Below, one piece after another: positions 1-64,000 of a stretch of 64,000 bases of DNA. Location: positions 62,001 to 126,000 of the forward strand of contig JAFXVJ010000042.1 of NCBI GenBank assembly GCA_017524615.1. Direction: 5' to 3'. This DNA comes from Clostridia bacterium (GTDB lineage: Bacteria > Bacillota > Clostridia > Christensenellales > Aristaeellaceae). Positions within the stretch are counted from its first letter, which is position 1. Each line of letters opens with the position of its first letter. The notes below the pieces were generated by a model that was not told the DNA's origin, made no database searches, and saw nothing but the letters and a program-made list of their open reading frames with translations. A program made the translations under genes and the position numbers.

Positions 1-2
1 CT

Positions 3-119
3 TTCGTCAACGGCCTGAAGAAGAAGGGCATCGAAGTCAACCGCAAGATGCTGGCTGACCTGGCCGTGAACGACGCCGCCGCTTTCGCCCAGCTGGTGGA
101 AATGGCCAAGGAAGCCTAA
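3..119 (+). CDS. rplT: 50S ribosomal protein L20, C-terminal part
   Basis: Only the last 38 codons are in the window. The peptide reads [20 protein letters not shown] and then an Ala-rich end finishing MAKEA, which is the characteristic C-terminus of bacterial L20. L20 binds 23S rRNA and is needed early in 50S assembly. It is normally last in infC-rpmI-rplT, so those genes should lie just upstream. The TAA stop at 117-119 doubles as the left copy of the 3-bp target duplication of the small mobile element that follows. Removing that element would place the operon terminator (296-326) about 15 nt after the stop, a normal distance. Confidence 0.93.
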
Positions 120-277
120 TACAATTCTTCTTCTAAAATCTTACGTCTTTGAGCGTCTTTTTCGTTCTGGCAGCGCGTTCCTGAGGTCAACGCAGCGCTG
201 CTGCGCCTCCCATCGTTCCGCTTTGCCGGAATAAAAACCCATCTCAAATCTGTTAAGGTTTCAGAACGCGAATAGTA
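120..277 (-). mobile_element. Short non-coding element with TACTATTC-type inverted ends (family A)
   Basis: The 158-bp segment has the same termini as the two ~440-bp elements at 30542 and 56799, in opposite orientation. Read on the minus strand it begins TACTATTCGCGTTCTGAAAC and ends GAAGAAGAATTGTA. It is flanked on both sides by TAA (117-119 and 278-280), a 3-bp duplication. The interior differs from the long copies and contains no gene, so this is a deletion derivative or a separate MITE using the same ends. Insertion is exactly at the rplT stop codon. Confidence 0.72.
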
Positions 278-295
278 TAAGATACGCTGCATCAA

Positions 296-326
296 ACGTC
301 ATCCGTTTTCCGGATGGCGTTTTTTT
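296..326 (+). terminator. Rho-independent terminator of the rplT operon
   Basis: The stem ACGTCATCCG / CGGATGGCGT (one G-T pair) encloses a TTTTC loop and runs into seven T. It is separated from rplT by the family A element. Confidence 0.85.
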
Positions 327-353
327 GTATGATCACTGCCGCAAGGATCGGCG

Positions 354-932
354 CTATCGGGGCGTCTCCGTTTCTGCTCCATCAGCTTCCGGCTTCCTGA
401 CAGGGGCAGGCGCATATCCATGCTCCCCCAGCATCTTTTCCATCCAGATCATATCATACCAGCGGCCAAACTTATAGCCGCATTGGTGAAAAGTCCCGCA
501 CAGGCGATAGCCCATCCGTTCGTGAAACCGTCGGCTGGCGTTGGTCAGGCGCTCGTCCTCAACGTCTGTGCTGGCGATGCAGGCGTAGGCATTCAATATG
601 CCGCGCTCCCGGAGCGCGTCCTCCAGCGCGGTGTACAGCATGCGGCCATACCCCTTTTTCCGGGCGTCCCTACGCAGGTATATGGTGGTTTCCGCTGCCC
701 AGTCGTAGGCGGCCCGCGTTTTGAACGCGCCCGCATAGGCATAGCCCAGTATCCCTTCCTCTTCTTCCAGCACCAGATAGGGATATTGGGCCGCGGTGGC
801 GCGGATACGCCGGGCGAACGCCTCCTCCCCGGGCACCTCGTATTCAAACGTGACGGCTGTATCCCTTACATACGGCGCATAGATTTTAAGCAGCGCCGCG
901 GCGTCGGCAGGGGTGGCTGATCGAATGCGCAT
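354..932 (-). CDS. GNAT N-acetyltransferase, phosphinothricin acetyltransferase-like
   Basis: This 192-residue single-domain GNAT protein matches the PAT/Bar-like subfamily: an N-terminal RSATPADAAALLKIYAPYV, then TFEYEVP, the acetyl-CoA pyrophosphate loop region RKKGYGRMLY near residues 92-101, and the C-terminal GFHxxGYKFGRWYDMIWMEK-type end (here FHQCGYKFGRWYDMIWMEK). Family members acetylate amino groups of phosphinothricin, methionine sulfoximine or other amino acids; the real substrate is unknown. The start has GGAGG 9 nt upstream. It is divergent from ruvC and has its own promoter at 968-995. A Glu/Pro-rich tail after residue 170 extends past the usual family end. Confidence 0.85.
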   Translation of the reverse strand: MRIRSATPADAAALLKIYAPYVRDTAVTFEYEVPGEEAFARRIRATAAQYPYLVLEEEEGILGYAYAGAFKTRAAYDWAAETTIYLRRDARKKGYGRMLYTALEDALRERGILNAYACIASTDVEDERLTNASRRFHERMGYRLCGTFHQCGYKFGRWYDMIWMEKMLGEHGYAPAPVRKPEADGAETETPR

Positions 933-967
933 GAGGTTTGTCCTCCGTTCCGGGTTTCTTTGAGATC

Positions 968-995
968 ATTCTATTCATGTTGCGCGTCCTGTCAA
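968..995 (-). promoter_or_regulatory. Sigma-A-type promoter for the GNAT gene
   Basis: On the minus strand there is TTGACA (990-995), a 16-bp spacer and TAGAAT (968-973), about 35 bp upstream of the start codon. Confidence 0.65.
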
Positions 996-1079
996 GGGAA
1001 ACACCGGGAAAATACAGCGCCGCCGCGGCTGACGCCGGAAAATGCCCGATGCATCTGCCTTTGGGGGCAGATGTGCGGT

Positions 1080-1108
1080 TTGACAAAAGCGCACACATGT
1101 TCTATAAT
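1080..1108 (+). promoter_or_regulatory. Sigma-A-type promoter for ruvCAB
   Basis: Perfect TTGACA (1080-1085), 17-bp spacer, perfect TATAAT (1103-1108), 27 nt before the ruvC start. The -35 lies in the loop of a short inverted repeat TGTGCG...CGCACA. I saw no SOS box by eye. Confidence 0.85.
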
Positions 1109-1134
1109 GAATAAGTTCAAGAAAGGAGTGCCAC

Positions 1135-1629
1135 ATGCGTATTTTGGGGATTGATCCGGGGTTGGCCACCATGGGCTGGGGCGTGCTGGACAGCGAGGGC
1201 AGCAAAAGCAGCCTGGTCGAGTGCGGCGCGGTGATCACGCCGCCGGATATGCCCATTCAGCGGCGGCTGCATCACATTTTTCTGAGCGTCAAGGAATTGA
1301 TCGTCACCTACCAGCCCCAGGAAATCGTGTTTGAGGAGCTGTTTTTCGCAAAAAACATCACCACCGCCATGAACGTCTCTGCCGCCCGGGGCGTGGCCCT
1401 GTGCGCCTGCGCGGACAGCGGGCTGCCCATGTATGAATATACCCCCATGCAGATCAAACAGGCGGTCACGGGATACGGCAAGGCAGACAAAATGCAGGTG
1501 CAGCAGATGGTGAAAATGATGCTGAACTTGCCCCGGATCATCCGGCCGGACGACGCTGCGGACGCCGTCGCCGCCGCCCTCACCCATGCGGCGTCGGGCC
1601 GCATGAAGGAACAGTTTTTGATGAAATAA
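1135..1629 (+). CDS. ruvC: Crossover junction endodeoxyribonuclease RuvC
   Basis: This 164-residue protein has the full length of RuvC, the homodimeric nuclease that cuts Holliday junctions symmetrically. The RNase H-like fold acids are visible: D7 in LGIDPG, E67 in IVFEELFF, and the C-terminal DDAADAVAAALTH segment near residue 141. The start ATG has AAAGGAG 7 nt upstream. It is first in ruvC-ruvA-ruvB, with 17 nt to ruvA, so the resolvase and the branch-migration motor are co-expressed from the promoter at 1080-1108. Confidence 0.97.
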   Translation: MRILGIDPGLATMGWGVLDSEGSKSSLVECGAVITPPDMPIQRRLHHIFLSVKELIVTYQPQEIVFEELFFAKNITTAMNVSAARGVALCACADSGLPMYEYTPMQIKQAVTGYGKADKMQVQQMVKMMLNLPRIIRPDDAADAVAAALTHAASGRMKEQFLMK

Positions 1630-1646
1630 CCGGCAAGGAGCGTTTT

Positions 1647-2249
1647 ATGTACGCGTATCTGAACGGCCAAGTGGCCGACAAGGGACAAAACAGCCTGGTG
1701 ATCGACGTGGGCGGCGTGGGATACCTGCTGTCCGTCAGTATGAACACCCTGCAGGAAACCCCGCCCATCGGCGAAGCCATGAAAGTGTACACCTATTTTT
1801 CCGTCCGGGAGGACGCCATGGAGCTGTTCGGCTTTGCCTCTCAGGAGGAAAAGAGCATGTTTGTCCGGCTGCTCACCGTCAGCGGCGTCGGCCCCAAGCT
1901 GGCGCTGAGCATCCTGGGCTCCATGCCCCTCAGGGATCTCACCCTGGCCATCCTCACCGGCGACGCCACCGCCCTGTCCCGGGCGCCGGGCGTGGGCAAA
2001 AAAACGGCCCAGCGCCTGATTCTGGAGCTCAAGGAAAAGGTGGATCAAAGCGATTTGGACTACTCCCCCCCTGCCGGCGGGCCCATCTCCCCCCTTCAGG
2101 AGGATGCTGCGCAGGAGGCCCTGGCCGCGCTGCAGGCCCTGGGCTATACCGCCGCCGAAGCGTCCAAGGCCATTTCCCAGGTGCGTGGGCAAAGCGATTC
2201 GGCCAATGAGTTGGTCCGGCTGGCCCTGCGCAGCATGGCGGGCTTTTAA
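1647..2249 (+). CDS. ruvA: Holliday junction branch migration complex subunit RuvA
   Basis: This 200-residue protein has the three RuvA domains: an N-terminal OB fold (MYAYLNGQVADKGQNSLVID), tandem helix-hairpin-helix motifs (VSGVGPKLALSIL and APGVGKKTAQRLILELK, residues ~72-130), and the C-terminal domain III (QEALAALQALGYTAAEASKAI) that contacts RuvB. RuvA tetramers clamp the four-way junction and load RuvB. A clear SD (AAGGAG) precedes the ATG. It is the middle gene of the ruv operon. Confidence 0.97.
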   Translation: MYAYLNGQVADKGQNSLVIDVGGVGYLLSVSMNTLQETPPIGEAMKVYTYFSVREDAMELFGFASQEEKSMFVRLLTVSGVGPKLALSILGSMPLRDLTLAILTGDATALSRAPGVGKKTAQRLILELKEKVDQSDLDYSPPAGGPISPLQEDAAQEALAALQALGYTAAEASKAISQVRGQSDSANELVRLALRSMAGF

Positions 2250-2271
2250 TTGCAGATAAGGAGAGAATACT

Positions 2272-3332
<1,061 letters not shown>

Positions 3333-3336
<4 letters not shown>

Positions 3337-3827
3337 TCCTGCCCGCCCAAAAACAGGACCTGCCTGTGATTGAAGCCATCTATACCGCTGCCCGGGCCTA
3401 TATGCGGCGCTCGGGCAATCTTTTGCAGTGGGCGGATGGGTATCCGAAGCGCTCCCTGCTGGAAAGCGATATTGAAAAGGGCCGCCTGTTCGTGATCCGG
3501 GAGGGCGGCGAAATCCACGGGGTGTTTGCCTTCATCCTGGGGGATGATCCCACCTACGCTTATATCGAGGACGGTCAATGGCCCAACAGCCGCCCTTACG
3601 GCACCATTCACCGCATCGCGTCCGACGGAAAAACCAAGGGGATTTTCACCCAGGCCTTTGATTTTGCCAAAGCCCATGCCGACGAAATCCGCGTCGACAC
3701 CCATCGGGACAACAAAACCATGCAGCATGTGGTGCTCAGACACGGCTTCGTCCGATGCGGCATCATTTATCTGGAAAACGGCGATCCCCGCATCGCCTAT
3801 CAGTATTCGAAAGAAGCAAGCCTATGA
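3333..3827 (+). CDS. GNAT family N-acetyltransferase
   Basis: This 164-residue acetyltransferase belongs to a Firmicutes GNAT subgroup recognised by the C-terminal pattern [20 protein letters not shown], followed by [16 protein letters not shown]. The substrate is not known. It overlaps ruvB by 4 nt and queA by 4 nt (both ATGA), so it is embedded in the ruvCAB-queA transcript. Confidence 0.85.
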
Positions 3828-4849
3828 AAACATCTGATTTTTTCTATGAACTGCCCGAGCGTCTCATCGCCCAGACCCCCATCTCCCCCCGGGACGCCGC
3901 CCGGATGATGGTGATCCACCGGGACACGGGACTGCGGGAGGATAGAATCTTCCGCGATCTGCCCGATTATCTCCGGCCCGGCGACGTGATGGTGATCAAT
4001 CAGACCAAGGTGATCCCCGCGCGGCTGCTGGGAGAAAAGGAAGACACCCATGTGCCGGTGGAAATCCTGCTGCTCAAGCGCGTCGATCGGGACAGCTGGG
4101 AAACGCTGGTGCGGCCCGGCAGGCGGCTGAAAAAAGGCGTTACCGTATCCTTCGGCGGCGGCATCCTGCGCGCCGAGATCGGCGATACAACCGATGCGGG
4201 CGGACGGGTGGTGCGTTTCCTTTATGACGGCGTGTTCGAGGAATTGCTGGATCGGCTGGGCGAAATACCGCTGCCGCCCTACATCCATGAAAAGCTGAGG
4301 GATCCCTCCCAGTACCAGACCATCTACGCCAAGCAGGAGGGCAGCGCCGCCGCTCCCACCGCCGGGCTGCATTTCACCCCCGAGGTGATGAGCCGAATCC
4401 GGGATATGGGCGTCGAGATCGTGCCCGTGCTGCTGCATGTGGGCCTGGGCACTTTCCGCCCCGTGAAGGCGGAGGATGTGAGCGAGCACAAAATGCACGC
4501 CGAATTCTACCAGGTCACGGAAGAAGCGGCGGACAGAATCAACGCCGCGCGGCAGAACGGCGGCCGCATCGTCTGCATCGGCACCACCTCCGTGCGCACC
4601 CTGGAAACAGTGGCCGACGAGCGCGGCATCGTGCACCCCGGCATGGGGAACACCAGCATTTTCATCACGCCGGGAGTGAAATTGAAGGCCACCGACGTGC
4701 TGCTCACCAATTTTCATCTGCCGGAATCCACCCTGCTGATGCTGGTATCCGCCCTGATGGGCCGGGAGCAGGCCCTGGACGCCTACCGCGAGGCCGTGGA
4801 AAAGGAATACCGCTTTTTTTCCTTTGGCGATTGCATGCTGATTCTGTAA
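3824..4849 (+). CDS. queA: S-adenosylmethionine:tRNA ribosyltransferase-isomerase QueA
   Basis: This 341-residue enzyme transfers and isomerises the ribosyl part of SAM onto preQ1 in tRNA to give epoxyqueuosine. Landmarks are the N-terminus [50 protein letters not shown], and the C-terminal [17 protein letters not shown]. The ATG at 3824 is chosen over in-frame upstream codons because it gives the family length and the ATGA overlap with the preceding gene. The ruv-queA neighbourhood is common in Firmicutes. tgt is not in the window. Confidence 0.97.
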
Positions 4850-4862
4850 AGGAGGTTTTTCC

Positions 4863-5066
4863 ATGAAGGAGCCGGGATACCGCGCTGATCTGGCGGATTA
4901 TACCGAAGATTTGGATAACATGATGGCCGATCTGGAAGATCTGCGGGACGACGCCCAGGACGCGCTGGACGAAAACGATGACGATTCCATCCGGAAAGAC
5001 ATTCAGAAGATGGACGCCGCGCTGGCGCTGCTGGCCCAGGCGGCGGCATTGCTGGAAGCGGAATAA
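4863..5066 (+). CDS. Small acidic helical protein, unknown function
   Basis: This 67-residue, strongly acidic peptide contains several DL/DD pairs (LADYTEDLDNMMADLEDLRD) and is predicted to be all-helical and amphipathic, ending in an Ala/Leu-rich helix. It starts 13 nt after queA with a near-perfect SD (AAAGGAGG), and 15 nt separate it from the PfkB kinase gene, so it is very probably translated. It has no signal peptide, membrane segment or Cys motif. I do not recognise the family. Confidence 0.7.
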   Translation: MKEPGYRADLADYTEDLDNMMADLEDLRDDAQDALDENDDDSIRKDIQKMDAALALLAQAAALLEAE

Positions 5067-5081
5067 AAGGGGAGGCCGCGG

Positions 5082-5924
5082 ATGCGAATCACAGTGGTTG
5101 GCGGAATGAACCTGGATCTGCTGGCGACGCCCTTTTCTCCCCTGATCCCCCGGGATTCCACGCCCGGGCGCATCACGCTGCGCGCCGGCGGCGTGGGACG
5201 GAATATCGCGGCCCGGCTGGTGCAATTAGGCGCGCAGGTGTCCCTGATCACAGCGCTGGGCTGTGATGAACGGGCGGACATGCTGACCCGGCTGTGCCGG
5301 GCGGATGGGATCGACATCTCCCTGGCCCTGCCCACCGATCTGCCGGCGCCCTGTTACCTGTGCATTCACGATCATCGGGGCGATATGGCGCTGGCGGTCA
5401 ATGATATGTCCGCCATGGACTGCCTGACACCTGCAAGCATGGTGTCCCGGATGGCGGCCATCAACGCCGCGGATGGATGCGTGCTGGACGCCAATCTGCC
5501 CCCGGACACCCTGCTGTTTATCGCCCAGCACGCCGCCGTGCCCCTGATCCTGGATCCCGTCAGCTGCGCAAAGGCGCCCAGAGTGGCCGGCGTGCTGTCC
5601 CGCCTGACAGCCATAAAGCCCAACGCCCTGGAGGCGGAAGCCCTGACGGGCGAAAGAAACGTGGAGCGCGCCGCCCAGGCGCTGCTGGATCAGGGCGTGC
5701 AGCATGTGTTTATATCCATGGGCGCGGAAGGCATATACTTTGCCTCCCGAACGGATCGGGGATATCTGCCCGCTCTGCCGCTTCCGAACCTTGCCGCTAC
5801 CGGCGCCGGAGATGCATGCTGCGCGGGGATCACCCTGGCCCTGCTGCAGGGCCAGCCCACGCGGGACTGCGCCGCCGCGGGCTGCCATGCCGCCCACGAT
5901 GCGCTGATGCACGCGCTTGCCTGA
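5082..5924 (+). CDS. PfkB-family carbohydrate/nucleoside kinase, pseudouridine kinase-like
   Basis: This 280-residue ribokinase-fold protein begins VVGGMNLDLL and contains RAGGVGRNIAARLVQLGAQV, the substrate-binding glycine motif in the form typical of pseudouridine kinases (GGVGRNIA). It also has ILDPVSCAKA, KPNALEAEALTG and the PfkB signature AATGAGDACCAGI with the catalytic base Asp near residue 246. The family phosphorylates a sugar or nucleoside 5'-OH with ATP. No psuG glycosidase is adjacent, so the pseudouridine assignment is inference. It is last in the ruv-queA run and ends before a bidirectional hairpin. Confidence 0.85.
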   Translation: MRITVVGGMNLDLLATPFSPLIPRDSTPGRITLRAGGVGRNIAARLVQLGAQVSLITALGCDERADMLTRLCRADGIDISLALPTDLPAPCYLCIHDHRGDMALAVNDMSAMDCLTPASMVSRMAAINAADGCVLDANLPPDTLLFIAQHAAVPLILDPVSCAKAPRVAGVLSRLTAIKPNALEAEALTGERNVERAAQALLDQGVQHVFISMGAEGIYFASRTDRGYLPALPLPNLAATGAGDACCAGITLALLQGQPTRDCAAAGCHAAHDALMHALA

Positions 5925-5953
5925 TCCGCTGCCGGAATCGGCGGAAAGGCAGC

Positions 5954-5987
5954 AAAAAAGCCTTGAAACGACGATGTTTCAAGGCTT
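5954..5987 (-). terminator. Terminator behind tRNA-Trp, probably bidirectional
   Basis: A 9-bp perfect stem CCTTGAAAC / GTTTCAAGG is followed on the minus strand by CTTTTTT. The plus strand has only CTTTCT, so it serves tRNA-Trp well and the PfkB gene weakly. Confidence 0.8.
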
Positions 5988-5996
5988 TCTGCTAAG

Positions 5997-6067
5997 CAGG
6001 GGAAGAAGGATTCGAACCCTCAACAAAGGTTTTGGAGACCCACGTGTTACCATTACACCATTCCCCT
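5997..6067 (-). tRNA. tRNA-Trp (anticodon CCA)
   Basis: The cloverleaf is readable on the minus strand: acceptor AGGGGAA / TTCCCCT (7 bp), D stem GTGT / ACAC, anticodon loop CTCCAAA with CCA at positions 34-36, T arm GAGGG TTCGAAT CCTTC, and discriminator G. The 3' CCA is not encoded. The anticodon stem is weak at its outer end (a T-T mismatch next to a G-T pair), so the gene could be a secondary Trp tRNA. It has its own strong promoter and terminator. Confidence 0.9.
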
Positions 6068-6081
6068 ACGCAACAGATTGT

Positions 6082-6110
6082 ATTATACGGAATCCGGAGC
6101 TGTTTGTCAA
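6082..6110 (-). promoter_or_regulatory. Strong promoter for tRNA-Trp
   Basis: On the minus strand there is TTGACA (6105-6110), 17-bp spacer and TATAAT (6082-6087), 15 bp before the mature tRNA 5' end. The rest of the 6111-6308 gap shows no gene. Confidence 0.88.
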
Positions 6111-6308
6111 CCGTTTTTTTGCTTCAATCCCGGTTTTTTGAAAATTTTGTCTCTGTTCCGTCCCGGAGCAGAGATACCGGGCGAAACGCGCCCGCGCGGG
6201 TTTTACGGATCTGTGCATCCTGTTCACAGGCGAAAACGTCAAAGGATACGGATCGACCGGTGAAAGCCCCTGTCCTCCGCGCGCCTGGCGTCTGCCTTCC
6301 CGCGCAGA

Positions 6309-7106
6309 TTATTTCAGCTCCGTATGCGCCTGGCGCACCAGCGCCGCCAGGGCGTCGTCCTGTATCTCCTCTCCCGGGCCAGGCTGAATATCCGCCAGGA
6401 ATTCGATATTTCCCGCCGGGCCTTTGATGGGCGAAAAGGTGAGCGCCTGTACATGCCACCCGAAAGTGGGCGCGAACAGGCAGATTTCCTTCAGCACCCG
6501 CTCATGGATTTCCGGTTCCCGCACCACCCCATGCTTGCCGACCTGGCCCTTGCCAGCCTCAAACTGGGGCTTGATGAGGGTGAGGAAGCGCCCCTCCTCC
6601 CCCATTACAGCGGCAGCTGCCGGCAGGATCAGCTTGATGGAAATGAACGATACATCCATGACCGTCAAGCGCGGCTGCAGAGGAAACATTTCCTTCGTCA
6701 GCGTCCGCGCGTTGGTGCGCTCCATGACCGTCACCCGTTCGTCATTGCGCAGCTTCCAATCCAGCTGACCGTACCCTACGTCGATGGCATACACATGCCG
6801 GGCGCCATGGCGCAGCAGCACATCGGTAAAGCCGCCCGTTGCCGCGCCGATATCCATCGCGACCGCCCCGGTCACATCCGCCTGAAAGGCCGTGATGGCT
6901 TTTTCCAGCTTGTGGCCGCCCCGGCTGGCAAAGGCATCCTGCGCGCCCCGGATCACCAGCGGCGCGTCCTCCTCCACCTGCTCTGAAGCCTTCTGCACCT
7001 TCTTTTCGCCGATATACACCTGCCCGGCCATGATCAGCGCCTGGGCCTTTTCCCGGCTCTCGGCCATGCCCCGGACGGTCATCCAGACGTCCACCCGCTG
7101 CTTCAT
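6309..7106 (-). CDS. tlyA: TlyA family rRNA 2'-O-methyltransferase / hemolysin-like protein
   Basis: This 265-residue protein has an N-terminal S4 RNA-binding domain (RVDVWMTVRGMAESREKAQA, residues 3-60) and an FtsJ-type Rossmann methyltransferase domain. The latter contains GGHKLEKAI, the SAM loop DIGAATGGFTDVLLRHGA, and later LIKPQFEAGKGQVGK. TlyA 2'-O-methylates cytidines in 16S and/or 23S rRNA. It overlaps the end of dxs by 4 nt (ATGA), the usual dxs-tlyA arrangement in Clostridia. Confidence 0.94.
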   Translation of the reverse strand: MKQRVDVWMTVRGMAESREKAQALIMAGQVYIGEKKVQKASEQVEEDAPLVIRGAQDAFASRGGHKLEKAITAFQADVTGAVAMDIGAATGGFTDVLLRHGARHVYAIDVGYGQLDWKLRNDERVTVMERTNARTLTKEMFPLQPRLTVMDVSFISIKLILPAAAAVMGEEGRFLTLIKPQFEAGKGQVGKHGVVREPEIHERVLKEICLFAPTFGWHVQALTFSPIKGPAGNIEFLADIQPGPGEEIQDDALAALVRQAHTELK

Positions 7107-8953
7107 TTTTTGATCGCTCCTTCCACCTGCCGGGCAATGCTTTCCTTATCCAGCCCATAGCGCCTGAGCAATTCACCGCGGCTGCCGTGGGGGATAAACT
7201 CGTTGGGCAGGCCCAGCATCCGGATGGGCGGCCGGAGCCCCTCCCGGGCGCAGCATTCCGCCACCGCGCTGCCAAAGCCGCAGGACAGCGCGTGCTCCTC
7301 CACCGTAATGACCGGCGTCCCCTTTTGATCCAGGCGCCGCAGGGTGTCCATATCCAGGGGCCACACGGTGGATGCGTTGATCACCGACAGGGACAGGCCG
7401 TTTGTCTCCAGCATTTCCGCAGCTGCCAGGCATTCTGTCAGAATGACCGAATAAGCCAGGATCGCTCCATCCTTTCCCGCCCGCAGCGTTTCCCAACGGC
7501 CCAGAGAGAAACCGGCGTACGGCTGCTCCGTTTCCGGCACGCACCGGGGATAGCGGATGGCGGCGGGGCCCTCCTGGGTCAGGAACCAGTCGATCATGCC
7601 CCGCGTTTCTTCCGGACAGCGGGGCGCCAACACCGTCATATGGGGGATCCCCCGCAGCATGCCCACCCCGAACAGGCCGTGATGGGTCGCTCCGTCTTCT
7701 CCGCCCAGGCCCGCCCGGTCCATCAGCAGGCACACCGGCAGCTTTTGGAGGCATACATCCTCCGTGATCTGATCATAAGCCCGCTGAAGAAACGACTCAT
7801 AAATGGCCGCGAAGGGGCGCATGCCCCCTGCCGCCATGCCGGCGCAAAGCGTGACGGCATGCTCCTCGGCAATACCCACGTCAAACAGCCGCTGGGGATA
7901 CTGCCTGGCAAAGGCGCCGAAGCCGGTACTGTCCGTCATGGCGGCGGTCACCACGCAGATGCGCGGATCCTTTTCCGCCAGTTCCGTCACATATGTGCCT
8001 GCCAATTTGCCCATGGACGGGCCGTCGGAGCCCCTGGTTTTCCCGTTATCCATGATAAACGGCGCCACGCCGTGGTACTTTTCCGGCTTTTCCTCTGCCT
8101 GGCTGAAGCCCGCGCCCTTACGGGTGGCCACGTGCACCACCACCGGCTCATCCAGATCCTTCAGCCGCAGAAACACACGTTCCATGGCCTGTATATCATG
8201 GCCGTCGATGGGGCCAAAGTAACGGAAGCCCAGCGCGGTAAAGAATCTTTCCCGCACCAGCAGGCTGCGCAGATGGTTTTTCGTCCCCTGGATCGCCCGA
8301 TGAATAACCGTGCCGCCGGGCAGCCTGCGCAGCACGCCCGAGATATTCTTTTTCATGCCCAGCCAGCCCCGGCTCACGCGCAGCCGGGTCAGCTGGGCGG
8401 ACAGAGCGCCCACATTCCGGGAAATGGACATGCCGTTATCGTTCAGCACGATCATCATCGCTGTTTTCCGGCTGCCCACGTCATTGAGGGCTTCATAGCA
8501 CATGCCCCCGGTCAGCGCGCCGTCTCCGACCACGGCCACCACCCGCTGGCTGCCGCCGGCCAGATCCCGGGCCCGGGCCAGGCCAACCGCCGCCGAAATG
8601 GCCGTGGATGCGTGGCCAGTGTCATAAGCGTCGTATTCGCTCTCCTCCCGCCTGGGAAAGCCGCACAGACCGTCCAGCGTGCGCAAAGATGAAAACCGGC
8701 TGTATCGTCCCGTCAGGATCTTATGAGCGTAGCATTGGTGACCCACGTCAAACACGATCTGGTCCCGCGGGCAATCCAGGGCCCGGTGCAGCGCCAGGGT
8801 CAATTCCACCACGCCCAAATTGGAGGCAAGATGCCCCCCATTCTGCGCCACTGTGCGGATGATCGCCGCACGGATATCCTCTGCCAGCGCTTCCAGCTCC
8901 TGATTGGATAATCCCCGCAGATCAGCAGGGGAGGTGATGTCGCTCAGCTTCAT
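7103..8953 (-). CDS. dxs: 1-deoxy-D-xylulose-5-phosphate synthase
   Basis: This 616-residue thiamine-diphosphate transketolase-like enzyme condenses pyruvate and glyceraldehyde-3-phosphate in the first step of the MEP isoprenoid pathway. Landmarks are FDVGHQCYAHKILTGR, the ThDP/Mg motif GDGALTGGMCYEALND, FRYFGPIDGHD, GIAEEHAVTLCAGMA, and DRAGLGGEDGATHHGLFGVG. I choose ATG 8953 over GTG 8959 because GGGAG sits 7 nt upstream. It has a clear promoter at 8987-9015 and is co-transcribed with tlyA. Confidence 0.97.
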   Translation of the reverse strand: MKLSDITSPADLRGLSNQELEALAEDIRAAIIRTVAQNGGHLASNLGVVELTLALHRALDCPRDQIVFDVGHQCYAHKILTGRYSRFSSLRTLDGLCGFPRREESEYDAYDTGHASTAISAAVGLARARDLAGGSQRVVAVVGDGALTGGMCYEALNDVGSRKTAMMIVLNDNGMSISRNVGALSAQLTRLRVSRGWLGMKKNISGVLRRLPGGTVIHRAIQGTKNHLRSLLVRERFFTALGFRYFGPIDGHDIQAMERVFLRLKDLDEPVVVHVATRKGAGFSQAEEKPEKYHGVAPFIMDNGKTRGSDGPSMGKLAGTYVTELAEKDPRICVVTAAMTDSTGFGAFARQYPQRLFDVGIAEEHAVTLCAGMAAGGMRPFAAIYESFLQRAYDQITEDVCLQKLPVCLLMDRAGLGGEDGATHHGLFGVGMLRGIPHMTVLAPRCPEETRGMIDWFLTQEGPAAIRYPRCVPETEQPYAGFSLGRWETLRAGKDGAILAYSVILTECLAAAEMLETNGLSLSVINASTVWPLDMDTLRRLDQKGTPVITVEEHALSCGFGSAVAECCAREGLRPPIRMLGLPNEFIPHGSRGELLRRYGLDKESIARQVEGAIKK

Positions 8954-8986
8954 GCGCACGCTCCCATCATGAACGTTATCCCGATT

Positions 8987-9015
8987 ATTATATCAAACCG
9001 GAAGAAGTTTGTAAA
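8987..9015 (-). promoter_or_regulatory. Promoter for dxs-tlyA
   Basis: On the minus strand there is TTTACA (9010-9015), 17-bp spacer and TATAAT (8987-8992), about 33 bp upstream of the dxs ATG. Confidence 0.8.
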
Positions 9016-9121
9016 CGTTTTGCAAAAATCCTGTTCTTTGCAGGACTTTTTCATATTCATTGCGAAATATTAATAGAATTGCGGCTTTTTTGCGCAAGGA
9101 ACCCATGTAGGAGGATGACCT

Positions 9122-10963
9122 ATGATCTGTCCCCAATGCGGCCATTGGAACCGCGATACCTTTCCCCGCTGTTTTCGCTGCGGCGCGGAGCTGACCAGTC
9201 CTCAGGGGCCAGGCGCCCCGAAGGCGTCTGCGCCGGTTCAGGCCATGCCCGATCCCGGCCTTGCCAAGGTTTATATTCAGATCAATGAGGCGGGCCAGGC
9301 CACAGCCCAAATGGATGCCCGGGATCAGCTGGCCAAGGACATGGAAAACCTGCTGGCCCGCAAGCAGCGCGGCGAGGAAGAGCACCAGCGCCTGCAGGAA
9401 AACAGCGTGCGCCAGGGCATCGCTCCCACAGGCCGCTCCGTGCAGACCCTGACGGGCCGCCGTCCCTTTCCCATCCCGCAAAGCATTTCCTATACCACCG
9501 AAGAAAAAAGCGACGTGGAGGGCAGCGTGCGGCCGGACGCCATTCCCGTGGTGTCCCCGCGCATCATCGGAGAGGAATACCCGGATTATGATCCGGTCCA
9601 GGCCGTAACCGGCGCTGCCAGGGGACGCCGCCGTGGAAAAATGAAAATGTACCGCCACACCGGAGCGCGCAGGATGCTGCGGCTGGCGGTGCTGATCCTG
9701 CTGGCGGCCGCGGTGGGGGTGGCCGTATGGAAGGTCGTGCTGCCGTTGATTGCCGGGGGCGGCAAACGCTTTTCCTTGGCGGAAGCCACGGAAATATCCA
9801 TTTCCATCGTGGATGAAATGCCCGCCCACACCTTCTCTATCTATTTGCCCGACCATGAGGGTCAGCTGGTGTGGATCAAAGAAATGAAAAAGCACTATCC
9901 GGTGGTGGGCGGATACGTCACCTTCAGCCGGGTAGATTACAATTGCTATGAAACCTCCGACACGGTAACGGAAGAATCCGTCACAGCCACCATCACCGCT
10001 TCTCTGCAAACCTCCTCCGACGAGCACCAGGCGCTGGGCCAGATCGAGTACGAGGTGGAAATTCCCCTGTCGCCCCTGAACCTGGTCAATCCCCCGGTCA
10101 ATTGGGCCGCCACGTCCCTGGTGCAGTATCCCCTGCAGTTTGAGGTGGCCAAGAACAGCACCGTTTCCATCAACGGCCAGAATTATTCCGATCTGGTGAA
10201 CACCCAGGATGGCCTCATTAACGTGCAGGCCCCCATCTCCCCCATCGGCGACAACGTGTTCGTTATCACCACCCGGGCGCAGCATTACCGGGAAAACACC
10301 CAGACCGTCACCATCTACCGCGAGTTTCAGGAAATCCCCCTGGATCTGGACGTGGATATCGCCACCGACCGCTATTCCCCCGGGTTGGTGGACGACACCT
10401 CCAAGCCCCCGGATCAAAACGGAAAATACCCCCAGATCGAGGATAAGATGACCATCCGCGGCAGCACCATCCCCCAGGCCACCCTCACCGTCAAATCCGA
10501 TTACGAGGATCTGGATCTGACGCAGCTGCGCATCAACGGCAATTTCTCCTTCAAGGCCGTTTTCAACAAAATCGGCACCAATTCCATCATCATTGAGGCT
10601 TCACGCGAGGGATACAAAACCAGCACAGTGCAATTGGATATTTATTATGTGCCCATCGCCGCCATTTACACCCGCAAGGCCTGGGATATGAACACCCAGT
10701 ACACGGATTACCTGAACCATTCCGAAAACCGCATCGCCAACACCCAGATCTACGTGTGCAAGGGCACCATCACCGAAATCATTTCCGAACGACCCCAAAT
10801 CGCCGTGATGAAGCTGAATTCGGATTATGAACGCACCGTGCTCATCCGCAACTATTCCAACGACACCTGGGAGGTGGGCAAGGAATACCGTATCTACGCC
10901 GACGCCTACGGCGTATACAACGGCGCGCCCTGGCTCAACGGCCGCTACACCTACGATCCCTGA
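9122..10963 (+). CDS. Zinc-ribbon, single-pass membrane protein with large outer domain
   Basis: This 613-residue protein begins with a CxxC...CxxC zinc ribbon (ICPQCGHWN...CFRCGAEL, residues 2-22). A charged, low-complexity cytoplasmic stretch of about 160 residues follows, then one membrane segment near residues 188-210 (LRLAVLILLAAAVGVAVWKV). The remaining ~400 residues are an extracellular beta-rich region with Ig-like repeats (TIRGSTIPQATLTVKSDYED). The architecture suggests a cell-surface protein with an inside metal-binding sensor or anchor; I do not recognise a named family. GGAGG precedes the ATG and a strong bidirectional terminator follows. Confidence 0.8.
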   Translation: MICPQCGHWNRDTFPRCFRCGAELTSPQGPGAPKASAPVQAMPDPGLAKVYIQINEAGQATAQMDARDQLAKDMENLLARKQRGEEEHQRLQENSVRQGIAPTGRSVQTLTGRRPFPIPQSISYTTEEKSDVEGSVRPDAIPVVSPRIIGEEYPDYDPVQAVTGAARGRRRGKMKMYRHTGARRMLRLAVLILLAAAVGVAVWKVVLPLIAGGGKRFSLAEATEISISIVDEMPAHTFSIYLPDHEGQLVWIKEMKKHYPVVGGYVTFSRVDYNCYETSDTVTEESVTATITASLQTSSDEHQALGQIEYEVEIPLSPLNLVNPPVNWAATSLVQYPLQFEVAKNSTVSINGQNYSDLVNTQDGLINVQAPISPIGDNVFVITTRAQHYRENTQTVTIYREFQEIPLDLDVDIATDRYSPGLVDDTSKPPDQNGKYPQIEDKMTIRGSTIPQATLTVKSDYEDLDLTQLRINGNFSFKAVFNKIGTNSIIIEASREGYKTSTVQLDIYYVPIAAIYTRKAWDMNTQYTDYLNHSENRIANTQIYVCKGTITEIISERPQIAVMKLNSDYERTVLIRNYSNDTWEVGKEYRIYADAYGVYNGAPWLNGRYTYDP

Positions 10964-10970
10964 TGAAATG

Positions 10971-11018
10971 AAAAAACACCACTGATCGCGCGCTTTTCGC
11001 GCCTCAGCGGTGTTTTTT
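10971..11018. terminator. Bidirectional terminator between the zinc-ribbon gene and rqcH
   Basis: AACACCACTGA / TCAGCGGTGTT encloses GCGCG / CGCGC, with A-run on the left and T-run on the right, so it serves both convergent genes. Confidence 0.9.
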
Positions 11019-11023
11019 GTGGG

Positions 11024-12763
11024 TCACAGCCGCCGCATGGCGGCGATTTCCCCCTCGGTGACCGACACCATCACCGTTTTCTGATGCGTATAGATCACAA
11101 AGCCCGCCGGGGATCCCCCGGGCTTTTTCACGTTACGCCGCAGGGTGTAATCCACGGGCACGGCCGCGCCCTTCCCCCGGGAATACCACGCAGCCAGCCG
11201 CAGTGCCATGGCCAGGGTATCGGCCGACACGTTTTCCCCGCGGATGATCACGTGGGAGCCAGGCATATCCTTGGCGTGGAGCCAGGTGTCGCCCCCGCGC
11301 GCGGAACCGGTAACCCGGTCATTCTGGGCGCTGTTCTTGCCCACGATGATTTCCGTACCGTCCGACGATTGAAACCGCATGGGAGCGCTCTCCGGCGCTT
11401 TGGGGCGTTTCTTGCCGCCGTTCCTTCCGCCGGACGGCCGGACCAGCCCGGCGGTTTCCAGGGCCAGACGCACATCGGATAAGTCCTGCTCCGTTTCGCT
11501 GCCCTCCAGGTCGAACAGCGCCTGTTCCAGCATCGTGATTTCCGCCAGCGTTTTTTCTTTCTGTTCCCGGGCCAGATCCTGGGCCACGCGGGCCTTGCGG
11601 TAGCGCTTGAAATACTTCTGGGCGTTCTGGGCCGGGGTCAGCGCTACATCCAGCGCAATGTCGATCATGCCGCCCTGGGGATCATAGAAGTTTTGCAATT
11701 GCACGTTTTCAGCTCCCCGGGGCACCAGATAGGCCTGGGCCGTCAGCAATTCCCCGGCGATGCGGTATTCCTCTATTTTCGCGCCGGCAGTCAGTTCTTC
11801 TTCCTGAAGAGCCAACTTTTTTTCATCCCGCTCCAAAATGGTTTTCACCAGCTTTTTCAGGCTGGCGCTTTTCTGGTTCATCCGGTCCCGCCGGTCCCGG
11901 CCGGTGTAAAAATCGTCCAGTCCGGCGGACAGGGAAGCGCAAGGCCGCTGCAGGGATGTTTCCAGGCTCAGGTAAGGGAAGGGCAGCACATCCGCCATCA
12001 GTCCGTCAGGGTTCATCTGCACGGTGGGCGCATCCATATCCGGCAGCCGCTTCAAAAAAGCGCATACCGCCCGGGCAATCCCCGGCACATCGGTTTCCCG
12101 GATGTCTGCCCGGTGCAGGCCCGTCACCCGGAACGCGATTTCCCGGGCAGATGCCGGCGATAAGCCGCGAATGGAGGCGGCCAGCGCCTTATCCAGCGGG
12201 CCCTTCAAGTCCTGGAGGCGGGAAAGCAGGCCGTCGTCGGTGATGGCGGCGGGATCGATTTTGTCTTGCTCCGGCGGCAGGATGAAGGGCAGTCCCGGCA
12301 GCGCCTGGCGCACCCGGCTCATATCCCCGGACACATGGCGGATGGCGTCCACGATGCGACCTTCCTTCACCAGGGTCAGATTGCTGTGCCGGCCCATCAA
12401 TTCCAGGTACAGCTCCCGGGGGGCGCTGTCCCCCAATTCATCCTTGTTTTCCACGGTGATTTTCAGGATCCTGTCACCGCCCAGCTGCTCGATGCCGGTA
12501 ATCCGCCCAGCCTGCAGATGCTTGCGCATCAGCATGCAGAACATGGGCGCGTCCAGCGGGTTCTGGTAAACGGTCCGGGTGATGTGCACACGGGCGAATG
12601 AGGGCGCGGCGGAGAGAAGCAGCCGCTGGTTCTTCCCCTGGGCGCGAATCAGCAGCACCAGCATATCCTTTTCCGGCTGGGTCACCTTTTCAATGCGACC
12701 GTCCAGCAGTTCTTTTTTCAGTTCCCGGGCAATAAAGCCCAGCGTCAGGCCGTCCATGGGCAT
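11024..12763 (-). CDS. rqcH: Rqc2-type ribosome quality control protein RqcH (NFACT)
   Basis: This 579-residue NFACT protein was historically annotated as fibronectin-binding. It has the N-terminal NFACT-N domain (MPMDGLTLGFIARELKKELL, then GRIEKVTQP), a central HhH and coiled-coil part (residues ~280-430), and the C-terminal NFACT-R domain with ARGGDTWLHAKDMPGSHVII. In Firmicutes RqcH binds peptidyl-tRNA-50S complexes and adds alanine tails that mark stalled peptides for degradation. ATG 12763 is preferred over TTG 12772 because of GAAGGAG 10 nt upstream. It is third in a minus-strand operon with the FNT channel and the kinase-like gene. Confidence 0.94.
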   Translation of the reverse strand: MPMDGLTLGFIARELKKELLDGRIEKVTQPEKDMLVLLIRAQGKNQRLLLSAAPSFARVHITRTVYQNPLDAPMFCMLMRKHLQAGRITGIEQLGGDRILKITVENKDELGDSAPRELYLELMGRHSNLTLVKEGRIVDAIRHVSGDMSRVRQALPGLPFILPPEQDKIDPAAITDDGLLSRLQDLKGPLDKALAASIRGLSPASAREIAFRVTGLHRADIRETDVPGIARAVCAFLKRLPDMDAPTVQMNPDGLMADVLPFPYLSLETSLQRPCASLSAGLDDFYTGRDRRDRMNQKSASLKKLVKTILERDEKKLALQEEELTAGAKIEEYRIAGELLTAQAYLVPRGAENVQLQNFYDPQGGMIDIALDVALTPAQNAQKYFKRYRKARVAQDLAREQKEKTLAEITMLEQALFDLEGSETEQDLSDVRLALETAGLVRPSGGRNGGKKRPKAPESAPMRFQSSDGTEIIVGKNSAQNDRVTGSARGGDTWLHAKDMPGSHVIIRGENVSADTLAMALRLAAWYSRGKGAAVPVDYTLRRNVKKPGGSPAGFVIYTHQKTVMVSVTEGEIAAMRRL

Positions 12764-12793
12764 GGAAAGCAATCTCCTTCAATCCTTTTTTCG

Positions 12794-13618
12794 TTAAGCG
12801 CGCTTTTCTCTGTGGATCGCGGTATAGACCATGGCCAGGCCCGCGCCGCCGATGATGTTGCCTAGGGTGACGGGCAGCAGATTGTTCAGCAGATAATGTC
12901 TAAGACTTGTCATGGCCCAGAAATGATCGTATCCCTTCACCGCGTCGCTGATCTCCCGGGCCAGCAGGCCGCCTTCCACCGCCCAGCGCATGTTCAGCCC
13001 CAGGGGCACATAATACATGTTGGCCACAGAGTGCTCCAGCCCGCACAGCACGAACAGCATGATCGGGAAAAAGCAGCAAACAGCCTTGCCAACGGCGTCC
13101 TTGGCCCCGGACGCCATCCACACCGCCCCGCACACCAGCACATTGCATCCGATGCCCCGGAACAGCGCGTTCCCAAAGGTCAGGCTGCATTTATCCGCCG
13201 CGATCCCCGCAGCGGCCAGGGCCAAATCCCCATTTTTCATGAAGCCGGACAGCAGCACGATGCACGCCATCAGGTATGCCCCCGCCATGTTGCCCAGGTA
13301 TACCAGGCCCCAATTGCGCAGCATGCCGCTTACCTTGATTGTTTTCTTTACCGCCGGGCCGGCCATCAGGCAATTGCCGGTGAACAATTCCGCCCCGGCC
13401 ATCACCACCAGGATCAATCCGGTGGGGAACACGCAAGCCCCCACGAATTTGCCCATGCCCCCCGCGATATTGGCCTTCGCCACCGTGAAGCCCAACGCCC
13501 CAAAGGCGATGAACATCCCCGCCAGCACCGCCAGAAGCAGGCACCTGCCTGTTTTCAGCGCCGCCTTGCCCTGGGCGATGCCCTCCCATTTCCGATCGAT
13601 TTCAAGAGACGGCAGCAT
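12794..13618 (-). CDS. Formate/nitrite transporter (FNT) family channel
   Basis: This 274-residue integral membrane protein has six hydrophobic helices and the FNT hallmarks: AGMFIAFGALGFTVA in the first helices, GAELFTGN in the second broken-helix region, and the NxxGA element LGNMAGAYL. FNT proteins form pentameric pores for formate, nitrite or hydrosulfide. The substrate is not decidable here; no pfl or nir gene is adjacent. GGAGG lies 7 nt before the ATG. It sits 18 nt after the kinase-like gene and 30 nt before rqcH. Confidence 0.93.
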   Translation of the reverse strand: MLPSLEIDRKWEGIAQGKAALKTGRCLLLAVLAGMFIAFGALGFTVAKANIAGGMGKFVGACVFPTGLILVVMAGAELFTGNCLMAGPAVKKTIKVSGMLRNWGLVYLGNMAGAYLMACIVLLSGFMKNGDLALAAAGIAADKCSLTFGNALFRGIGCNVLVCGAVWMASGAKDAVGKAVCCFFPIMLFVLCGLEHSVANMYYVPLGLNMRWAVEGGLLAREISDAVKGYDHFWAMTSLRHYLLNNLLPVTLGNIIGGAGLAMVYTAIHREKRA

Positions 13619-13636
13619 GTGTTTTCCTCCTTTTCT

Positions 13637-14506
13637 TCAGTCCAATCCCCGGCAGTGGCCCACGGCCTCCCGCCAGGCGTCCAGATACGCCCGCATGGAC
13701 GGAAACCGGTCCGCTTTCGCTTCCCGTGTGGCCCGGCGGGCCACCGCATACAGGGGCAGGGGGCCGATCCAGCTTTTCTCCGTACGATCCTCGTTATCAC
13801 CGAAAAATTCAAAGGCCAGCGCGCCCATGTTGTATACCGTGGTGCATTCGTCCAGGGCCGCTCCCCGCTGATACTCCTCCGGCGCCATGAACCGGCCGGA
13901 GCCCCACATGCGGCCCCGGTCATTGACGGCGGGCTTGCGGCGATACAGGTCGATATCGCACACGATGGCTTCGTCCCGCACAAAATCAATCAGCACGTTC
14001 CCGTCCCAAAAATCCACCGCGACGATCCCTTCCGCCGCCAGATAGGCATGCAGATCAAACACCATATCCAGCATTTTGAGCGAACGGGCGGGCGGCAGCC
14101 GGCGCACCAGCGCGCGGACGGATTCATCCCCCGGCGCAGGCCGCAGGGCCGGAGCGTCCCGCCAGGCAAACACGGCGGCGTAGCCCTCCCCTGCCGGGCC
14201 GTGGGCCAGCAGCCGCGTCAGGGCCGGATGGTCGTTTTCCTCGTAAAGCGGCATAGCCGCGCGCAAAGCAGCCACCGTGTCCGACGGCCTGCCGCGATAA
14301 TTCACGGTGTCCGCCCCGGCGTATTTCACAAAGAGCTTTCCGAATTTCCCCTCCACACCGAAGCACAGATTGCCGGAGGACTGCTGATCCCATACGGAAA
14401 ACACCCGGCCATAGGCGCTGAGCCAGCGCAAGTCAGGCTCCCGCCGGGCATGGTAAGCCATGCCGTCCACGTCATACGTGCAAATGGATTCTCCCGGCTC
14501 CGGCAT
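13637..14506 (-). CDS. Protein kinase-like (Ser/Thr kinase fold) protein
   Basis: This ~289-residue protein keeps a kinase-like core: a catalytic-loop equivalent VAVDFWDGNVLIDF with Asp and Asn, a metal-binding Asp in CDIDLYRRKP in place of DFG, and an APE-like SGRFMAPEEYQRG, followed by helical C-lobe segments. A glycine-rich loop is not obvious. I place the start at ATG 14506 (MPEPGE) because GAGGAGG is 9 nt upstream, and because the upstream in-frame ATG at 14542 overlaps a TATAAT -10 box (14541-14546). Related stand-alone kinases occur in Clostridia with unknown substrates. It is first in the operon with the FNT channel and rqcH. Confidence 0.7.
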   Translation of the reverse strand: MPEPGESICTYDVDGMAYHARREPDLRWLSAYGRVFSVWDQQSSGNLCFGVEGKFGKLFVKYAGADTVNYRGRPSDTVAALRAAMPLYEENDHPALTRLLAHGPAGEGYAAVFAWRDAPALRPAPGDESVRALVRRLPPARSLKMLDMVFDLHAYLAAEGIVAVDFWDGNVLIDFVRDEAIVCDIDLYRRKPAVNDRGRMWGSGRFMAPEEYQRGAALDECTTVYNMGALAFEFFGDNEDRTEKSWIGPLPLYAVARRATREAKADRFPSMRAYLDAWREAVGHCRGLD

Positions 14507-14617
14507 GCTTTCCATCCTCCTCTCCGCGCTTTTCTCCTCCATTATACATCATTTTTCCCCATCCGCATAGTATGCCGTCCTTCTTTTCCCCATGGAAACC
14601 CGGACAACGGAATGCTT

Positions 14618-14646
14618 TTGCATTTTTCAGGGAAATATGCTATACT
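14618..14646 (+). promoter_or_regulatory. Promoter for the tautomerase gene
   Basis: TTGCAT (14618-14623), 17-bp spacer, TATACT (14641-14646), 38 nt before the ATG. Confidence 0.75.
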
Positions 14647-14683
14647 GTGCATGCATTATTTCGGTTCGGGGAGGGATCGGTTT

Positions 14684-15025
14684 ATGCCGTTCATTCACAC
14701 AAAAACCAATCGTCCCATCAGCAAAGAAGCCGAACAGAGCCTGGCCAGGGATCTGGGCCGGGCGGTCACGCTGCTGGGCAAAAGCGAAAACTGGCTGATG
14801 CTTCAGTTTGAAGACAACTGCCGCATGTATTTCCGGGGGCGCGATGACCGGCCCCTGGCCTTTGTCCGGGTGATGCTGTACGGAAAAGCCGGCGATGACG
14901 CCTACGGCAAAATGACCGCGGAAATCACTCGGCTTGTTTCCCAAGCCCTGGACATTGACCCGGATGGCATTTACGTGGCCTACGGTGAAACGGAACACTG
15001 GGGCTGGCAGGGAAGCAACTTTTGA
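14684..15025 (+). CDS. MIF/phenylpyruvate tautomerase-related protein
   Basis: This 113-residue protein of the tautomerase/MIF superfamily begins Met-Pro, and Pro would become the N-terminal catalytic base after Met removal. The beta-alpha-beta pattern, the segment FVRVMLYGKAG and the C-terminal DPDGIYVAYGETEHWGWQGSNF match MIF-like proteins. It is monocistronic, with its own promoter and terminator. The physiological substrate is unknown. Confidence 0.88.
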   Translation: MPFIHTKTNRPISKEAEQSLARDLGRAVTLLGKSENWLMLQFEDNCRMYFRGRDDRPLAFVRVMLYGKAGDDAYGKMTAEITRLVSQALDIDPDGIYVAYGETEHWGWQGSNF

Positions 15026-15032
15026 TTTCGCC

Positions 15033-15060
15033 CGGACGGCCCATCGGCCGTCCGCTTTTT
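15033..15060 (+). terminator. Terminator of the tautomerase gene
   Basis: Stem CGGACGGCC / GGCCGTCCG with a short loop, followed by CTTTTT. Confidence 0.88.
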
Positions 15061-15076
15061 AACAATGGAGGCAGCG

Positions 15077-15793
15077 ATGGATCACATACTCATTACCGGC
15101 GGCTCCCGGGGCATCGGGGAAGCCACGGTGCGCCTGTTTGCCGCCAGGGGCTGGCGGGTGGCCTTTACCTATCTGAACAGCCGGGAGCGCGCGGAAAAAA
15201 TCTCCCGGGAAACCGGCGCCCTGGCCCTCCCGTGCGACGCCCGGAGCGAGGAGGACACCCTGCGAATGGCGGCGGAGCTTCGCCGGTGTTTCCCCCGGCT
15301 GGACGCCCTGATCTGCAACGCGGGGACATCCTACACCGGGCTTTTGCAGGATATGACGGTGAACGAATGGGATGATTTGTTTGCCCTCCACGTCCGGGGT
15401 GCGTTTCTGGCGACCCGGGCCTTCCTGCCCGGCATGATCTCCCGGCAGTCGGGCAGCATCCTGTATATATCCTCCATGTGGGGCCAGGTGGGCGCGTCCT
15501 GCGAGGCGGCTTACTCCGCCTGCAAGGCCGCGCTGATCGGCCTGAGCAAGGCGATGGCCAAGGAGGCCGGGCCTTCGGGCGTACGGTTCAACTGCATCTG
15601 CCCGGGCGTGATCCAAACGGACATGCTGAGCGGGTATTCCGCTGGGGATCTGGACGCATTGCGCCAGGATACGCCCCTGGGCCGGCTGGGCAGCCCGGAG
15701 GATGTGGCCCGGGCCGCCTGGTTCCTGTGCAGCCGGGAAGCGGATTTTATCACGGGCCAGTCGTTGGGCGTCAACGGCGGATTGATCATTTAA
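15077..15793 (+). CDS. SDR family oxidoreductase, FabG-like
   Basis: This 238-residue classical short-chain dehydrogenase has the cofactor motif TGGSRGIG (TGxxxGxG), NAG in LICNAGTSYTG, a catalytic Ser in LYISSMWG, YSACK (Tyr-xxx-Lys), and the C-terminal LCSREADFITGQSLGVNGGL. The motif after the second strand suggests NADP(H). It could be a FabG paralogue or a sugar/steroid dehydrogenase; no fab genes are adjacent. ATG 15077 is chosen for its GGAGG at 5 nt spacing. Confidence 0.9.
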   Translation: MDHILITGGSRGIGEATVRLFAARGWRVAFTYLNSRERAEKISRETGALALPCDARSEEDTLRMAAELRRCFPRLDALICNAGTSYTGLLQDMTVNEWDDLFALHVRGAFLATRAFLPGMISRQSGSILYISSMWGQVGASCEAAYSACKAALIGLSKAMAKEAGPSGVRFNCICPGVIQTDMLSGYSAGDLDALRQDTPLGRLGSPEDVARAAWFLCSREADFITGQSLGVNGGLII

Positions 15794-16015
15794 GCGATGA
15801 AGCGGCTTTTTCAGGGAACCGGAAAGGGCTTTCGGCGCGCGGCGGTCACGCGGCGCTCCCCGGGCCGGCCCTTCGGATGGAAAATGAAGGGGCCACGGCC
15901 CTTTCAGACGATCCCGGGGGCTTTTTACAGGCCGACCGTTTTTTCATCTCGCTGCAGATTGCATCCACATTTTTTTAGGTTTTTGACGAAAAAAGACAAT
16001 ATTCTTCTTTTTCTC

Positions 16016-16044
16016 TTCCCAGAGAATAAAAAATCATGTATAAT
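16016..16044 (+). promoter_or_regulatory. Candidate promoter for prs
   Basis: A perfect TATAAT (16039-16044) has only a weak -35 (TTCCCA, 16016-16021) at 17 bp. The -10 lies about 85 nt upstream of the prs ATG, in an AT-rich stretch. The 335-bp gap 15794-16128 holds this and no gene that I can support. Confidence 0.55.
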
Positions 16045-16128
16045 AGAGGCGCTCAGGGGGCACTGCGCTCACCGCGTTCATCACGCGGCAGCGCACAAGC
16101 GCATAATGATACAAAGGGGGGTCAGGGC

Positions 16129-17340
16129 ATGAACAGCTTCCTGGTCGAATGGGGAAAAGACTTGAAAAGCATTCCCGTGGGGCCGCTCGCCATCATTGCC
16201 ATGTCCGGCTGTGAAGACATGGGAAGGAAGGTCAACGCATGGCTGCAAAAGTGGAATTCCTTCCAGGAAACGCAGGACGAAGAGTTCTTCACCAATCCCG
16301 GCCCGAACCGCGATTCCTTCCTGATCAAAACCTACTGCCCGCGCTTTGGCACCGGCGAAAGCAAAGGCGTCATCAAGGAAAGCGTGCGCGGCTATGATAT
16401 CTACATCATCGTGGATGTATGCGCTTATAACAAAACCTACACCATGTACGGCATGGAAGTGCCCATGTCCCCGGATGATCATTTCCAGGATCTCAAGCGC
16501 GTCATTGCCGCCATCGGCGGAAAGGCCAAGCGCATCAACGTGATCATGCCCATGCTGTATGAAAGCCGTCAGCACAAGCGCTCCGCCCGCGAAAGCCTTG
16601 ACTGCGCCCTGGCCCTGCAGGAATTGCAGCAGTACGGCGTGGCCAATATCATCACCTTCGATGCCCATGATCCCCGTGTTGCCAATGCCGTGCCCCTGAT
16701 CGGCTTTGAAAACGTCATGCCCCCCTACCAAATGATGAAAGCCCTGTGCCGCACGGAAAAGAACCTGGCCATCGACAAGGAAAACATGATGGTGGTCTCT
16801 CCCGATGAAGGCGCCATGCAGCGGAACATTTTCTATTCCGCCGTACTGGGCCTGGATCTGGGCATGTTCTATAAGCGGCGGGACTACACCACCGTCATCA
16901 ACGGCCGCAATCCCATCGTGGCCCATGAATACCTGGGCGCCTCCGTGGAGGGCAAGGACGTGATCGTGGTGGATGATATGATCGCCTCCGGGGATTCCAT
17001 GATCGACCTGTGCAAAGAGCTGAAAAAGCGCAAGGCCAACCGCATTTTCGCCATGGCCACCTTCGCCTTTTTCACCAGCGGCACCGAGGAATTCGACAAG
17101 GCCTATCAGGACGGGTATCTGACCCGCGTGATCGCGACCAACCTGACCTACCGCCGGCCCGAGGTGCAGTCCGCTCCCTGGTTCGCCGAGGCGGACCTGA
17201 GCAAATACATCGCCTATATTGTCGCCACACTGAACCATGACCGGTCCCTCTCCAGCCTGCTCAACCCCTACGACAAAATCAAGCGGCTGCTGGCCCGGTA
17301 CCGAGCCGATCAGGCGGCGGAAGGCATCCGCCTGGTATAA
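16129..17340 (+). CDS. prs: Ribose-phosphate pyrophosphokinase (PRPP synthase)
   Basis: This 403-residue protein has two phosphoribosyltransferase-type domains. It matches the longer clostridial Prs variant: MPMLYESRQHKRSARESLDC, ANIITFDAHDPRV, the flexible-loop region MMVVSPDEGAMQRN, and the PRPP-binding signature VIVVDDMIASGDSM near residue 280. It makes PRPP from ribose-5-phosphate and ATP for nucleotide, His and Trp synthesis. ATG 16129 is preferred to upstream in-frame codons because the conserved sequence begins there. The small coiled-coil gene follows after 3 nt. Confidence 0.9.
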   Translation: MNSFLVEWGKDLKSIPVGPLAIIAMSGCEDMGRKVNAWLQKWNSFQETQDEEFFTNPGPNRDSFLIKTYCPRFGTGESKGVIKESVRGYDIYIIVDVCAYNKTYTMYGMEVPMSPDDHFQDLKRVIAAIGGKAKRINVIMPMLYESRQHKRSARESLDCALALQELQQYGVANIITFDAHDPRVANAVPLIGFENVMPPYQMMKALCRTEKNLAIDKENMMVVSPDEGAMQRNIFYSAVLGLDLGMFYKRRDYTTVINGRNPIVAHEYLGASVEGKDVIVVDDMIASGDSMIDLCKELKKRKANRIFAMATFAFFTSGTEEFDKAYQDGYLTRVIATNLTYRRPEVQSAPWFAEADLSKYIAYIVATLNHDRSLSSLLNPYDKIKRLLARYRADQAAEGIRLV

Positions 17341-17343
17341 ATC

Positions 17344-17805
17344 ATGAACAAGCAGGAAGAAACGGATCTGATCCTGGAGCAGGCCCAAAACAAGGGCCTG
17401 AAGCAAAGCGCAAAGAATTTCATGAACGGTGTATTGGCCCCCCTGAAAGGGCGGGATGTGGGTCAGCTGGTGGAGGAATACACCTCCCAAATGACGCTGG
17501 TGGCCGAAGGGCTGAGCGAAGATCAGGAAAAGCTGACCCGGGAAAACGAAAAGCTGGCCGCGCAGCAAACCCAATTGGAGCAGCAGATGCTGGACGGGCT
17601 GCATGACGCCGACGTTACCGCCGATGAACTGCGCAAACAGCTTAACGCCCTGGAAAAGCGGCTGGATAAAGCCGAAAAGCTGATTCAGGACAAGAAGGTA
17701 AAAAAGGTGGAGGGTTTCACCGGGCTGCTTCGCCAGGCCACCTGGCTGGCTGCCGTCATCGTGGGCGGCTGGATCATCGTCACCATCATTAACTTTTTCA
17801 AATGA
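17344..17805 (+). CDS. Coiled-coil protein with C-terminal membrane anchor
   Basis: This 153-residue protein has heptad-rich helices (residues ~55-118, for example LTRENEKLAAQQTQLEQQML) and one C-terminal membrane helix (WLAAVIVGGWIIVTIINFFK). It lacks a signal peptide, so it would be tail-anchored with a cytoplasmic coiled coil. It starts 3 nt after prs and is followed by a terminator, so it belongs to the prs transcript. No family is recognised. Confidence 0.75.
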   Translation: MNKQEETDLILEQAQNKGLKQSAKNFMNGVLAPLKGRDVGQLVEEYTSQMTLVAEGLSEDQEKLTRENEKLAAQQTQLEQQMLDGLHDADVTADELRKQLNALEKRLDKAEKLIQDKKVKKVEGFTGLLRQATWLAAVIVGGWIIVTIINFFK

Positions 17806-17811
17806 TCGAAT

Positions 17812-17848
17812 AACATGGCCGATGCGGAGCAAAAGCCATGTTTTTTTC
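17812..17848 (+). terminator. Terminator of prs operon
   Basis: Stem ACATGGC / GCCATGT with a 15-nt loop, followed by seven T. Confidence 0.8.
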
Positions 17849-17999
17849 GTGAAATCAAGCATTTTCCGCCCTTCGCAACCGGCAGTTGCCATATTTCCAG
17901 CCGCAATTGGTGGCGCGCAACCGAAAAAAAGCCTATGATTCGTACCGGCGGAGGGGAAAAGAACCTGCGCACATCACAAAGATACGGAGGAAAACACCC

Positions 18000-18977
18000 A
18001 TGATTCTGGCAGATAAAATCATTCAGTTACGGAAGAAGAACGGTTGGTCTCAGGAGGAACTGGCGGAAAAGTTGGGCGTATCACGTCAGGCTGTTTCCAA
18101 ATGGGAGGGGGCCCAGGCCACGCCCGATCTGACCAAGCTGCTGTCCATGAGTCAACTGTTCGGCGTCACCACGGATTACCTGATCAAGGATGAAATCGAA
18201 ACGGAAGAATACGCCCAGGGCGATGAATCCTCCGCCCTGCGCCGGGTGACGCTGAAGGAAGCCGGGGATTACATCGTCTGGCGGGAAAAGGCATCCCTGC
18301 TCATCGCCGGGGGCGTGCTGCTGTGCGTGCTGGGGGTCATTGCGCTGCTGCTCCTGGGCGCGGCGACCCAATATGCTTCCCTGGGCATTTCGGAGGCGCT
18401 GGGCGGCGGCCTGGGCGTCGGATTGCTGCTTTTGTTCGCCGCGGCAGCGGTGATCCTGTTCGTGTACTGCGGTCACAGGAACGCGCCTTACGAATTCCTG
18501 GAGCGGGATGAATTTGAAACGGAATACGGCGTGGAAGGCATGGTGCAAAAACGCCTTCAGGAAGGACAGAAAACCCACATGATCCTTCTGTGCGCGGGGA
18601 TCGCCCTGTGCGTCATCGCGCCCATTCCCCTGATCGTCGGGGCGTTCATGGCGGATTTTGACCAGGCGCTGATGCTGTGCCCCACCCTGCTGCTGGCCGG
18701 CGTCGGCGCGGCGCTGTGCATCGTGGCGGGCGTGCGCCGGGCCAGTCTGGATCAATTGCTTCAGCAGGGCGATTATTCCGCCCGGAACAAGCGCAGCAGC
18801 CGCCTGACGGGTCCCCTCAGCGCCGCGTATTGGATGCTCGTCACGGCCGTCTTCCTGGCCTGGAGCTTCTGGGGAAATCACTGGGACATCAGTTGGGTGA
18901 TTTGGCCCGTGGCCGGGGTGCTGTATGCCGCGTTGGTGCCGCTGTTCCGCGTCATGGCCGAGCGGAAAGAGCGCTGA
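18000..18977 (+). CDS. XRE-family regulator with C-terminal membrane domain
   Basis: This 325-residue protein has an N-terminal Cro/CI helix-turn-helix (IIQLRKKNGWSQEELAEKLG, then VSRQAVSKWE; residues 7-42) and a segment typical of Clostridial XRE proteins (LSMSQLFGVTTDYLIKDE). About five to six hydrophobic helices follow (LLIAGGVLLCVLGVIALLLL and others). It is presumably a membrane-tethered DNA-binding regulator; signal and targets are unknown. ATG 18000 has ACGGAGG 8 nt upstream and gives the canonical family N-terminus. Confidence 0.88.
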   Translation: MILADKIIQLRKKNGWSQEELAEKLGVSRQAVSKWEGAQATPDLTKLLSMSQLFGVTTDYLIKDEIETEEYAQGDESSALRRVTLKEAGDYIVWREKASLLIAGGVLLCVLGVIALLLLGAATQYASLGISEALGGGLGVGLLLLFAAAAVILFVYCGHRNAPYEFLERDEFETEYGVEGMVQKRLQEGQKTHMILLCAGIALCVIAPIPLIVGAFMADFDQALMLCPTLLLAGVGAALCIVAGVRRASLDQLLQQGDYSARNKRSSRLTGPLSAAYWMLVTAVFLAWSFWGNHWDISWVIWPVAGVLYAALVPLFRVMAERKER

Positions 18978-18978
18978 T

Positions 18979-19007
18979 TTGCGTTCCGGAAAGATTTGTG
19001 GTAGAAT
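18979..19007 (+). promoter_or_regulatory. Promoter for the 19032 gene
   Basis: TTGCGT (18979-18984), 17-bp spacer, TAGAAT (19002-19007). The -35 begins directly after the preceding stop codon. Confidence 0.65.
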
Positions 19008-19031
19008 AATGATGAACAGGAGGTGAGGCTG

Positions 19032-19532
19032 ATGGCAACCTACAGCGAATTAGTGAACAAGTATACCAAACGCCGGAAGGAGACACTGGTGGACACGGTA
19101 ACGGCTGGGCTTTCCTATGCCGACAATGTAGCAGTCAGCGTGGGCCTGATGGAGGATAACGGCGTGATCGATGCCCTGTCCGCCGCCGCGCCCTTTGCCG
19201 TCATTGCCGTCACCGAGCAGATGCGGGTCATCCTGGGCCGCAAAACGGGCAAGGCCGGGCTGAACGACGCCGTGCAGCGCATGATCAAAACCGGCGCCGC
19301 GATGGGCGTGGGAGCACTGGCCGCGGCAGCAGCCGGCCCCGTGGCCGCCGTGCCGGCAGCGATGGGCACGCGGGCACTGCTGTCCAAATACAAAAGCAAA
19401 TCCTTGCTGGGCCTGCGGGTCAAGGAGCGCACTGAGCGTCTCCGCGCCCTCACTGCCCGGCGGAACAGCCGCCCGGTGACGGTGGATGACCGTCCCGCGC
19501 TCCCTGTGGGCGTGGACTATCTGGAGGAATGA
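19032..19532 (+). CDS. Hypothetical protein with glycine/alanine-rich hydrophobic segment
   Basis: This 166-residue protein contains an Ala/Gly-rich, weakly hydrophobic stretch (MGVGALAAAAAGPVAAVPAA, about residues 93-112) flanked by basic segments. The C-terminus is rich in Arg (ERTERLRALTARRNSR). The start ATG has AGGAGG 8 nt upstream, and the gene has its own promoter. It could associate with the membrane. No family is recognised. Confidence 0.65.
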   Translation: MATYSELVNKYTKRRKETLVDTVTAGLSYADNVAVSVGLMEDNGVIDALSAAAPFAVIAVTEQMRVILGRKTGKAGLNDAVQRMIKTGAAMGVGALAAAAAGPVAAVPAAMGTRALLSKYKSKSLLGLRVKERTERLRALTARRNSRPVTVDDRPALPVGVDYLEE

Positions 19533-19551
19533 TCCTTCCCCACAAGCACAA

Positions 19552-20003
19552 AGCCTTCCGCTCCGGAAGGCTCAGGGTGTCGACAAAGTCGACACCCTGC
19601 CATCGAAAGCCAGCTAAAGCAGTCTTTCGATAACCGCCCCGCGCTACGCCCTTCGGGCAGCGCGGATTTCGGGCGGCGATTCAAGAATCTCACGCCCTCA
19701 GCCCATCTTTGATGGGCGCTCAGGGGCATCAATTTTCTGTAAAATGGCATTTCTGGGCAGGAAAGCCCAGAAACGCTCATTTTACGGCCGAAAATTGATA
19801 GAGGAAGCGGTATAACCGCCTGCCCGTGGCCTTCCGGCCCGCACTCCGCTGAAAACCGGCCCAAGGGCAGGTTTTCCGGGCGCTCCGTGCCCCGGACCGG
19901 CAAAGCCGGTCCTGCGGATTAAAAATCGAAGGGCTGCGGCCCTTCGATGCATCCCGGGAATACTTTGTCGACAATCTGAGCCTTCCGCTTCGGAAGGCTT
20001 TTT
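19552..20003 (+). repeat. Structured element copy B1 inside a duplicated terminator
   Basis: The element is bounded by two near-identical hairpins: AGCCTTCCGCT / CGGAAGGCT at 19552-19572 without a T-tract, and again at 19979-19999 with one. Inside are a 12-bp hairpin (19573-19599, loop AAA), a hairpin ATCGAAAG / CTTTCGAT, several GC-rich hairpins, the 72-nt conserved core (19728-19799) and a conserved 3' hairpin (19925-19948). TGTCGACAAAGT at 19578 is perfectly complementary to ACTTTGTCGACA at 19962, closing the element. No ORF is plausible. Copy B2 lies at 40447-40759. Confidence 0.75.
19728..19799 (+). ncRNA. 72-nt covarying stem-loop core of element B1
   Basis: ATCAATTTTC / GAAAATTGAT closes the core, followed by an internal loop, the helix TAAAATG / CATTTTA, a second internal loop, and a terminal helix TTTCTGGGC / GCCCAGAAA. 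The same-length core at 40543-40614 differs inside helices only by compensatory pairs (A-T to T-A, T-A to G-C, T-A to C-G) and one T-A to T-G change. The internal-loop bases CTGT, GC, CGCT and CGGCC are unchanged. That it is transcribed is inference. Confidence 0.55.
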
Positions 20004-20132
20004 AACATGCGATCAGCGGCCGTTCATTGCTGAATGCATGTGTGTGACGGATGGGAAGCGCACCATGGATAACGAAAAAGAGCTCCCCCGGCAAGGTCTG
20101 CCAAGACATGATCCTTCCTCCAGCCGCCGCCC

Positions 20133-20162
20133 GCATATTTCCATATGTTTTCCCGCATACTA
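20133..20162 (+). promoter_or_regulatory. Candidate sigma-G (forespore) promoter of the gerA-type operon
   Basis: GCATA (20133-20137), 18-bp spacer and CATACTA (20156-20162) fit the sigma-G pattern, about 30 nt before the predicted TTG start. Germinant receptor operons are sigma-G dependent in Bacillus. Confidence 0.5.
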
Positions 20163-20192
20163 CCTTCATCCATGTTGCGGGGAGTGATTATT

Positions 20193-21722
20193 TTGTCCGA
20201 AACGGCCTGGGTTCCCCAGCCATCCGGCGTGATTGCGGGGGATTACCGGCAGAATCTGGGCATGATCCGTTCCGCCGCCCACGCGGAGGACAGCGAAGAT
20301 GTGATCGTGCATGAATTTCAGGTGTTGGGTCATGACGCCGCCCTGCTGTATGTGGATGGCCTGGTCAGCAGCCAGCAGATCCAGCAGTTCTTTTTGGAGC
20401 CCCTGCTGCGGGCCTCCGAGCCCGGAAAAGACATTTCCCTGGTGTTCCATTTGACGCATGCCGTGCTTCCCCTGGCCTCCCTGACCCCCACGTTTCAGCT
20501 GTCCACCCTGCTCACCCGGGTGTTCAGCGGCGATGCCGCCCTGATCGTAGATTCCATGGACGGCGCCCTGATCGCCGATGTGAAGGGGTTTGCGCGGCGC
20601 GGCATTGATCAGCCCATCAATGAAACGGTGGTAGCGGGGCCCCACGAGGGCTTCTCCGAATCCCTGCGGGACAACATCGTCCTGATACGCCGCCTGATAC
20701 GCACCCCCGCCCTGATCAGCGAAGCCCTGACTGTGGGCGACAAGGTGCCCACCCGCCTGTGCCTGATGTATCTGGACGGCATTGCCCGGAAAGAAACCGT
20801 GGATGAGGTGCGCCGCCGCGTGGAAGGCTGTCGGGTGGATTATGTGTCCTCCCTGGGCATGCTGGAGCAGCTTATCGAGGATGATCCCTGGGCGCTGCTG
20901 CCTCAGGCCGCTATGACCGAGCGGCCGGACCGGGCGGTGAGCTTTCTGCAGGAAGGCCAGACGGTAATCGTGATGGAAAACGCGCCGGCCGTGCTGGCCG
21001 TGCCCGTGGGACTGATTCATTTGTATCACGCGCCGGACGACTCCGCCCTGCGCTGGCAGTACGGCACGTTTCTGCGTCTGCTGCGGCTGGCAGGCATGCT
21101 GATTGCCCTGCTGCTGCCGGCCGTGTTCATTGCGCTGACAGTGTTTCACCCGGAGGGCATGTCCCTATCCCTGCTCACTTCCGTGGTGGAAAGTCAGGCC
21201 CGCGTGCCGCTGTCCCTCTTTGCGTCCATGCTCATCATGCTGCTGTTTTTCAGCCTCATCAACGAAGCCAGCACCCGGGTCCCCGGAGCAATGGGCGCCA
21301 GCCTGTCCATCGTAGGCGGACTGATCCTGGGCCAGGCTGTGGTGGAGGCCGATTTATTCAGCCCCCTGATCCTGATCGTGGTCGCCCTCAGCGGCCTGGG
21401 CAGCTATGCCGCGCCTTCCTTTTCCCTGACGCTGTCCCTGCGTATTGCTCAATTGCTGCTGGTGCTGGCAGCGGGGATCGGCGGGTATCTGGGGCTGGCG
21501 CTGGCGCTGTTCTGGCTGCTGACGCAGGTGTTTTCGCTCACCAGTCTGCGTTTTCCCTATCTGGCGCCGCTCTCCCCCGTTCGGCCCGCCAATCCGGACA
21601 GCGTGCTGCGCATGCCCGTGTGGCGGCAGCGCCTGCGGGGCGCCCTGGCCAATCCCTTCCACATGACCAGGGTGTCCGGACGCATGCGAGCATGGGATCA
21701 TCCCGGAAAGGAAAAGCCATGA
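20193..21722 (+). CDS. Spore germination protein GerA-type A subunit
   Basis: This ~509-residue member of the GerAA/GerKA family has a hydrophilic N-terminal half (LGMIRSAAHAEDSEDVIVHE through RRVEGCRVDYVSSLGMLEQL). About five membrane helices follow from residue ~290 (MLIALLLPAVFIALTVF, LSIVGGLILGQAVVEA, LVLAAGIGGYLGLALALFWL). It is the membrane subunit of the nutrient-germinant receptor in the spore inner membrane. I choose TTG 20193 because GGGGAG lies 8 nt upstream; in-frame ATGs at 20145 and 20172 lack an SD. It overlaps the next gene by 4 nt. Confidence 0.93.
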   Translation: MSETAWVPQPSGVIAGDYRQNLGMIRSAAHAEDSEDVIVHEFQVLGHDAALLYVDGLVSSQQIQQFFLEPLLRASEPGKDISLVFHLTHAVLPLASLTPTFQLSTLLTRVFSGDAALIVDSMDGALIADVKGFARRGIDQPINETVVAGPHEGFSESLRDNIVLIRRLIRTPALISEALTVGDKVPTRLCLMYLDGIARKETVDEVRRRVEGCRVDYVSSLGMLEQLIEDDPWALLPQAAMTERPDRAVSFLQEGQTVIVMENAPAVLAVPVGLIHLYHAPDDSALRWQYGTFLRLLRLAGMLIALLLPAVFIALTVFHPEGMSLSLLTSVVESQARVPLSLFASMLIMLLFFSLINEASTRVPGAMGASLSIVGGLILGQAVVEADLFSPLILIVVALSGLGSYAAPSFSLTLSLRIAQLLLVLAAGIGGYLGLALALFWLLTQVFSLTSLRFPYLAPLSPVRPANPDSVLRMPVWRQRLRGALANPFHMTRVSGRMRAWDHPGKEKP

Positions 21723-22846
21723 CCGGCCGCACCGCTGTTCATACACAGGAGCAAATGCTGGCCCAGCGAAGGGACGCCCGCCTCCGGGCCCAGTGCTCTC
21801 TGAGCGGCATGCAGCTGTATGCGCAGATCGCCATAGGCCTTTCCCTGTATCTTTTCGATCATGTCAGCACGCCCGGCTACCTGTCCCTGCTTTTGATGCT
21901 GCCTTACCTGGCACTGCTGTGCGCCCTGGCCCAATTCGTGAAAAAGCGCGCGGGAAGCGCGGAGGATCCCTTTTTCTTTGCCGTGGGAAAGCGGACAGGG
22001 CGGATGCTGATGCTGCCGCTGATCCTGATCCACCTCATGGACGCCCTGCTTCTTTTCTTCTCCCTGTGCGCCATTGCCGGTGACGTCATGCCGGATATGA
22101 GCCCAATGTGGGTGGCCCTGTTCATCGCGCTGGTCACGGCACTCTCCCTCTCCACTTCCCATCTCCGGCAGCCACAGGCCCAGATGGCCCACATGCTGCG
22201 CTGGCTGGTCGCCGGGATGCTGGGCTTTTGCATGCTGGCGGCCATCCCTCACGGCAGCGCCGCCCACTTTTTCCCGCTTTTGGGTTACGGTCCGGGCCGC
22301 ATCGTCCGCGGCGGATGCTGGATGTGCGGAAGCGCTGCTGGCGCTGTGTGGCCCATGCTGTCGCCCGCCGGGACGGATTCCGCGGACCGCCGTCAGCTGT
22401 TTCCAGCGCTCATGCGGGGATGGGGAGCGGGCGTGATCACCATGCTGTTCAGCGTGTGGCTGATGCCGGTTTACTTCATGGCCCGGCCAGAAACCCTGGG
22501 GTGGCGTTTGCTGGTGCTGACCAACATGACGCCTTCGGTGGCGGCCTGGTCTTTAGAGGTGGTGGGGCTGATGCTGCTGATGCTTCTGTGCCTCAGCGCC
22601 AGTGTGTCCCAGGCCGCCGGGCTGACGGCCCGGTGCGTGGGAAAGCGGCAGGCTCCGCCGCTATGGGGGATGATATTCACGCTGTGCCTGATTCCGGCAG
22701 GCGCTTTTGCCCTGCCCGGGATACAGCGATTTTTGACGAATGCCGCTCCCTGGCGGGGCGCCGCTGCCCTGGCAGTGCTGCTGGTAATGGCGTTCGGTGC
22801 GGCGGTCAAAAAGGAAAAGTCTCCCGCAAAGGAGGATGCGGCATGA
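21719..22846 (+). CDS. Spore germination protein GerA-type B subunit (permease-like)
   Basis: This 375-residue polytopic membrane protein has ten or so hydrophobic helices. It corresponds to the endospore-germination permease (GerAB) family of the amino acid transporter superfamily, which binds the germinant. The start SGMQLYAQIAIGLSLYLFDH is compatible with the family's first helix. Sequence identity to well-known members looks low, so position between the A and C subunits is important evidence. ATGA overlaps on both sides indicate translational coupling. Confidence 0.86.
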   Translation: MTGRTAVHTQEQMLAQRRDARLRAQCSLSGMQLYAQIAIGLSLYLFDHVSTPGYLSLLLMLPYLALLCALAQFVKKRAGSAEDPFFFAVGKRTGRMLMLPLILIHLMDALLLFFSLCAIAGDVMPDMSPMWVALFIALVTALSLSTSHLRQPQAQMAHMLRWLVAGMLGFCMLAAIPHGSAAHFFPLLGYGPGRIVRGGCWMCGSAAGAVWPMLSPAGTDSADRRQLFPALMRGWGAGVITMLFSVWLMPVYFMARPETLGWRLLVLTNMTPSVAAWSLEVVGLMLLMLLCLSASVSQAAGLTARCVGKRQAPPLWGMIFTLCLIPAGAFALPGIQRFLTNAAPWRGAAALAVLLVMAFGAAVKKEKSPAKEDAA

Positions 22847-23970
22847 AACGGGCGTTGATCCTGCTGCTGCTGTGCTGTTTTCTGCTCACCGGCTGCTCCA
22901 GCCGTCAATTGGAGGAGGAGCTGCTGGTGATCGTTCTGGCAGTGGATCAGCCGGAAGAAGGGCGCATCCGCCTGACGGTCAAGGTGCCGCGGAACGGAGC
23001 GGCCCAGCAGGAACCCGGCGGCGATCAATCATCTTACCTGCTGCTGGCAGCCACCGGCGCTTCCTTTGCTGCTGCCGTTTCCCTGCTGAACGCCACCACG
23101 CCCCGGCAGCTGAACTATTCCCAGGTGCGCGAGATCGTCATCGGGGAGCGCATGTCCGCTTCCTGCGATTTCGGCCTGCTATTGATGCAATTGGACGCCC
23201 TGCCACGCTTCCGCTGCTCCGCCGCCGTCATCATCTGCTGGGGAGAGGCCGGCGCCTTTGTGGACGCGCAAAAGCCATCGGTAGGCGCGCGGCTGAGCCG
23301 TCACGCGGAAACCACCCTCAGCACTTACGCCGGAAAGGGCTTCACCCCCATGACCAGCCTGTGCGAGGGCATGCGGGACCTGGGCTACGGATTTCGGGAT
23401 CCCCTGTTTGTGCTGGGCGCGGTGAATGATTTTTCTGCAGTGGAAAACCCTAACACAAGCAACGCGCTGGACGCCCTGCCCGGCGCCTTGCCCCGGCGCA
23501 GCGCCGACGGCATTGAATTGTTCGGCGCGGCTACTACGGACGGGTTATGCGTCAGCGGCACGCTGACCGGCTACGAAATGGCGCTGATCCACCTGCTGGA
23601 CGGTCATGTGCGCTCCCTTACGCTGCAGCAGGAGCAGGACGTGCCGCTTTCCATATTCGCGCAAAGGCCCGCCGCGCTGTCGGTGGACTTGTCCGGCCGC
23701 CCGGCGGTGCTGCGGGTGGCCATCTCCTGCGAAGCGCACTATCCGCCCGGTTATCCGCCGGATGCGGATGCCCTGCGGAATCGGCTGACGCAGGATATTT
23801 CTCAGATGATTCATCATCTGCAGTCCCTGCGGTGCGATGGCATCGGCTTTGCCAACACCGCCGTGCGTCAATTCCTCACCGTGCAGGATTGGGAGGCCGT
23901 CGGCTGGCGGGACGTATATGTTCAGGCGGAAGTGGAGGTGCAGGTGACGCTGGTTTGCCGGGAGGCGTAG
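22843..23970 (+). CDS. Spore germination lipoprotein GerA-type C subunit
   Basis: This 375-residue protein begins with a lipoprotein signal (MKRALILLLLCCFLLTGCSS; lipobox LTGC). GerAC/GerBC-type features follow, for example LVIVLAVDQPEEGRIRLTVK, LNYSQVREIVIGERM, and the C-terminal Ger(x)C domain VRQFLTVQDWEAVGWRDVYV. It is the lipid-anchored subunit of the receptor on the outer face of the spore inner membrane. It is last in the operon; no strong terminator was seen before the next promoter. Confidence 0.93.
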   Translation: MKRALILLLLCCFLLTGCSSRQLEEELLVIVLAVDQPEEGRIRLTVKVPRNGAAQQEPGGDQSSYLLLAATGASFAAAVSLLNATTPRQLNYSQVREIVIGERMSASCDFGLLLMQLDALPRFRCSAAVIICWGEAGAFVDAQKPSVGARLSRHAETTLSTYAGKGFTPMTSLCEGMRDLGYGFRDPLFVLGAVNDFSAVENPNTSNALDALPGALPRRSADGIELFGAATTDGLCVSGTLTGYEMALIHLLDGHVRSLTLQQEQDVPLSIFAQRPAALSVDLSGRPAVLRVAISCEAHYPPGYPPDADALRNRLTQDISQMIHHLQSLRCDGIGFANTAVRQFLTVQDWEAVGWRDVYVQAEVEVQVTLVCREA

Positions 23971-24047
23971 CCGGCCTGCGCAGCCGGAGGGAAGCGCCGC
24001 CCGAAACAAAATGACGCCTTATCTTCCCTGTGCCCTATGCTTATCCA

Positions 24048-24077
24048 TTGACAATTATGCCTGCTCCGGTGTACAAT
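24048..24077 (+). promoter_or_regulatory. Promoter for the CofE-like gene
   Basis: TTGACA (24048-24053), 18-bp spacer, TACAAT (24072-24077), 60 nt before the start. Confidence 0.75.
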
Positions 24078-24136
24078 GAATCGTATTCTTTTCCGTATTT
24101 TCCTTATTTTCCGTATACTGTATGGAGGTAATGGCT

Positions 24137-24883
24137 ATGGGCATCATCCCTTCCCGGAATCTGGAAGAGCAGCGCCGTGAAAAGGACGGCATCACATACT
24201 TCGACCGCGGCATCGTCACCGGCAAGGACGGCCGGAAATACGACCGTTTCGCGATTCAGACCCATTTCGTCCAGCGGGGCGAAAGCCAGAAGGATCTGGT
24301 GGAAAAATACGTGCGGCCCCTGTACCAGGAGGGCGATATGCTGTCCTTCGGCGCAAAGGTCATGTGCATGTGCGTGGAATCCGTGAAAACGCGGGACGAG
24401 GTGAAGCCCGGCTTCTGGGCGAATCTGCTGTGGCGCTTCGCCGGCATCAACACCACGGGCGTGGGCATGCATGAGCCCTATAAAATGCAGCTGGTGATCG
24501 ATATGTGCGGCCTGCCCCGGGTCCTGCTGGCGGCGTTCTGCTCCGCGGTCACGAAGCCCTTTGGCAAGCACGGCGTGTTTTACAAGATCTGCGGCAAGGG
24601 CGTGGGCGGCATCGACGGGTTCTATTTCCGCTCCAGCTTCGATGTATATAAGGAAATGGCCCTGATCAACCCCGATAACCCGACGGAGCTGTGCAACGAT
24701 CTGTTTAAGCAGACCGGCATCCCCGTGGTGCTGATGGACGCCAACGACCTGCAGCGCGATCAATTGGGCAAGTCCGACGGTTTTCCCCTCACCGACGATC
24801 AGATCCAGGACGCCATGCAGGACAACCCCTCCGGCCAGGGCGACGAATTGACGCCCCTGATCCTGATCCGGCCCGTGGCGTAA
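24137..24883 (+). CDS. Coenzyme F420-0:gamma-glutamyl ligase-like (CofE-like) protein
   Basis: This 248-residue protein resembles the CofE/FbiB-like family found in many Firmicutes that do not make F420. Examples are FAIQTHFVQRGESQKDLVEK, GVGMHEPYKMQLVIDMCGL and VTKPFGKHGVFYKICG. In methanogens CofE adds glutamates to F420-0. In Clostridia the activity is unproven, so the name reflects homology only. ATG 24137 is chosen over 24122 and 24131 because GGAGG then has 8-nt spacing. A secreted deacetylase follows 23 nt later. Confidence 0.72.
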   Translation: MGIIPSRNLEEQRREKDGITYFDRGIVTGKDGRKYDRFAIQTHFVQRGESQKDLVEKYVRPLYQEGDMLSFGAKVMCMCVESVKTRDEVKPGFWANLLWRFAGINTTGVGMHEPYKMQLVIDMCGLPRVLLAAFCSAVTKPFGKHGVFYKICGKGVGGIDGFYFRSSFDVYKEMALINPDNPTELCNDLFKQTGIPVVLMDANDLQRDQLGKSDGFPLTDDQIQDAMQDNPSGQGDELTPLILIRPVA

Positions 24884-24906
24884 GCCGCTTTGCAAAGGAA
24901 GCACCC

Positions 24907-25677
24907 ATGCGCGTCAAACGATTTTTTCTTATTCTGTGCGCGGCTTTTCTGCTTGCCTCTTCCGCACTAGCGGAATCGGTGTCTGAAAGCCAGGGCCTGG
25001 ACTGGCAGGAAAACGATCCCTGGCCCTTCGCCATCCAGTACGGCGACCGCAGCAAGCATCAGGTGGCCATCACCATGGATGACTGCTATGAGTTTGAGTG
25101 GGTGGAAAAGGCGTGGGAGCTGATCACCTCCTACGGCGGGGCGATGACCATCTATCCCATCGGCGAGCTGCTGAAGGAGGAAAACCTGCAGCCCGGCGAC
25201 CGGGAGATGTGGCAGAAAATCGCCGCCTCCTCCAGCGAAATCGGCACCCACACCCACCACCACCGCAAAATGTCCAAGCTTCGCGAGGACAACATGCTGC
25301 TCTACAGCAAATATCCCCAGCAGGTTACCGATCAATTGCTGGGCTATCATTATCCCCTGCGCACCCTGCGTCCCCCTTACGGCAATTACAGCGAAGCGTA
25401 TCAAAAGCAGCTGAAAATCGCGGGATACCATCATGTGATCCTGTGGGATATCGATACCACGGACGCCGGCGAGGTGCTAAGCCAGGTGCGCAACGGCAGC
25501 ATCATCCTCTTCCACGCCCGGAAAAAGGATTACACGTGCCTGGAAACGGTGATCCCCGCGCTGGCGGAGCAGGGCTACGAGATGGTCACGATCAGCGTGA
25601 TGCTGGGCCTGCCGCCCCTGGAGGCGCAGACAGAGCTGTTCGACTGGCGGGCATTCAAGAAAATGGTGAATCAATAG
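24907..25677 (+). CDS. Secreted polysaccharide deacetylase (NodB domain)
   Basis: This 256-residue protein has a signal peptide (MRVKRFFLILCAAFLLASSA, cleavage near ALA-ES) and a NodB homology domain: AITMDDCYE (metal-binding Asp pair), GTHTHHHRKMSK (the His-x3-His motif), and LRPPYGNYS, with a C-terminal IILFHA. Carbohydrate esterase family 4 enzymes remove N- or O-acetyl groups from peptidoglycan, chitin or xylan. The target is probably cell wall, but this is inference. It ends before a terminator that also carries the purB -35 box. Confidence 0.9.
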   Translation: MRVKRFFLILCAAFLLASSALAESVSESQGLDWQENDPWPFAIQYGDRSKHQVAITMDDCYEFEWVEKAWELITSYGGAMTIYPIGELLKEENLQPGDREMWQKIAASSSEIGTHTHHHRKMSKLREDNMLLYSKYPQQVTDQLLGYHYPLRTLRPPYGNYSEAYQKQLKIAGYHHVILWDIDTTDAGEVLSQVRNGSIILFHARKKDYTCLETVIPALAEQGYEMVTISVMLGLPPLEAQTELFDWRAFKKMVNQ

Positions 25678-25732
25678 CATCTGTTCCATCCACGACTGAA
25701 CCGATCCAGAATAAACGAAATCCGCTTTCTTT

Positions 25733-25763
25733 CCTCTCCAGCCGTTGCGCCGGGGAGGTTTTT
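25733..25763 (+). terminator. Terminator of the deacetylase gene, enclosing the purB -35
   Basis: Stem CCTCTCC / GGGGAGG (one G-T pair), 12-nt loop, then TTTTT. TTGCGC of the next promoter lies within the loop. Confidence 0.7.
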
Positions 25764-25773
25764 CCTGTATAAT
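25745..25773 (+). promoter_or_regulatory. Promoter for purB
   Basis: TTGCGC (25745-25750) in a terminator loop, 17-bp spacer, TATAAT (25768-25773) five bases after the T-tract. Confidence 0.75.
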
Positions 25774-25815
25774 GAGCAGGAACATCCGAAGAATCACGCA
25801 GGAGGAGCACGCCTT

Positions 25816-27255
25816 ATGCCGCAGGATCATCGGGGATACCTCTCCCCCTTTTCCACCCGCTATGCCAGCGAAGAGATGCAGTTTCTCTTCTCCGCCCAGA
25901 ATAAATTCAGCCTGTGGCGGAAGCTGTGGATCATTTTGGCCGAGTCCGAACAGGCCCTGGGCCTGCCCATTACCGATGCGCAGATCAGCGAAATGCGGGC
26001 ACACGTGGACGATATTGATTTTGACAGGGCCGCGGAATACGAAAAAAAGCTGCGGCACGACGTGATGGCCCACATCCACGCCTGGGGCGATCAGTGCCCT
26101 ACTGCCCGGCCCATCATCCATTTGGGGGCCACCAGCTGCTATGTGGGCGACAATGCCGACGTGCTGATCCTGCGGGACGGGCTGCATCTGATCCGCAAGC
26201 GGCTGATCGCCGTCATCCGGGCCTTGCGGGATTTTTCCGCCGATCACGCGGCCCAGCCCTGCCTGGCCTTCACCCATTTCCAATCCGCCCAGCCCACCAC
26301 CGTGGGGAAGCGCGCCACCCTGTGGCTCAACGACCTGACCCTGGACCTGGAGGAAATCGACTTCTGCCTTTCCACCCTGAAGCCCCTGGGCTGCAAGGGC
26401 ACCACCGGCACCCAGGCCAGCTTTTTAGAGCTGTTCCATGGGGATTTTGAAAAAGTGAAAAAGCTGGACGCGCTGATCTCCGAAAAAATGGGCTTTGCCG
26501 CCGCCGTGCCCGTGTCAGGGCAAACCTATTCCCGGAAAACGGACAGCCGCATCCTGAACGCTCTGTCCCAGATCGGCCAGAGCGCCCACAAATTCGCCAA
26601 CGACATCCGTCTGCTGGCGCACAAAAAAGAAATCGAGGAGCCCTTTGAGAAAAACCAGATCGGTTCCTCGGCCATGGCCTACAAGCGCAATCCCATGCGG
26701 TCCGAGCGCATGACGGCCCTCTCCCGCTTCCTGATTTCCAACGCCCAGAACGGCGCCATGACCGCCGCGGAGCAGTGGTTCGAGCGCACCCTGGACGACA
26801 GCGCCAACCGCCGATTGTCCCTGGCGGAAGGCTTTTTGTGCGCCGACGCCGTGCTGTCTTTGTACCTCAACATCGCCTCCGGCCTGGTGGTATACGACAA
26901 GGTGATCGAAAAGCACCTCCGGGAGGAACTGCCCTTCATGGCCACGGAAAACATCCTGATGGACGCGGTGGCGCGGGGCGGCGACCGGCAGGAATTGCAC
27001 GAGCACATCCGGGTGCACTCCATGGCCGCGGCCAACGCCGTGAAAATGGAGGGCAAGCCCTGCGACCTGCTGGCCCGCATTGCCGCCGACCCCACCTTCC
27101 AGGCGGACGAGGAAGCGCTGGAAGCCGCCCTCCAGCCGGAAAACTACGTAGGCTGCGCGGAAATGCAGACCCGGGAATACCTGAGTGCTGTCATTGATCC
27201 CCTGCTGGAGGCCAATGAAAACGAATCTGTCCGGGCGCAGGAGATCAACGTATAA
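25816..27255 (+). CDS. purB: Adenylosuccinate lyase
   Basis: This 479-residue fumarase/aspartase-superfamily enzyme has [20 protein letters not shown] and [29 protein letters not shown], and the superfamily signature [16 protein letters not shown] near residue 285. PurB cleaves SAICAR and adenylosuccinate, releasing fumarate, in purine synthesis. It is monocistronic, with a defined promoter and terminator. The length and the GTTGTQ variant fit the eukaryote-like/clostridial PurB branch. Confidence 0.95.
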
Positions 27256-27273
27256 ACCGTATAAGCGGAAAAG

Positions 27274-27309
27274 CTATTCCTCTTTTCCGATCGGAAAGAG
27301 GAATTTTTC
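27274..27309 (+). terminator. Terminator of purB
   Basis: Stem ATTCCTCTTT / AAAGAGGAAT around TCCGATCGG, followed by TTTTTC. Confidence 0.85.
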
Positions 27310-27376
27310 TCAATTTGGAACAAAATGCCTTGTCCGATCGTTCTATTTTGGAAAACGCTCAAGGAGGGGATGGATC

Positions 27377-28843
27377 ATGAAGCGCTTCTTGCTCATTTTG
27401 TGTGCGCTGACGCTCATCGGGGGCTGCGCACTGGCGGAGGATCGGCAAGACGAAGCCCACAAATACTATTACGTTGGCCCCGTTTCCGAGGGCTTCACCT
27501 GGGCCACCACCTGGGACGGCGAAGAGGATAAAGACATATTCGACGAAGGCATGGCCTACATCATCGACGTGTACGGCAACCGGCTCACCGACGAAACCTA
27601 TACCGTTTACAACCGGTATTTCAGCAATGGGCTGGTCACCGTGTACAAAGATGACAAGGCCGGGTGCATTGACACAGTGGGAAACGTGGTGATCCCCTTT
27701 GAGTTTTACGAGATTGAGGCGTTCAACTCTGCCGGGTATGCAATGGCAGCGTTGGGAGAAACCAGGGACACGGCCCTGTGGGGCATAATCGACCGGCAGG
27801 GTCAATGGGTGATCCCCTGTGAATGGGACAGCGTATCCATCCGTATTCCAAGCGAAGGCAGCGACAGGCTGGTCCTGGTGTGGAAGGACGGCAAGGCGGG
27901 TATCCTGAACATGGCAGGAGAAACCGTGCTCCCATGCGAATACTCCATGATGCAGGGGGACCATTTTTACGAAGGCCGCTTGCATATAAAGCGGGAAGGG
28001 GAAGGCTATGGCTATGTGAATGCGCTGGGCGAAATCGTTATTCCCTGCCAGTGGACCTACGCCGGCGATTTCAGCGAGGGGCTGGCCAGGGTGCTGGATG
28101 GAGAGAAAAGCGGCTACATTGATCGTGACGGCAACCTGGTGATCGGCCTGCCCGCGGACTGGCATGCCCGGGACGATTTCCACGATGGCCTGGCGCTGGT
28201 GCAAAACGAGCAGGGGCTGTACGGCTATATCGACCAAACCGGCGCTTTGGCGATCCCCTTTCAGTGGGAAAAGGCAGCAGCCTTCTCCGAGGGCGTGGCC
28301 CAGGTATGGCTTGATGGAAAATGCGGCTTTATCGATCGAACCGGCGCGTACATTTCTCCCTGCCAATGGGTAAATGCCGAGAAGTTTCTGGGCGGGCACG
28401 CCATCGTACAGGATGAAAACAGCCTGATGGGGATCATCGACCGGGAAGGCCGTTTGACCGTTCCCTGTGTCTATGCTTCACTTCAATATCTCAATTGCCA
28501 CGATGATTCCCAGAACCCGACCTACGAAATGAAGGACCGCATCCAGGGCGTGAACCTGTACGGACTGATCCGAGCCGACGGGGCAATCGTGTCGCCCTGT
28601 CAATGGTCGCTGATTTCTGGCGTTGTGAAAGACGGAATCGTGCAGGTATATCTGAGCTATGTCTCTGCCAGCACCTACGACGAATGGGATGGCCGGGAGC
28701 CTACCAGTGGCTTCATTGATCTGAACGGGAATGTGATCGTCCCCTGCGAGTATGATCGCGGCCATTACAGCGAAGGCTATTTCACCCTGATCAAGGACAG
28801 CCATCTGACCATCCTGGATCGGGCCGGAAATCTGGTATTCTGA
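27377..28843 (+). CDS. Secreted WG-repeat protein
   Basis: This 488-residue exported protein has a signal sequence (MKRFLLILCALTLIGGCALA) that could be read as lipobox IGGC or as SPase I site ALA-ED. Eight or more WG/KWG-type beta repeats follow, each with a G-x-I/Y-D-R-x-G core and an 'IPC-W' element (GIIDRQGQWVIPCEW, GYIDRDGNLVI, GFIDRTGAYISPCQW). WG proteins probably form beta-propeller-like surface modules; function is unknown. ATG 27377 has AAGGAGG 9 nt upstream. Confidence 0.9.
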   Translation: MKRFLLILCALTLIGGCALAEDRQDEAHKYYYVGPVSEGFTWATTWDGEEDKDIFDEGMAYIIDVYGNRLTDETYTVYNRYFSNGLVTVYKDDKAGCIDTVGNVVIPFEFYEIEAFNSAGYAMAALGETRDTALWGIIDRQGQWVIPCEWDSVSIRIPSEGSDRLVLVWKDGKAGILNMAGETVLPCEYSMMQGDHFYEGRLHIKREGEGYGYVNALGEIVIPCQWTYAGDFSEGLARVLDGEKSGYIDRDGNLVIGLPADWHARDDFHDGLALVQNEQGLYGYIDQTGALAIPFQWEKAAAFSEGVAQVWLDGKCGFIDRTGAYISPCQWVNAEKFLGGHAIVQDENSLMGIIDREGRLTVPCVYASLQYLNCHDDSQNPTYEMKDRIQGVNLYGLIRADGAIVSPCQWSLISGVVKDGIVQVYLSYVSASTYDEWDGREPTSGFIDLNGNVIVPCEYDRGHYSEGYFTLIKDSHLTILDRAGNLVF

Positions 28844-28846
28844 ACA

Positions 28847-28890
28847 AAAGCCGTTCTCCCGGGCAGCGCTTTCCGGGAGAACGGCTTTTT
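28847..28890. terminator. Bidirectional terminator between the WG gene and sigE
   Basis: AAAAGCCGTTCTCCCGG / CCGGGAGAACGGCTTTTT. The right arm reaches the sigE stop codon (28889-28891). Confidence 0.9.
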
Positions 28891-29599
28891 ACGACGACGC
28901 CTTCAGCATTTCCGTCTGCAGCCGGTTCAGAATCCGCTTTTCCAGGCGGGAAATGTAGGATTGGCTGATGCCCAGTTCGTCCGCCACCTCCTTCTGAGTC
29001 ATTTCCCTTTGGCCGCCCAGGCCGAAGCGCATGCGCATGATGCGCTGCTCCCGCGAAGGCAGCCGTCCCAGCGCCGCGGACAGGCTCTGCTTTTCCGCGT
29101 CCTCTTCCATGCCCCGGGACACCAGATCCCCTTCCGTGCCCAGCACGTCGGATAAAAGCAATTCGTTCCCGTCCCAATCGGTGCGCAGCGGCTCGTCCAG
29201 CGATACCTCGTATTTCAAACGGCTGGTGTGGCGCAGGTACATCAGCACCTCATTCTCAATGCAGCGGCTGGCATAGGTGGCCAGCTTGATTTTTTTCTCC
29301 GGATTAAAGGTGTTCACCGCTTTGATGAGGCCGATGGTGCCGATGGAAATCAAATCCTCAATGCCCACCTGGGTATTCTCAAACTTCCGGGCGATGAATA
29401 CCACCAGCCGCAGGTTCCTTTCGATCAGGATGGATCGGATGCGCCCGTCGTCCATCGGCAGCTTGGCAACCAGCCGCGCTTCCTCCTCCGCCGTCAGCGG
29501 CTGGGGCAGCGGATCGGCCCCGCCGATGTAATACACCTTTCCCGTTTTCAGCCTGGAAAAAAACAGCAGCATCCACTTCCGCATGTCAAAGGCTTGCAT
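28889..29599 (-). CDS. sigE: RNA polymerase sporulation sigma factor sigma-E (pro-form)
   Basis: This 236-residue sigma-70 family protein starts with a hydrophobic/basic pro-sequence ([20 protein letters not shown]) immediately before [15 protein letters not shown], as in pro-sigma-E. Region 2 follows ([36 protein letters not shown]), then a region 4 helix-turn-helix ([20 protein letters not shown]). Sigma-E is the early mother-cell factor, activated by SpoIIGA cleavage of the pro-sequence. ATG 29599 is chosen for its GGGGGAGGG SD. It overlaps spoIIGA by 14 nt. Confidence 0.96.
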
Positions 29600-30371
29600 G
29601 ATATCCCTCCCCCTTCTCTTCAAAAATCGCCGCAGGCAGCAACGCCCGCTTTTCCTGAAAAGCCGATACAGCCACCGCCGCGTCGATTCTCCATTGCCTT
29701 TTCCCCCGTGCCAGCAGCACCCCATCGGGCCGGAAGCACATCACCGCCCGGTTGCCCGCAGCGGTCTGCATCCGCAGGATGCGGAAGCCCCGGGGCAGGG
29801 TGCCCAGATCCTCCGGCCGCGTGCCCGGCGGCAGCAACGCCCCGATTTTTCCCGCAGGGACCACGATGACCGGAAGGCCCGTGAAACCGTCGGCCAGCAG
29901 ATTGCCGCTGTCCGGCATGGCAGGCAGCCGCACCGTTTTCCCACGATAGGACAGGATCAGCGCATACTGATGCATCCGGGGAAGGGCCGGCCTGCGGACG
30001 ATCAGGCACACGGTCAGCGCCATGCCGCCGCATAGCGCTAACGTTCCCGCTTCTTCCACGCCCCTGGACAGCAGGAAATCCGCACAGCCGCCCAGCAGCC
30101 ATCCGGCGGCGAACAACAGCGGCGTCACGCGCAGACACCGGGGGCCAAATGCCACCCCCGCCATCAGCAGCGCCGCGCCCAGCAGCGCCGGGATCCCCCG
30201 TGCCCAGCCGGGGCCGCTCCAGGCCAGTGCGGCATATCCCGCTCCCAACGCAGATGCAAGGATCGTTCGGCCCATGCGCAGCCGCCCCCGGCTCAGGCAC
30301 GCCGCCAGGCAGAGAGACAGCAGATTCATCCATCCGTTGATGAACAGGAATTTTTCGCCGTATACCTGCAT
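29586..30371 (-). CDS. spoIIGA: Sporulation sigma-E processing peptidase SpoIIGA
   Basis: This 261-residue protein has about five N-terminal membrane helices (starting [20 protein letters not shown]) and a C-terminal cytoplasmic aspartic-protease domain with the active-site motif [20 protein letters not shown], catalytic Asp near residue 154. SpoIIGA dimers in the septal membrane cleave pro-sigma-E when forespore SpoIIR signals. ATG 30371 is picked over the longer frame because GGAGG lies 8 nt upstream and the family N-terminus begins there. The overlap with sigE is the canonical spoIIG operon. Confidence 0.93.
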
Positions 30372-30390
30372 CTTTCCGTCCTCCATGCCC

Positions 30391-30424
30391 AGTATAAACG
30401 CCGGACAGCGGCGCCGGCGTCGAA
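30391..30424 (-). promoter_or_regulatory. Candidate Spo0A-type promoter of spoIIGA-sigE
   Basis: On the minus strand TATACT (30391-30396) is preceded after 22 bp by TTCGAC (30419-30424, TTCGACG resembles a Spo0A box). A 22-bp spacing with an overlapping 0A box is the known layout of B. subtilis spoIIG. The match is short, so confidence is modest. Confidence 0.35.
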
Positions 30425-30541
30425 ACGCCGCGCAAAAAATGCTGAATACGCAGCACAAAGGGCGAGGGTCCATCACCCCCGCCCATGCTTGTCAGGTTTC
30501 ATGCTGTCCCGCCGTGCCCCCGGCAAGAGGGCACGGCATTA

Positions 30542-30982
30542 TACTATTCGCGTTCTAAAACACAATTCGCTAAGAGTGAGATAAGAAGAGGAGGAGGACG
30601 AGGCAGGGGCCTTCGCGGCCCCTGAACCCCGCGCCAGGGGATGATCCCCTGGACCCACTCCTCGCGAAGCTGCTTGATCGATAGAGCCAAGGAATCGTCG
30701 CGTGTTACGCTGGGATTGCGAACGTTTGGGACTTCTGGCCCAGAGAAAGCCGGGGAAATCCCAAGGGAAAAGCTCACTTTTCCCTGTGGATGATCCCCCG
30801 GCTTTCCCCGGATGCAAAGCATCCGGGTTGGCCGCTTTCAGCGGCCGGGCCAGAAGCTATACGATGACCACCGCCGTTATAGCGCCCTTTCTGGTTCTCT
30901 TTCGGGCTCCGAAAGAGAACGCCCCGTCGTCCCTTTGCTCTTTTTCATCCTTGCCAATTTGGATCTTAAAAGAAGAATAGTA
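30542..30982 (+). mobile_element. Non-autonomous inverted-repeat element, family A copy 1
   Basis: The 441-bp element starts TACTATTCGCGTTCT and ends AGAAGAATAGTA. The TIR is perfect for 8 bp and imperfect for about 29. It is flanked by TTA on both sides (30539-30541 and 30983-30985). It is closely similar along its length to 56799-57235. Inside are many hairpins, including CCAGGGGAT / ATCCCCTGG, CCGGATGC / GCATCCGG, GGCCGCT / AGCGGCC and a 12-bp GTTCTCTTTCGG / CCGAAAGAGAAC. ORFs in it are short and unconserved. It ends 8 bp from the stop codon of the NUDIX gene. Confidence 0.82.
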
Positions 30983-30990
30983 TTATATGC

Positions 30991-31482
30991 TCAGTCCTTC
31001 TCGGAAAGCCATTCCTTCAGCGCGGTGTATTCCCGCAGATAAATGCCGCGCTTTTCCTCGTTGTCCTCGGCATATTCCGCATGACGGGAAAAAATCCCCA
31101 ATGCCTGCGGCACCGTCACCCATGTCGGCGTCAGCCCCCTTCGCTTTTCCGCGTCCGTCAGGCTTTGTTCGCCCAGCGCAATGGGGCGGCACAGGAAAAA
31201 GTGGGTGATATAGCGGTACTCCTCATAGTATTCATGCAGCGTCACCACCTGCTGCAGGGGCTGAACGGTCCAGCCCGTTTCCTCGCGCAGCTCCCGGACG
31301 CAGCACGCTTCCTTCGTTTCCCCGTCCTCCAGCCCGCCGCCCGGGATCATCCAGATGTCGGTATTCCTCTCCCACGAGAGCAGGATACGGTTTTGGCCGT
31401 CGATCACGATGCCCCGGCTGCCTTCGCGTGTTTTGGTATAGGCATCGAAACGATTGTCACCCAAAATATCGATGGTGCGCAT
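30991..31482 (-). CDS. NUDIX hydrolase
   Basis: This 163-residue protein carries a full Nudix box (GGLEDGETKEACCVRELREE followed by TGW, near residues 49-71), preceded by WMIPGG. The family hydrolyses nucleoside diphosphates linked to another moiety; the substrate here is unknown. It is the last gene of the ABC exporter operon (3 nt after the second ABC gene), so it may share the drug-inducible control proposed for that operon. A mobile element sits directly after its stop. Confidence 0.92.
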   Translation of the reverse strand: MRTIDILGDNRFDAYTKTREGSRGIVIDGQNRILLSWERNTDIWMIPGGGLEDGETKEACCVRELREETGWTVQPLQQVVTLHEYYEEYRYITHFFLCRPIALGEQSLTDAEKRRGLTPTWVTVPQALGIFSRHAEYAEDNEEKRGIYLREYTALKEWLSEKD

Positions 31483-31485
31483 TTC

Positions 31486-33333
31486 TTACTCCGCCTTTCC
31501 CAGGATTTCCATGGCCATATCTTCCTGGAATTGATTGGTATACAGATTGTAGTACGCGCCTTTCTTCCGCAGCAGTTCCTGATGCGTGCCCATTTCCTTG
31601 ATCTTTCCGTCGTCGATGACCAGGATGCGGTCCGCCGTGCGGATGGTGGACAGGCGGTGAGCAATGATGAAGGAGGTGCGCCCGGAAAGCACCTTTTGAA
31701 TGGCATGCTGGATCATCTGCTCGGTCTGGGTATCCACGGAGGATGTGGCCTCATCCAGCACGAAAATCCGGGGATCGGCCAGGATGGCCCGGGCGAAGGA
31801 AATCAGCTGCTTTTCCCCGGTGGACAGGCGGCTGCCGCCCTCGCCCACGTCGGTATCGTAGCCCTTTTCCATTTTCAGGATGAAGGATTCAGCGTTCACC
31901 ATCCGGGCTGCATTTTCGATTTCCTCATCGGAAGCGTCCAGACGGGCGTAGCGGATGTTGTCCCGGATAGTGCCGGAAAACAGCCGCGGTTCCTGGAGCA
32001 CGTAGCCCAGGCTGCTTTGCAGCCACAGCTGGCTGCGCTCTTTGTAATTGACACCGTCGATTTTGATTTCCCCGGCGGTGGGCTCGTAGAAGCGGCAGAC
32101 CAGGTTGACCACCGTGGATTTGCCTGCGCCGGTTGGGCCCACCAGCGCCACCGTTTCCCCTGCCCTGACATGCAGGTTGAAATCGGTCAGCACCTTTTCG
32201 CCTTCTTTATACTGGAAATCCACATGGCAGAATTCCACATCCCCGCGAATGGCTGGCCAGTTTTCCTTCTTCGGGCTGAAGCTGTTGCCGAATACCGCCT
32301 CCACCTCCGGGGTATCCACAATATCCGGCTCCGTCTCCAGCAGTGTCAGCACCCGCTCCGCCGCCGCCTGGGCGCTCTGCATCTCGGCAAACACGTTGGC
32401 GATGTTGCGGATGGGCTCAAAAAACTGCATGGTGTAATTGACGAACAGCTGGAACACGCCCAGGGTCATGCCTCCCGGCAAGCCCACCTGCTGGCCGCCC
32501 TTCCACAGGGCCCAGGCGGTGGCCAGGGAACCAAGGGACACCACAATGGGCAGGTACATGGCGGACAGGGACGCCGCACGGACGGAGGATTTTTTCATAT
32601 CCCGGGTGAGGACGGTGAATTCCTCCATGTTCTTGTCCTCCAGCACCAGGGTCTTGGTGGTTTTGGCGCCCATGATCCCTTCGTTGAAGGCGCCGGTGAT
32701 TTTGCTGTTGGTTTTGCGCACCGCGCGGTAGGATTTCAGGATCCTCTGTTGGAACCACCAGGAAATCAGCGCCAGGGGCGGCACCACCAGCAGCACCATC
32801 AGCGTCAGCCTGACATTGTTCAGGAACATGGCCACGCTGGCCGCCACGATCATCACCGCGCCCCAGGCCAGATCCAGCAGGCTCCAGCCGATGGTTTCCG
32901 ACAGGCGCTGGGTGTCGCTGGTCATGCGGCTCATCAGATATCCCACCGGCATCCGATCGTAGTAGGAAAAGGGCAGCTCCTGCAATTTGCGGAAGGCCTG
33001 TTTCCGGATGGTGTAGCAGGCGCCCACCTCCACCTTGCCGCCCAAATACAGGAAGTAGAAGATGGCCGCCACCTGAATGGCCAGCAGCGCCACATAGATC
33101 ACGATAAACAGCGGCAGATTGCCTGTTTCGGCGGCGTGGGTCTCCGTTGGAATGAAATGGTCGATGGCATAACTGGTCATCAGGGGAAACAGCACGTCGC
33201 ACCCCGCCGTAACGCCCATCACCACGATGAGCTTAAATAAATCCTTATGATATTCTTTGGCGTACCGCAGGATCTTTTTCCACAGCGACCAGGAAAATCT
33301 CTGGGTATAATCCCGCTCCTCAAACTGTTGCAT
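31486..33333 (-). CDS. ABC exporter half-transporter, BmrD-like (catalytic Walker B)
   Basis: This 615-residue protein has an N-terminal six-helix exporter domain (residues ~25-310) and a C-terminal nucleotide-binding domain: Walker A GPTGAGKST, Q-loop YVLQEPRLFSG, signature LSTGEKQLISFARAI, Walker B IFVLDEATSSVD with the catalytic Glu, and H-loop IIAHRLST. The signature deviates from LSGGQ, while the partner gene has LSGGQ but a degenerate Walker B. That is the asymmetric pattern of heterodimeric exporters such as BmrC/BmrD. ATG 33333 overlaps the partner gene by 14 nt. Confidence 0.9.
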   Translation of the reverse strand: MQQFEERDYTQRFSWSLWKKILRYAKEYHKDLFKLIVVMGVTAGCDVLFPLMTSYAIDHFIPTETHAAETGNLPLFIVIYVALLAIQVAAIFYFLYLGGKVEVGACYTIRKQAFRKLQELPFSYYDRMPVGYLMSRMTSDTQRLSETIGWSLLDLAWGAVMIVAASVAMFLNNVRLTLMVLLVVPPLALISWWFQQRILKSYRAVRKTNSKITGAFNEGIMGAKTTKTLVLEDKNMEEFTVLTRDMKKSSVRAASLSAMYLPIVVSLGSLATAWALWKGGQQVGLPGGMTLGVFQLFVNYTMQFFEPIRNIANVFAEMQSAQAAAERVLTLLETEPDIVDTPEVEAVFGNSFSPKKENWPAIRGDVEFCHVDFQYKEGEKVLTDFNLHVRAGETVALVGPTGAGKSTVVNLVCRFYEPTAGEIKIDGVNYKERSQLWLQSSLGYVLQEPRLFSGTIRDNIRYARLDASDEEIENAARMVNAESFILKMEKGYDTDVGEGGSRLSTGEKQLISFARAILADPRIFVLDEATSSVDTQTEQMIQHAIQKVLSGRTSFIIAHRLSTIRTADRILVIDDGKIKEMGTHQELLRKKGAYYNLYTNQFQEDMAMEILGKAE

Positions 33334-35143
33334 AGCCCGTATTCTCCTCTTTGAATTCTTCCTCCAGCGCGGTCTGGATATTGAAGATTTTGCTGTAGAG
33401 GCCACCGGAATGGATCAATTGCTGATGCGTGCCCTGCTCGGTGACCCGGCCGTCCTCCACGACCAGGATCAGGTCAGCCTGGCTGAGGGTCACGATCCGA
33501 TGGCTGATGATGATCGTGGTGGTGTTCCGGCTGTGCTTTTTCAGGGCGCTCCGGATGGCGGCGTCGGTTTCTGTGTCCACAGCGGACAGGGAATCATCGA
33601 AAATCAGGATGTCGTTTTCCTTCATCAGGGTGCGGGCAATGGCCACGCGCTGCTTCTGTCCGCCGGACAGGGTGACGCCTCTTTCGCCCACCAGCGTGTC
33701 ATAGCCCTTGTCGCTGTCCAGGATGAATTCCTTGGCGGCGGCGTCGGTCACCGCCCGGTCGATTTCCTCCTCCGATGCGTCCCGATGGGCAATGGCCACG
33801 TTTTCCCGGAGCGTTTTGGAATACAGGAAGGGCTCCTGCAGCACCAGGCCCACCCGGGACCGAAGGTACTGCCGGTCGATTTGGCTGATCGGTATGCCGC
33901 CGATGCGGATCTCTCCCTGCCTGACCTCGAACAGCCGCTGAATCAAATGCACCATGCTGGATTTTCCGCTGCCGGTGGCGCCCAGGATGGCCACTGTTTT
34001 CCCGGCGGGGATCACAAAGCTCATATCCCGCAGCACATCCCGGTTTTCCTCGTAGCCAAAGGTGACATGGTCAAACACGATATCGCCCTTCAGCGACGGC
34101 CGCAAGGCATTCGGCTCCTCCGGCTCCTCCTTTTCCCGCAGGATCTCATCAATGCGCTCCAGCGCCACGCTGCTCTTGCCCGCGTCGCTGAGGATGCGGC
34201 CCAACTGACGGATGGGGAACAGCAGCTTCCAGATGTAGGAGGTGAAAATGATCATGGTGCCCACCGTTATATCCCCCCGCACGGCAAAATATACGCAGGC
34301 GAGGAGGGTGATCATGGACTGGGTCATGCTCATCATGTCGCTGGTGGCCCAATAAACGGCCAGCAGGTTGCACAGCTTGAAGGTCTTTTTCCGATAATCG
34401 GCGTTGACCTCCTCAAACTTTTCCACTTCATATTCCTGCTGCCCGAAGGCGCGCACCACCCGCACGCCGGTCAGGTTTTCCTGTAAAACGGCGCTCATCT
34501 TACCCTCCGCCTCGTCGGACAGGCGGAAATTCTTGATGACCCATTTGAAAAAGAGATAGGCAAATGCGAACAGCCCAGGGATCATGATCATGCTGATCCA
34601 GGTGATCCGGGCGTTTTCCCGGAACAGATACACCAGCGCGAACGCGATCATCATCAGCGCGTTCACCACCTGCATCAATTGCATGGACAGAAACCGCCGC
34701 ACCGTTTCCACATCGCTGGTGCACCGCTGCACCAGGTCGCCCGTTTCGGCTTTCACGTGATAGGCAAAGGGCAGATGCTGAATGTGGTTATACAGCCTTT
34801 CTCTGAGCGTGAGCGCCACATTTTCACCGGCCACCGACAGGGCGCGGCTTTTCATAAAGGAAAACAGGCCGCTGATGATATTCAGCCCCACCAGGGCCAG
34901 GCCCACGATCCACAGATTCTGCTTCATGAATGCGGGGCCGCCCCAGCCGTCCACCCAGGCGTTGATAAAGCCCGGCATACGGCTGGGCTTGCCCTGCAGA
35001 TAATAATCCAGCGTTTCCGCAAGCAGGATGGGCGTGATGAATTCAATGATCACCGCCATCACCGTGCCCAGCAGTCCGGCCAAAAAATGTCCGATATTAT
35101 TCCCGATCAAGCTGCCCATCAGGCGTGTGCTGCGCTTGTGCAT
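33320..35143 (-). CDS. ABC exporter half-transporter, BmrC-like (degenerate Walker B)
   Basis: This 607-residue half-transporter is the first structural gene of the operon. Its membrane domain contains HLPFAYHVKAETGDLVQRCT, typical of multidrug exporters. The NBD has Walker A GATGSGKSS, Q-loop LVLQEPFLYS, canonical LSGGQKQRVAIARTL, and Walker B ILIFDDSLSAVD with Asp in place of the catalytic Glu. So one of the two ATP sites in the predicted heterodimer should be inactive. It is preceded by a ~215-nt leader with a small ORF and a terminator. The start is ATG 35143; a TTG at 35158 is in frame. Confidence 0.9.
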   Translation of the reverse strand: MHKRSTRLMGSLIGNNIGHFLAGLLGTVMAVIIEFITPILLAETLDYYLQGKPSRMPGFINAWVDGWGGPAFMKQNLWIVGLALVGLNIISGLFSFMKSRALSVAGENVALTLRERLYNHIQHLPFAYHVKAETGDLVQRCTSDVETVRRFLSMQLMQVVNALMMIAFALVYLFRENARITWISMIMIPGLFAFAYLFFKWVIKNFRLSDEAEGKMSAVLQENLTGVRVVRAFGQQEYEVEKFEEVNADYRKKTFKLCNLLAVYWATSDMMSMTQSMITLLACVYFAVRGDITVGTMIIFTSYIWKLLFPIRQLGRILSDAGKSSVALERIDEILREKEEPEEPNALRPSLKGDIVFDHVTFGYEENRDVLRDMSFVIPAGKTVAILGATGSGKSSMVHLIQRLFEVRQGEIRIGGIPISQIDRQYLRSRVGLVLQEPFLYSKTLRENVAIAHRDASEEEIDRAVTDAAAKEFILDSDKGYDTLVGERGVTLSGGQKQRVAIARTLMKENDILIFDDSLSAVDTETDAAIRSALKKHSRNTTTIIISHRIVTLSQADLILVVEDGRVTEQGTHQQLIHSGGLYSKIFNIQTALEEEFKEENTGYATV

Positions 35144-35171
35144 GGTGAATACCCCCAATAAATCAGTATAG

Positions 35172-35203
35172 AAAAAGCCATCGGCGCTTTTGCTGCCGAT
35201 GGC
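35172..35203 (-). terminator. Leader terminator (attenuator) of the ABC exporter operon
   Basis: On the minus strand GCCATCGGCAGC / GCGCCGATGGC is followed by TTTTTC, lying 29 nt upstream of the first ABC gene and inside its transcript. The 5' arm segment TCGGCAG is complementary to CTGCCGA near the end of the leader ORF, giving a competing antiterminator. Confidence 0.8.
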
Positions 35204-35235
35204 ACATATTCCGCACAGGCCGTTCTGAAAAACGG

Positions 35236-35328
35236 TTATGCGTCACTCGGCAGGCCGCAAAAAAGCGCAGAAATCCCCTTCCATGCAACAAAAACGATTT
35301 GACGAATGCAATTCACAGTGCTGTACAT
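35236..35328 (-). CDS. Putative 30-residue leader peptide of the ABC exporter operon
   Basis: The ORF reads MYSTVNCIRQIVFVAWKGIS then ALFCGLPSDA and ends in TAA. An AAAGGGGG purine-rich SD lies about 8 nt before the ATG. It begins about 30 nt after the predicted transcription start. Its final codons contain CTGCCGA, which can pair with the terminator's left arm 40 nt downstream. Position and size resemble the BmrB leader peptide that controls bmrCD in B. subtilis by ribosome-mediated attenuation; the sequence itself is not recognisably related. Confidence 0.55.
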   Translation of the reverse strand: MYSTVNCIRQIVFVAWKGISALFCGLPSDA

Positions 35329-35363
35329 TTCCGCGGCCCCCTTTCTTCTAAAATTTCCCTATC

Positions 35364-35392
35364 AGTATAACGGCACGGCATAGAAATGTCAA
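35364..35392 (-). promoter_or_regulatory. Promoter of the ABC exporter operon
   Basis: On the minus strand TTGACA (35387-35392), 17-bp spacer, TATACT (35364-35369). A palindrome AACATTTT / AAAATGTT lies just upstream (35405-35433) and may be an operator. Confidence 0.85.
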
Positions 35393-35444
35393 CCCCATTT
35401 CGCGAACATTTTCCATTTTCTCGGCAAAATGTTCTGTATATTCG

Positions 35445-35477
35445 ATTATCAAAAAATTTTTATTGTTTTTCGATAAT
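35445..35477. promoter_or_regulatory. Operator-like inverted repeat upstream of the DUF2975/XRE cassette
   Basis: ATTATC-AAAAA ... TTTTTC-GATAAT forms an imperfect 11-12 bp inverted repeat just before the promoter at 35484. A small XRE repressor encoded in the same operon is the obvious candidate ligand. Confidence 0.35.
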
Positions 35478-35483
35478 TATATA

Positions 35484-35512
35484 TTGATTTTTGGAAACTC
35501 GCATGGTATTAT
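35484..35512 (+). promoter_or_regulatory. Promoter for the DUF2975/XRE cassette
   Basis: TTGATT (35484-35489), 17-bp spacer, TATTAT (35507-35512), 22 bp before the start codon. Confidence 0.6.
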
Positions 35513-35534
35513 ATCCATGAAAGGAGTGGTCGGC

Positions 35535-36026
35535 ATGAATCAAAAACGCATTTCTCATCTGCTGATTGCCGCTGGCGCGCTGGCCGCCGCGGGGATCCTG
35601 GCCCTGGCCCTGCTCTACGCGCCGGCGCTGGCCTCGGCCTGTCTGGAGGCGTTTAAAGAAACGCCGAACATCCAGGGGCTGTACCGGTTCGGCCTGGCGG
35701 GCGTATGGACCGAATCGCTGATTTTCCTGCTGGCGCTGGCGGAATACATGCTGATTTCCGTCCGCATCGGCAGGAACCGTTCTTTCTGCCCTGAAAACGT
35801 GCGCGGCCTGCGCCGGATCGCCCTGTATCTGAGCGTGGACGGCGTTTTGTGGCTCCTGGCCATCATCGCCCCCAGCTTCATCTTCCACATCCTCATCGGC
35901 CCGATCTGGGTGCTGTTCCTGCTGATTTCCATGGGCACTTTCGCCCTGGCGCTGCTGGCCTGGTGTCTGGGCGGCCTGCTTTCCCGCGCCGTGGAGATCC
36001 AGCGGGAAAACGACCTGACGGTGTAA
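35535..36026 (+). CDS. DUF2975 family membrane protein
   Basis: This 163-residue protein has four hydrophobic helices (LLIAAGALAAAGILALALLY; ESLIFLLALAEYMLISV; LSVDGVLWLLAIIAPSFIF; VLFLLISMGTFALALLAWCL). It matches the DUF2975 layout of B. subtilis YoaS. The downstream 71-residue XRE protein corresponds to YozG, the usual partner. ATG 35535 has AAGGAG 8 nt upstream. Function is unknown; the pair resembles a membrane sensor with its regulator. Confidence 0.82.
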   Translation: MNQKRISHLLIAAGALAAAGILALALLYAPALASACLEAFKETPNIQGLYRFGLAGVWTESLIFLLALAEYMLISVRIGRNRSFCPENVRGLRRIALYLSVDGVLWLLAIIAPSFIFHILIGPIWVLFLLISMGTFALALLAWCLGGLLSRAVEIQRENDLTV

Positions 36027-36039
36027 GGAGGGGAACGGC

Positions 36040-36251
36040 ATGATCCGCGTGGATTTGGACGTGATGCTGGCCCGCCGCAAAATGAGCATGACGGAATTGA
36101 GCAATCGGGTGGGCATCACCATGGCGAACCTGTCCATCCTCAAAACCGGCAAGGCGAAGGCCGTCCGCTTTTCCACCTTAGAGGCCATCTGCCGGGCGCT
36201 TTCCTGCCAGCCGGGGGATATCCTGATCTATGAGGAGGGGGGAACACAGCC

Positions 36252-36255
<4 letters not shown>
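36040..36255 (+). CDS. Small XRE/YozG-type transcriptional regulator
   Basis: This 71-residue protein is nearly all helix-turn-helix: MLARRKMSMTELSNRVGITM, then ANLSILKTGKAKAVRFSTLE, ending CRALSCQPGDILIYEE. This is the Cro/CI-type HTH_26 family found beside DUF2975 genes. It likely autoregulates the operon, possibly at the inverted repeat 35445-35477. Its stop overlaps the GTG start of the next gene. Confidence 0.9.
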
Positions 36256-39198
<2,943 letters not shown>

Positions 39199-39224
39199 TC
39201 CTTTTCATTCATCCCGTATCCCTG

Positions 39225-39253
39225 TGCCGTCCCATTGCCGGGACGGCATTTTC
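39225..39253 (+). terminator. Terminator of gdhA, enclosing the next promoter's -35
   Basis: Stem TGCCGTCCC / GGGACGGCA with a 6-nt loop, followed by TTTTC. TTGCCG straddles loop and right arm. Confidence 0.8.
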
Positions 39254-39263
39254 ATGTTATAAT
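39235..39263 (+). promoter_or_regulatory. Promoter for the amidohydrolase gene
   Basis: TTGCCG (39235-39240), 17-bp spacer, TATAAT (39258-39263), five bases after the terminator T-run. Confidence 0.75.
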
Positions 39264-39288
39264 ACGGAAAAACACAGGAGGAAGCCCT

Positions 39289-40431
39289 ATGCTGCTCATC
39301 AAAAACGGACTGATCCACGACGCTATTCACGAAACACCTTATCGCGCGGACATCCTGGTGCAGGACGGCAAAATCACCGCCGTCGGCCAGCATCTGGAAG
39401 CCGACAACGCAGAAATCATCAACGCGGAAGGGCTGAGCGTTTATCCCGGCTTTGTGGACGCGCACAGCCATCTGGGCCTGGACGCCGACGGCGTGGGCTA
39501 CGAAGGCTGGGACTACAACGAAATGAACGACCCCGTTTCACCCCAGATGCGGGGCATCGACGGGTTCAAGCCCATGCAGCCCTGCATGAAAACGGCGGCC
39601 CTGGGCGGCGTGACCACGGTGTGCACCGGCCCCGGCAGCGCCAACGTGCTGGGCGGCACCTTCTGCGCCGTCAAAACCGTGGGTAGGCGGGTGGAAGACA
39701 TGCTGGTGAAGGAAGCCGTCGCCATGAAGTGCGCGTTTGGCGAAAATCCCAAGCGCTGCTATCGGGAAAAGGGCGTATCCACCCGCATGACCACCGCTGC
39801 CCTGCTGCGGGAGACGCTGTTCAAAGCCAAGGAATACATGGAAAAGAAAGAGGCTGCCGGAAACGATATCAGCAAGAAACCCGCCTTTGACCTGAAAATG
39901 GAGGCGCTGATCCCGGTGCTGAAGCGGGAGATCCCCCTGAAAGCCCACGCCCACGCGGCGGAGGACATTTTTACCGCCCTGCGCATCGCCCGGGAATTCA
40001 ACGTAAAAATCACCCTGGAACACGTAACGGAAGGCCATCTGATCGCGGACGAGCTGGCCAAGGAAAACGTGCCCTGCGCCGTGGGCCCCTCCCTCACCAA
40101 CGCCAGCAAATTCGAGCTGCGAAACAAAACCTTCGACACCCCCGGCATCCTCAGCAAAGCGGGCCTGCAGGTGTCCATCATCACCGACGCCCCCGTGATC
40201 CCCCAGGAATACCTGCCCCTGTGCGCGGGCCTGGCCATCAAGCACGGTATGGACCCCTTTTCCGCCCTCCAGGCCATCACCATCAACCCCGCCCGCCACG
40301 CCGGCATCGAGGACCGGGTAGGCTCCATCGAAGTGGGTAAGGACGCCGACCTGGTGCTTTGCGCCGGTTCCCCCTTCGATACCGACCCGGACATAAAGAC
40401 GGTATATATCCTGGGCCAAAAGGTGGAATAA
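39289..40431 (+). CDS. Amidohydrolase, imidazolonepropionase-like subgroup
   Basis: This 380-residue amidohydrolase-superfamily protein has the metal ligands in VYPGFVDAHSHLGLDADGVG (HxH), KAHAHAAEDI and LEHVTEGHL (His ligands), and ITDAPVIP (Asp). It ends with a beta-sandwich segment VGSIEVGKDADLVLCAGSPF. The subgroup includes imidazolonepropionase-like and D-aminoacylase-like enzymes of unknown substrate in Clostridia. No hut genes are nearby, so a histidine-degradation role is unlikely. AGGAGG precedes ATG 39289. Confidence 0.9.
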   Translation: MLLIKNGLIHDAIHETPYRADILVQDGKITAVGQHLEADNAEIINAEGLSVYPGFVDAHSHLGLDADGVGYEGWDYNEMNDPVSPQMRGIDGFKPMQPCMKTAALGGVTTVCTGPGSANVLGGTFCAVKTVGRRVEDMLVKEAVAMKCAFGENPKRCYREKGVSTRMTTAALLRETLFKAKEYMEKKEAAGNDISKKPAFDLKMEALIPVLKREIPLKAHAHAAEDIFTALRIAREFNVKITLEHVTEGHLIADELAKENVPCAVGPSLTNASKFELRNKTFDTPGILSKAGLQVSIITDAPVIPQEYLPLCAGLAIKHGMDPFSALQAITINPARHAGIEDRVGSIEVGKDADLVLCAGSPFDTDPDIKTVYILGQKVE

Positions 40432-40446
40432 CCGGCCCTATCAAAA

Positions 40447-40759
40447 AACCTGCGGTTCCGGTGTGCGGACCGCAGGTTGCAGAGCATCGGCAAAGTCGAT
40501 GCTCTGCCAATGAAAGTCAGAAAGCAGACTTTCATTGGTCACATCAATTTTCTGTAATAGGGCATTTCCGGGCATGCATGCCCGGAAACGCTCCTATTAC
40601 GGCCGGAAATTGATAGCGGATGCAGCATTCTGCTGCTCCTCGGCGACGCACATGTCGCCGCCTGCGGATGAGAATCGAAGGGGCTGCGGCCCCTTCGATG
40701 CATCCCCGGGGTTTGTTGACAGTTAAAACCTGCGGTTCCGATGTCGGACCGCAGGTTTT
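40447..40759 (+). repeat. Structured element copy B2 inside a duplicated terminator
   Basis: The 313-bp element is flanked by two near-identical hairpins, AACCTGCGGTTCCG / CGGACCGCAGGTT at 40447-40478 (no T-tract) and 40725-40759 (with TTTT). Internal modules match B1 in order: an 11-bp hairpin with GCAAAGT loop (40479-40507), the hairpin CCAATGAAAGT / ACTTTCATTGG (40507-40538), the 72-nt core (40543-40614), a variable GC-rich region, the hairpin ATCGAAGGGG / CCCCTTCGAT (40674-40699), and TTTGTTGACAG near the right end. The rightmost hairpin also terminates the minus-strand pseudogene. Confidence 0.75.
40543..40614 (+). ncRNA. 72-nt covarying stem-loop core of element B2
   Basis: Exactly the length of the core at 19728-19799. 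Helices are ATCAATTTTC / GGAAATTGAT, TAATAGG / CCTATTA and TTTCCGGGC / GCCCGGAAA. The non-paired CTGT, CGCT and CGGCC blocks are identical to B1, and the apical loop differs. Transcription is inferred, not shown. Confidence 0.55.
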
Positions 40760-40774
40760 CTGTTTGTTTTTTGC

Positions 40775-42297
40775 TTACTGTCCGGAGGGCGGCTTTGTAC
40801 CGGCCGGCATTCCGCCGGAACCCTCAAAGCCGTCCGGCATCCCGGCGGGGCCGCCTTCTGAGCCGCCAAAGCCGTCCGGCATTCCATCCGGCATCCCGGC
40901 AGGCCCACCCTCTGAGCCGCCGAAGATCTCGTTCACAGAAAAGCCATGGGCGCCGCCCACGTTCAGCAGGCTCAGATCCACGCCGTTTTCGGACGGATTG
41001 TAGCTTTCCGGATCATACGGCCTGGCCGCGGCGCCTTCCACCGTCAGGCAGGCCGCGGAGTTCTGCAGGATCGCGGGTTCCACCCTGGTCACGTATTCCT
41101 ACGCCCGGCTTTCCGTCCAGGTCTGGGATCCGGTGGCCCAGCAGCTGATCAGATAGTCGTCGAAGCTGCCCAGCACAGGCGCTTCTTCACCTTTTCCGGC
41201 CTGTTCGGCGGCAAAGCCGCCATTGTATTCACCGCCGTCAAACACACGGATCGTCACTTCACCGCCGCCGGTCACATCCCCTGTGAGCTTGCCGCCGGCA
41301 TAGATATTGACGGTCACGGAGCAGCCCTCGCCGCAATCAATATCGCCCGTCAAGGCCGTGTCCCACAAATTGACTGTCAGGATCCCCGCGCTGCTTCCCT
41401 TGGCGGAAATGGCGGTATCGCCGCCGGCGCTGCATTCCACGCCGACCAGATTCACCACGGTGCGCCCGCCGGATTCGCCCACGACCGCGCCGCCGCGGCT
41501 TGCCAGCTTGCCGCCGAACGCGTAGAAGGAGCTGCCGTCAGAGGAAGCGGCGTTGGGCAGCGCCTGCAGGCCGCTGACCGCCGTACCCGCCGCGTCCACC
41601 TCGCAATGGTCCAGCACCACCACCGCGTGGTCATGGGCGACCACGACGCCGGTGGCCGTGCCGGTGGTGAGCTTGGAATCCTTGAGCAGGATCACGGTGG
41701 AGCCGGCGCAGAAGATGCCGGGAGAGCTGCCGTTTTCGGTGCGGCACAGCCGTTCGCCGGTAATGAAGCCGCCTCCGAAGTCCGTGGCCAGCGCGCCGGA
41801 GGTAGCGCCCCGGGTGTGGATCACGGTGTCATAGGCCTAGACATGCCCCATAAAGGTGGCGTCGATGCCGTGGCCGGAAGAATTGTCAGTGTCGATCGTG
41901 CCGCCGTTGACGGTGACTTTCGCCATCGCCGCAGCGAACACGCCGTTGGCGTAGCTTTCGGGATCGGAAACGATGGTGGGATGATTCAGCGTCACATCCG
42001 TATCCAGACCCGCAGCCAGCACCACGGCGCACAGCCCGTACTGGTTGGGGATCTGGGCGTTGATTTCCGCCTCGGAAGCGTAACCCGCGCCGTAAAAGAA
42101 GGCGTCGTCCAGCGTTACGCTCTCGCCGGACACATACAGGGCGGACGCCCCCGGCAAATAATCGCTGACGTAGCGTTTTCCTTCCGTCACGCCCGGTTCA
42201 GGGCGGCCTGCGCTTCCTCCGCGGAGGCGAAGGCTCCCGCGCCAAGGCACAGCGCCATCGACAAGGCGCACAAAACAGCCAAAATTCTCTTGAGCAT
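40775..42297 (-). pseudogene. Decayed secreted beta-helix surface protein (frameshift plus two in-frame TAG)
   Basis: A signal peptide (MLKRILAVLCALSMALCLGA) starts at 42297 with an AGGAGG SD about 12 nt upstream. That frame ends at TGA around 42190, but the homologous reading continues in another frame from PGVTEGKRYVSDYLPGASAL. The continuing frame has TAG at 41837-41839 (between GHV and AYDTVIHTRG) and TAG at 41099-41101 (between TESRA and EYVTRVEP), with good protein sequence on both sides. The product would be a right-handed beta-helix-like repeat protein with a C-terminal GGSEGGPAGMPDG low-complexity tail, ending at 40775. It probably no longer makes full-length protein. Confidence 0.75.
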
Positions 42298-42460
42298 CTG
42301 ACGGGTCCCCTCCTTCTTTCTTTTGCCGCCTTCCAGCGGCAGTTTTTATGGTGAATCACGAAAATGAACGCGCGATAAAGGAAAAATGAACATTCTGTAA
42401 AATCCTTGACGGGGCAGGATAAAACAGGCATCCCCGCCGGACTTCCGCGCGCCCGGCAAA

Positions 42461-42485
42461 CCAAAAGGCTCCCTGCGGAGCCTTG
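42461..42485 (-). terminator. Terminator of glnN
   Basis: On the minus strand AAGGCTCC / GGAGCCTT with a GCAG loop, then TTGGTTT, starting 5 nt after the stop codon. The rest of 42298-42460 holds only the leader of the pseudogene. Confidence 0.75.
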
Positions 42486-42489
42486 GTAA

Positions 42490-44577
42490 TTATTTGGTTA
42501 TCAGCAGCTCCCCGTATCCCGGGAAGGGCCACATGCGCTTGTCCACGAGGGTTTCCGCTTCGTCCGCCAAGGCGCGCAGCGCCTGCATCCGCCGGAAAAT
42601 GACTTCCCGGCAGTATCTGGCCTTGCCCAGGGAATCCCCGGCGGCATCCAGCCCGCGGGAGGCCTGATCCAGCTCCTGGGTTTTTTCGCCCAGGCCGTTG
42701 ATCAGCCCGGCCAGCCGGCGCAGCAGCTTTTTCTCATATTCCAGATCCAGGTCCTCCACCAGCCGCCAGGCGTCCGCCCCATCCCGGGCCACCTGGCCGG
42801 CATAGCGCATCACGGCAGGCAGGATTTCCTGGTTGGCCATATCCAGCATGGTATGGGCTTCGATGGAGATGACCTTGCAGTAATTCTCCAGCAGGATCTC
42901 GTACCGGCTCAGGATTTCCTCGCGGCTGTACACCTTCTGGCGCTCAAACAGGGCAATGTTTTCTTCCCGGATCAAATAGGGCAGGGCATCCGGCGTGCTG
43001 GGCAGATCCAGCAGGCCGCGGCGGTGGGCTTCCTCCCGCCAGGCCTCAGCGTAATTGTTACCGCTGAAAATGATGCGCTTGTGCCGGGCGATGGTTTCCA
43101 CCACGATCTGCTCCACCGCCGCGCGGATATCCACGGCCTGCTCCAGCCGATCGGCAAATTCCATCAGCACGTCGGCCACAGCCGTGTTGATGACCACGTT
43201 GACCTCGGCGATGGATTGGGACGAGCCGGGCATGCGGAATTCAAATTTGTTGCCGGTAAAGGCAAAGGGCGATGTGCGGTTGCGGTCGGTGGTATCCTTG
43301 GGGATGCGGGGCAGCGTTTTCACGCCGATGTTCATTTCCGTTCGTTCCCCGGCCACATAGGCGCTGTGATGCTCAATGGCGTCCAGGATTTCTTCCAGTT
43401 CCTTCCCCAGGAACATGGATACGATATAGGGCGGCGCTTCATTGCCCCCCAGCCGATGATCGTTGCCCGCGCTGGCGATGGAAATGCGCAAAAGATCCTG
43501 ATGCAGATCCACCGCCTTGATCACGGCCACCAGGAACAAAAGGAACTGGGCGTTATCCGCCGGGGTCTCCCCCGGCTCCAGCAGGTTCAGCCCTGTATCG
43601 GTGGACATGCTCCAATTGTTGTGCTTGCCCGATCCGTTCACCCCGGCGAAGGGCTTCTCATGCAGCAGGCACACAAAGCCGTGCTTGGCGGCCACCCGCT
43701 TCATGATTTCCATGGTCAGCTGGTTATGGTCGGTCGCCAGGTTGGCGGTGGTAAAAATGGGGGCCAATTCATGCTGGCAGGGGGCCACTTCGTTGTGCTC
43801 CGTTTTGGCGGAGACCCCCAGCTTCCACAGTTCCTCGTCCACCTCTCGCATATAGGCCGCTACCCGTGGCTTGAGGTTGCCGAAATAATGATCGTCCAGT
43901 TCCTGTCCCTTGGGAGGACGGGCGCCGAACAGGGTGCGGCCGGTGTAAATCAGATCCTTCCGCCGGGCGTACAGATCCCGGTCAATGAGAAAATACTCCT
44001 GCTCCGGCCCCACCGTGGCAGTGACCTTTTTCACGTCTAAATGCCCCAGCAGCCGCAGAACGCGCCGCACCTGATGGTTCAGCGCCTCATTGGAGCGCAG
44101 CAGCGGCGTCTTTTTGTCCAGGGCATGGCCGCCATAGCTGCAAAAGGCGGTGGGGATGCACAGCGTATCATCCTTGATAAAAGCATAGCTGGTAGGGTCC
44201 CAGGCGGTATAGCCCCGGGCTTCAAACGTGGCCCGCAGTCCACCGGAGGGGAAGGAGGACGCATCCGGCTCGCCGCGCACCAGTTCCTTGCCGCTGAATT
44301 CCATGATCGCCCCGCCCCCGTCGATCGGCGACAGGAAGGAATCGTGCTTTTCGGCGGTGATGCCCGTCATGGGCTGGAACCAATGGGTGTAGTGGGTGGC
44401 GCCCTTTTCGATGGCCCAATCCTTCATGGTGTTGGCCACCACGCTGGCCACCTGCGGATCCAGGGACTTTCCCTCCGCGATGGTGCGGTGCAGGGCGCGG
44501 TAGGTCTCCTTGGGCAGGCGCTGACGCATCACCGCGTCATTGAATACCAGGCTTCCGAAGGTTTCCAGCAGGCTCAT
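42490..44577 (-). CDS. glnN: Glutamine synthetase type III
   Basis: At 695 residues this is the long GSIII class of Bacteroidetes and Clostridia. Landmarks are [25 protein letters not shown]-like [30 protein letters not shown], the catalytic region [34 protein letters not shown] and [13 protein letters not shown]. It makes glutamine from glutamate, ammonia and ATP as a dodecamer. I choose ATG 44577 because GGAGGG lies 7 nt upstream; ATG 44592 has none. Expression starts at a consensus promoter followed at once by a terminator-like hairpin, suggesting antitermination control. Confidence 0.96.
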
Positions 44578-44607
44578 GGGCGTTCCCTCCATTGTGCGCT
44601 GAATCGG

Positions 44608-44639
44608 AAAAGGCGCCGCGCACGTTTCTGCGCAGCGCC
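44608..44639 (-). terminator. Terminator-like hairpin in the glnN leader
   Basis: On the minus strand GGCGC-T-GCGCA / TGCGC-G-GCGCC with a short loop is followed by TTTTCC. It starts about 12 nt after the -10 box and 30 nt before the glnN start, so it lies wholly within the leader. Confidence 0.65.
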
Positions 44640-44651
44640 CTTATGTGTCGT

Positions 44652-44680
44652 ATTATATGGATATTTACCGGGTCTGTCAA
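44652..44680 (-). promoter_or_regulatory. Consensus promoter of glnN
   Basis: On the minus strand TTGACA (44675-44680), 17-bp spacer, TATAAT (44652-44657); both hexamers perfect. Confidence 0.88.
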
Positions 44681-44725
44681 GGAATTTCTGAAACAGAAAC
44701 CATTTTCAGCTCAGCGTTCTCCTGT

Positions 44726-46750
44726 TCATTCATTGACGGCGCTGAGATCCTCGCACACGATGCCCAGGGACATGACGTAGTCCTTTACCGTACCGGAACT
44801 GGGAACGATAACCTTGAACGCCGCGGAGGAGCACATGTCAAAGACGCCGTTCTTCATTTCGATGTCCGAAGAAGCGAAAGCAGCCGTTTCCAGCTCGCGG
44901 CAGTTCCGGAAGGCGAATTCGCCGATTTGCCGGATGGAAGCGGAAAATTCAATTTCCGTGATGTAAGCGTAAGCATGTCCGCTGTGCCGGTCCGTGCCAA
45001 TGGAAGCGGTATCAAACAGATAATCCGGAACAATTTCCACCTTCTCGCCAAATACCACCTTCAGCCCCGCGGCAGAAGCGGACCCGGCGCCGGAGAATAC
45101 GCCACAGTTGCGGTTATCATAAGTATCCACGCTCCGCACAAAGCAATTCTTGGCATTGTAAGTAATGCTGTTCAGCTTCACATCGCCGTAAAACGCGTTG
45201 CCCTCCAGCGTAGTCAGGCTTTCCGGGATCGTCACCTCCTGCAGAGACGTGCAGCCCATGAACGCGCTGTATCTGACCGTTTTCAGCGTTTCCGGCAGCA
45301 CCAGCTTTTTCATCGAGGTGCAGTTGCTGAAAGCATAAGCGTCGATGGTATCCATGCTGGTACCCCACTCGATGCTCCTGAGGCCGGTGTTTTCAGCAAA
45401 TGCCTGATCGCCGATAAAGGTGAGATCATCGTTGAATTCGATGCTCTTCAGCCCAGTGCAGCCCCAAAACGCGCAGGAGCCGATCCCGGTGATATACTCA
45501 CCCGTCGTCAGTTCCTCGAGCTCACGACAGTTCCGGAAAGCACAGGTGCCGATTTCCATCACGGAATCGGAGAACTCGATTTCCGTGATATAGGCGTAGG
45601 CATGGCCGTTGTGCCGGTCCGTGCCGATAGAGGCTGTGTCGAACAAATAATCAGGAATCTTCTCTACCTTCTTGCCAAACACCACCTTCAGGCCGTTGGG
45701 CGATGCGGAGCCGGCGCCGGAGAATACGCCGCAGTTGCGGTCATCATAGGTGTCCACACCACGCACAGAGCAGTTCTTGGCGTTGAAAACGATGCTGTTC
45801 AGCTTCACATCGCCGTAAAATGCGTCGCCCTCTATGCTTGTCAGGCTGACCGGGATCGTCACTTCCTGCAGGGACGTGCAGCCCTTGAAAGCGCTGTGCT
45901 TGATGACCGTCAGCGGCGCCGGAAGATCCAGCTTTTTCAACGCGGTGCAGTCTGCGAAGGCATAAACGTCGATGGTGTCCATGCCGTTGCCCCACTCGAT
46001 GCTCCTCAGGCTGGTGTTCTGGGAAAATGCACGTTCGCCAATGAAGGTAAGATCATCGTTGAACTCGATGCTTTTCAGCCCTGTGCAGTTCCAAAACGCA
46101 AAGGAGCCGATCCTGGTGATATACTCGCTCATTGTCAGTTCTTCCAGTTCCCGGCAGTTGCGGAAAGCGCAGGTGCCGATTTCCATCACGGAATCGGAAA
46201 ACTCGATTTCCGTGATATAGGCATAGGCGTGGCCGCTGTGCCGGTCCGTGCCGATAGAAGCGGTGTCGAAAATAAAATCGGGAACCTTCTCCACCTTCTT
46301 GCCGAACACCACCTTCAGGCCGTTGGGTGATGCGGAACCCGCTCCGGCGAACACACCGAGGTTGCGGTTATCATAGGTGTCCACGCCGGGCATAGAGCAG
46401 TTCTTGGCGTTGAACCGGATCAGCGACAGGCCCGTGCAGCCGTAGAAAGCGTTTCCCTCGATGGAAGTAACGCCTTCGGGGATGGTGACGCTTTTCAGCT
46501 GGAACTGGTTAGCAAACGCGTTTTTCCCGATGATGCTGACCCGATAGCCGTTCAATTCATAGGGGATCACAAGATTGGTTGCCTTGCCCGTGTAGCCGGT
46601 CAGCTTCAGGCCGCTGGCCGTGATTTCATACGTCCAATCCTCCTCAAGGGGCAGTTCCTCCGTTTCTTCCATTGTGGCGCACTGCAGCCCCACAAAGAAA
46701 AGCAGCATGGCCAGCATCAGCACGAAGGCCATTTTCCCCATGTTCCGCAT
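44726..46750 (-). CDS. BspA-like leucine-rich repeat secreted protein with 209-residue tandem units
   Basis: This 674-residue protein has a hydrophobic signal (MGKMAFVLMLAMLLFFVGLQ, possible lipobox at GLQC). BspA-type (LRR_5) repeats follow, with cores such as LKSIEFNDDLTFIG, SLQEVTIPESLTTLEGNAFY and ELEELTMSEYITRIGSFAFW. A larger unit of 209 residues (627 bp) is repeated nearly three times. BspA-like proteins are surface adhesins or ligand-binding proteins. ATG 46750 follows GGGAGG; longer in-frame starts lie upstream of the promoter. Promoter at 46799-46827. Confidence 0.9.
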   Translation of the reverse strand: MRNMGKMAFVLMLAMLLFFVGLQCATMEETEELPLEEDWTYEITASGLKLTGYTGKATNLVIPYELNGYRVSIIGKNAFANQFQLKSVTIPEGVTSIEGNAFYGCTGLSLIRFNAKNCSMPGVDTYDNRNLGVFAGAGSASPNGLKVVFGKKVEKVPDFIFDTASIGTDRHSGHAYAYITEIEFSDSVMEIGTCAFRNCRELEELTMSEYITRIGSFAFWNCTGLKSIEFNDDLTFIGERAFSQNTSLRSIEWGNGMDTIDVYAFADCTALKKLDLPAPLTVIKHSAFKGCTSLQEVTIPVSLTSIEGDAFYGDVKLNSIVFNAKNCSVRGVDTYDDRNCGVFSGAGSASPNGLKVVFGKKVEKIPDYLFDTASIGTDRHNGHAYAYITEIEFSDSVMEIGTCAFRNCRELEELTTGEYITGIGSCAFWGCTGLKSIEFNDDLTFIGDQAFAENTGLRSIEWGTSMDTIDAYAFSNCTSMKKLVLPETLKTVRYSAFMGCTSLQEVTIPESLTTLEGNAFYGDVKLNSITYNAKNCFVRSVDTYDNRNCGVFSGAGSASAAGLKVVFGEKVEIVPDYLFDTASIGTDRHSGHAYAYITEIEFSASIRQIGEFAFRNCRELETAAFASSDIEMKNGVFDMCSSAAFKVIVPSSGTVKDYVMSLGIVCEDLSAVNE

Positions 46751-46798
46751 AGTTTTTCCTCCCTTTTTAATTATTCGGTCACCCGCTGTATATTCAAA

Positions 46799-46827
46799 AT
46801 TATAGTGTTTTTCTCTGTATGTGTCAA
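46799..46827 (-). promoter_or_regulatory. Promoter for the leucine-rich repeat gene
   Basis: On the minus strand TTGACA (46822-46827), 17-bp spacer, TATAAT (46799-46804); both hexamers perfect. Confidence 0.88.
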
Positions 46828-46852
46828 TCGGCAATTTGCTAAAAGAACCATA

Positions 46853-46886
46853 AAAAAGCGGCATCCTTCGATCAGAAGAATGCCGT
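46853..46886 (-). terminator. Terminator of the serC-serA operon
   Basis: On the minus strand CGGCATTCTT / AAGGATGCCG followed by CTTTTTT. Confidence 0.8.
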
Positions 46887-46919
46887 GGGATGGATGAATT
46901 CAGGAAACAGCGCGCCGGA

Positions 46920-48081
46920 TCACACCTGGCGGACGCGTACCACGTCCTTGAGCTTGCTCAGCGCGGCCAGCAGGGTATCGTCGGGGCTCTGGGCCAATTC
47001 CAGCACGGTGACGGCGTTGTCGCCCCGGCTCTTGTTCAGCATGTTCTGGATGTTTATGCCCCGGCCGGCGATCAAAGAGGAGATGCTGCTCACGGTGCCG
47101 GGCACGTTTTTGTGGATCACCAGCACGCGGCTGCCCTCCGGAATGCCCAGGGCAATTTCCGGCATGTTCACGCTGTTGCGGATCACGCCGCGCTCCAGAT
47201 AATCCCGCAGTTCGGCGGCGGCCATTTCGGCGCAGCGCTCCTCGCTTTCCGGGGTTAGCGCCCAAGTGAGGCAGACACACCACATGAGGCGTATCGGCCA
47301 ATTCGGGGCTGGCGAAGTCGGTCACATAGGCGGCAAGCTGGCCGCTGGCGATGGCGGCCTTCACGGCGTCCGTGTTGGCCAATTCACCACGGGAGAAGTT
47401 CAGCAGCCGTGCGCCCGGCTTGAGGCTGTTGATGAACGTCTCGTTGATCATTCCCTTGGTGCTGTCGGTCAGGGGGATATGGATGGTGATATAGTCGGCA
47501 TTCTTCAGGGCGTCCTCCATGGCGTCCGCCCGATGAATGGCGCGGCTCAGGGCCCAGGCATGGGCCACGGAAATGTAGGGGTCATAGCCGGACACGTTCA
47601 TGCCGAAGCCCTGGGCCGCCGCGTTGGCCACCAGCGCGCCGATAGCGCCCAGGCCGATCACGGCCAGCTTTTTATCCCGCAGCTCCGGCCCGACAAACTG
47701 GCTCTTTTTCTTTTCAGCCAGCTTCCCCAGGTCCTTTTCATCCTTGTTCTCCTTCACCCAGGATATACCGCCGGCGATGTCGCGGCTGGCCATCAGCAGG
47801 CCTGCCATCACCAGTTCAGCCACGGCGTTGGCATTGGCACCGGGCGTATTGAACACCACGATCCCCTTTTCCGAACACTTGTCGATGGGGATGTTGTTGG
47901 TGCCGGCGCCGGCACGGGCGATGGCCAGCAGGGAGGGGGGCAATTCCATATCATGCATGGCGGCGGAGCGCACCAGAATGGCGTCCGGCGTGGGCTCCTC
48001 CGGGGAAACGGTGTACATATCGGCGGACAGCGCCTCATGAACGATGGGAGAAATCGCGTTCAGTGTCTGGATCTTATACAT
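46920..48081 (-). pseudogene. serA: D-3-phosphoglycerate dehydrogenase, disrupted by a +1 frameshift
   Basis: The first part is an intact NAD-dependent dehydrogenase domain: AGAGTNNIPID, NTPGANANAVAELVMAGLL, the Rossmann motif LAVIGLGAIGALVANAAAQG, NFSRGELAN, and VVCLPHLGA. At about 47255-47257 one extra base shifts the frame. The expected continuation TPESEERCAEMAAAELRDYL, with the C-terminal ACT domain ending VVRVRQV, is in the next frame down to 46920. Unshifted, translation runs to 46900 with a nonsense tail. SerA makes 3-phosphohydroxypyruvate in serine synthesis. It follows serC by 15 nt. A sequencing error is a real alternative. Confidence 0.85.
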
Positions 48082-48096
48082 GCTTCTTTATCCTCC

Positions 48097-49167
48097 TCAG
48101 CCGTTCAGCTCAAAGGCCTTCAGGGTTTCGATCAGCTTCTTCACGCCTTCGATGGGCATGGCGTTGTAAATGCTGGCGCGCATGCCTCCCACGCTGCGGT
48201 GGCCCTTCAGGTTCACCAGGCCCTGGGAAGCGGCGAACTTCACGAACGCGGCGTCCTTTTCCTTGTCGCCGGTGACGAAGGTGACGTTCATGATGGAGCG
48301 GAATTCCTTCTGGGCCGTGGCGGAGAACAGCTTGCTGTTGTCCAGATAATCATACAGCATCGCGGCCTTTTCCCTGTTGACCTTCTCAATGCCTTCCACG
48401 CCGCCCTGGGCCTGCAGCCATTCCATGCACAGGCCCGCCACATAGATGGCGAAGGTGTTGGGCGTGTTGAGCATGGAGCCGTTTTCGGTCTGCGTGGTCC
48501 AGTTGAGCACCTTGGGGCACAGGGGCGACGCATGGCCCAGCAGATCCTTGCGCACGATCAGCACGCACAGTCCGGCGGGGCCGATGTTCTTCTGCGCGCC
48601 GGCGTACACCACGCCGAATTTGTTGATATCATATGCTTCGCCCAGGATGTTGCTGCTCATATCCGCCACCAGCGGCGCATTCCCCTCGGGCAGCTCCACA
48701 TAATGGGTGCCGTAAATGGTGTTGTTGGTGGTGATATGCAGGTAATCCACATCGTCGTTCAATTTGCCCTTCCAGTCGGGAATATAGGTGTAGGTATCCT
48801 CCCGGGAGGAAGCGACGGTGTTCACTTTGATATATTTGGCGGCTTCCCCCGCGGCGCCGTGGGCAAAATTGCCGCTGTCGATATAATCAGCCGCGCCTTT
48901 TACCGAAAGATTCAGCGGGACAGAGGCAAACTGCATGGTGGCGCCGCCGTGGAGGAACAGGACGGAATACGTATCCGGAATGTGCATCAGCTGGCGCAGC
49001 CGGGCCTCAGTGTCATCGATAATGGCCTGATACATGGGGCTGCGGTGGCTCATTTCCATCACGCTCATGCCCGTTTCGCCATACACCGGCAGGGCTTCTT
49101 TTACCTTTTCCAGAACTGGCAGGGGCAGCGCGGAGGGGCCGGGAGAAAAATTGTATACACGATCCAT
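48097..49167 (-). CDS. serC: Phosphoserine aminotransferase
   Basis: This 356-residue class-V aminotransferase begins VYNFSPGPSALPLPVLEKVK, has SVLFLHGGATMQFASVPLNL, the PLP-lysine motif YAGAQKNIGPAGLCVLIVR, and the C-terminal GHRSVGGMRASIYNAMPIEG. It converts 3-phosphohydroxypyruvate plus glutamate to phosphoserine. It is first of the serC-serA operon, with a promoter at 49254-49282. Confidence 0.97.
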   Translation of the reverse strand: MDRVYNFSPGPSALPLPVLEKVKEALPVYGETGMSVMEMSHRSPMYQAIIDDTEARLRQLMHIPDTYSVLFLHGGATMQFASVPLNLSVKGAADYIDSGNFAHGAAGEAAKYIKVNTVASSREDTYTYIPDWKGKLNDDVDYLHITTNNTIYGTHYVELPEGNAPLVADMSSNILGEAYDINKFGVVYAGAQKNIGPAGLCVLIVRKDLLGHASPLCPKVLNWTTQTENGSMLNTPNTFAIYVAGLCMEWLQAQGGVEGIEKVNREKAAMLYDYLDNSKLFSATAQKEFRSIMNVTFVTGDKEKDAAFVKFAASQGLVNLKGHRSVGGMRASIYNAMPIEGVKKLIETLKAFELNG

Positions 49168-49253
49168 GAGGAATCAACCATCCTTTCCTATCTGTTTCTT
49201 TTTGTCTGTGGGTCATTTTTTGCCCGGCGGGCAAAACCCGATCCACGCGGATC

Positions 49254-49282
49254 ATCATACCATAATCCACCGCCATTCGCAA
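49254..49282 (-). promoter_or_regulatory. Promoter of serC-serA
   Basis: On the minus strand TTGCGA (49277-49282), 17-bp spacer, TATGAT (49254-49259). A hairpin TTTTGCCCG / CGGGCAAAA sits in the leader at 49216-49236 without a clean T-tract. Confidence 0.7.
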
Positions 49283-49369
49283 CCGGTTTTCCTGATAAGT
49301 ACAGCGAAAAAACAAATACGTAAAAAACGGTTCGTCACGGGTCGTCAGGGAAACGAAAACCCTTCTGTT

Positions 49370-49473
49370 GTCATTCCAAGCGAGGCGAAGCACAGTCAAG
49401 GGATCTGTGCGAGATCCGGCAAACAGATCTTTCGGCTCCGTTCCGCTTTTCGCTCCACTCCACTCAAGATGAC
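49370..49473. repeat. Short interspersed repeat of the GTCATTC...GATGAC type
   Basis: The 104-bp segment begins GTCATTCCAAGCGAGGCGAA, contains a GGGATCT/AGATCC core, and ends CTCAAGATGAC, giving inverted ends GTCATTC / GATGAC. Such GTCATTCtgAgc-like repeats occur widely between genes in Firmicutes and other phyla. It has no coding content. Confidence 0.6.
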
Positions 49474-49515
49474 GTGAATAGTCTTTTCTTTCTCCCTGAC
49501 TTTCCGTGACGAATC

Positions 49516-49552
49516 AAAAAGCCTGCCGTTCCACGCCGGAACGCAGGCTTTT
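49516..49552. terminator. Bidirectional hairpin terminator
   Basis: AAAAAGCCTGCCGTTCC / GGAACGCAGGCTTTT; A- and T-runs on both sides. No nearby gene on either strand needs it obviously. The rest of 49168-49728 shows only the repeat and the serC promoter. Confidence 0.75.
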
Positions 49553-49728
49553 CCACGCCATCTTCTACCATATCTTGTATTTGTCGCACCGTGTCGAACG
49601 AAATATTGTGTGTTCGACATGCTTCGCTATTTTCTTCTCTTGCGGGATGCGGTTCGACGGCGTATGCTGTATTCGACGGCAGGAAAACCGGTTTTTATCC
49701 ATCATTCGCCGTCCAAGGAGGAAACACC

Positions 49729-49896
49729 ATGAACCAGACCGATACGATTTCCTGTCCGGAGCAACTGACCGACCTGCGGGATCAGCTGGAGCGCGCCTAC
49801 GACCGGCGGGATATGAAGCAGGCGCAGGATATCAGCCGGCTGATCGACCAATGGCAGCTCCGCCTGTGGCATCAAGCACAGAAGCGCGCCTGCTGA
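49729..49896 (+). CDS. Small Spo0E-like protein
   Basis: This 55-residue protein starts after a strong AAGGAGG SD. The sequence LTDLRDQLERAYDRRDMKQA followed by QDISRLIDQWQLRLW resembles the Spo0E family pattern (I-x2-LR-x2-L ... S-x-x-LD-x2-I-x2-Y), which dephosphorylates Spo0A~P. The key SQELD motif is only partly kept (DISRLID), so the assignment is tentative. Presence of spoIIG and ger genes makes it plausible. Its gene converges on the helicase gene. Confidence 0.5.
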   Translation: MNQTDTISCPEQLTDLRDQLERAYDRRDMKQAQDISRLIDQWQLRLWHQAQKRAC

Positions 49897-49938
49897 CGCA
49901 TCCGGGCGCATTCCTGCAGCGATGTGGCGGGGTCTAAA

Positions 49939-52900
49939 TCAGAACAGGCTCATTTGCTGCGTCCGCACGGGACGGGATCGGGCAGGCAGATGAATCCATT
50001 CAGCCCCCTTCACTTCCTTCAGGAAAGACGACGGCTCCCCGCCGCAGGTGAGGATCAATTCCTCCCGGGCGCGGGTAATGCCCACAAAAAACAGCCGTCG
50101 TTCTTCCTCCAGGCTGCTGCCGTCCCGCTCCTGGGGCATCTGTCCCTTTTCCAGGCCCGCCAGGATCACTGTGGGAAACTCCAGCCCCTTGGCGCCGTGG
50201 AGCGTCATCAGCCGCACCGCGCCGGAGGGTTTGCCGCCGCTGAGCCGCAGGATATCCCCCTCCTCGCCCCACTGCAGGGCGTCCAGGAAATCCTCCATAC
50301 GGGAATAAAACACAGCGGTATTCAGCAGCTGATCCACCTCCCGGCCGGAGACGCCCGTCCGCTGCGCCAGCGCTTCAATCATTTTCCGCGGTTTTTCACG
50401 GGCCATCAGGGGCAGCAGCGCTTCCACCGCCTCCCGGAAGGGCGTCAGCCCATCATAGGGAGACAGTTCCTCCCCCAGCAGCGCTGCATCCATATGCTCC
50501 ATCCGGGCCATGGCTTCACCCGCGCGCTGAATCAGGCCCGCCGGACAATGGAACAGCCCCGTCAAGGCAGTGCGCAGAGCCGCAAAATCATCCGGCTCCC
50601 GCATCGCCTCCCAGAACGCGATCAGCGCGCGGGGGCCTTCCGTTTCCAGAAACGCGCCGCGTCCCGTCACCACACAGGGAATGCCGTCGTGGTTCATGTA
50701 TCTTTCCAGCCGCTCCAGCTGACGGTGGGTGCGGCACAGCACGGCAATTTCCGAAAACGCCCGGGCGCCCCGCTCGCCCGCTGCCGCTTCCAGCATATCC
50801 ATGCCGCCCGTGAGCCGGGCAATTTCTTTGGCGATCCAGATCCCCTCGCATTCTTCATCTCCCGCCTGCACGATCCGCACGGCAGGGCCTTCCGGCCGCA
50901 CGGCGGTCAACTCCCTGCCCGCTCCAGGATTGTGACTGATCACCGACAGCGCGGCGTCCACCACCGGTGAGGACGACCGATAATTCCGTTTCAGGCGGAT
51001 CACCCGGGCATCCGGCGCGTCGCGCAGCAGGGCGTCAAAGCAGCCCGCGTCTGCGCCCCGGAAGCCGTAGATGGATTGATCCGGGTCGCCGATCACAAAC
51101 AGATGACGGTCCTGGGCCCAATGGCGCACCAGAGCCCGCTGTACGCCGTTGATATCCTGATACTCATCCACCAGCACATGGCGGAACATACGCCGGTCCG
51201 CCGGAATGGACAGCGCCTCCAACAAAACGTCATCCAGGTCCCGAACGCCCATTTCGCTCAGCCGTTCCCGGTACTGCTCCAGCATGCCCACGGGCAGGTC
51301 GGGAGTATCCAGCCCGTTTTTTGCCGCCGAGATCCAGGAGAGCGCCTGGGCGGGCCGTATTTTATCCCCCCGCTGCGTCAACAGCTCCGCCACTGTTTCC
51401 AGCGCCGTTTCCCGGCTGATCAGCGGCTTTTTTTCCAGCAGCGTCAGGCAGATCCCATGGAAGGTGCCCACCGTCAAGCCGCGAATCGTCTTTTTCCCCA
51501 GTTCTTTTTCCAGCCGCTCCAGTATTTCGCGCGCCGCCTGGCGGGTGAAGGTGACGGCGGTGATGTCCCGTGGCGATACGTCCTTTTCCGAAATCAGATA
51601 CGCGATCCTGCGTACCAGCGTGCCCGTTTTGCCGGTGCCCGGGCCTGCGATGACCGCAAGGACCCGCGCGTCGGACTGAATGGCTTCCATCTGTTCGGGA
51701 TTGGGCGACATCATCCGGGGCGCCGCGGCCTTTTCCGCCGCCTGTTCCTGCGCTTGCGGAAATGAGGCTGCGGCGGCGGGCGCGGCTTCTGCCCAATCAG
51801 CGGCCGGGAACAGCGCCGTCTGTCCCAGCCATTCTTCCCTTTCCCCTGGGCGGAACAGGCGGATCACGCCGTATTCCCCGTCGTATCCCCCTTCCCGGTA
51901 TACCTCATCCCGCCGCAGCCTGCGCAGCGCTTCCGCCAGCAGCGGGCCGCCGACCCGCTCCGCGTCCTCCGCCGGGCGATCCCTCAGGATGGCAAACTCC
52001 GGCCCCAGCTTTTCCAGCAAATCAAAATACATCGCCTGCACCTTTTTGCTGGAAGCGGAAACGCCCAGCGTTTCGCCAATCACCTCCGGCAGCGGCATCA
52101 GACTTTCAAATGGCCTGTCCAAAGGGCCGGGTTCCTTCCGGTCTGCCAGCTGCTCCACCCGGTTCAACACGCCGATGGTGATCTTCTTCCCGCAGACGGG
52201 GCAGATCCCGCCGTATCGGGCCGTTTCCTCCGGCGTCAGGCGGCAGTGGCAGTTCCTGTGTCCATCCAGGTGATACTTGCCTTCCTCCGGATAAAACTCA
52301 ATGGTGCCCTCCAGTCCCACTCCGGTATCCACCGCCGTTTTCAGGGCGGAAAACGCGGGGGCGCAGGACAGCAGATTGGCCTCCCGGCCCAGCTTGGCGG
52401 GAGAATGCGCATCGGAATTGGACACCAGCGGATGCCCGTCCAGGGCGGATAAGCGGCGGTTCATGGGCGGATCGGAGGACAGGCCCGTTTCCAGCGCGTG
52501 CACATACGGCGTCAGATCGCCAAAGCATTCCTCCAGGGCATCGAAGCCTGAAAACGCGCCAAACAGGGAAAAATGCGGCGTCCAGATATGGGCGGGGATG
52601 TAGATGGCTCCGGGGCACGCCTCCAGCACGATTTCCAGCAGATCATGGCTGTCCAGCCCCAAGATGGGGCGTCCGTCGCTGTGCAGGTTGCCAATGGCCT
52701 CCAGCCGGTGGCTCACCTCCTCCGCCTCCTCCATCCCGGGCAGCAGGATCACATGATGCACCTTCCGCGTTTTGCCGTCCCGTTTGTAAATGGTGCTGAT
52801 TTCTCCCGACACCGCGAACAGCGGATCCTCTCCGCCTTCCACCCGGCAGGGCAGGCGGTATTCCGTTTTCAGCCGGTACAGCCCCTCCCCCGCGGGCTCC

Positions 52901-53064
52901 AGCATCTCCGTCAGTTCTTCCCGCCATTTGGCATGGGTGAAATCCCCTGTGCCGATCAGGCGGATGCCTTTATAACGCGCCCACAGATCCAGATGCGGCG
53001 CGTCGCAATCGGCGCTGGTAGCCCGTGAATATTTGGAATGAATGTGCAGATCCGCCAAATACAT
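49939..53064 (-). CDS. PHP-domain / UvrD-type helicase fusion
   Basis: This 1041-residue protein has three parts. Residues 1-260 are a PHP domain (YLADLHIHSKYSRATSADCD, GTGDFTHAKWREEL, SNSDAHSPAKLGRE). Residues ~270-300 hold a Cys4-type zinc motif (CHCRLTPEETARYGGICPVC). A UvrD/Rep superfamily 1A helicase follows from about 450: Walker A IAGPGTGKTGTLVRR, VDEYQDINGVQ, GDPDQSIYGFRGAD, LKRNYRSS, LMTLHGAKGLEFPTVILAG and VGITRAREELIL. The last residues TQQMSLF match a beta-clamp-binding peptide. The fusion is known in Firmicutes. It is probably a repair helicase with a PHP phosphoesterase, but this is inference. Confidence 0.93.
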   Translation of the reverse strand: MYLADLHIHSKYSRATSADCDAPHLDLWARYKGIRLIGTGDFTHAKWREELTEMLEPAGEGLYRLKTEYRLPCRVEGGEDPLFAVSGEISTIYKRDGKTRKVHHVILLPGMEEAEEVSHRLEAIGNLHSDGRPILGLDSHDLLEIVLEACPGAIYIPAHIWTPHFSLFGAFSGFDALEECFGDLTPYVHALETGLSSDPPMNRRLSALDGHPLVSNSDAHSPAKLGREANLLSCAPAFSALKTAVDTGVGLEGTIEFYPEEGKYHLDGHRNCHCRLTPEETARYGGICPVCGKKITIGVLNRVEQLADRKEPGPLDRPFESLMPLPEVIGETLGVSASSKKVQAMYFDLLEKLGPEFAILRDRPAEDAERVGGPLLAEALRRLRRDEVYREGGYDGEYGVIRLFRPGEREEWLGQTALFPAADWAEAAPAAAASFPQAQEQAAEKAAAPRMMSPNPEQMEAIQSDARVLAVIAGPGTGKTGTLVRRIAYLISEKDVSPRDITAVTFTRQAAREILERLEKELGKKTIRGLTVGTFHGICLTLLEKKPLISRETALETVAELLTQRGDKIRPAQALSWISAAKNGLDTPDLPVGMLEQYRERLSEMGVRDLDDVLLEALSIPADRRMFRHVLVDEYQDINGVQRALVRHWAQDRHLFVIGDPDQSIYGFRGADAGCFDALLRDAPDARVIRLKRNYRSSSPVVDAALSVISHNPGAGRELTAVRPEGPAVRIVQAGDEECEGIWIAKEIARLTGGMDMLEAAAGERGARAFSEIAVLCRTHRQLERLERYMNHDGIPCVVTGRGAFLETEGPRALIAFWEAMREPDDFAALRTALTGLFHCPAGLIQRAGEAMARMEHMDAALLGEELSPYDGLTPFREAVEALLPLMAREKPRKMIEALAQRTGVSGREVDQLLNTAVFYSRMEDFLDALQWGEEGDILRLSGGKPSGAVRLMTLHGAKGLEFPTVILAGLEKGQMPQERDGSSLEEERRLFFVGITRAREELILTCGGEPSSFLKEVKGAEWIHLPARSRPVRTQQMSLF

Positions 53065-53143
53065 CCGTATATCTTCTCCTTTGCGTCTGTATGCAAAGCC
53101 CCCTCCTCCGCGGAGAGAAGGGGGCGCGAAACACCGATCGTTT

Positions 53144-53362
53144 TCAAAGCAGCAGGTTGTTTTCGATCAAAAGCTGCTGTGCCTCCCGCGCCTCGGCGCC
53201 AAGCACCATGATTTCATAATAATTCTCTTCCGAAGAAACGGCGCGGTAAACCTGGCGGCTGCGGGCCAAAATGCCTTCGTCCCCCAGCAGCTTCAGGATA
53301 TCCCGGGCATGCTTTTCACTGCGCGTCATATGAATCACTTTCCATTCCGCGCTTTGCGCCAC
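53144..53362 (-). CDS. DUF3343 family protein
   Basis: This 72-residue protein reads VIHMTRSEKHARDILKLLGD, then ARSRQVYRAVSSEENYYEIM, characteristic of DUF3343 (putative Se/S-carrier-like), though the usual conserved CysCys-type motif is not evident (ILARSRQV). Start is GTG 53362 with GGGGGAG 6 nt upstream; the longer frame from 53467 runs through the -10 box ATTATA at 53399-53404. Function is unknown. Gap 53363-53708 holds this promoter and the rplU leader. Confidence 0.7.
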   Translation of the reverse strand: MAQSAEWKVIHMTRSEKHARDILKLLGDEGILARSRQVYRAVSSEENYYEIMVLGAEAREAQQLLIENNLLL

Positions 53363-53561
53363 GGCTTGCTCCCCCTTCTTCGCATAACGGTCGCACTCAT
53401 TATAGCATGTTCTTTCGCTCTGTGCCAGATTTTTATGAAAAAATCCTGCGTGCGCCGAAGAAGCCATTTTTCAGCCGTGAAATCCCATCGCAGATCCGAC
53501 CGCGGAATATCCATAGAGAATAAACGTCGCCGTTTCCGCTCTGCAAAATTTCAAAAAATGA

Positions 53562-53590
53562 TTGACATTGCCGGAGGATTATGATAAAAT
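53562..53590 (+). promoter_or_regulatory. Promoter of rplU-prp-rpmA
   Basis: TTGACA (53562-53567), 17-bp spacer, TAAAAT (53585-53590). Confidence 0.8.
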
Positions 53591-53596
53591 TCTTCG

Positions 53597-53708
53597 GTAA
53601 GCCGCTCGGGAGGGGCTCCTAAACGCATGCCCATGCTGCCCCATGGCGAATCCGCCATCCTTTCCCTCCGCGGAAGCCCGGCGAGTAAAAACAAGGAGGT
53701 GCTGCTGA
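53597..53708 (+). promoter_or_regulatory. rplU 5' leader, probable L21 autoregulatory leader
   Basis: About 110 nt of structured leader separate the promoter and rplU, with pairing GCCGC..GGGAGGGGCTCC and CCATGGCGAATCCGCCAT plus a GC-rich distal stem. Firmicutes rplU operons carry an L21 leader RNA here. I could not confirm the family consensus by eye. Confidence 0.5.
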
Positions 53709-54014
53709 ATGTACGCAATTATTGCGACTGGCGGCAAACAGTACCGCGTGTCCGAGGGTGACACCATCTACATCGAAAAGCTGGAAAACGAAGTGGGCGA
53801 CATCGTTTCCTTCCCCGTGCTGATGCTCTCCGGCGAGACCATCGAAGTGGGTTCCCCCTATGTGGAGGGCGCCAGCGTGACCGGCAAAATCGTCCGTCAC
53901 GGCAAGGGTGAAAAGATCATCGTGTTCAAGTACAAGAGCAAGAAGAATTATCGCCGCAAGGCGGGCCATCGCCAGCCCTTCACCCAGGTGGAAATCACCG
54001 GCGTGAACGCCTGA
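53709..54014 (+). CDS. rplU: 50S ribosomal protein L21
   Basis: This 101-residue protein starts [20 protein letters not shown] and contains [20 protein letters not shown] and [20 protein letters not shown], all diagnostic of L21, which binds 23S rRNA. AAGGAGG precedes the ATG. It is first in the conserved rplU-prp-rpmA operon. Confidence 0.98.
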
Positions 54015-54021
54015 CCCATCC

Positions 54022-54339
54022 ATGATCCGCGTATCGATCCATCAACAGGGGGAAGCGATCACCGGCTTTGAATGCCGGGGCCATGCCGGGTATGACCGCT
54101 CGGGGCGGGACATCGTATGTGCCGCTGTGTCGGTGCTGGCCACTACCTGCGTGAACGCCTTGGAAGCCGTGGCCGGGGTGAAGCCCCGGGTGCAGGCCGC
54201 TTCCGGGCAGATGACCGTCAGCGTTGATCCCAGCGCCGGGCATGACGCCCAGGTGATCCTGCTTTCCTTCCGTCAGGGGATGCGCGATATCGCGGAGGAA
54301 TATGCACAGTATCTTCAGCTCAACGAATTGCAAGCATAG
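54022..54339 (+). CDS. prp: Ribosomal-processing cysteine protease Prp
   Basis: This 105-residue protein has the YsxB/Prp motif FECRGHAGYDRSGRDIVCAA, with catalytic His21 and Cys33. Prp removes the N-terminal extension of L27 in Firmicutes, and the rpmA product 12 nt downstream carries that extension. It starts 7 nt after rplU. Confidence 0.95.
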   Translation: MIRVSIHQQGEAITGFECRGHAGYDRSGRDIVCAAVSVLATTCVNALEAVAGVKPRVQAASGQMTVSVDPSAGHDAQVILLSFRQGMRDIAEEYAQYLQLNELQA

Positions 54340-54351
54340 GAGGAAACAAGC

Positions 54352-54660
54352 ATGTTGAAGCTCAATCTTCAGCTTTTTGCCCATAAAAAAGGTATGGGCT
54401 CTACCCGGAACGGCCGCGACAGCGAAAGCAAGCGCCTGGGCCCGAAGCGGGCTGACGGTCAGTTCGTGCTGGCCGGCAACATCCTGGTTCGTCAGCGGGG
54501 CACCCGCATCCTGCCCGGCCTGAACGTGGGCATCGGCAAGGATGACACCCTGTATGCCAAGGCCAACGGCATCATGAAGTTTGAACGCAAGGGCAAGTTC
54601 AAGAAGCAGGTGAGCGTGCACCCCGTGGCCGCTGAAGCCGCCGAAACCGTCGCCCAGTAA
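54352..54660 (+). CDS. rpmA: 50S ribosomal protein L27 with cleavable N-terminal extension
   Basis: This 102-residue protein reads [20 protein letters not shown], then [20 protein letters not shown] and [20 protein letters not shown]. The first nine residues plus Ala are the Firmicutes extension cut by Prp between FA and HKKG. The exposed N-terminus then reaches the peptidyl transferase centre. AGGAGG precedes the ATG. obgE, the usual next gene in Firmicutes, is absent here. Confidence 0.98.
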
Positions 54661-54670
54661 CAAACGCCAT

Positions 54671-54711
54671 GAGAGGGCTGCCTCGCGGATTCCGTGAAGC
54701 GGCTCTTTTTC
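54671..54711 (+). terminator. Terminator of rplU-prp-rpmA
   Basis: An imperfect hairpin AGAGGGCTGCCTCGCGGA / TCCGTGAAGCGGCTCT runs into TTTTTC. Confidence 0.55.
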
Positions 54712-54747
54712 TATATCTCTTTATGCTGATAAGGGGGCGTCCGTCCT

Positions 54748-55794
54748 ATGATGACCACAATAGAAACCGATCGGCTGCGCATGCGGCCCTTCACAGATGA
54801 AGACTATCCCCTGATCCTGGAAATCTCCGCTCACCCGGATACCATCCGCTATCTGTATTTCTGGGGCCGGAACGGCATCACCCCTGAGGATGACGCCCGG
54901 CGTTTTCTGGCCTATGCCCTGAAAAACTGGGCCCGGGACCCCATCCGCGCCCGGGAATACTGTGTGGAACTGAAGGAAACGGGCGAAAGCCTGGGCGACG
55001 CCAGCGTGGAATGGGTGGAGGGCTCTCCCGGCACCGCTGAAATCGGCTGGATCCTGCTGCCACGCTGCCGGGGACAGGGCTACGCCACCGAAGCGGGAAA
55101 GGCGCTGATGGACGCGGCATTTGCCCGCATGGGCGCGGAACGGGTGATCGCGCACTGCGACGCCCGGAACGCCGCTTCCTATCATGTGATGGAGCGGCTG
55201 GGCATGCGATTGACAGGGATCGATCCCGCCGCCCGGCCCGGAAAGCTGCCCGGAGATCCTCCCGGGGACGAATTTGAGTATGCAATCAACAGGCATGAAT
55301 GGCAGGTGCATCAGGCTTTTGATGTTTATCACCGTCTCACCTGCCAATTCACAGGCTTTGTATCCACGCCGGAACTCACGGACGGCGAAATCACCCTGAC
55401 GCTGGATCGGGTGAAGCCCGCCGAACCCGGCCGGAACCGCGTGCCGGCCTATTGCTTCCATATCATGCGGGACGGACAATCCATCGGCGGCATCAACCTG
55501 CGGATCGGCTATCCCGATTCCCTACTTTACGGCGGCCAGATCGGCTATCATGTGGAGGAAGCCTGGCGGGGCCGCGGGTATGCCGGCGCGGCGTGCCGCC
55601 TGCTGCTGCCCCTCCTGCGCGCTCATGGCATGACAGCTGCCGTCATCACCAACAATATCACCAATGCCGCGTCCCGGCGGGTCTGCGAAAAGCTCGGCGC
55701 GCGGCTGCTTTGCCAGGCCCCGGTCCCACCCGATCACGAAATGTACGCGGAAGGCGAACGCGCGGTCAATGTGTTCCTGTGGGAAGTGAAGTAA
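54748..55794 (+). CDS. Tandem-GNAT acetyltransferase (two domains)
   Basis: This 348-residue protein has two GNAT domains in tandem. Residues ~1-175 are a RimJ/RimL-like domain (TIETDRLRMRPFTDEDYPLI, then EIGWILLPRCRGQGYATEAG). Residues ~180-348 are a second domain (GQIGYHVEEAWRGRGYAGAA, then NNITNAASRRVCEKLGARLL). Both keep the acetyl-CoA loop (R-G-x-G-Y-A). The two could act on different substrates or one may be regulatory. It is an accessory gene between rpmA and the nadD cluster. Confidence 0.87.
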   Translation: MMTTIETDRLRMRPFTDEDYPLILEISAHPDTIRYLYFWGRNGITPEDDARRFLAYALKNWARDPIRAREYCVELKETGESLGDASVEWVEGSPGTAEIGWILLPRCRGQGYATEAGKALMDAAFARMGAERVIAHCDARNAASYHVMERLGMRLTGIDPAARPGKLPGDPPGDEFEYAINRHEWQVHQAFDVYHRLTCQFTGFVSTPELTDGEITLTLDRVKPAEPGRNRVPAYCFHIMRDGQSIGGINLRIGYPDSLLYGGQIGYHVEEAWRGRGYAGAACRLLLPLLRAHGMTAAVITNNITNAASRRVCEKLGARLLCQAPVPPDHEMYAEGERAVNVFLWEVK

Positions 55795-55831
55795 ACAAAA
55801 GCAATATCTATTTGGACAACGGAGGCAGCGG

Positions 55832-56773
55832 ATGGATTACAGCCGGAAAATCTCGGAAAGGCAATGGAATCTGCCGGACAAAGGCGAATTGGAAAGCCGT
55901 CGGGAGGAAACCTATATCGACGATATCATTCAAAAGGATCATCTGGAGCGGAAGCTGCTGGAAAACCTGGACGGCGTGCATACGGTGTTCGACGGCGGAG
56001 CGGGATGCGGAAGATTTTCCATTCTTCTGGCTGAATTGGGCTGCCGCGTGACACATTTTGATATATCCCAGCCCATGCTGGATAAGGCCATGGAGACCGC
56101 CCGGGCGAAAGGGGTGCTGGACCGCATCACCTTTGTGAAAGGCGCGCTGGAAGACCTGAGCGATTATGCCGATCGCTCCTTCGACCTGGTGATTTCCTTT
56201 GACGCACCTGTTTCCTACACATATCCCCATCAGGAAACGGTCATCGCCGAATTGGTGCGCATCGCGCGAAAACACGTGATGCTCAGCGTGTCCAGCCGCT
56301 TGGGCACGCTGCCCTATCTGGCCAACCCCATCCAGAAGCATCAATTCATTCTGGATGAACAGGCCGGCGATTCCTATGTGCAATGGTGCGTTTCGAACCG
56401 TCAAAGCATGATGGATCATTTCCGTTTTGACAGGCGCCGATTTGAAGCCTTGCTGGCGGACGGGCTGATGGGCGGACAGGAAGAAATCGATGCTTACGAA
56501 AGGGGCGAAGCGCCCTGGTGCATCACCTACACGTTCATGCCCGATGAGCTGAAGCGCATTCTTGCCGGCTGCGGCGTTAAAAACATTCGCCTCTCCGGCC
56601 CCGGCGCGTATGGCCGCACCATTCCCCGGGAGATCCTGGTTCGGCTGATGGCGGACCCCGGTCAAAAAAAGGATTTCCTGGATATGTGCTATCAGTATGA
56701 CTGCAATCCCTATGTGTGCGGCATGGGCAAGGATAACCTGCTGGCAACCGGCGACATCGAGCCGGACGCATGA
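55832..56773 (+). CDS. Class I SAM-dependent methyltransferase
   Basis: This 313-residue protein has a Rossmann methyltransferase core: motif I VFDGGAGCGRFSILLAELG, HFDISQPMLDKA (acidic residue binding SAM ribose), VKGALEDLSDYADRSFDLVI and VIAELVRIARKHVMLSVSS. A ~130-residue C-terminal region follows (MDHFRFDRRRFEALLADGLM; YTFMPDELKRILAGCGV). Substrate unknown. A GGAGG SD precedes the ATG. It lies 37 nt after the tandem GNAT gene, so they may be co-transcribed. A family A element follows. Confidence 0.87.
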   Translation: MDYSRKISERQWNLPDKGELESRREETYIDDIIQKDHLERKLLENLDGVHTVFDGGAGCGRFSILLAELGCRVTHFDISQPMLDKAMETARAKGVLDRITFVKGALEDLSDYADRSFDLVISFDAPVSYTYPHQETVIAELVRIARKHVMLSVSSRLGTLPYLANPIQKHQFILDEQAGDSYVQWCVSNRQSMMDHFRFDRRRFEALLADGLMGGQEEIDAYERGEAPWCITYTFMPDELKRILAGCGVKNIRLSGPGAYGRTIPREILVRLMADPGQKKDFLDMCYQYDCNPYVCGMGKDNLLATGDIEPDA

Positions 56774-56798
56774 TGCCTTGCATATTTGTGCACAATCA

Positions 56799-57235
56799 TA
56801 CTATTCGCGTTCTAAAACACAATTCGCAAAGAGTGACATAAGATCAGGAAGACGAGGCAGGGGCCTGCGCGGCCCCTGTACCCCGCGCCAGGGGATGATC
56901 CCCTGGACCCACTCCTCGCGAAGCTGTTTGAGCGATAGACCCAAGGAATCGTCGCGTGTTACGCTGGGATTGCGGAAAGATTGAGAGCTTCTGGCCCAAT
57001 GAAAGCCGGGATCCTCCTCAGAAAAAAGCGAGCTTTTCTCTCTGGATGATCCCCCGGCTTTCCCCGGATGCTTTGCATCCGGGTTGGCCGCTTTCAGCGG
57101 CCGGGCCAGAAGCTATAGGTCAACGCAGCTGTCATCATGTCCTTTCAGGTTCTCTTTCGGGCTAAAGAGAATGCCCCGTCGTCCCTTTGCTCTTATTTCA
57201 TCCTTGCCGATTTGGATCATAGAAGAAGAATAGTA
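56799..57235 (+). mobile_element. Non-autonomous inverted-repeat element, family A copy 2
   Basis: The 437-bp element starts TACTATTCGCGTTCT and ends AGAAGAATAGTA, flanked by TCA on both sides (56796-56798 and 57236-57238). It is collinear with the copy at 30542-30982, with the same hairpins; GGATGC-TTT-GCATCC replaces GGATGC-AAA-GCATCC. A 12-bp long-range pair AGCTTCTGGCCC / GGGCCAGAAGCT is perfect here. No conserved ORF. Confidence 0.82.
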
Positions 57236-57280
57236 TCAGACAGCGCAAATGTTCTCTTGGGCCGGCCAGATGCCAGACAG

Positions 57281-57323
57281 AAAAACCGGGGCTGCCGCGG
57301 GTTTTATTCCCGCAGCAGCCTCG
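57281..57323 (-). terminator. Terminator at the end of the nadD-to-epimerase operon
   Basis: On the minus strand CCGAGGCTGCTGCGGG / CCCGCGGCAGCCCCGG followed by TTTTTC. Confidence 0.8.
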
Positions 57324-57341
57324 GCTGTTATGCCCGGGATT

Positions 57342-57530
57342 TCATCCGTTGAAGCCTTCTGTATAAATCAAATAATCATAATCATTCTGCGTGGCGTATT
57401 CCAGCCCTTCACTGTTCCATTCCACGAGCAGCGTCACATCGCCCAGGAACCCGTGCAAAGCCTGGGGAAAGCATGCCCGTCCTATTCGGATCCACCAGGA
57501 CACTTCACCCGTCATCCCACGGTGATCCAA
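57342..57530 (-). pseudogene. Possible 3' gene remnant
   Basis: An open frame ends DVTLLVEWNSEGLEYATQND, then YDYLIYTEGFNG and a stop, 19 nt before the terminator. The C-terminal half looks protein-like, but it has no SD and its 5' part overlaps the epimerase gene. It could be the truncated end of a lost gene, or an untranslated 3' region. The 56774-57511 gap otherwise holds only the mobile element and terminator. Confidence 0.25.
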
Positions 57531-58366
57531 TGCCGCCGCTCCACGGTCTCGCCCGGCTCAATGCGCATGAAGCCGGGTTTTTTGTCGATTTCGGCGGGAG
57601 CGTCCACCATGTCGGGGCCGTTGCACCAGGGCTCCAGGCACACATAAGGCGCATGCGCGTTGGGCTTGGTCCAAATCAGCAGGAAGGGATGATCGGGGAA
57701 ATCCAGCCGGATCCTCCGGCCCTCCTTTCCGCCCGTCAGCGTCACCCCGCGGCTTTTCAGGGAGCGGAAAATCAGCGCGTCGATGGTGAAGTAATCATAT
57801 TTCAAGGGCAATTCCCGGGTGTTTTCGGCGATGGTGACGGTGTTTCCATCGTTCAGCGCGCCGTCCAGGGTGGAATGCACCAGGTTTTCCGATTCATCAA
57901 ACACCACCTTATACGCTTCAACGCCTTCCGGGGTCAGGTACGCTTCGTGAGCCCCCACGCTGAAGCAGAAGGGCGTCCGGTCCCGATTGGTAACGGCGTA
58001 GCACACTTCCAGCCGGCTGCCGGTAACGGTGAAGATGGCTCGCAGCTCATACGCGAAGGGAAAGCCCTCAGTTTGCCGCCGGGTCAGGAACACGGCGCGG
58101 TTTTCCTCCGCCCGTTCCGTTTCCCATTCGATTTTCCGGGCGATGCCGTGCTTGGGCATGGGATACCATTTGCCTTGCCAGGAATAGCCATCGTCTTTCA
58201 GGCCGCCCGCCACGGGAAACAGGATGGGCGCGCGGCTGTCCCACACGGCAGGGTCGCCGTACCACATATACTCCATCCCCTTTTCATCGCGGATGGACTG
58301 GATTTCCGCCCCCAGGGAGGAAATCACCACCGTCAGGCGGTCACTGCGAATCGTCGTCAAGCTCAT
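57512..58366 (-). CDS. Aldose 1-epimerase family protein
   Basis: This 284-residue galactose-mutarotase-fold protein has LTVVISSLGAEIQSIRDEKG, WDSRAPILFPVAGGLKDDGY, PMPKHGIARKIEWE (catalytic-His region), FSVGAHEAYLTPEG, and YVCLEPWCNGPDMVDAPAEI (catalytic Glu region). This matches the Firmicutes LacX/YihR-like subgroup that acts on an unidentified hexose. ATG 58366 has AAGGAGAAA upstream. It overlaps the preceding gene by 26 nt and is last in the operon. Confidence 0.92.
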   Translation of the reverse strand: MSLTTIRSDRLTVVISSLGAEIQSIRDEKGMEYMWYGDPAVWDSRAPILFPVAGGLKDDGYSWQGKWYPMPKHGIARKIEWETERAEENRAVFLTRRQTEGFPFAYELRAIFTVTGSRLEVCYAVTNRDRTPFCFSVGAHEAYLTPEGVEAYKVVFDESENLVHSTLDGALNDGNTVTIAENTRELPLKYDYFTIDALIFRSLKSRGVTLTGGKEGRRIRLDFPDHPFLLIWTKPNAHAPYVCLEPWCNGPDMVDAPAEIDKKPGFMRIEPGETVERRHWITVG

Positions 58367-58727
58367 CTTCCGTTTCTCCTTCCGGATCGTCCTGGGTATC
58401 GTCCAGAATGAACTCTCCTTCCTGGCCCAGCAGGGATTCGGCGATTTCCTGTGCCTTCTCAAAATCCCGATAAGCCACGTACAGCCGGAAGGATTCCAGC
58501 ATCAGTCCGGTGAACATGGCCATGCCCGCTCCGGACGTGCTTTTTTTCATGCACAGGATGCCGTTCTGCCTGAGCACATCCACCAGCATATCGCTTTCGA
58601 TCTGGCCCTTTTCGGCCAGAAAGCAGGCGTCCTCGGGCTGCGGCGCCCGGCCCCGGTCCCTGCGGCACAGGGGGCATTTCCCGCCTTCTTCATACAGGCA
58701 GCCGCAGGATTCACAATACAGCATCAT
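58341..58727 (-). CDS. Zinc-ribbon protein with DUF2007-like domain
   Basis: This 128-residue protein begins with a CxxC...CxxC zinc ribbon (YCESCGCLYEEGGKCPLCRR, residues 4-23). A DUF2007-like region follows (IESDMLVDVLRQNGILCMKK, RLYVAYRDFEKAQEIAESLL) and then a very acidic tail (DDTQDDPEGETEDELDDDSQ). DUF2007 proteins are putative signal-transduction or metal-related proteins with no proven role. It lies 27 nt after the ArsC-like gene. Confidence 0.78.
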   Translation of the reverse strand: MMLYCESCGCLYEEGGKCPLCRRDRGRAPQPEDACFLAEKGQIESDMLVDVLRQNGILCMKKSTSGAGMAMFTGLMLESFRLYVAYRDFEKAQEIAESLLGQEGEFILDDTQDDPEGETEDELDDDSQ

Positions 58728-58754
58728 CCTTGCCCTCCTTTCGGGCGTACCCGT

Positions 58755-59102
58755 TCAGGTTTTTTTGATCCACTGCTCCCACACTTCCTCCCGGACGCCC
58801 AGGGTGACCTGTTCGCCGTTGCGCACGATGGGTGTGCGCAAAAAGCGCGGGTTCTCCGCCAGCTTTTCCAGGATATAGGCGCTGTCATCCGTGTGCGCCA
58901 CCGGGTGGGACAGGGCGTCCGGGTTCCCCCGGTCCACCAGGTTTTCCGCACCCAGCCGCCGGGCGAACAAAGCCAGCTCCCGTGTGCCCAGCTGGTGCTT
59001 TTTCAGGTCCACCAGCTGATAGGCGATCCGGCGTTCCTTAAAAAACCGCTCCGCCTTTTGCGTATCGAAATTCTTTTTCAGGGCGTATATTTGTATGTTC
59101 AT
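58755..59102 (-). CDS. ArsC/Spx-family thioredoxin-fold protein without the Cys motif
   Basis: This 115-residue protein resembles ArsC/YffB/Spx: YALKKNFDTQKAERFFKERR, QLVDLKKHQLGTRELALFAR, and FLRTPIVRNGEQVTLGVREE. The position that is Cys in arsenate reductases is occupied by KKNFDT, so it cannot use the usual Cys chemistry. Its role may be structural or regulatory. The ATG overlaps rsfS by 4 nt. Confidence 0.85.
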   Translation of the reverse strand: MNIQIYALKKNFDTQKAERFFKERRIAYQLVDLKKHQLGTRELALFARRLGAENLVDRGNPDALSHPVAHTDDSAYILEKLAENPRFLRTPIVRNGEQVTLGVREEVWEQWIKKT

Positions 59103-59485
59103 GGAATGGATTCAGCCCCCGGGCGCTGTTCTTCCTGTTCGAAGGGCAGGGGGATCCGGTTCTGGCCATCCTCCCACAGCCGTTCCAGATGATAGAATTG
59201 ACGATCCTCCGGATGGAAGATGTGCACCAGCACCGTGCCGTAATCCAGTACGATCCAGCGGCCTTCCCCCTGGCCCTCGCGGGCGCGGAGAGCGACACCT
59301 TCCATGGCCATGGCTTCATCCACGTCGTCTGCCAGGGACTTGACCTGCAGGGTGGATCGGCCGGTGGCAATGACCATATAGTCCGTAATCACCGTCAGAT
59401 GCCCCACATGCAGCACCGTGATATCCTGTGCCTTTTTGTCGTACAGAATGCGTGCGATTCGCTGGGCCAAGCTGCTGTTTTCCAT
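59099..59485 (-). CDS. rsfS: Ribosomal silencing factor RsfS
   Basis: This 128-residue protein of the RsfS/YbeB/Iojap family has LAQRIARILYDKKAQDITVL, ITDYMVIATGRSTLQVKSLA, and GRWIVLDYGTVLVHIFHPED. RsfS binds L14 on free 50S subunits and blocks joining when nutrients are low. ATG 59485 has GGAGG 7 nt upstream. It follows nadD-yqeK, the conserved order. A ~20-residue acidic tail extends the family domain. Confidence 0.95.
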   Translation of the reverse strand: MENSSLAQRIARILYDKKAQDITVLHVGHLTVITDYMVIATGRSTLQVKSLADDVDEAMAMEGVALRAREGQGEGRWIVLDYGTVLVHIFHPEDRQFYHLERLWEDGQNRIPLPFEQEEQRPGAESIP

Positions 59486-59557
59486 CTGTTTTCCTCCTTC
59501 TGTCTTTTTCTTTTCTCCTTTTGATTGATCTTTTTCAGGATGCATGGAGGGGCCGGA

Positions 59558-60727
59558 TCATGGCGCGGCGGCAAGAAGCGCCTGTTCCTCCGGCGAAAGG
59601 ATCCCCTCCAGATACCGGATGGTTTCATTCACGATGGGGAAAAAATGCTTTTGCGTTTGGGCCAGATATTCCTTTGTCAGCCGGATGGAGGTCAGCGCCG
59701 CCACGGGCAGGGACTGATTGGCAATCTGACGGAGGCGCGCAAGGCCCTCGTAGCCCTCTCTCCCCGGTTCAGTGGCGTCCGCCACAAAAATACAAAGCTC
59801 CAATTTCGACATGCCGGGTCGGCCCACCGTATGGTTTCGGATGGCGTTGAGCACATCTTCGTCCCGGATGCCGAACTGCTGCCGGGCCAGATAAGCCCCT
59901 ACCGGGCCGTGGAGCATGGCGCCGGAAGAGAGCATGTCCCCGTCCTCCACCAAATGCTCCTCCACAGCGATTTGTGCCATCTGCTTGACCGGCATGCCCT
60001 TGGCACAGTCGTGCAGCAGCGCCGCGAGCGCCGATTTCTGAACGGCCACGCCATGCAGCGCCGCCAGGCGGACAGCTTCCCTGCGCACGCCTAAAATGTG
60101 CTGGAACCGGCGGGGATTGACCATGGATTTGATTTTCGGCACGAAATCCGGCTGATACAGGCCGTTTTCCGCCATGTAGCACAGCACCTTGGGGTTCAGC
60201 CCCGGCGCATCTTCAAACTGCGCGGACTGCAGCCGGATCATGGTGGCCGCGTAGGGCGGGATGGCGTCGGTCAGCAGGTCGATCCGGGCCCCGGCCGCCC
60301 GCGCCTTCTCCATAGCGTCCCGGGTATCCACCCCCGCGCGGGGGAAGCACAGAAAACCGCATCTGTCAAACAGCCTGTCCGCCCCATACCAGTAGGGCAG
60401 GCCGGGCAGCTTGTCCGCTCCGATGATAAAGGTGAACTGAGCGTTGGGAAACTCTTTGCTCAGGGGGCCGAGGGTGTCGGTGGTATATTTCACGCCGGAG
60501 GCCATGCCGGCCTGGGAAACAAAGACCTTTTCTTCCCCCTCCGCGGCCAGACGGCACATGTCCAGCCGCTGGGCCGCCGTAGCGCTGGCCTCCCGATACG
60601 TGGGACGGGCCATGGGCAGCAGGATCACGCCATCCACTTTTTTCGATTGTATTGCGGCCCTTGCCAACGCCGCATGTCCCTCATGAACAGGATCAAATGT
60701 GCCGCCCAAAACGCCCAGCCGTCGCAA
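59558..60727 (-). CDS. nadD: Bifunctional nicotinate-nucleotide adenylyltransferase / YqeK-type HD hydrolase
   Basis: This 389-residue fusion has residues 1-~195 as NadD (LGVLGGTFDPVHEGHAALAR with the HxGH motif; FIIGADKLPGLPYWYGADRL), which adenylates nicotinate mononucleotide for NAD. Residues ~205-389 are an HD-domain hydrolase of the YqeK family (LLHDCAKGMPVKQMAQIAVE; AIRNHTVGRPGMSKLELCIF; VADATEPGRE), which splits Ap4A symmetrically. The two are usually adjacent separate genes. Start is TTG 60727, with AGGAGATG 8 nt upstream. A TATAAT lies at 60749-60754 (minus). Confidence 0.93.
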   Translation of the reverse strand: MRRLGVLGGTFDPVHEGHAALARAAIQSKKVDGVILLPMARPTYREASATAAQRLDMCRLAAEGEEKVFVSQAGMASGVKYTTDTLGPLSKEFPNAQFTFIIGADKLPGLPYWYGADRLFDRCGFLCFPRAGVDTRDAMEKARAAGARIDLLTDAIPPYAATMIRLQSAQFEDAPGLNPKVLCYMAENGLYQPDFVPKIKSMVNPRRFQHILGVRREAVRLAALHGVAVQKSALAALLHDCAKGMPVKQMAQIAVEEHLVEDGDMLSSGAMLHGPVGAYLARQQFGIRDEDVLNAIRNHTVGRPGMSKLELCIFVADATEPGREGYEGLARLRQIANQSLPVAALTSIRLTKEYLAQTQKHFFPIVNETIRYLEGILSPEEQALLAAAP

Positions 60728-60748
60728 TGTATCTCATCTCCTGCCCAT

Positions 60749-60777
60749 ATTATACTACATTTGGGGCATTCTGAAAA
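60749..60777 (-). promoter_or_regulatory. Promoter of the nadD-yqeK operon
   Basis: On the minus strand TTTTCA (60772-60777), 17-bp spacer, TATAAT (60749-60754), 21 bp before the TTG start. Confidence 0.6.
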
Positions 60778-60794
60778 GAGGGAGGAGAGGAAGA

Positions 60795-61619
60795 ATGCAG
60801 GAATATTTCCGCCGTTCCGGCGTCAGCACCGCGCTGGACGGGCTGGGTTTCCATTTTCTGGCGCTGCTGCTGAGCCTTTGCTGGTTTACGCTGCTGTGGG
60901 GCCTGCGGCTGCCCACGCTGACGGCGGGGTTCGCGCTGTATCTGATGATCGTTTCCCTGCGCAGAAAAACCCGGGATGGGCGGGTGAAGCGCCGGGAAGC
61001 GAAGCTGCGGAAACGGATTGGCGGGGAGCTGGCCCTGGAAAGGCTGCTGATGACCGCGCCGGACAAGGCGCATTTTGAAATGGCCATGCTGCTTTCTCTG
61101 CGCTGGCCCCTGACGCTGCTGCGCACGGGTGACCGGGGGGTGCTGTGCGAATACAGGGGAGAAAAGCTGCTGATTGCCTTTCAGCAATCCCCCATCGGTG
61201 AGCCGGCAGGGGCCCGGGACGTGCTGACCCTGCAGCGGGAAGCGGCCCTGCAGGGCGCGGACAGGGGCGTGCTGTGCGTGCCGGGCGATATCTCCCCCAA
61301 GATCCGGGAACAGGCTTCCCTGCCCTTGCCCGTATCTTTTCTGGACCGGGAGCAGCTGATCCATCTGTTCGGCTGTGCCAATCCGGCCACCAACGCCCAA
61401 TTGGTGGCGCTTGGCCGGCGGAAGAAGCGCCTGCCCCTCCGGAAATGGAGCGCCACCGTACTGTCGCCCCGGCGGGCCAGACGGTATGCCTGCTATGGCG
61501 GTCTGCTGCTGTTGCTCTATCAGCTGTCCGGCCTGTTTTACTATGTCATTCCCGGCTTTCTGTGCCTCGTTCTGGCCGCCGCCTGCCGCTGCGCCAGGGA
61601 AAAGGAGGAATGGCTGTAG
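60795..61619 (+). CDS. Membrane protein with a possible nuclease-like (NERD/Mrr-type) middle domain
   Basis: This 274-residue protein has two N-terminal helices (GFHFLALLLSLCWFTLLWGL; LTAGFALYLMIVSL) and two C-terminal ones (GGLLLLLYQLSGLFYYVIPG; FLCLVLAAACRC). The middle ~140 residues are soluble; LLIAFQQSPIGEPAGARDVL, then QGADRGVLCVPGDISP is reminiscent of the Mrr/NERD fold but without a clear catalytic D-ExK. ATG 60795 has GGAGGAGAGG upstream. It is divergent from nadD. Function unknown. Confidence 0.65.
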   Translation: MQEYFRRSGVSTALDGLGFHFLALLLSLCWFTLLWGLRLPTLTAGFALYLMIVSLRRKTRDGRVKRREAKLRKRIGGELALERLLMTAPDKAHFEMAMLLSLRWPLTLLRTGDRGVLCEYRGEKLLIAFQQSPIGEPAGARDVLTLQREAALQGADRGVLCVPGDISPKIREQASLPLPVSFLDREQLIHLFGCANPATNAQLVALGRRKKRLPLRKWSATVLSPRRARRYACYGGLLLLLYQLSGLFYYVIPGFLCLVLAAACRCAREKEEWL

Positions 61620-61716
61620 CCGGAAGCAAAAAACCGAACAGTTCCCGAAACCAAAGAAGTTTTCTCCGGCCCGCTGCATCAAAGCGCGCCGTCTTTTCGT
61701 TCTATGGATGTGGGGA

Positions 61717-61746
61717 TTGTGCTTTCCCCCGCATTCGTGGTATAAT
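61717..61746 (+). promoter_or_regulatory. Promoter of the penicillin-binding protein gene
   Basis: TTGTGC (61717-61722), 18-bp spacer, TATAAT (61741-61746). About 140 nt of leader with no clear structure follow. Confidence 0.6.
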
Positions 61747-61890
61747 AGCGAAGAAAGCGCTGCTTTCTGCCCCGCGAAGCCCGTGAAACCATTCGCTTTC
61801 GTGCTGAAGAATCTTTCCCGGCCGCCTGCCGGCGGTCAGTTGATCCGATGATCCATAAAAATCCGCGCTTCAAAAGGAGGTGCGCAGCAT

Positions 61891-64000
61891 TTGACCGATC
61901 AGCAGTATCCCAACGGCTACGACCCGCAAATGAATCCCGATTCCTACGGGGATCTTGACAGCCAGCCGACGGGCGTTTATTCCCCTTCCCCCGCTCAACC
62001 GGACGGCGCGCCGGCGGATGCTTACGCCTCGGAATACGGCCAGACCAGCCCGGATTATACTTATTCTCCGGAAGAAGAAGGGCCTTTTGCCGGCAACCCT
62101 CCCATTTCCGGCAGCTGGCTGGGCGACGACCTGCCGCCTGAGCCGGAGGCCCCGCCCAAGCGCACCATTTTCAAGCCCCGCAGCCGGAAGCCTTCCTTTA
62201 TCCTGGCTGTTTTGGTCAATTCCTTCCGGATGCTGGTGCTGCTGGTGCTTTTGTTCGGCCTGGCCGGGCTGGGCGCGGTGGTGGGGGTGGCCAAAGCGTA
62301 TATGGACACCGCCCCGACCCTGGATCTGAACGCCATTGACGATCAGGCGCAGACCTCTTTTATCTACGATTCCCTGGGCAACCTGATCACCGAATACAAG
62401 GGATCCGAAAACCGGATCATGGTGTCCATCGACACCATGCCCCTGACGCTGCGCAACGCCTTCGTGGCGGTGGAGGATGCCCGGTTCTATACCCACAACG
62501 GCGTGGACGTAAAGCGCATCGTCGGCGCCTTCGTGGCAAATTTCACCACGGGCAGCCAGCAGGGCGGCTCCACCATCACCCAGCAGCTGATCAAGAACAC
62601 CCTCCTGTCCAGCGAGCAATCCTATAAACGCAAGATTCAGGAGGCCTATTTGGCCATGCAGCTGGAAACGCGCTACTCCAAGGAAGAAATCCTGCAGGCC
62701 TACCTGAACACCATTTACCTGGGTGAGGATTATTACGGCGTCAAGGTAGCGGCCATGGGCTATTTCGGCAAAGACAAGCTGAGCGATCTGACCCTGCGGG
62801 AATGCGCCATCCTGGCCGGGATGACCAACAATCCGTATTATTACAATCCCAGACGCAATTTCTACACCCGCCAGAGCGAAACCACCGACTACGCCAAAAT
62901 CACCAACGACCGCACCGATTACGTGCTGAGGTGCATGTACGAAAACCAGTTCATTACCCACGATGAATACCTGGCGGCCCTCTCCCCCGCCACAGCCTCC
63001 GTGCTGGAAAAATCTCCCTCCTCCACCGCCCTCTATCCCTACCCGCACTATGTGGAATACGCCATCAAGGACGCCATCAAGGCGCTTTTGTCCATCCATA
63101 ACCTGCCGGACACCTCCGCCAACCGTTCTAAGATGGAAACCGAATTGCGCACCGGCGGTTATCGGGTCTATCTGGCCCTGGATACGCGGATCCAGAAAAC
63201 GGTGGAACAGACCCTGCAAAACTACACCGATTACCCCACCCTGCGCGACCCTGCGGATAAAGTGTACCGCGCCCGGAACGCAGACGGGACTTATGACGAT
63301 ATCGTGCAGCCCCAGGCTGCCGCCGTGGTGCTGGATTACCGCACCGGCGAAATCAAGGCCATCGTGGGCGGCCGGACCGCCCCCACCAAGCGCAAGACCC
63401 TGAACCGCGCCGCCGACATGAACATGCCTGTGGGTTCCTCCATCAAGCCCATCGCCGTGTATGCCCCCGCCATCGAAATGGGCGCCGGGGCCGGTACGGT
63501 GCTGTATAATATGCCCCTGCCCATCCGCGGCTACACCGGCAGCGACGGAAAAGACACCTGGCCGCAGAACTACGGCGGCTCCTCCTACCGGGGCCCCGAA
63601 ACCATACGCACCGCCATCACCCGCAGCGATAATACCGCTGCGGCCTACGCGCTGATGAATTTTGTGGGTGTGGATCGGTCCGCCGATTTCCTGCTGCGCC
63701 TGGGGGTATCGGAGCACCACATCAACCGCACGCCGTTCGGGCTGTCGCTGGGTTCCTCGGGCATTTCTCCCGTGGAAATGGCCGTAGCCTTCGGGGTGCT
63801 GGGCAACAGCGGCGTTTATCAGAGTCCCATCACCATCCTGGGCATTGCCGACAGCAACCGGAATATCCTCTATGACGCGCATGCCAGCCAGAACCGTTAT
63901 CAGGTATTCAAGCCCTCCACCGCCTGGCTGACCATCGACATGATGAAGGACGTGGTGTCCTCGGGCACCGGCACCGCCGCCAAGATTTCCGGCCAGACCG
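61891..64000 (+). CDS. Class A penicillin-binding protein (PBP1A-type), 3' end outside the window
   Basis: At least 703 codons. A Pro/Tyr-rich cytoplasmic N-terminus (~100 residues) leads to one membrane helix (residues ~103-135). The GT51 glycosyltransferase follows: VEDARFYTHNG with catalytic Glu195, QGGSTITQQLIKNTLL, KIQEAYLAMQLETRYSKEEI and NTIYLGEDYYGV. The transpeptidase has the SxxK motif in MPVGSSIKPIAVY (~515) and SDN in TRSDNTAAAY. The KTG motif lies beyond 64000. It polymerises and cross-links peptidoglycan. Start is TTG 61891 with AAAGGAGG 10 nt upstream. Confidence 0.95.
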   Translation, partial: MTDQQYPNGYDPQMNPDSYGDLDSQPTGVYSPSPAQPDGAPADAYASEYGQTSPDYTYSPEEEGPFAGNPPISGSWLGDDLPPEPEAPPKRTIFKPRSRKPSFILAVLVNSFRMLVLLVLLFGLAGLGAVVGVAKAYMDTAPTLDLNAIDDQAQTSFIYDSLGNLITEYKGSENRIMVSIDTMPLTLRNAFVAVEDARFYTHNGVDVKRIVGAFVANFTTGSQQGGSTITQQLIKNTLLSSEQSYKRKIQEAYLAMQLETRYSKEEILQAYLNTIYLGEDYYGVKVAAMGYFGKDKLSDLTLRECAILAGMTNNPYYYNPRRNFYTRQSETTDYAKITNDRTDYVLRCMYENQFITHDEYLAALSPATASVLEKSPSSTALYPYPHYVEYAIKDAIKALLSIHNLPDTSANRSKMETELRTGGYRVYLALDTRIQKTVEQTLQNYTDYPTLRDPADKVYRARNADGTYDDIVQPQAAAVVLDYRTGEIKAIVGGRTAPTKRKTLNRAADMNMPVGSSIKPIAVYAPAIEMGAGAGTVLYNMPLPIRGYTGSDGKDTWPQNYGGSSYRGPETIRTAITRSDNTAAAYALMNFVGVDRSADFLLRLGVSEHHINRTPFGLSLGSSGISPVEMAVAFGVLGNSGVYQSPITILGIADSNRNILYDAHASQNRYQVFKPSTAWLTIDMMKDVVSSGTGTAAKISGQT

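Follow-up and report, generated by a model that had tools for sequence, protein, structure and literature searches.

The two copies of a 72-nt core found in the window (the whole stretch of 64,000 nucleotides analysed here) belong to two short elements, E1 and E2, which are very probably IS1182-type MITEs that target transcription terminators by structure. We favour this reading because the ends of the elements and the duplications of whole hairpins around them are similar to those of IS1182 insertion sequences (ISs) from the same genus. The initial annotation had proposed a new structured RNA or structure-dependent mobile DNA. The second half of this proposal is well supported by terminal inverted repeats, duplicated terminator hairpins, an empty site, and IS1182 ISs with similar ends and the same type of duplication. 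The first half is not supported, since the compensatory changes proved to be nearly free of wobble pairs.

Architecture of the element

The two cores lie exactly at the positions first reported, 19728-19799 and 40543-40614. The pairs 16/54, 18/52 and 27/42 are indeed changed on both sides between the copies, pair 9/64 goes from T-A to T-G, and the nearby 3' hairpin has one extra G-C pair in the other copy. The apical loop has diverged freely between them. Homology between E1 and E2 extends beyond the core over the entire unit between the two terminator hairpins (Table 1), and the core looks like the middle of a small gene-less mobile element rather than a stand-alone RNA gene.

Searching the window's genome (2.55 Mb in 59 contigs, 81.6% complete) with the 451-bp neighbourhood of E1, we found the same larger unit elsewhere. 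Eight units were aligned. Seven of them contain the core and measure 244-406 bp; the eighth, decayed and 150 bp long, lacks it. They are built in the order 5' hairpin, hairpin 2, core, hairpin 4, hairpin 5, hairpin 6 and 3' end, and the 3' end repeats the 5' end in inverted orientation, as terminal inverted repeats. The pattern of the 5' hairpin is present at all seven core-bearing places with no more than two mismatches. E1 shares 98% identity with the C22 copy, and C41, C34 and C26 of the same genome (G000) are decayed remnants. Neither E1 nor E2 contains an open frame of transposase length, for which the elements are too short.

Hairpins and modules have been gained or lost wholesale among the aligned units, and two optional modules account for much of the variation in length. 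One, located between hairpin 2 and the core, is found in E1, C22 and C42 and is missing from E2, C40, C32 and C15. In E1 (19632-19726) it has relatives outside elements, with 80% identity over 44-61 bp (G000:C22:82753-82813 and G000:C41:47800-47843), and it is perhaps a second repeat family. The other fills the gap between hairpins 4 and 5 in E1 (19820-19893); L106, L108 and L073 were noted at this site, where some relatives have a different insert.

Table 1 Features of E1 and E2 in the window
Element	Feature	Positions	Strand
E1	Left host terminator hairpin copy, without T-tract	19552..19572	+
E1	5' end hairpin; its first arm holds the left terminal inverted repeat	19573..19599	+
E1	Hairpin 2	19601..19631	+
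E1	Optional inserted module	19632..19726	+
E1	Core hairpin (72-nt core plus one base on each side)	19727..19800	+
E1	Hairpin 4	19807..19819	+
E1	Hairpin 5	19894..19912	+
E1	Hairpin 6 (the 3' hairpin reported initially)	19925..19948	+
E1	Right terminal inverted repeat	19963..19978	+
E1	Right terminator hairpin copy (19979-19999) and T-tract	19979..20003	+
E2	Left host terminator hairpin copy, without T-tract	40445..40478	+
E2	5' end hairpin (left terminal inverted repeat)	40480..40506	+
E2	Hairpin 2	40507..40538	+
E2	Core hairpin (72-nt core plus one base on each side)	40542..40615	+
E2	Hairpin 4	40622..40636	+
E2	Hairpin 5	40641..40660	+
E2	Hairpin 6 (the 3' hairpin reported initially)	40674..40699	+
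E2	Right terminal inverted repeat, diverged, without the final CTG	40711..40723	+
E2	Right terminator hairpin copy and T-tract; positive in terminator scan	40725..40759	+

A simple terminator scan flagged the right hairpin of E2 and missed that of E1; on the plus strand of E1 it flagged the core hairpin instead, with numbers close to those of shuffled sequences. The gene 3' of E1 (20145-21722) matches a GerA spore germination protein (PF03323, 466 bits), and toward the end of an open frame 3' of E2 (40775-41092, minus strand) a Gly/Pro/Met-rich motif is repeated.

Distribution among relatives

A covariance model of the core matched 32 of 120 relatives: all 29 genomes of the genus, the window's own included, and three of the 91 relatives outside it (G039 and G066 from the family and G118 from the order). 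Both strands were counted and at most 40 candidates were scored per genome, so the copy numbers are rough. Among the matches listed, several lie at contig ends (G009:C12:16-89, G009:C48:12-85, G011:C22:12-85 and G016:C3:14-87); assemblies of metagenomes therefore probably break at this repeat, so that its copies are undercounted. An exact pattern, run over named genomes, hit 12 stretches in MAGs of Clostridia, Clostridiales or Christensenellaceae, six of them from a single rumen MAG, with goat reticulum and red deer also represented. We retrieved and located 60 places in relatives.

Duplication of terminator hairpins and an empty site

Intact copies have one and the same hairpin on both sides, specific to the locus, and a T-tract follows only the right one; C32 has the right hairpin only. 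To evaluate this across 69 collected copies, we dropped 11 with short flanks and aligned the left with the right flank of the remaining 58. Among 457 left-right flank pairs taken from different loci, which served as the null, the maximum local alignment score was 33. This value was exceeded in 15 of the 58 copies. Their repeats are 21-34 bp long and differ in sequence from locus to locus; when the right copy was folded, pairing reached to within 4 nt of both ends in 14 of the 15. None of the 15 left copies was scored as followed by a T-run, and 14 of the right copies were; the remaining right copy is that of E2, whose T-tract lies partly inside the repeat. Relative to the T-tract, the element has a single orientation. 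Since the hairpin sequences differ and the length of the duplication follows that of the hairpin, the transposase probably reads a structure.

In the other 43 copies, many of them with decayed ends, no flank repeat scored above the null maximum. The flank windows were set by hand, which cut off part of the left hairpin of L141, and the right copy of L108 folded poorly within the stretch that was cut. Judged by eye, L110, L107 and L151 appear duplicated at scores of 32, 30 and 29, no higher than the null maximum, and are not among the 15; L078, L080 and L081, outside the tested set, also appear so. A rough regex test, which includes six cases accepted by eye, gave a duplication for 12 of the 21 copies whose 3' end was recognised and for nine of the other 37.

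An empty site was found in one orthologous case, the rplL terminator. In G019 (L182) the element is flanked by two hairpins here, and in G010 (L183) there is a single hairpin and no element, while the sequence beyond matches that of L182; L183 is 96% identical over the 451-bp query. In G020 (L193) an element sits at the corresponding terminator, where the hairpin sequence is different. An empty site for E2 was sought through its upstream gene, which was matched in 17 of the 29 genomes, and at the readable loci among the 15 inspected the intergenic DNA could not be aligned.

Probable partner insertion sequences of the IS1182 family

A transposase with the PF13751 domain is encoded in 11 of the 29 genomes of the genus; none of this kind (PF13751 / IS1182) was detected in the genome of the window (81.6% complete), in spite of the 98% identity of its copies E1 and C22. 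Two of the ten PF13751 loci examined, L156 and L157, lie between two exact copies of a terminator hairpin (22 and 33 bp, respectively), and a T-tract is present on the right side only. The L157 transposase has an intact frame of 479 amino acids and was assigned to IS1182 by NCBIfam (431 bits, cut-off 270), with which Pfam agrees; that of L156 has one stop inside the aligned range. In addition, a related transposase is present in 32 of 250 genomes of the family. Of 30 scanned family loci, six had exact hairpin repeats (22, 25, 31, 32, 21 and 25 bp). The 22-bp repeat is that of L156, already mentioned, and the final two in this list surround transposases with only 36-37% identity to the query. 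The remaining 24 loci, many of which are fragments, had no exact hairpin repeat. This makes seven distinct ISs with exact whole-hairpin repeats (22, 33, 25, 31, 32, 21 and 25 bp), and a T-run accompanies the right copy in six of them, L228 being the one without.

The ends of these ISs resemble those of the element: compared by eye, with no significance test, CAGACCATCGGCAAAGTC / TTTGAAGATGGTCTG of L156 are similar to CAGAGCATCGACAAAGTC / TTTGCCGACAGTCTG of the element C15. No sequence of the element's interior was traced to the IS beyond these ends. Thus the element has the ends, the lack of a transposase gene and the shared type of duplication of an IS1182-family MITE, and its presumed partner transposase was detected in congeneric genomes but not in that of the window.

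Group IIC introns also insert beside terminators, and the element lies directly at the foot of the terminator stem in a single orientation, as a retroelement or a relative of a group II intron might. Such an origin is nevertheless highly improbable, given that the ends are common to an IS encoding a DDE transposase, that the target duplications are 21-34 bp long and that no Rfam intron was matched in the window at gathering score.

Covariation and wobble pairs

A consensus fold derived from six core variants has 30 pairs, seven of which already showed double changes. Of the blocks that had been described as unpaired and unchanged, CTGT and part of CGGCC are in fact paired in this fold, and CGGCC reads CGGTC in relatives. 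We analysed pairing in 57 distinct cores (58 rows) out of the 69 copies, after 11 presumed duplicates or near-duplicates had been left out. Standard pairs make up 98.0% of the 1680 pair cells, and 21 of the 30 pairs are changed on both sides. None of 500 shuffles did as well, and pairing fell to 45-48% when the partner was shifted by one column. The covariation whose loss in further copies had been named as a refutation thus held in many more of them. Nor did a known family turn up: at gathering score, Rfam 15 matched only a tRNA in the window (5997-6067), and relaxed scans of both core neighbourhoods gave matches far below the gathering scores.

The imperfect cells, though, fit an RNA less well. 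The core has 5 GU, 16 AC and 17 other mismatched cells, where the invariant pair U12-G62 (57 cells, with which GU would be 62) and pair 23/50 were left out. In hairpins 1, 2 and 4 we counted 0, 1 and 1 GU vs 1, 8 and 1 AC; the counts for hairpin 2 include the hairpin of the inserted module (E1, C22 and C42) and those for hairpin 1 some neighbouring hairpins. As a control, SRP RNA sequences from this genus, 27 different ones taken from 29 of 30 hits, had 69 GU and 1 AC outside columns with a GU consensus, and tRNAs, of which there were only six distinct ones, had 12 and 0. By column type, the numbers were 5 GU and 11 AC for the core (without 12/62) vs 22 and 2 for SRP RNA (consensus-GU columns included). 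Fisher's exact test gave 1e-12 on cells, which are not independent, and 1e-4 on column types. Both structures were predicted by a program that allows GU but no AC pairs, and this biases the counts toward GU. Pair 23/50 (23 AC, 17 GC, 14 AT, 2 CG, 1 GT and 1 CC over 58 rows) would have strengthened the GU deficit if included; between its A-T and G-C states it passes through A-C, a mismatch on the plus strand but a wobble on the minus strand.

The covariation expected of a structured RNA was found, and tolerance of G-U wobble on the transcribed strand was not. Since the imperfect cells do not favour G-U, the palindromes appear to be kept as DNA, and covariation poor in wobble fits DNA palindromes better than RNA. 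A role as RNA is less likely. On this reading the element would spread as a mobile repeat but be selected at the RNA level as a functional RNA of a new kind, such as a 3'-UTR domain or a processed small RNA. The strong covariation with conserved bulges speaks for it, and the element is probably transcribed, since copies lie downstream of genes in the sense of transcription and the left hairpin lacks a T-tract. We nonetheless consider it improbable in view of the rarity of wobble in the core and hairpins 1, 2 and 4, unlike in SRP RNA and tRNAs, the lack of an Rfam match, and the coming and going of entire hairpins and modules between copies.

The covariation could also be mostly mutational, with template switching at replication perfecting imperfect palindromes and the internal hairpins under no selection, which would be compatible with the MITE reading. 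Changes restricted to Watson-Crick pairs are in line with this, and so are stem blocks swapped in their entirety, of which hairpin 4 is an example. Simple correction would, however, tend to erase bulges, some of which persist together with an unpaired GCC/GTC block in 55 of the 58 rows. The minimum spanning tree of the cores is also not what one would expect from one-step correction: its 17 short links carry 10 single changes and 1 double, and its 27 long links 65 double, 40 single and 10 other double changes. Because single changes dominate the short links and double changes the long ones, loss of decayed copies accounts for the pattern better than one-step correction, and we regard the mutational explanation as possible but rather doubtful.

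Discussion

For an IS1182-type MITE, the following course of insertion may be proposed. The IS1182 transposase would recognise the terminator in its folded state, as a cruciform or as a single-stranded hairpin, and would join the element at both feet of its stem; repair of the gaps would then copy the entire stem-loop. The downstream hairpin would stay next to its T-tract, leaving the upstream gene with a terminator, and transcription should cross the left hairpin, which has none, and the element and end at the right copy. As transcription would still stop there, the insertion would be nearly neutral. The internal hairpins would be kept as DNA palindromes and not for an RNA product, through the transposition competence of source copies, templated repair of palindromes, or both.

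A more far-reaching version is speculative, and we think it unlikely to hold in full: the system would be addicted to terminators, with a branch of IS1182 that reads the terminator hairpin together with its T-tract, cuts at the stem feet and copies the whole terminator, and the chain of DNA hairpins in the MITE would be a structural signal for transposition. Covariation would then be poor in wobble because the hairpins are kept paired as DNA and not as RNA.

The natural series in which the length of the duplication tracks that of the hairpin supports the view that a DDE transposase chooses its target by structure. The element also illustrates how transposons can settle in intergenic terminators and yet leave a terminator behind. 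It is also a warning for RNA discovery, as DNA palindromes can yield strong covariation; a count of G-U against A-C cells offers an inexpensive check on this.

Related behaviour is known from IS1630 and IS1272, and the combination of features described here was not found in the literature that we surveyed by title or abstract start. Judged in this way, neither the literature on IS1182 with stem-loops, palindromes, MITEs or terminators and on terminator insertion nor that on terminator MITEs of Clostridia, repeats of Christensenellaceae and IS1630 describes the element family. IS1630 inserts at terminators, and to our knowledge no hairpin-chain MITE belongs to it. This IS, attributed to Calcutt et al. 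(1999), is the clearest precedent for duplicated inverted repeats (PMC3317919, PMC7648426): in Mycoplasma fermentans, the junctions of four M64 copies are duplicated over 16, 23, 25 and 26 bp (PMC3317919). Its transposase is of the IS30 type and its host a mycoplasma, whereas the partner transposase here is IS1182.

IS1272 of staphylococci resembles the partner of our element in its transposase, which belongs to the IS1182 family, and in a target that is an inverted-repeat structure and not a sequence (PMC5678879). The same paper cites Siguier et al. for some IS1182 members that target palindromes, without detailed data, so palindrome targeting by IS1182 is in itself not new. IS1272 reportedly takes the place of the stem-loop, with no duplication left behind, whereas our element has the hairpin twice around it and once in the empty site. 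The authors do, however, draw duplication of the whole stem-loop as a possible alternative pathway (PMC5678879), and the hairpin duplication seen here matches that drawing. QMITE2 of Coxiella is likewise short and non-autonomous, with terminal inverted repeats and transcripts that would fold stably (PMC10969869). Its direct repeats measure 7-9 bp, whereas the repeat of our element is a whole terminator hairpin, and, unlike QMITE2 as described there, the interior of our element is a chain of covarying hairpins.
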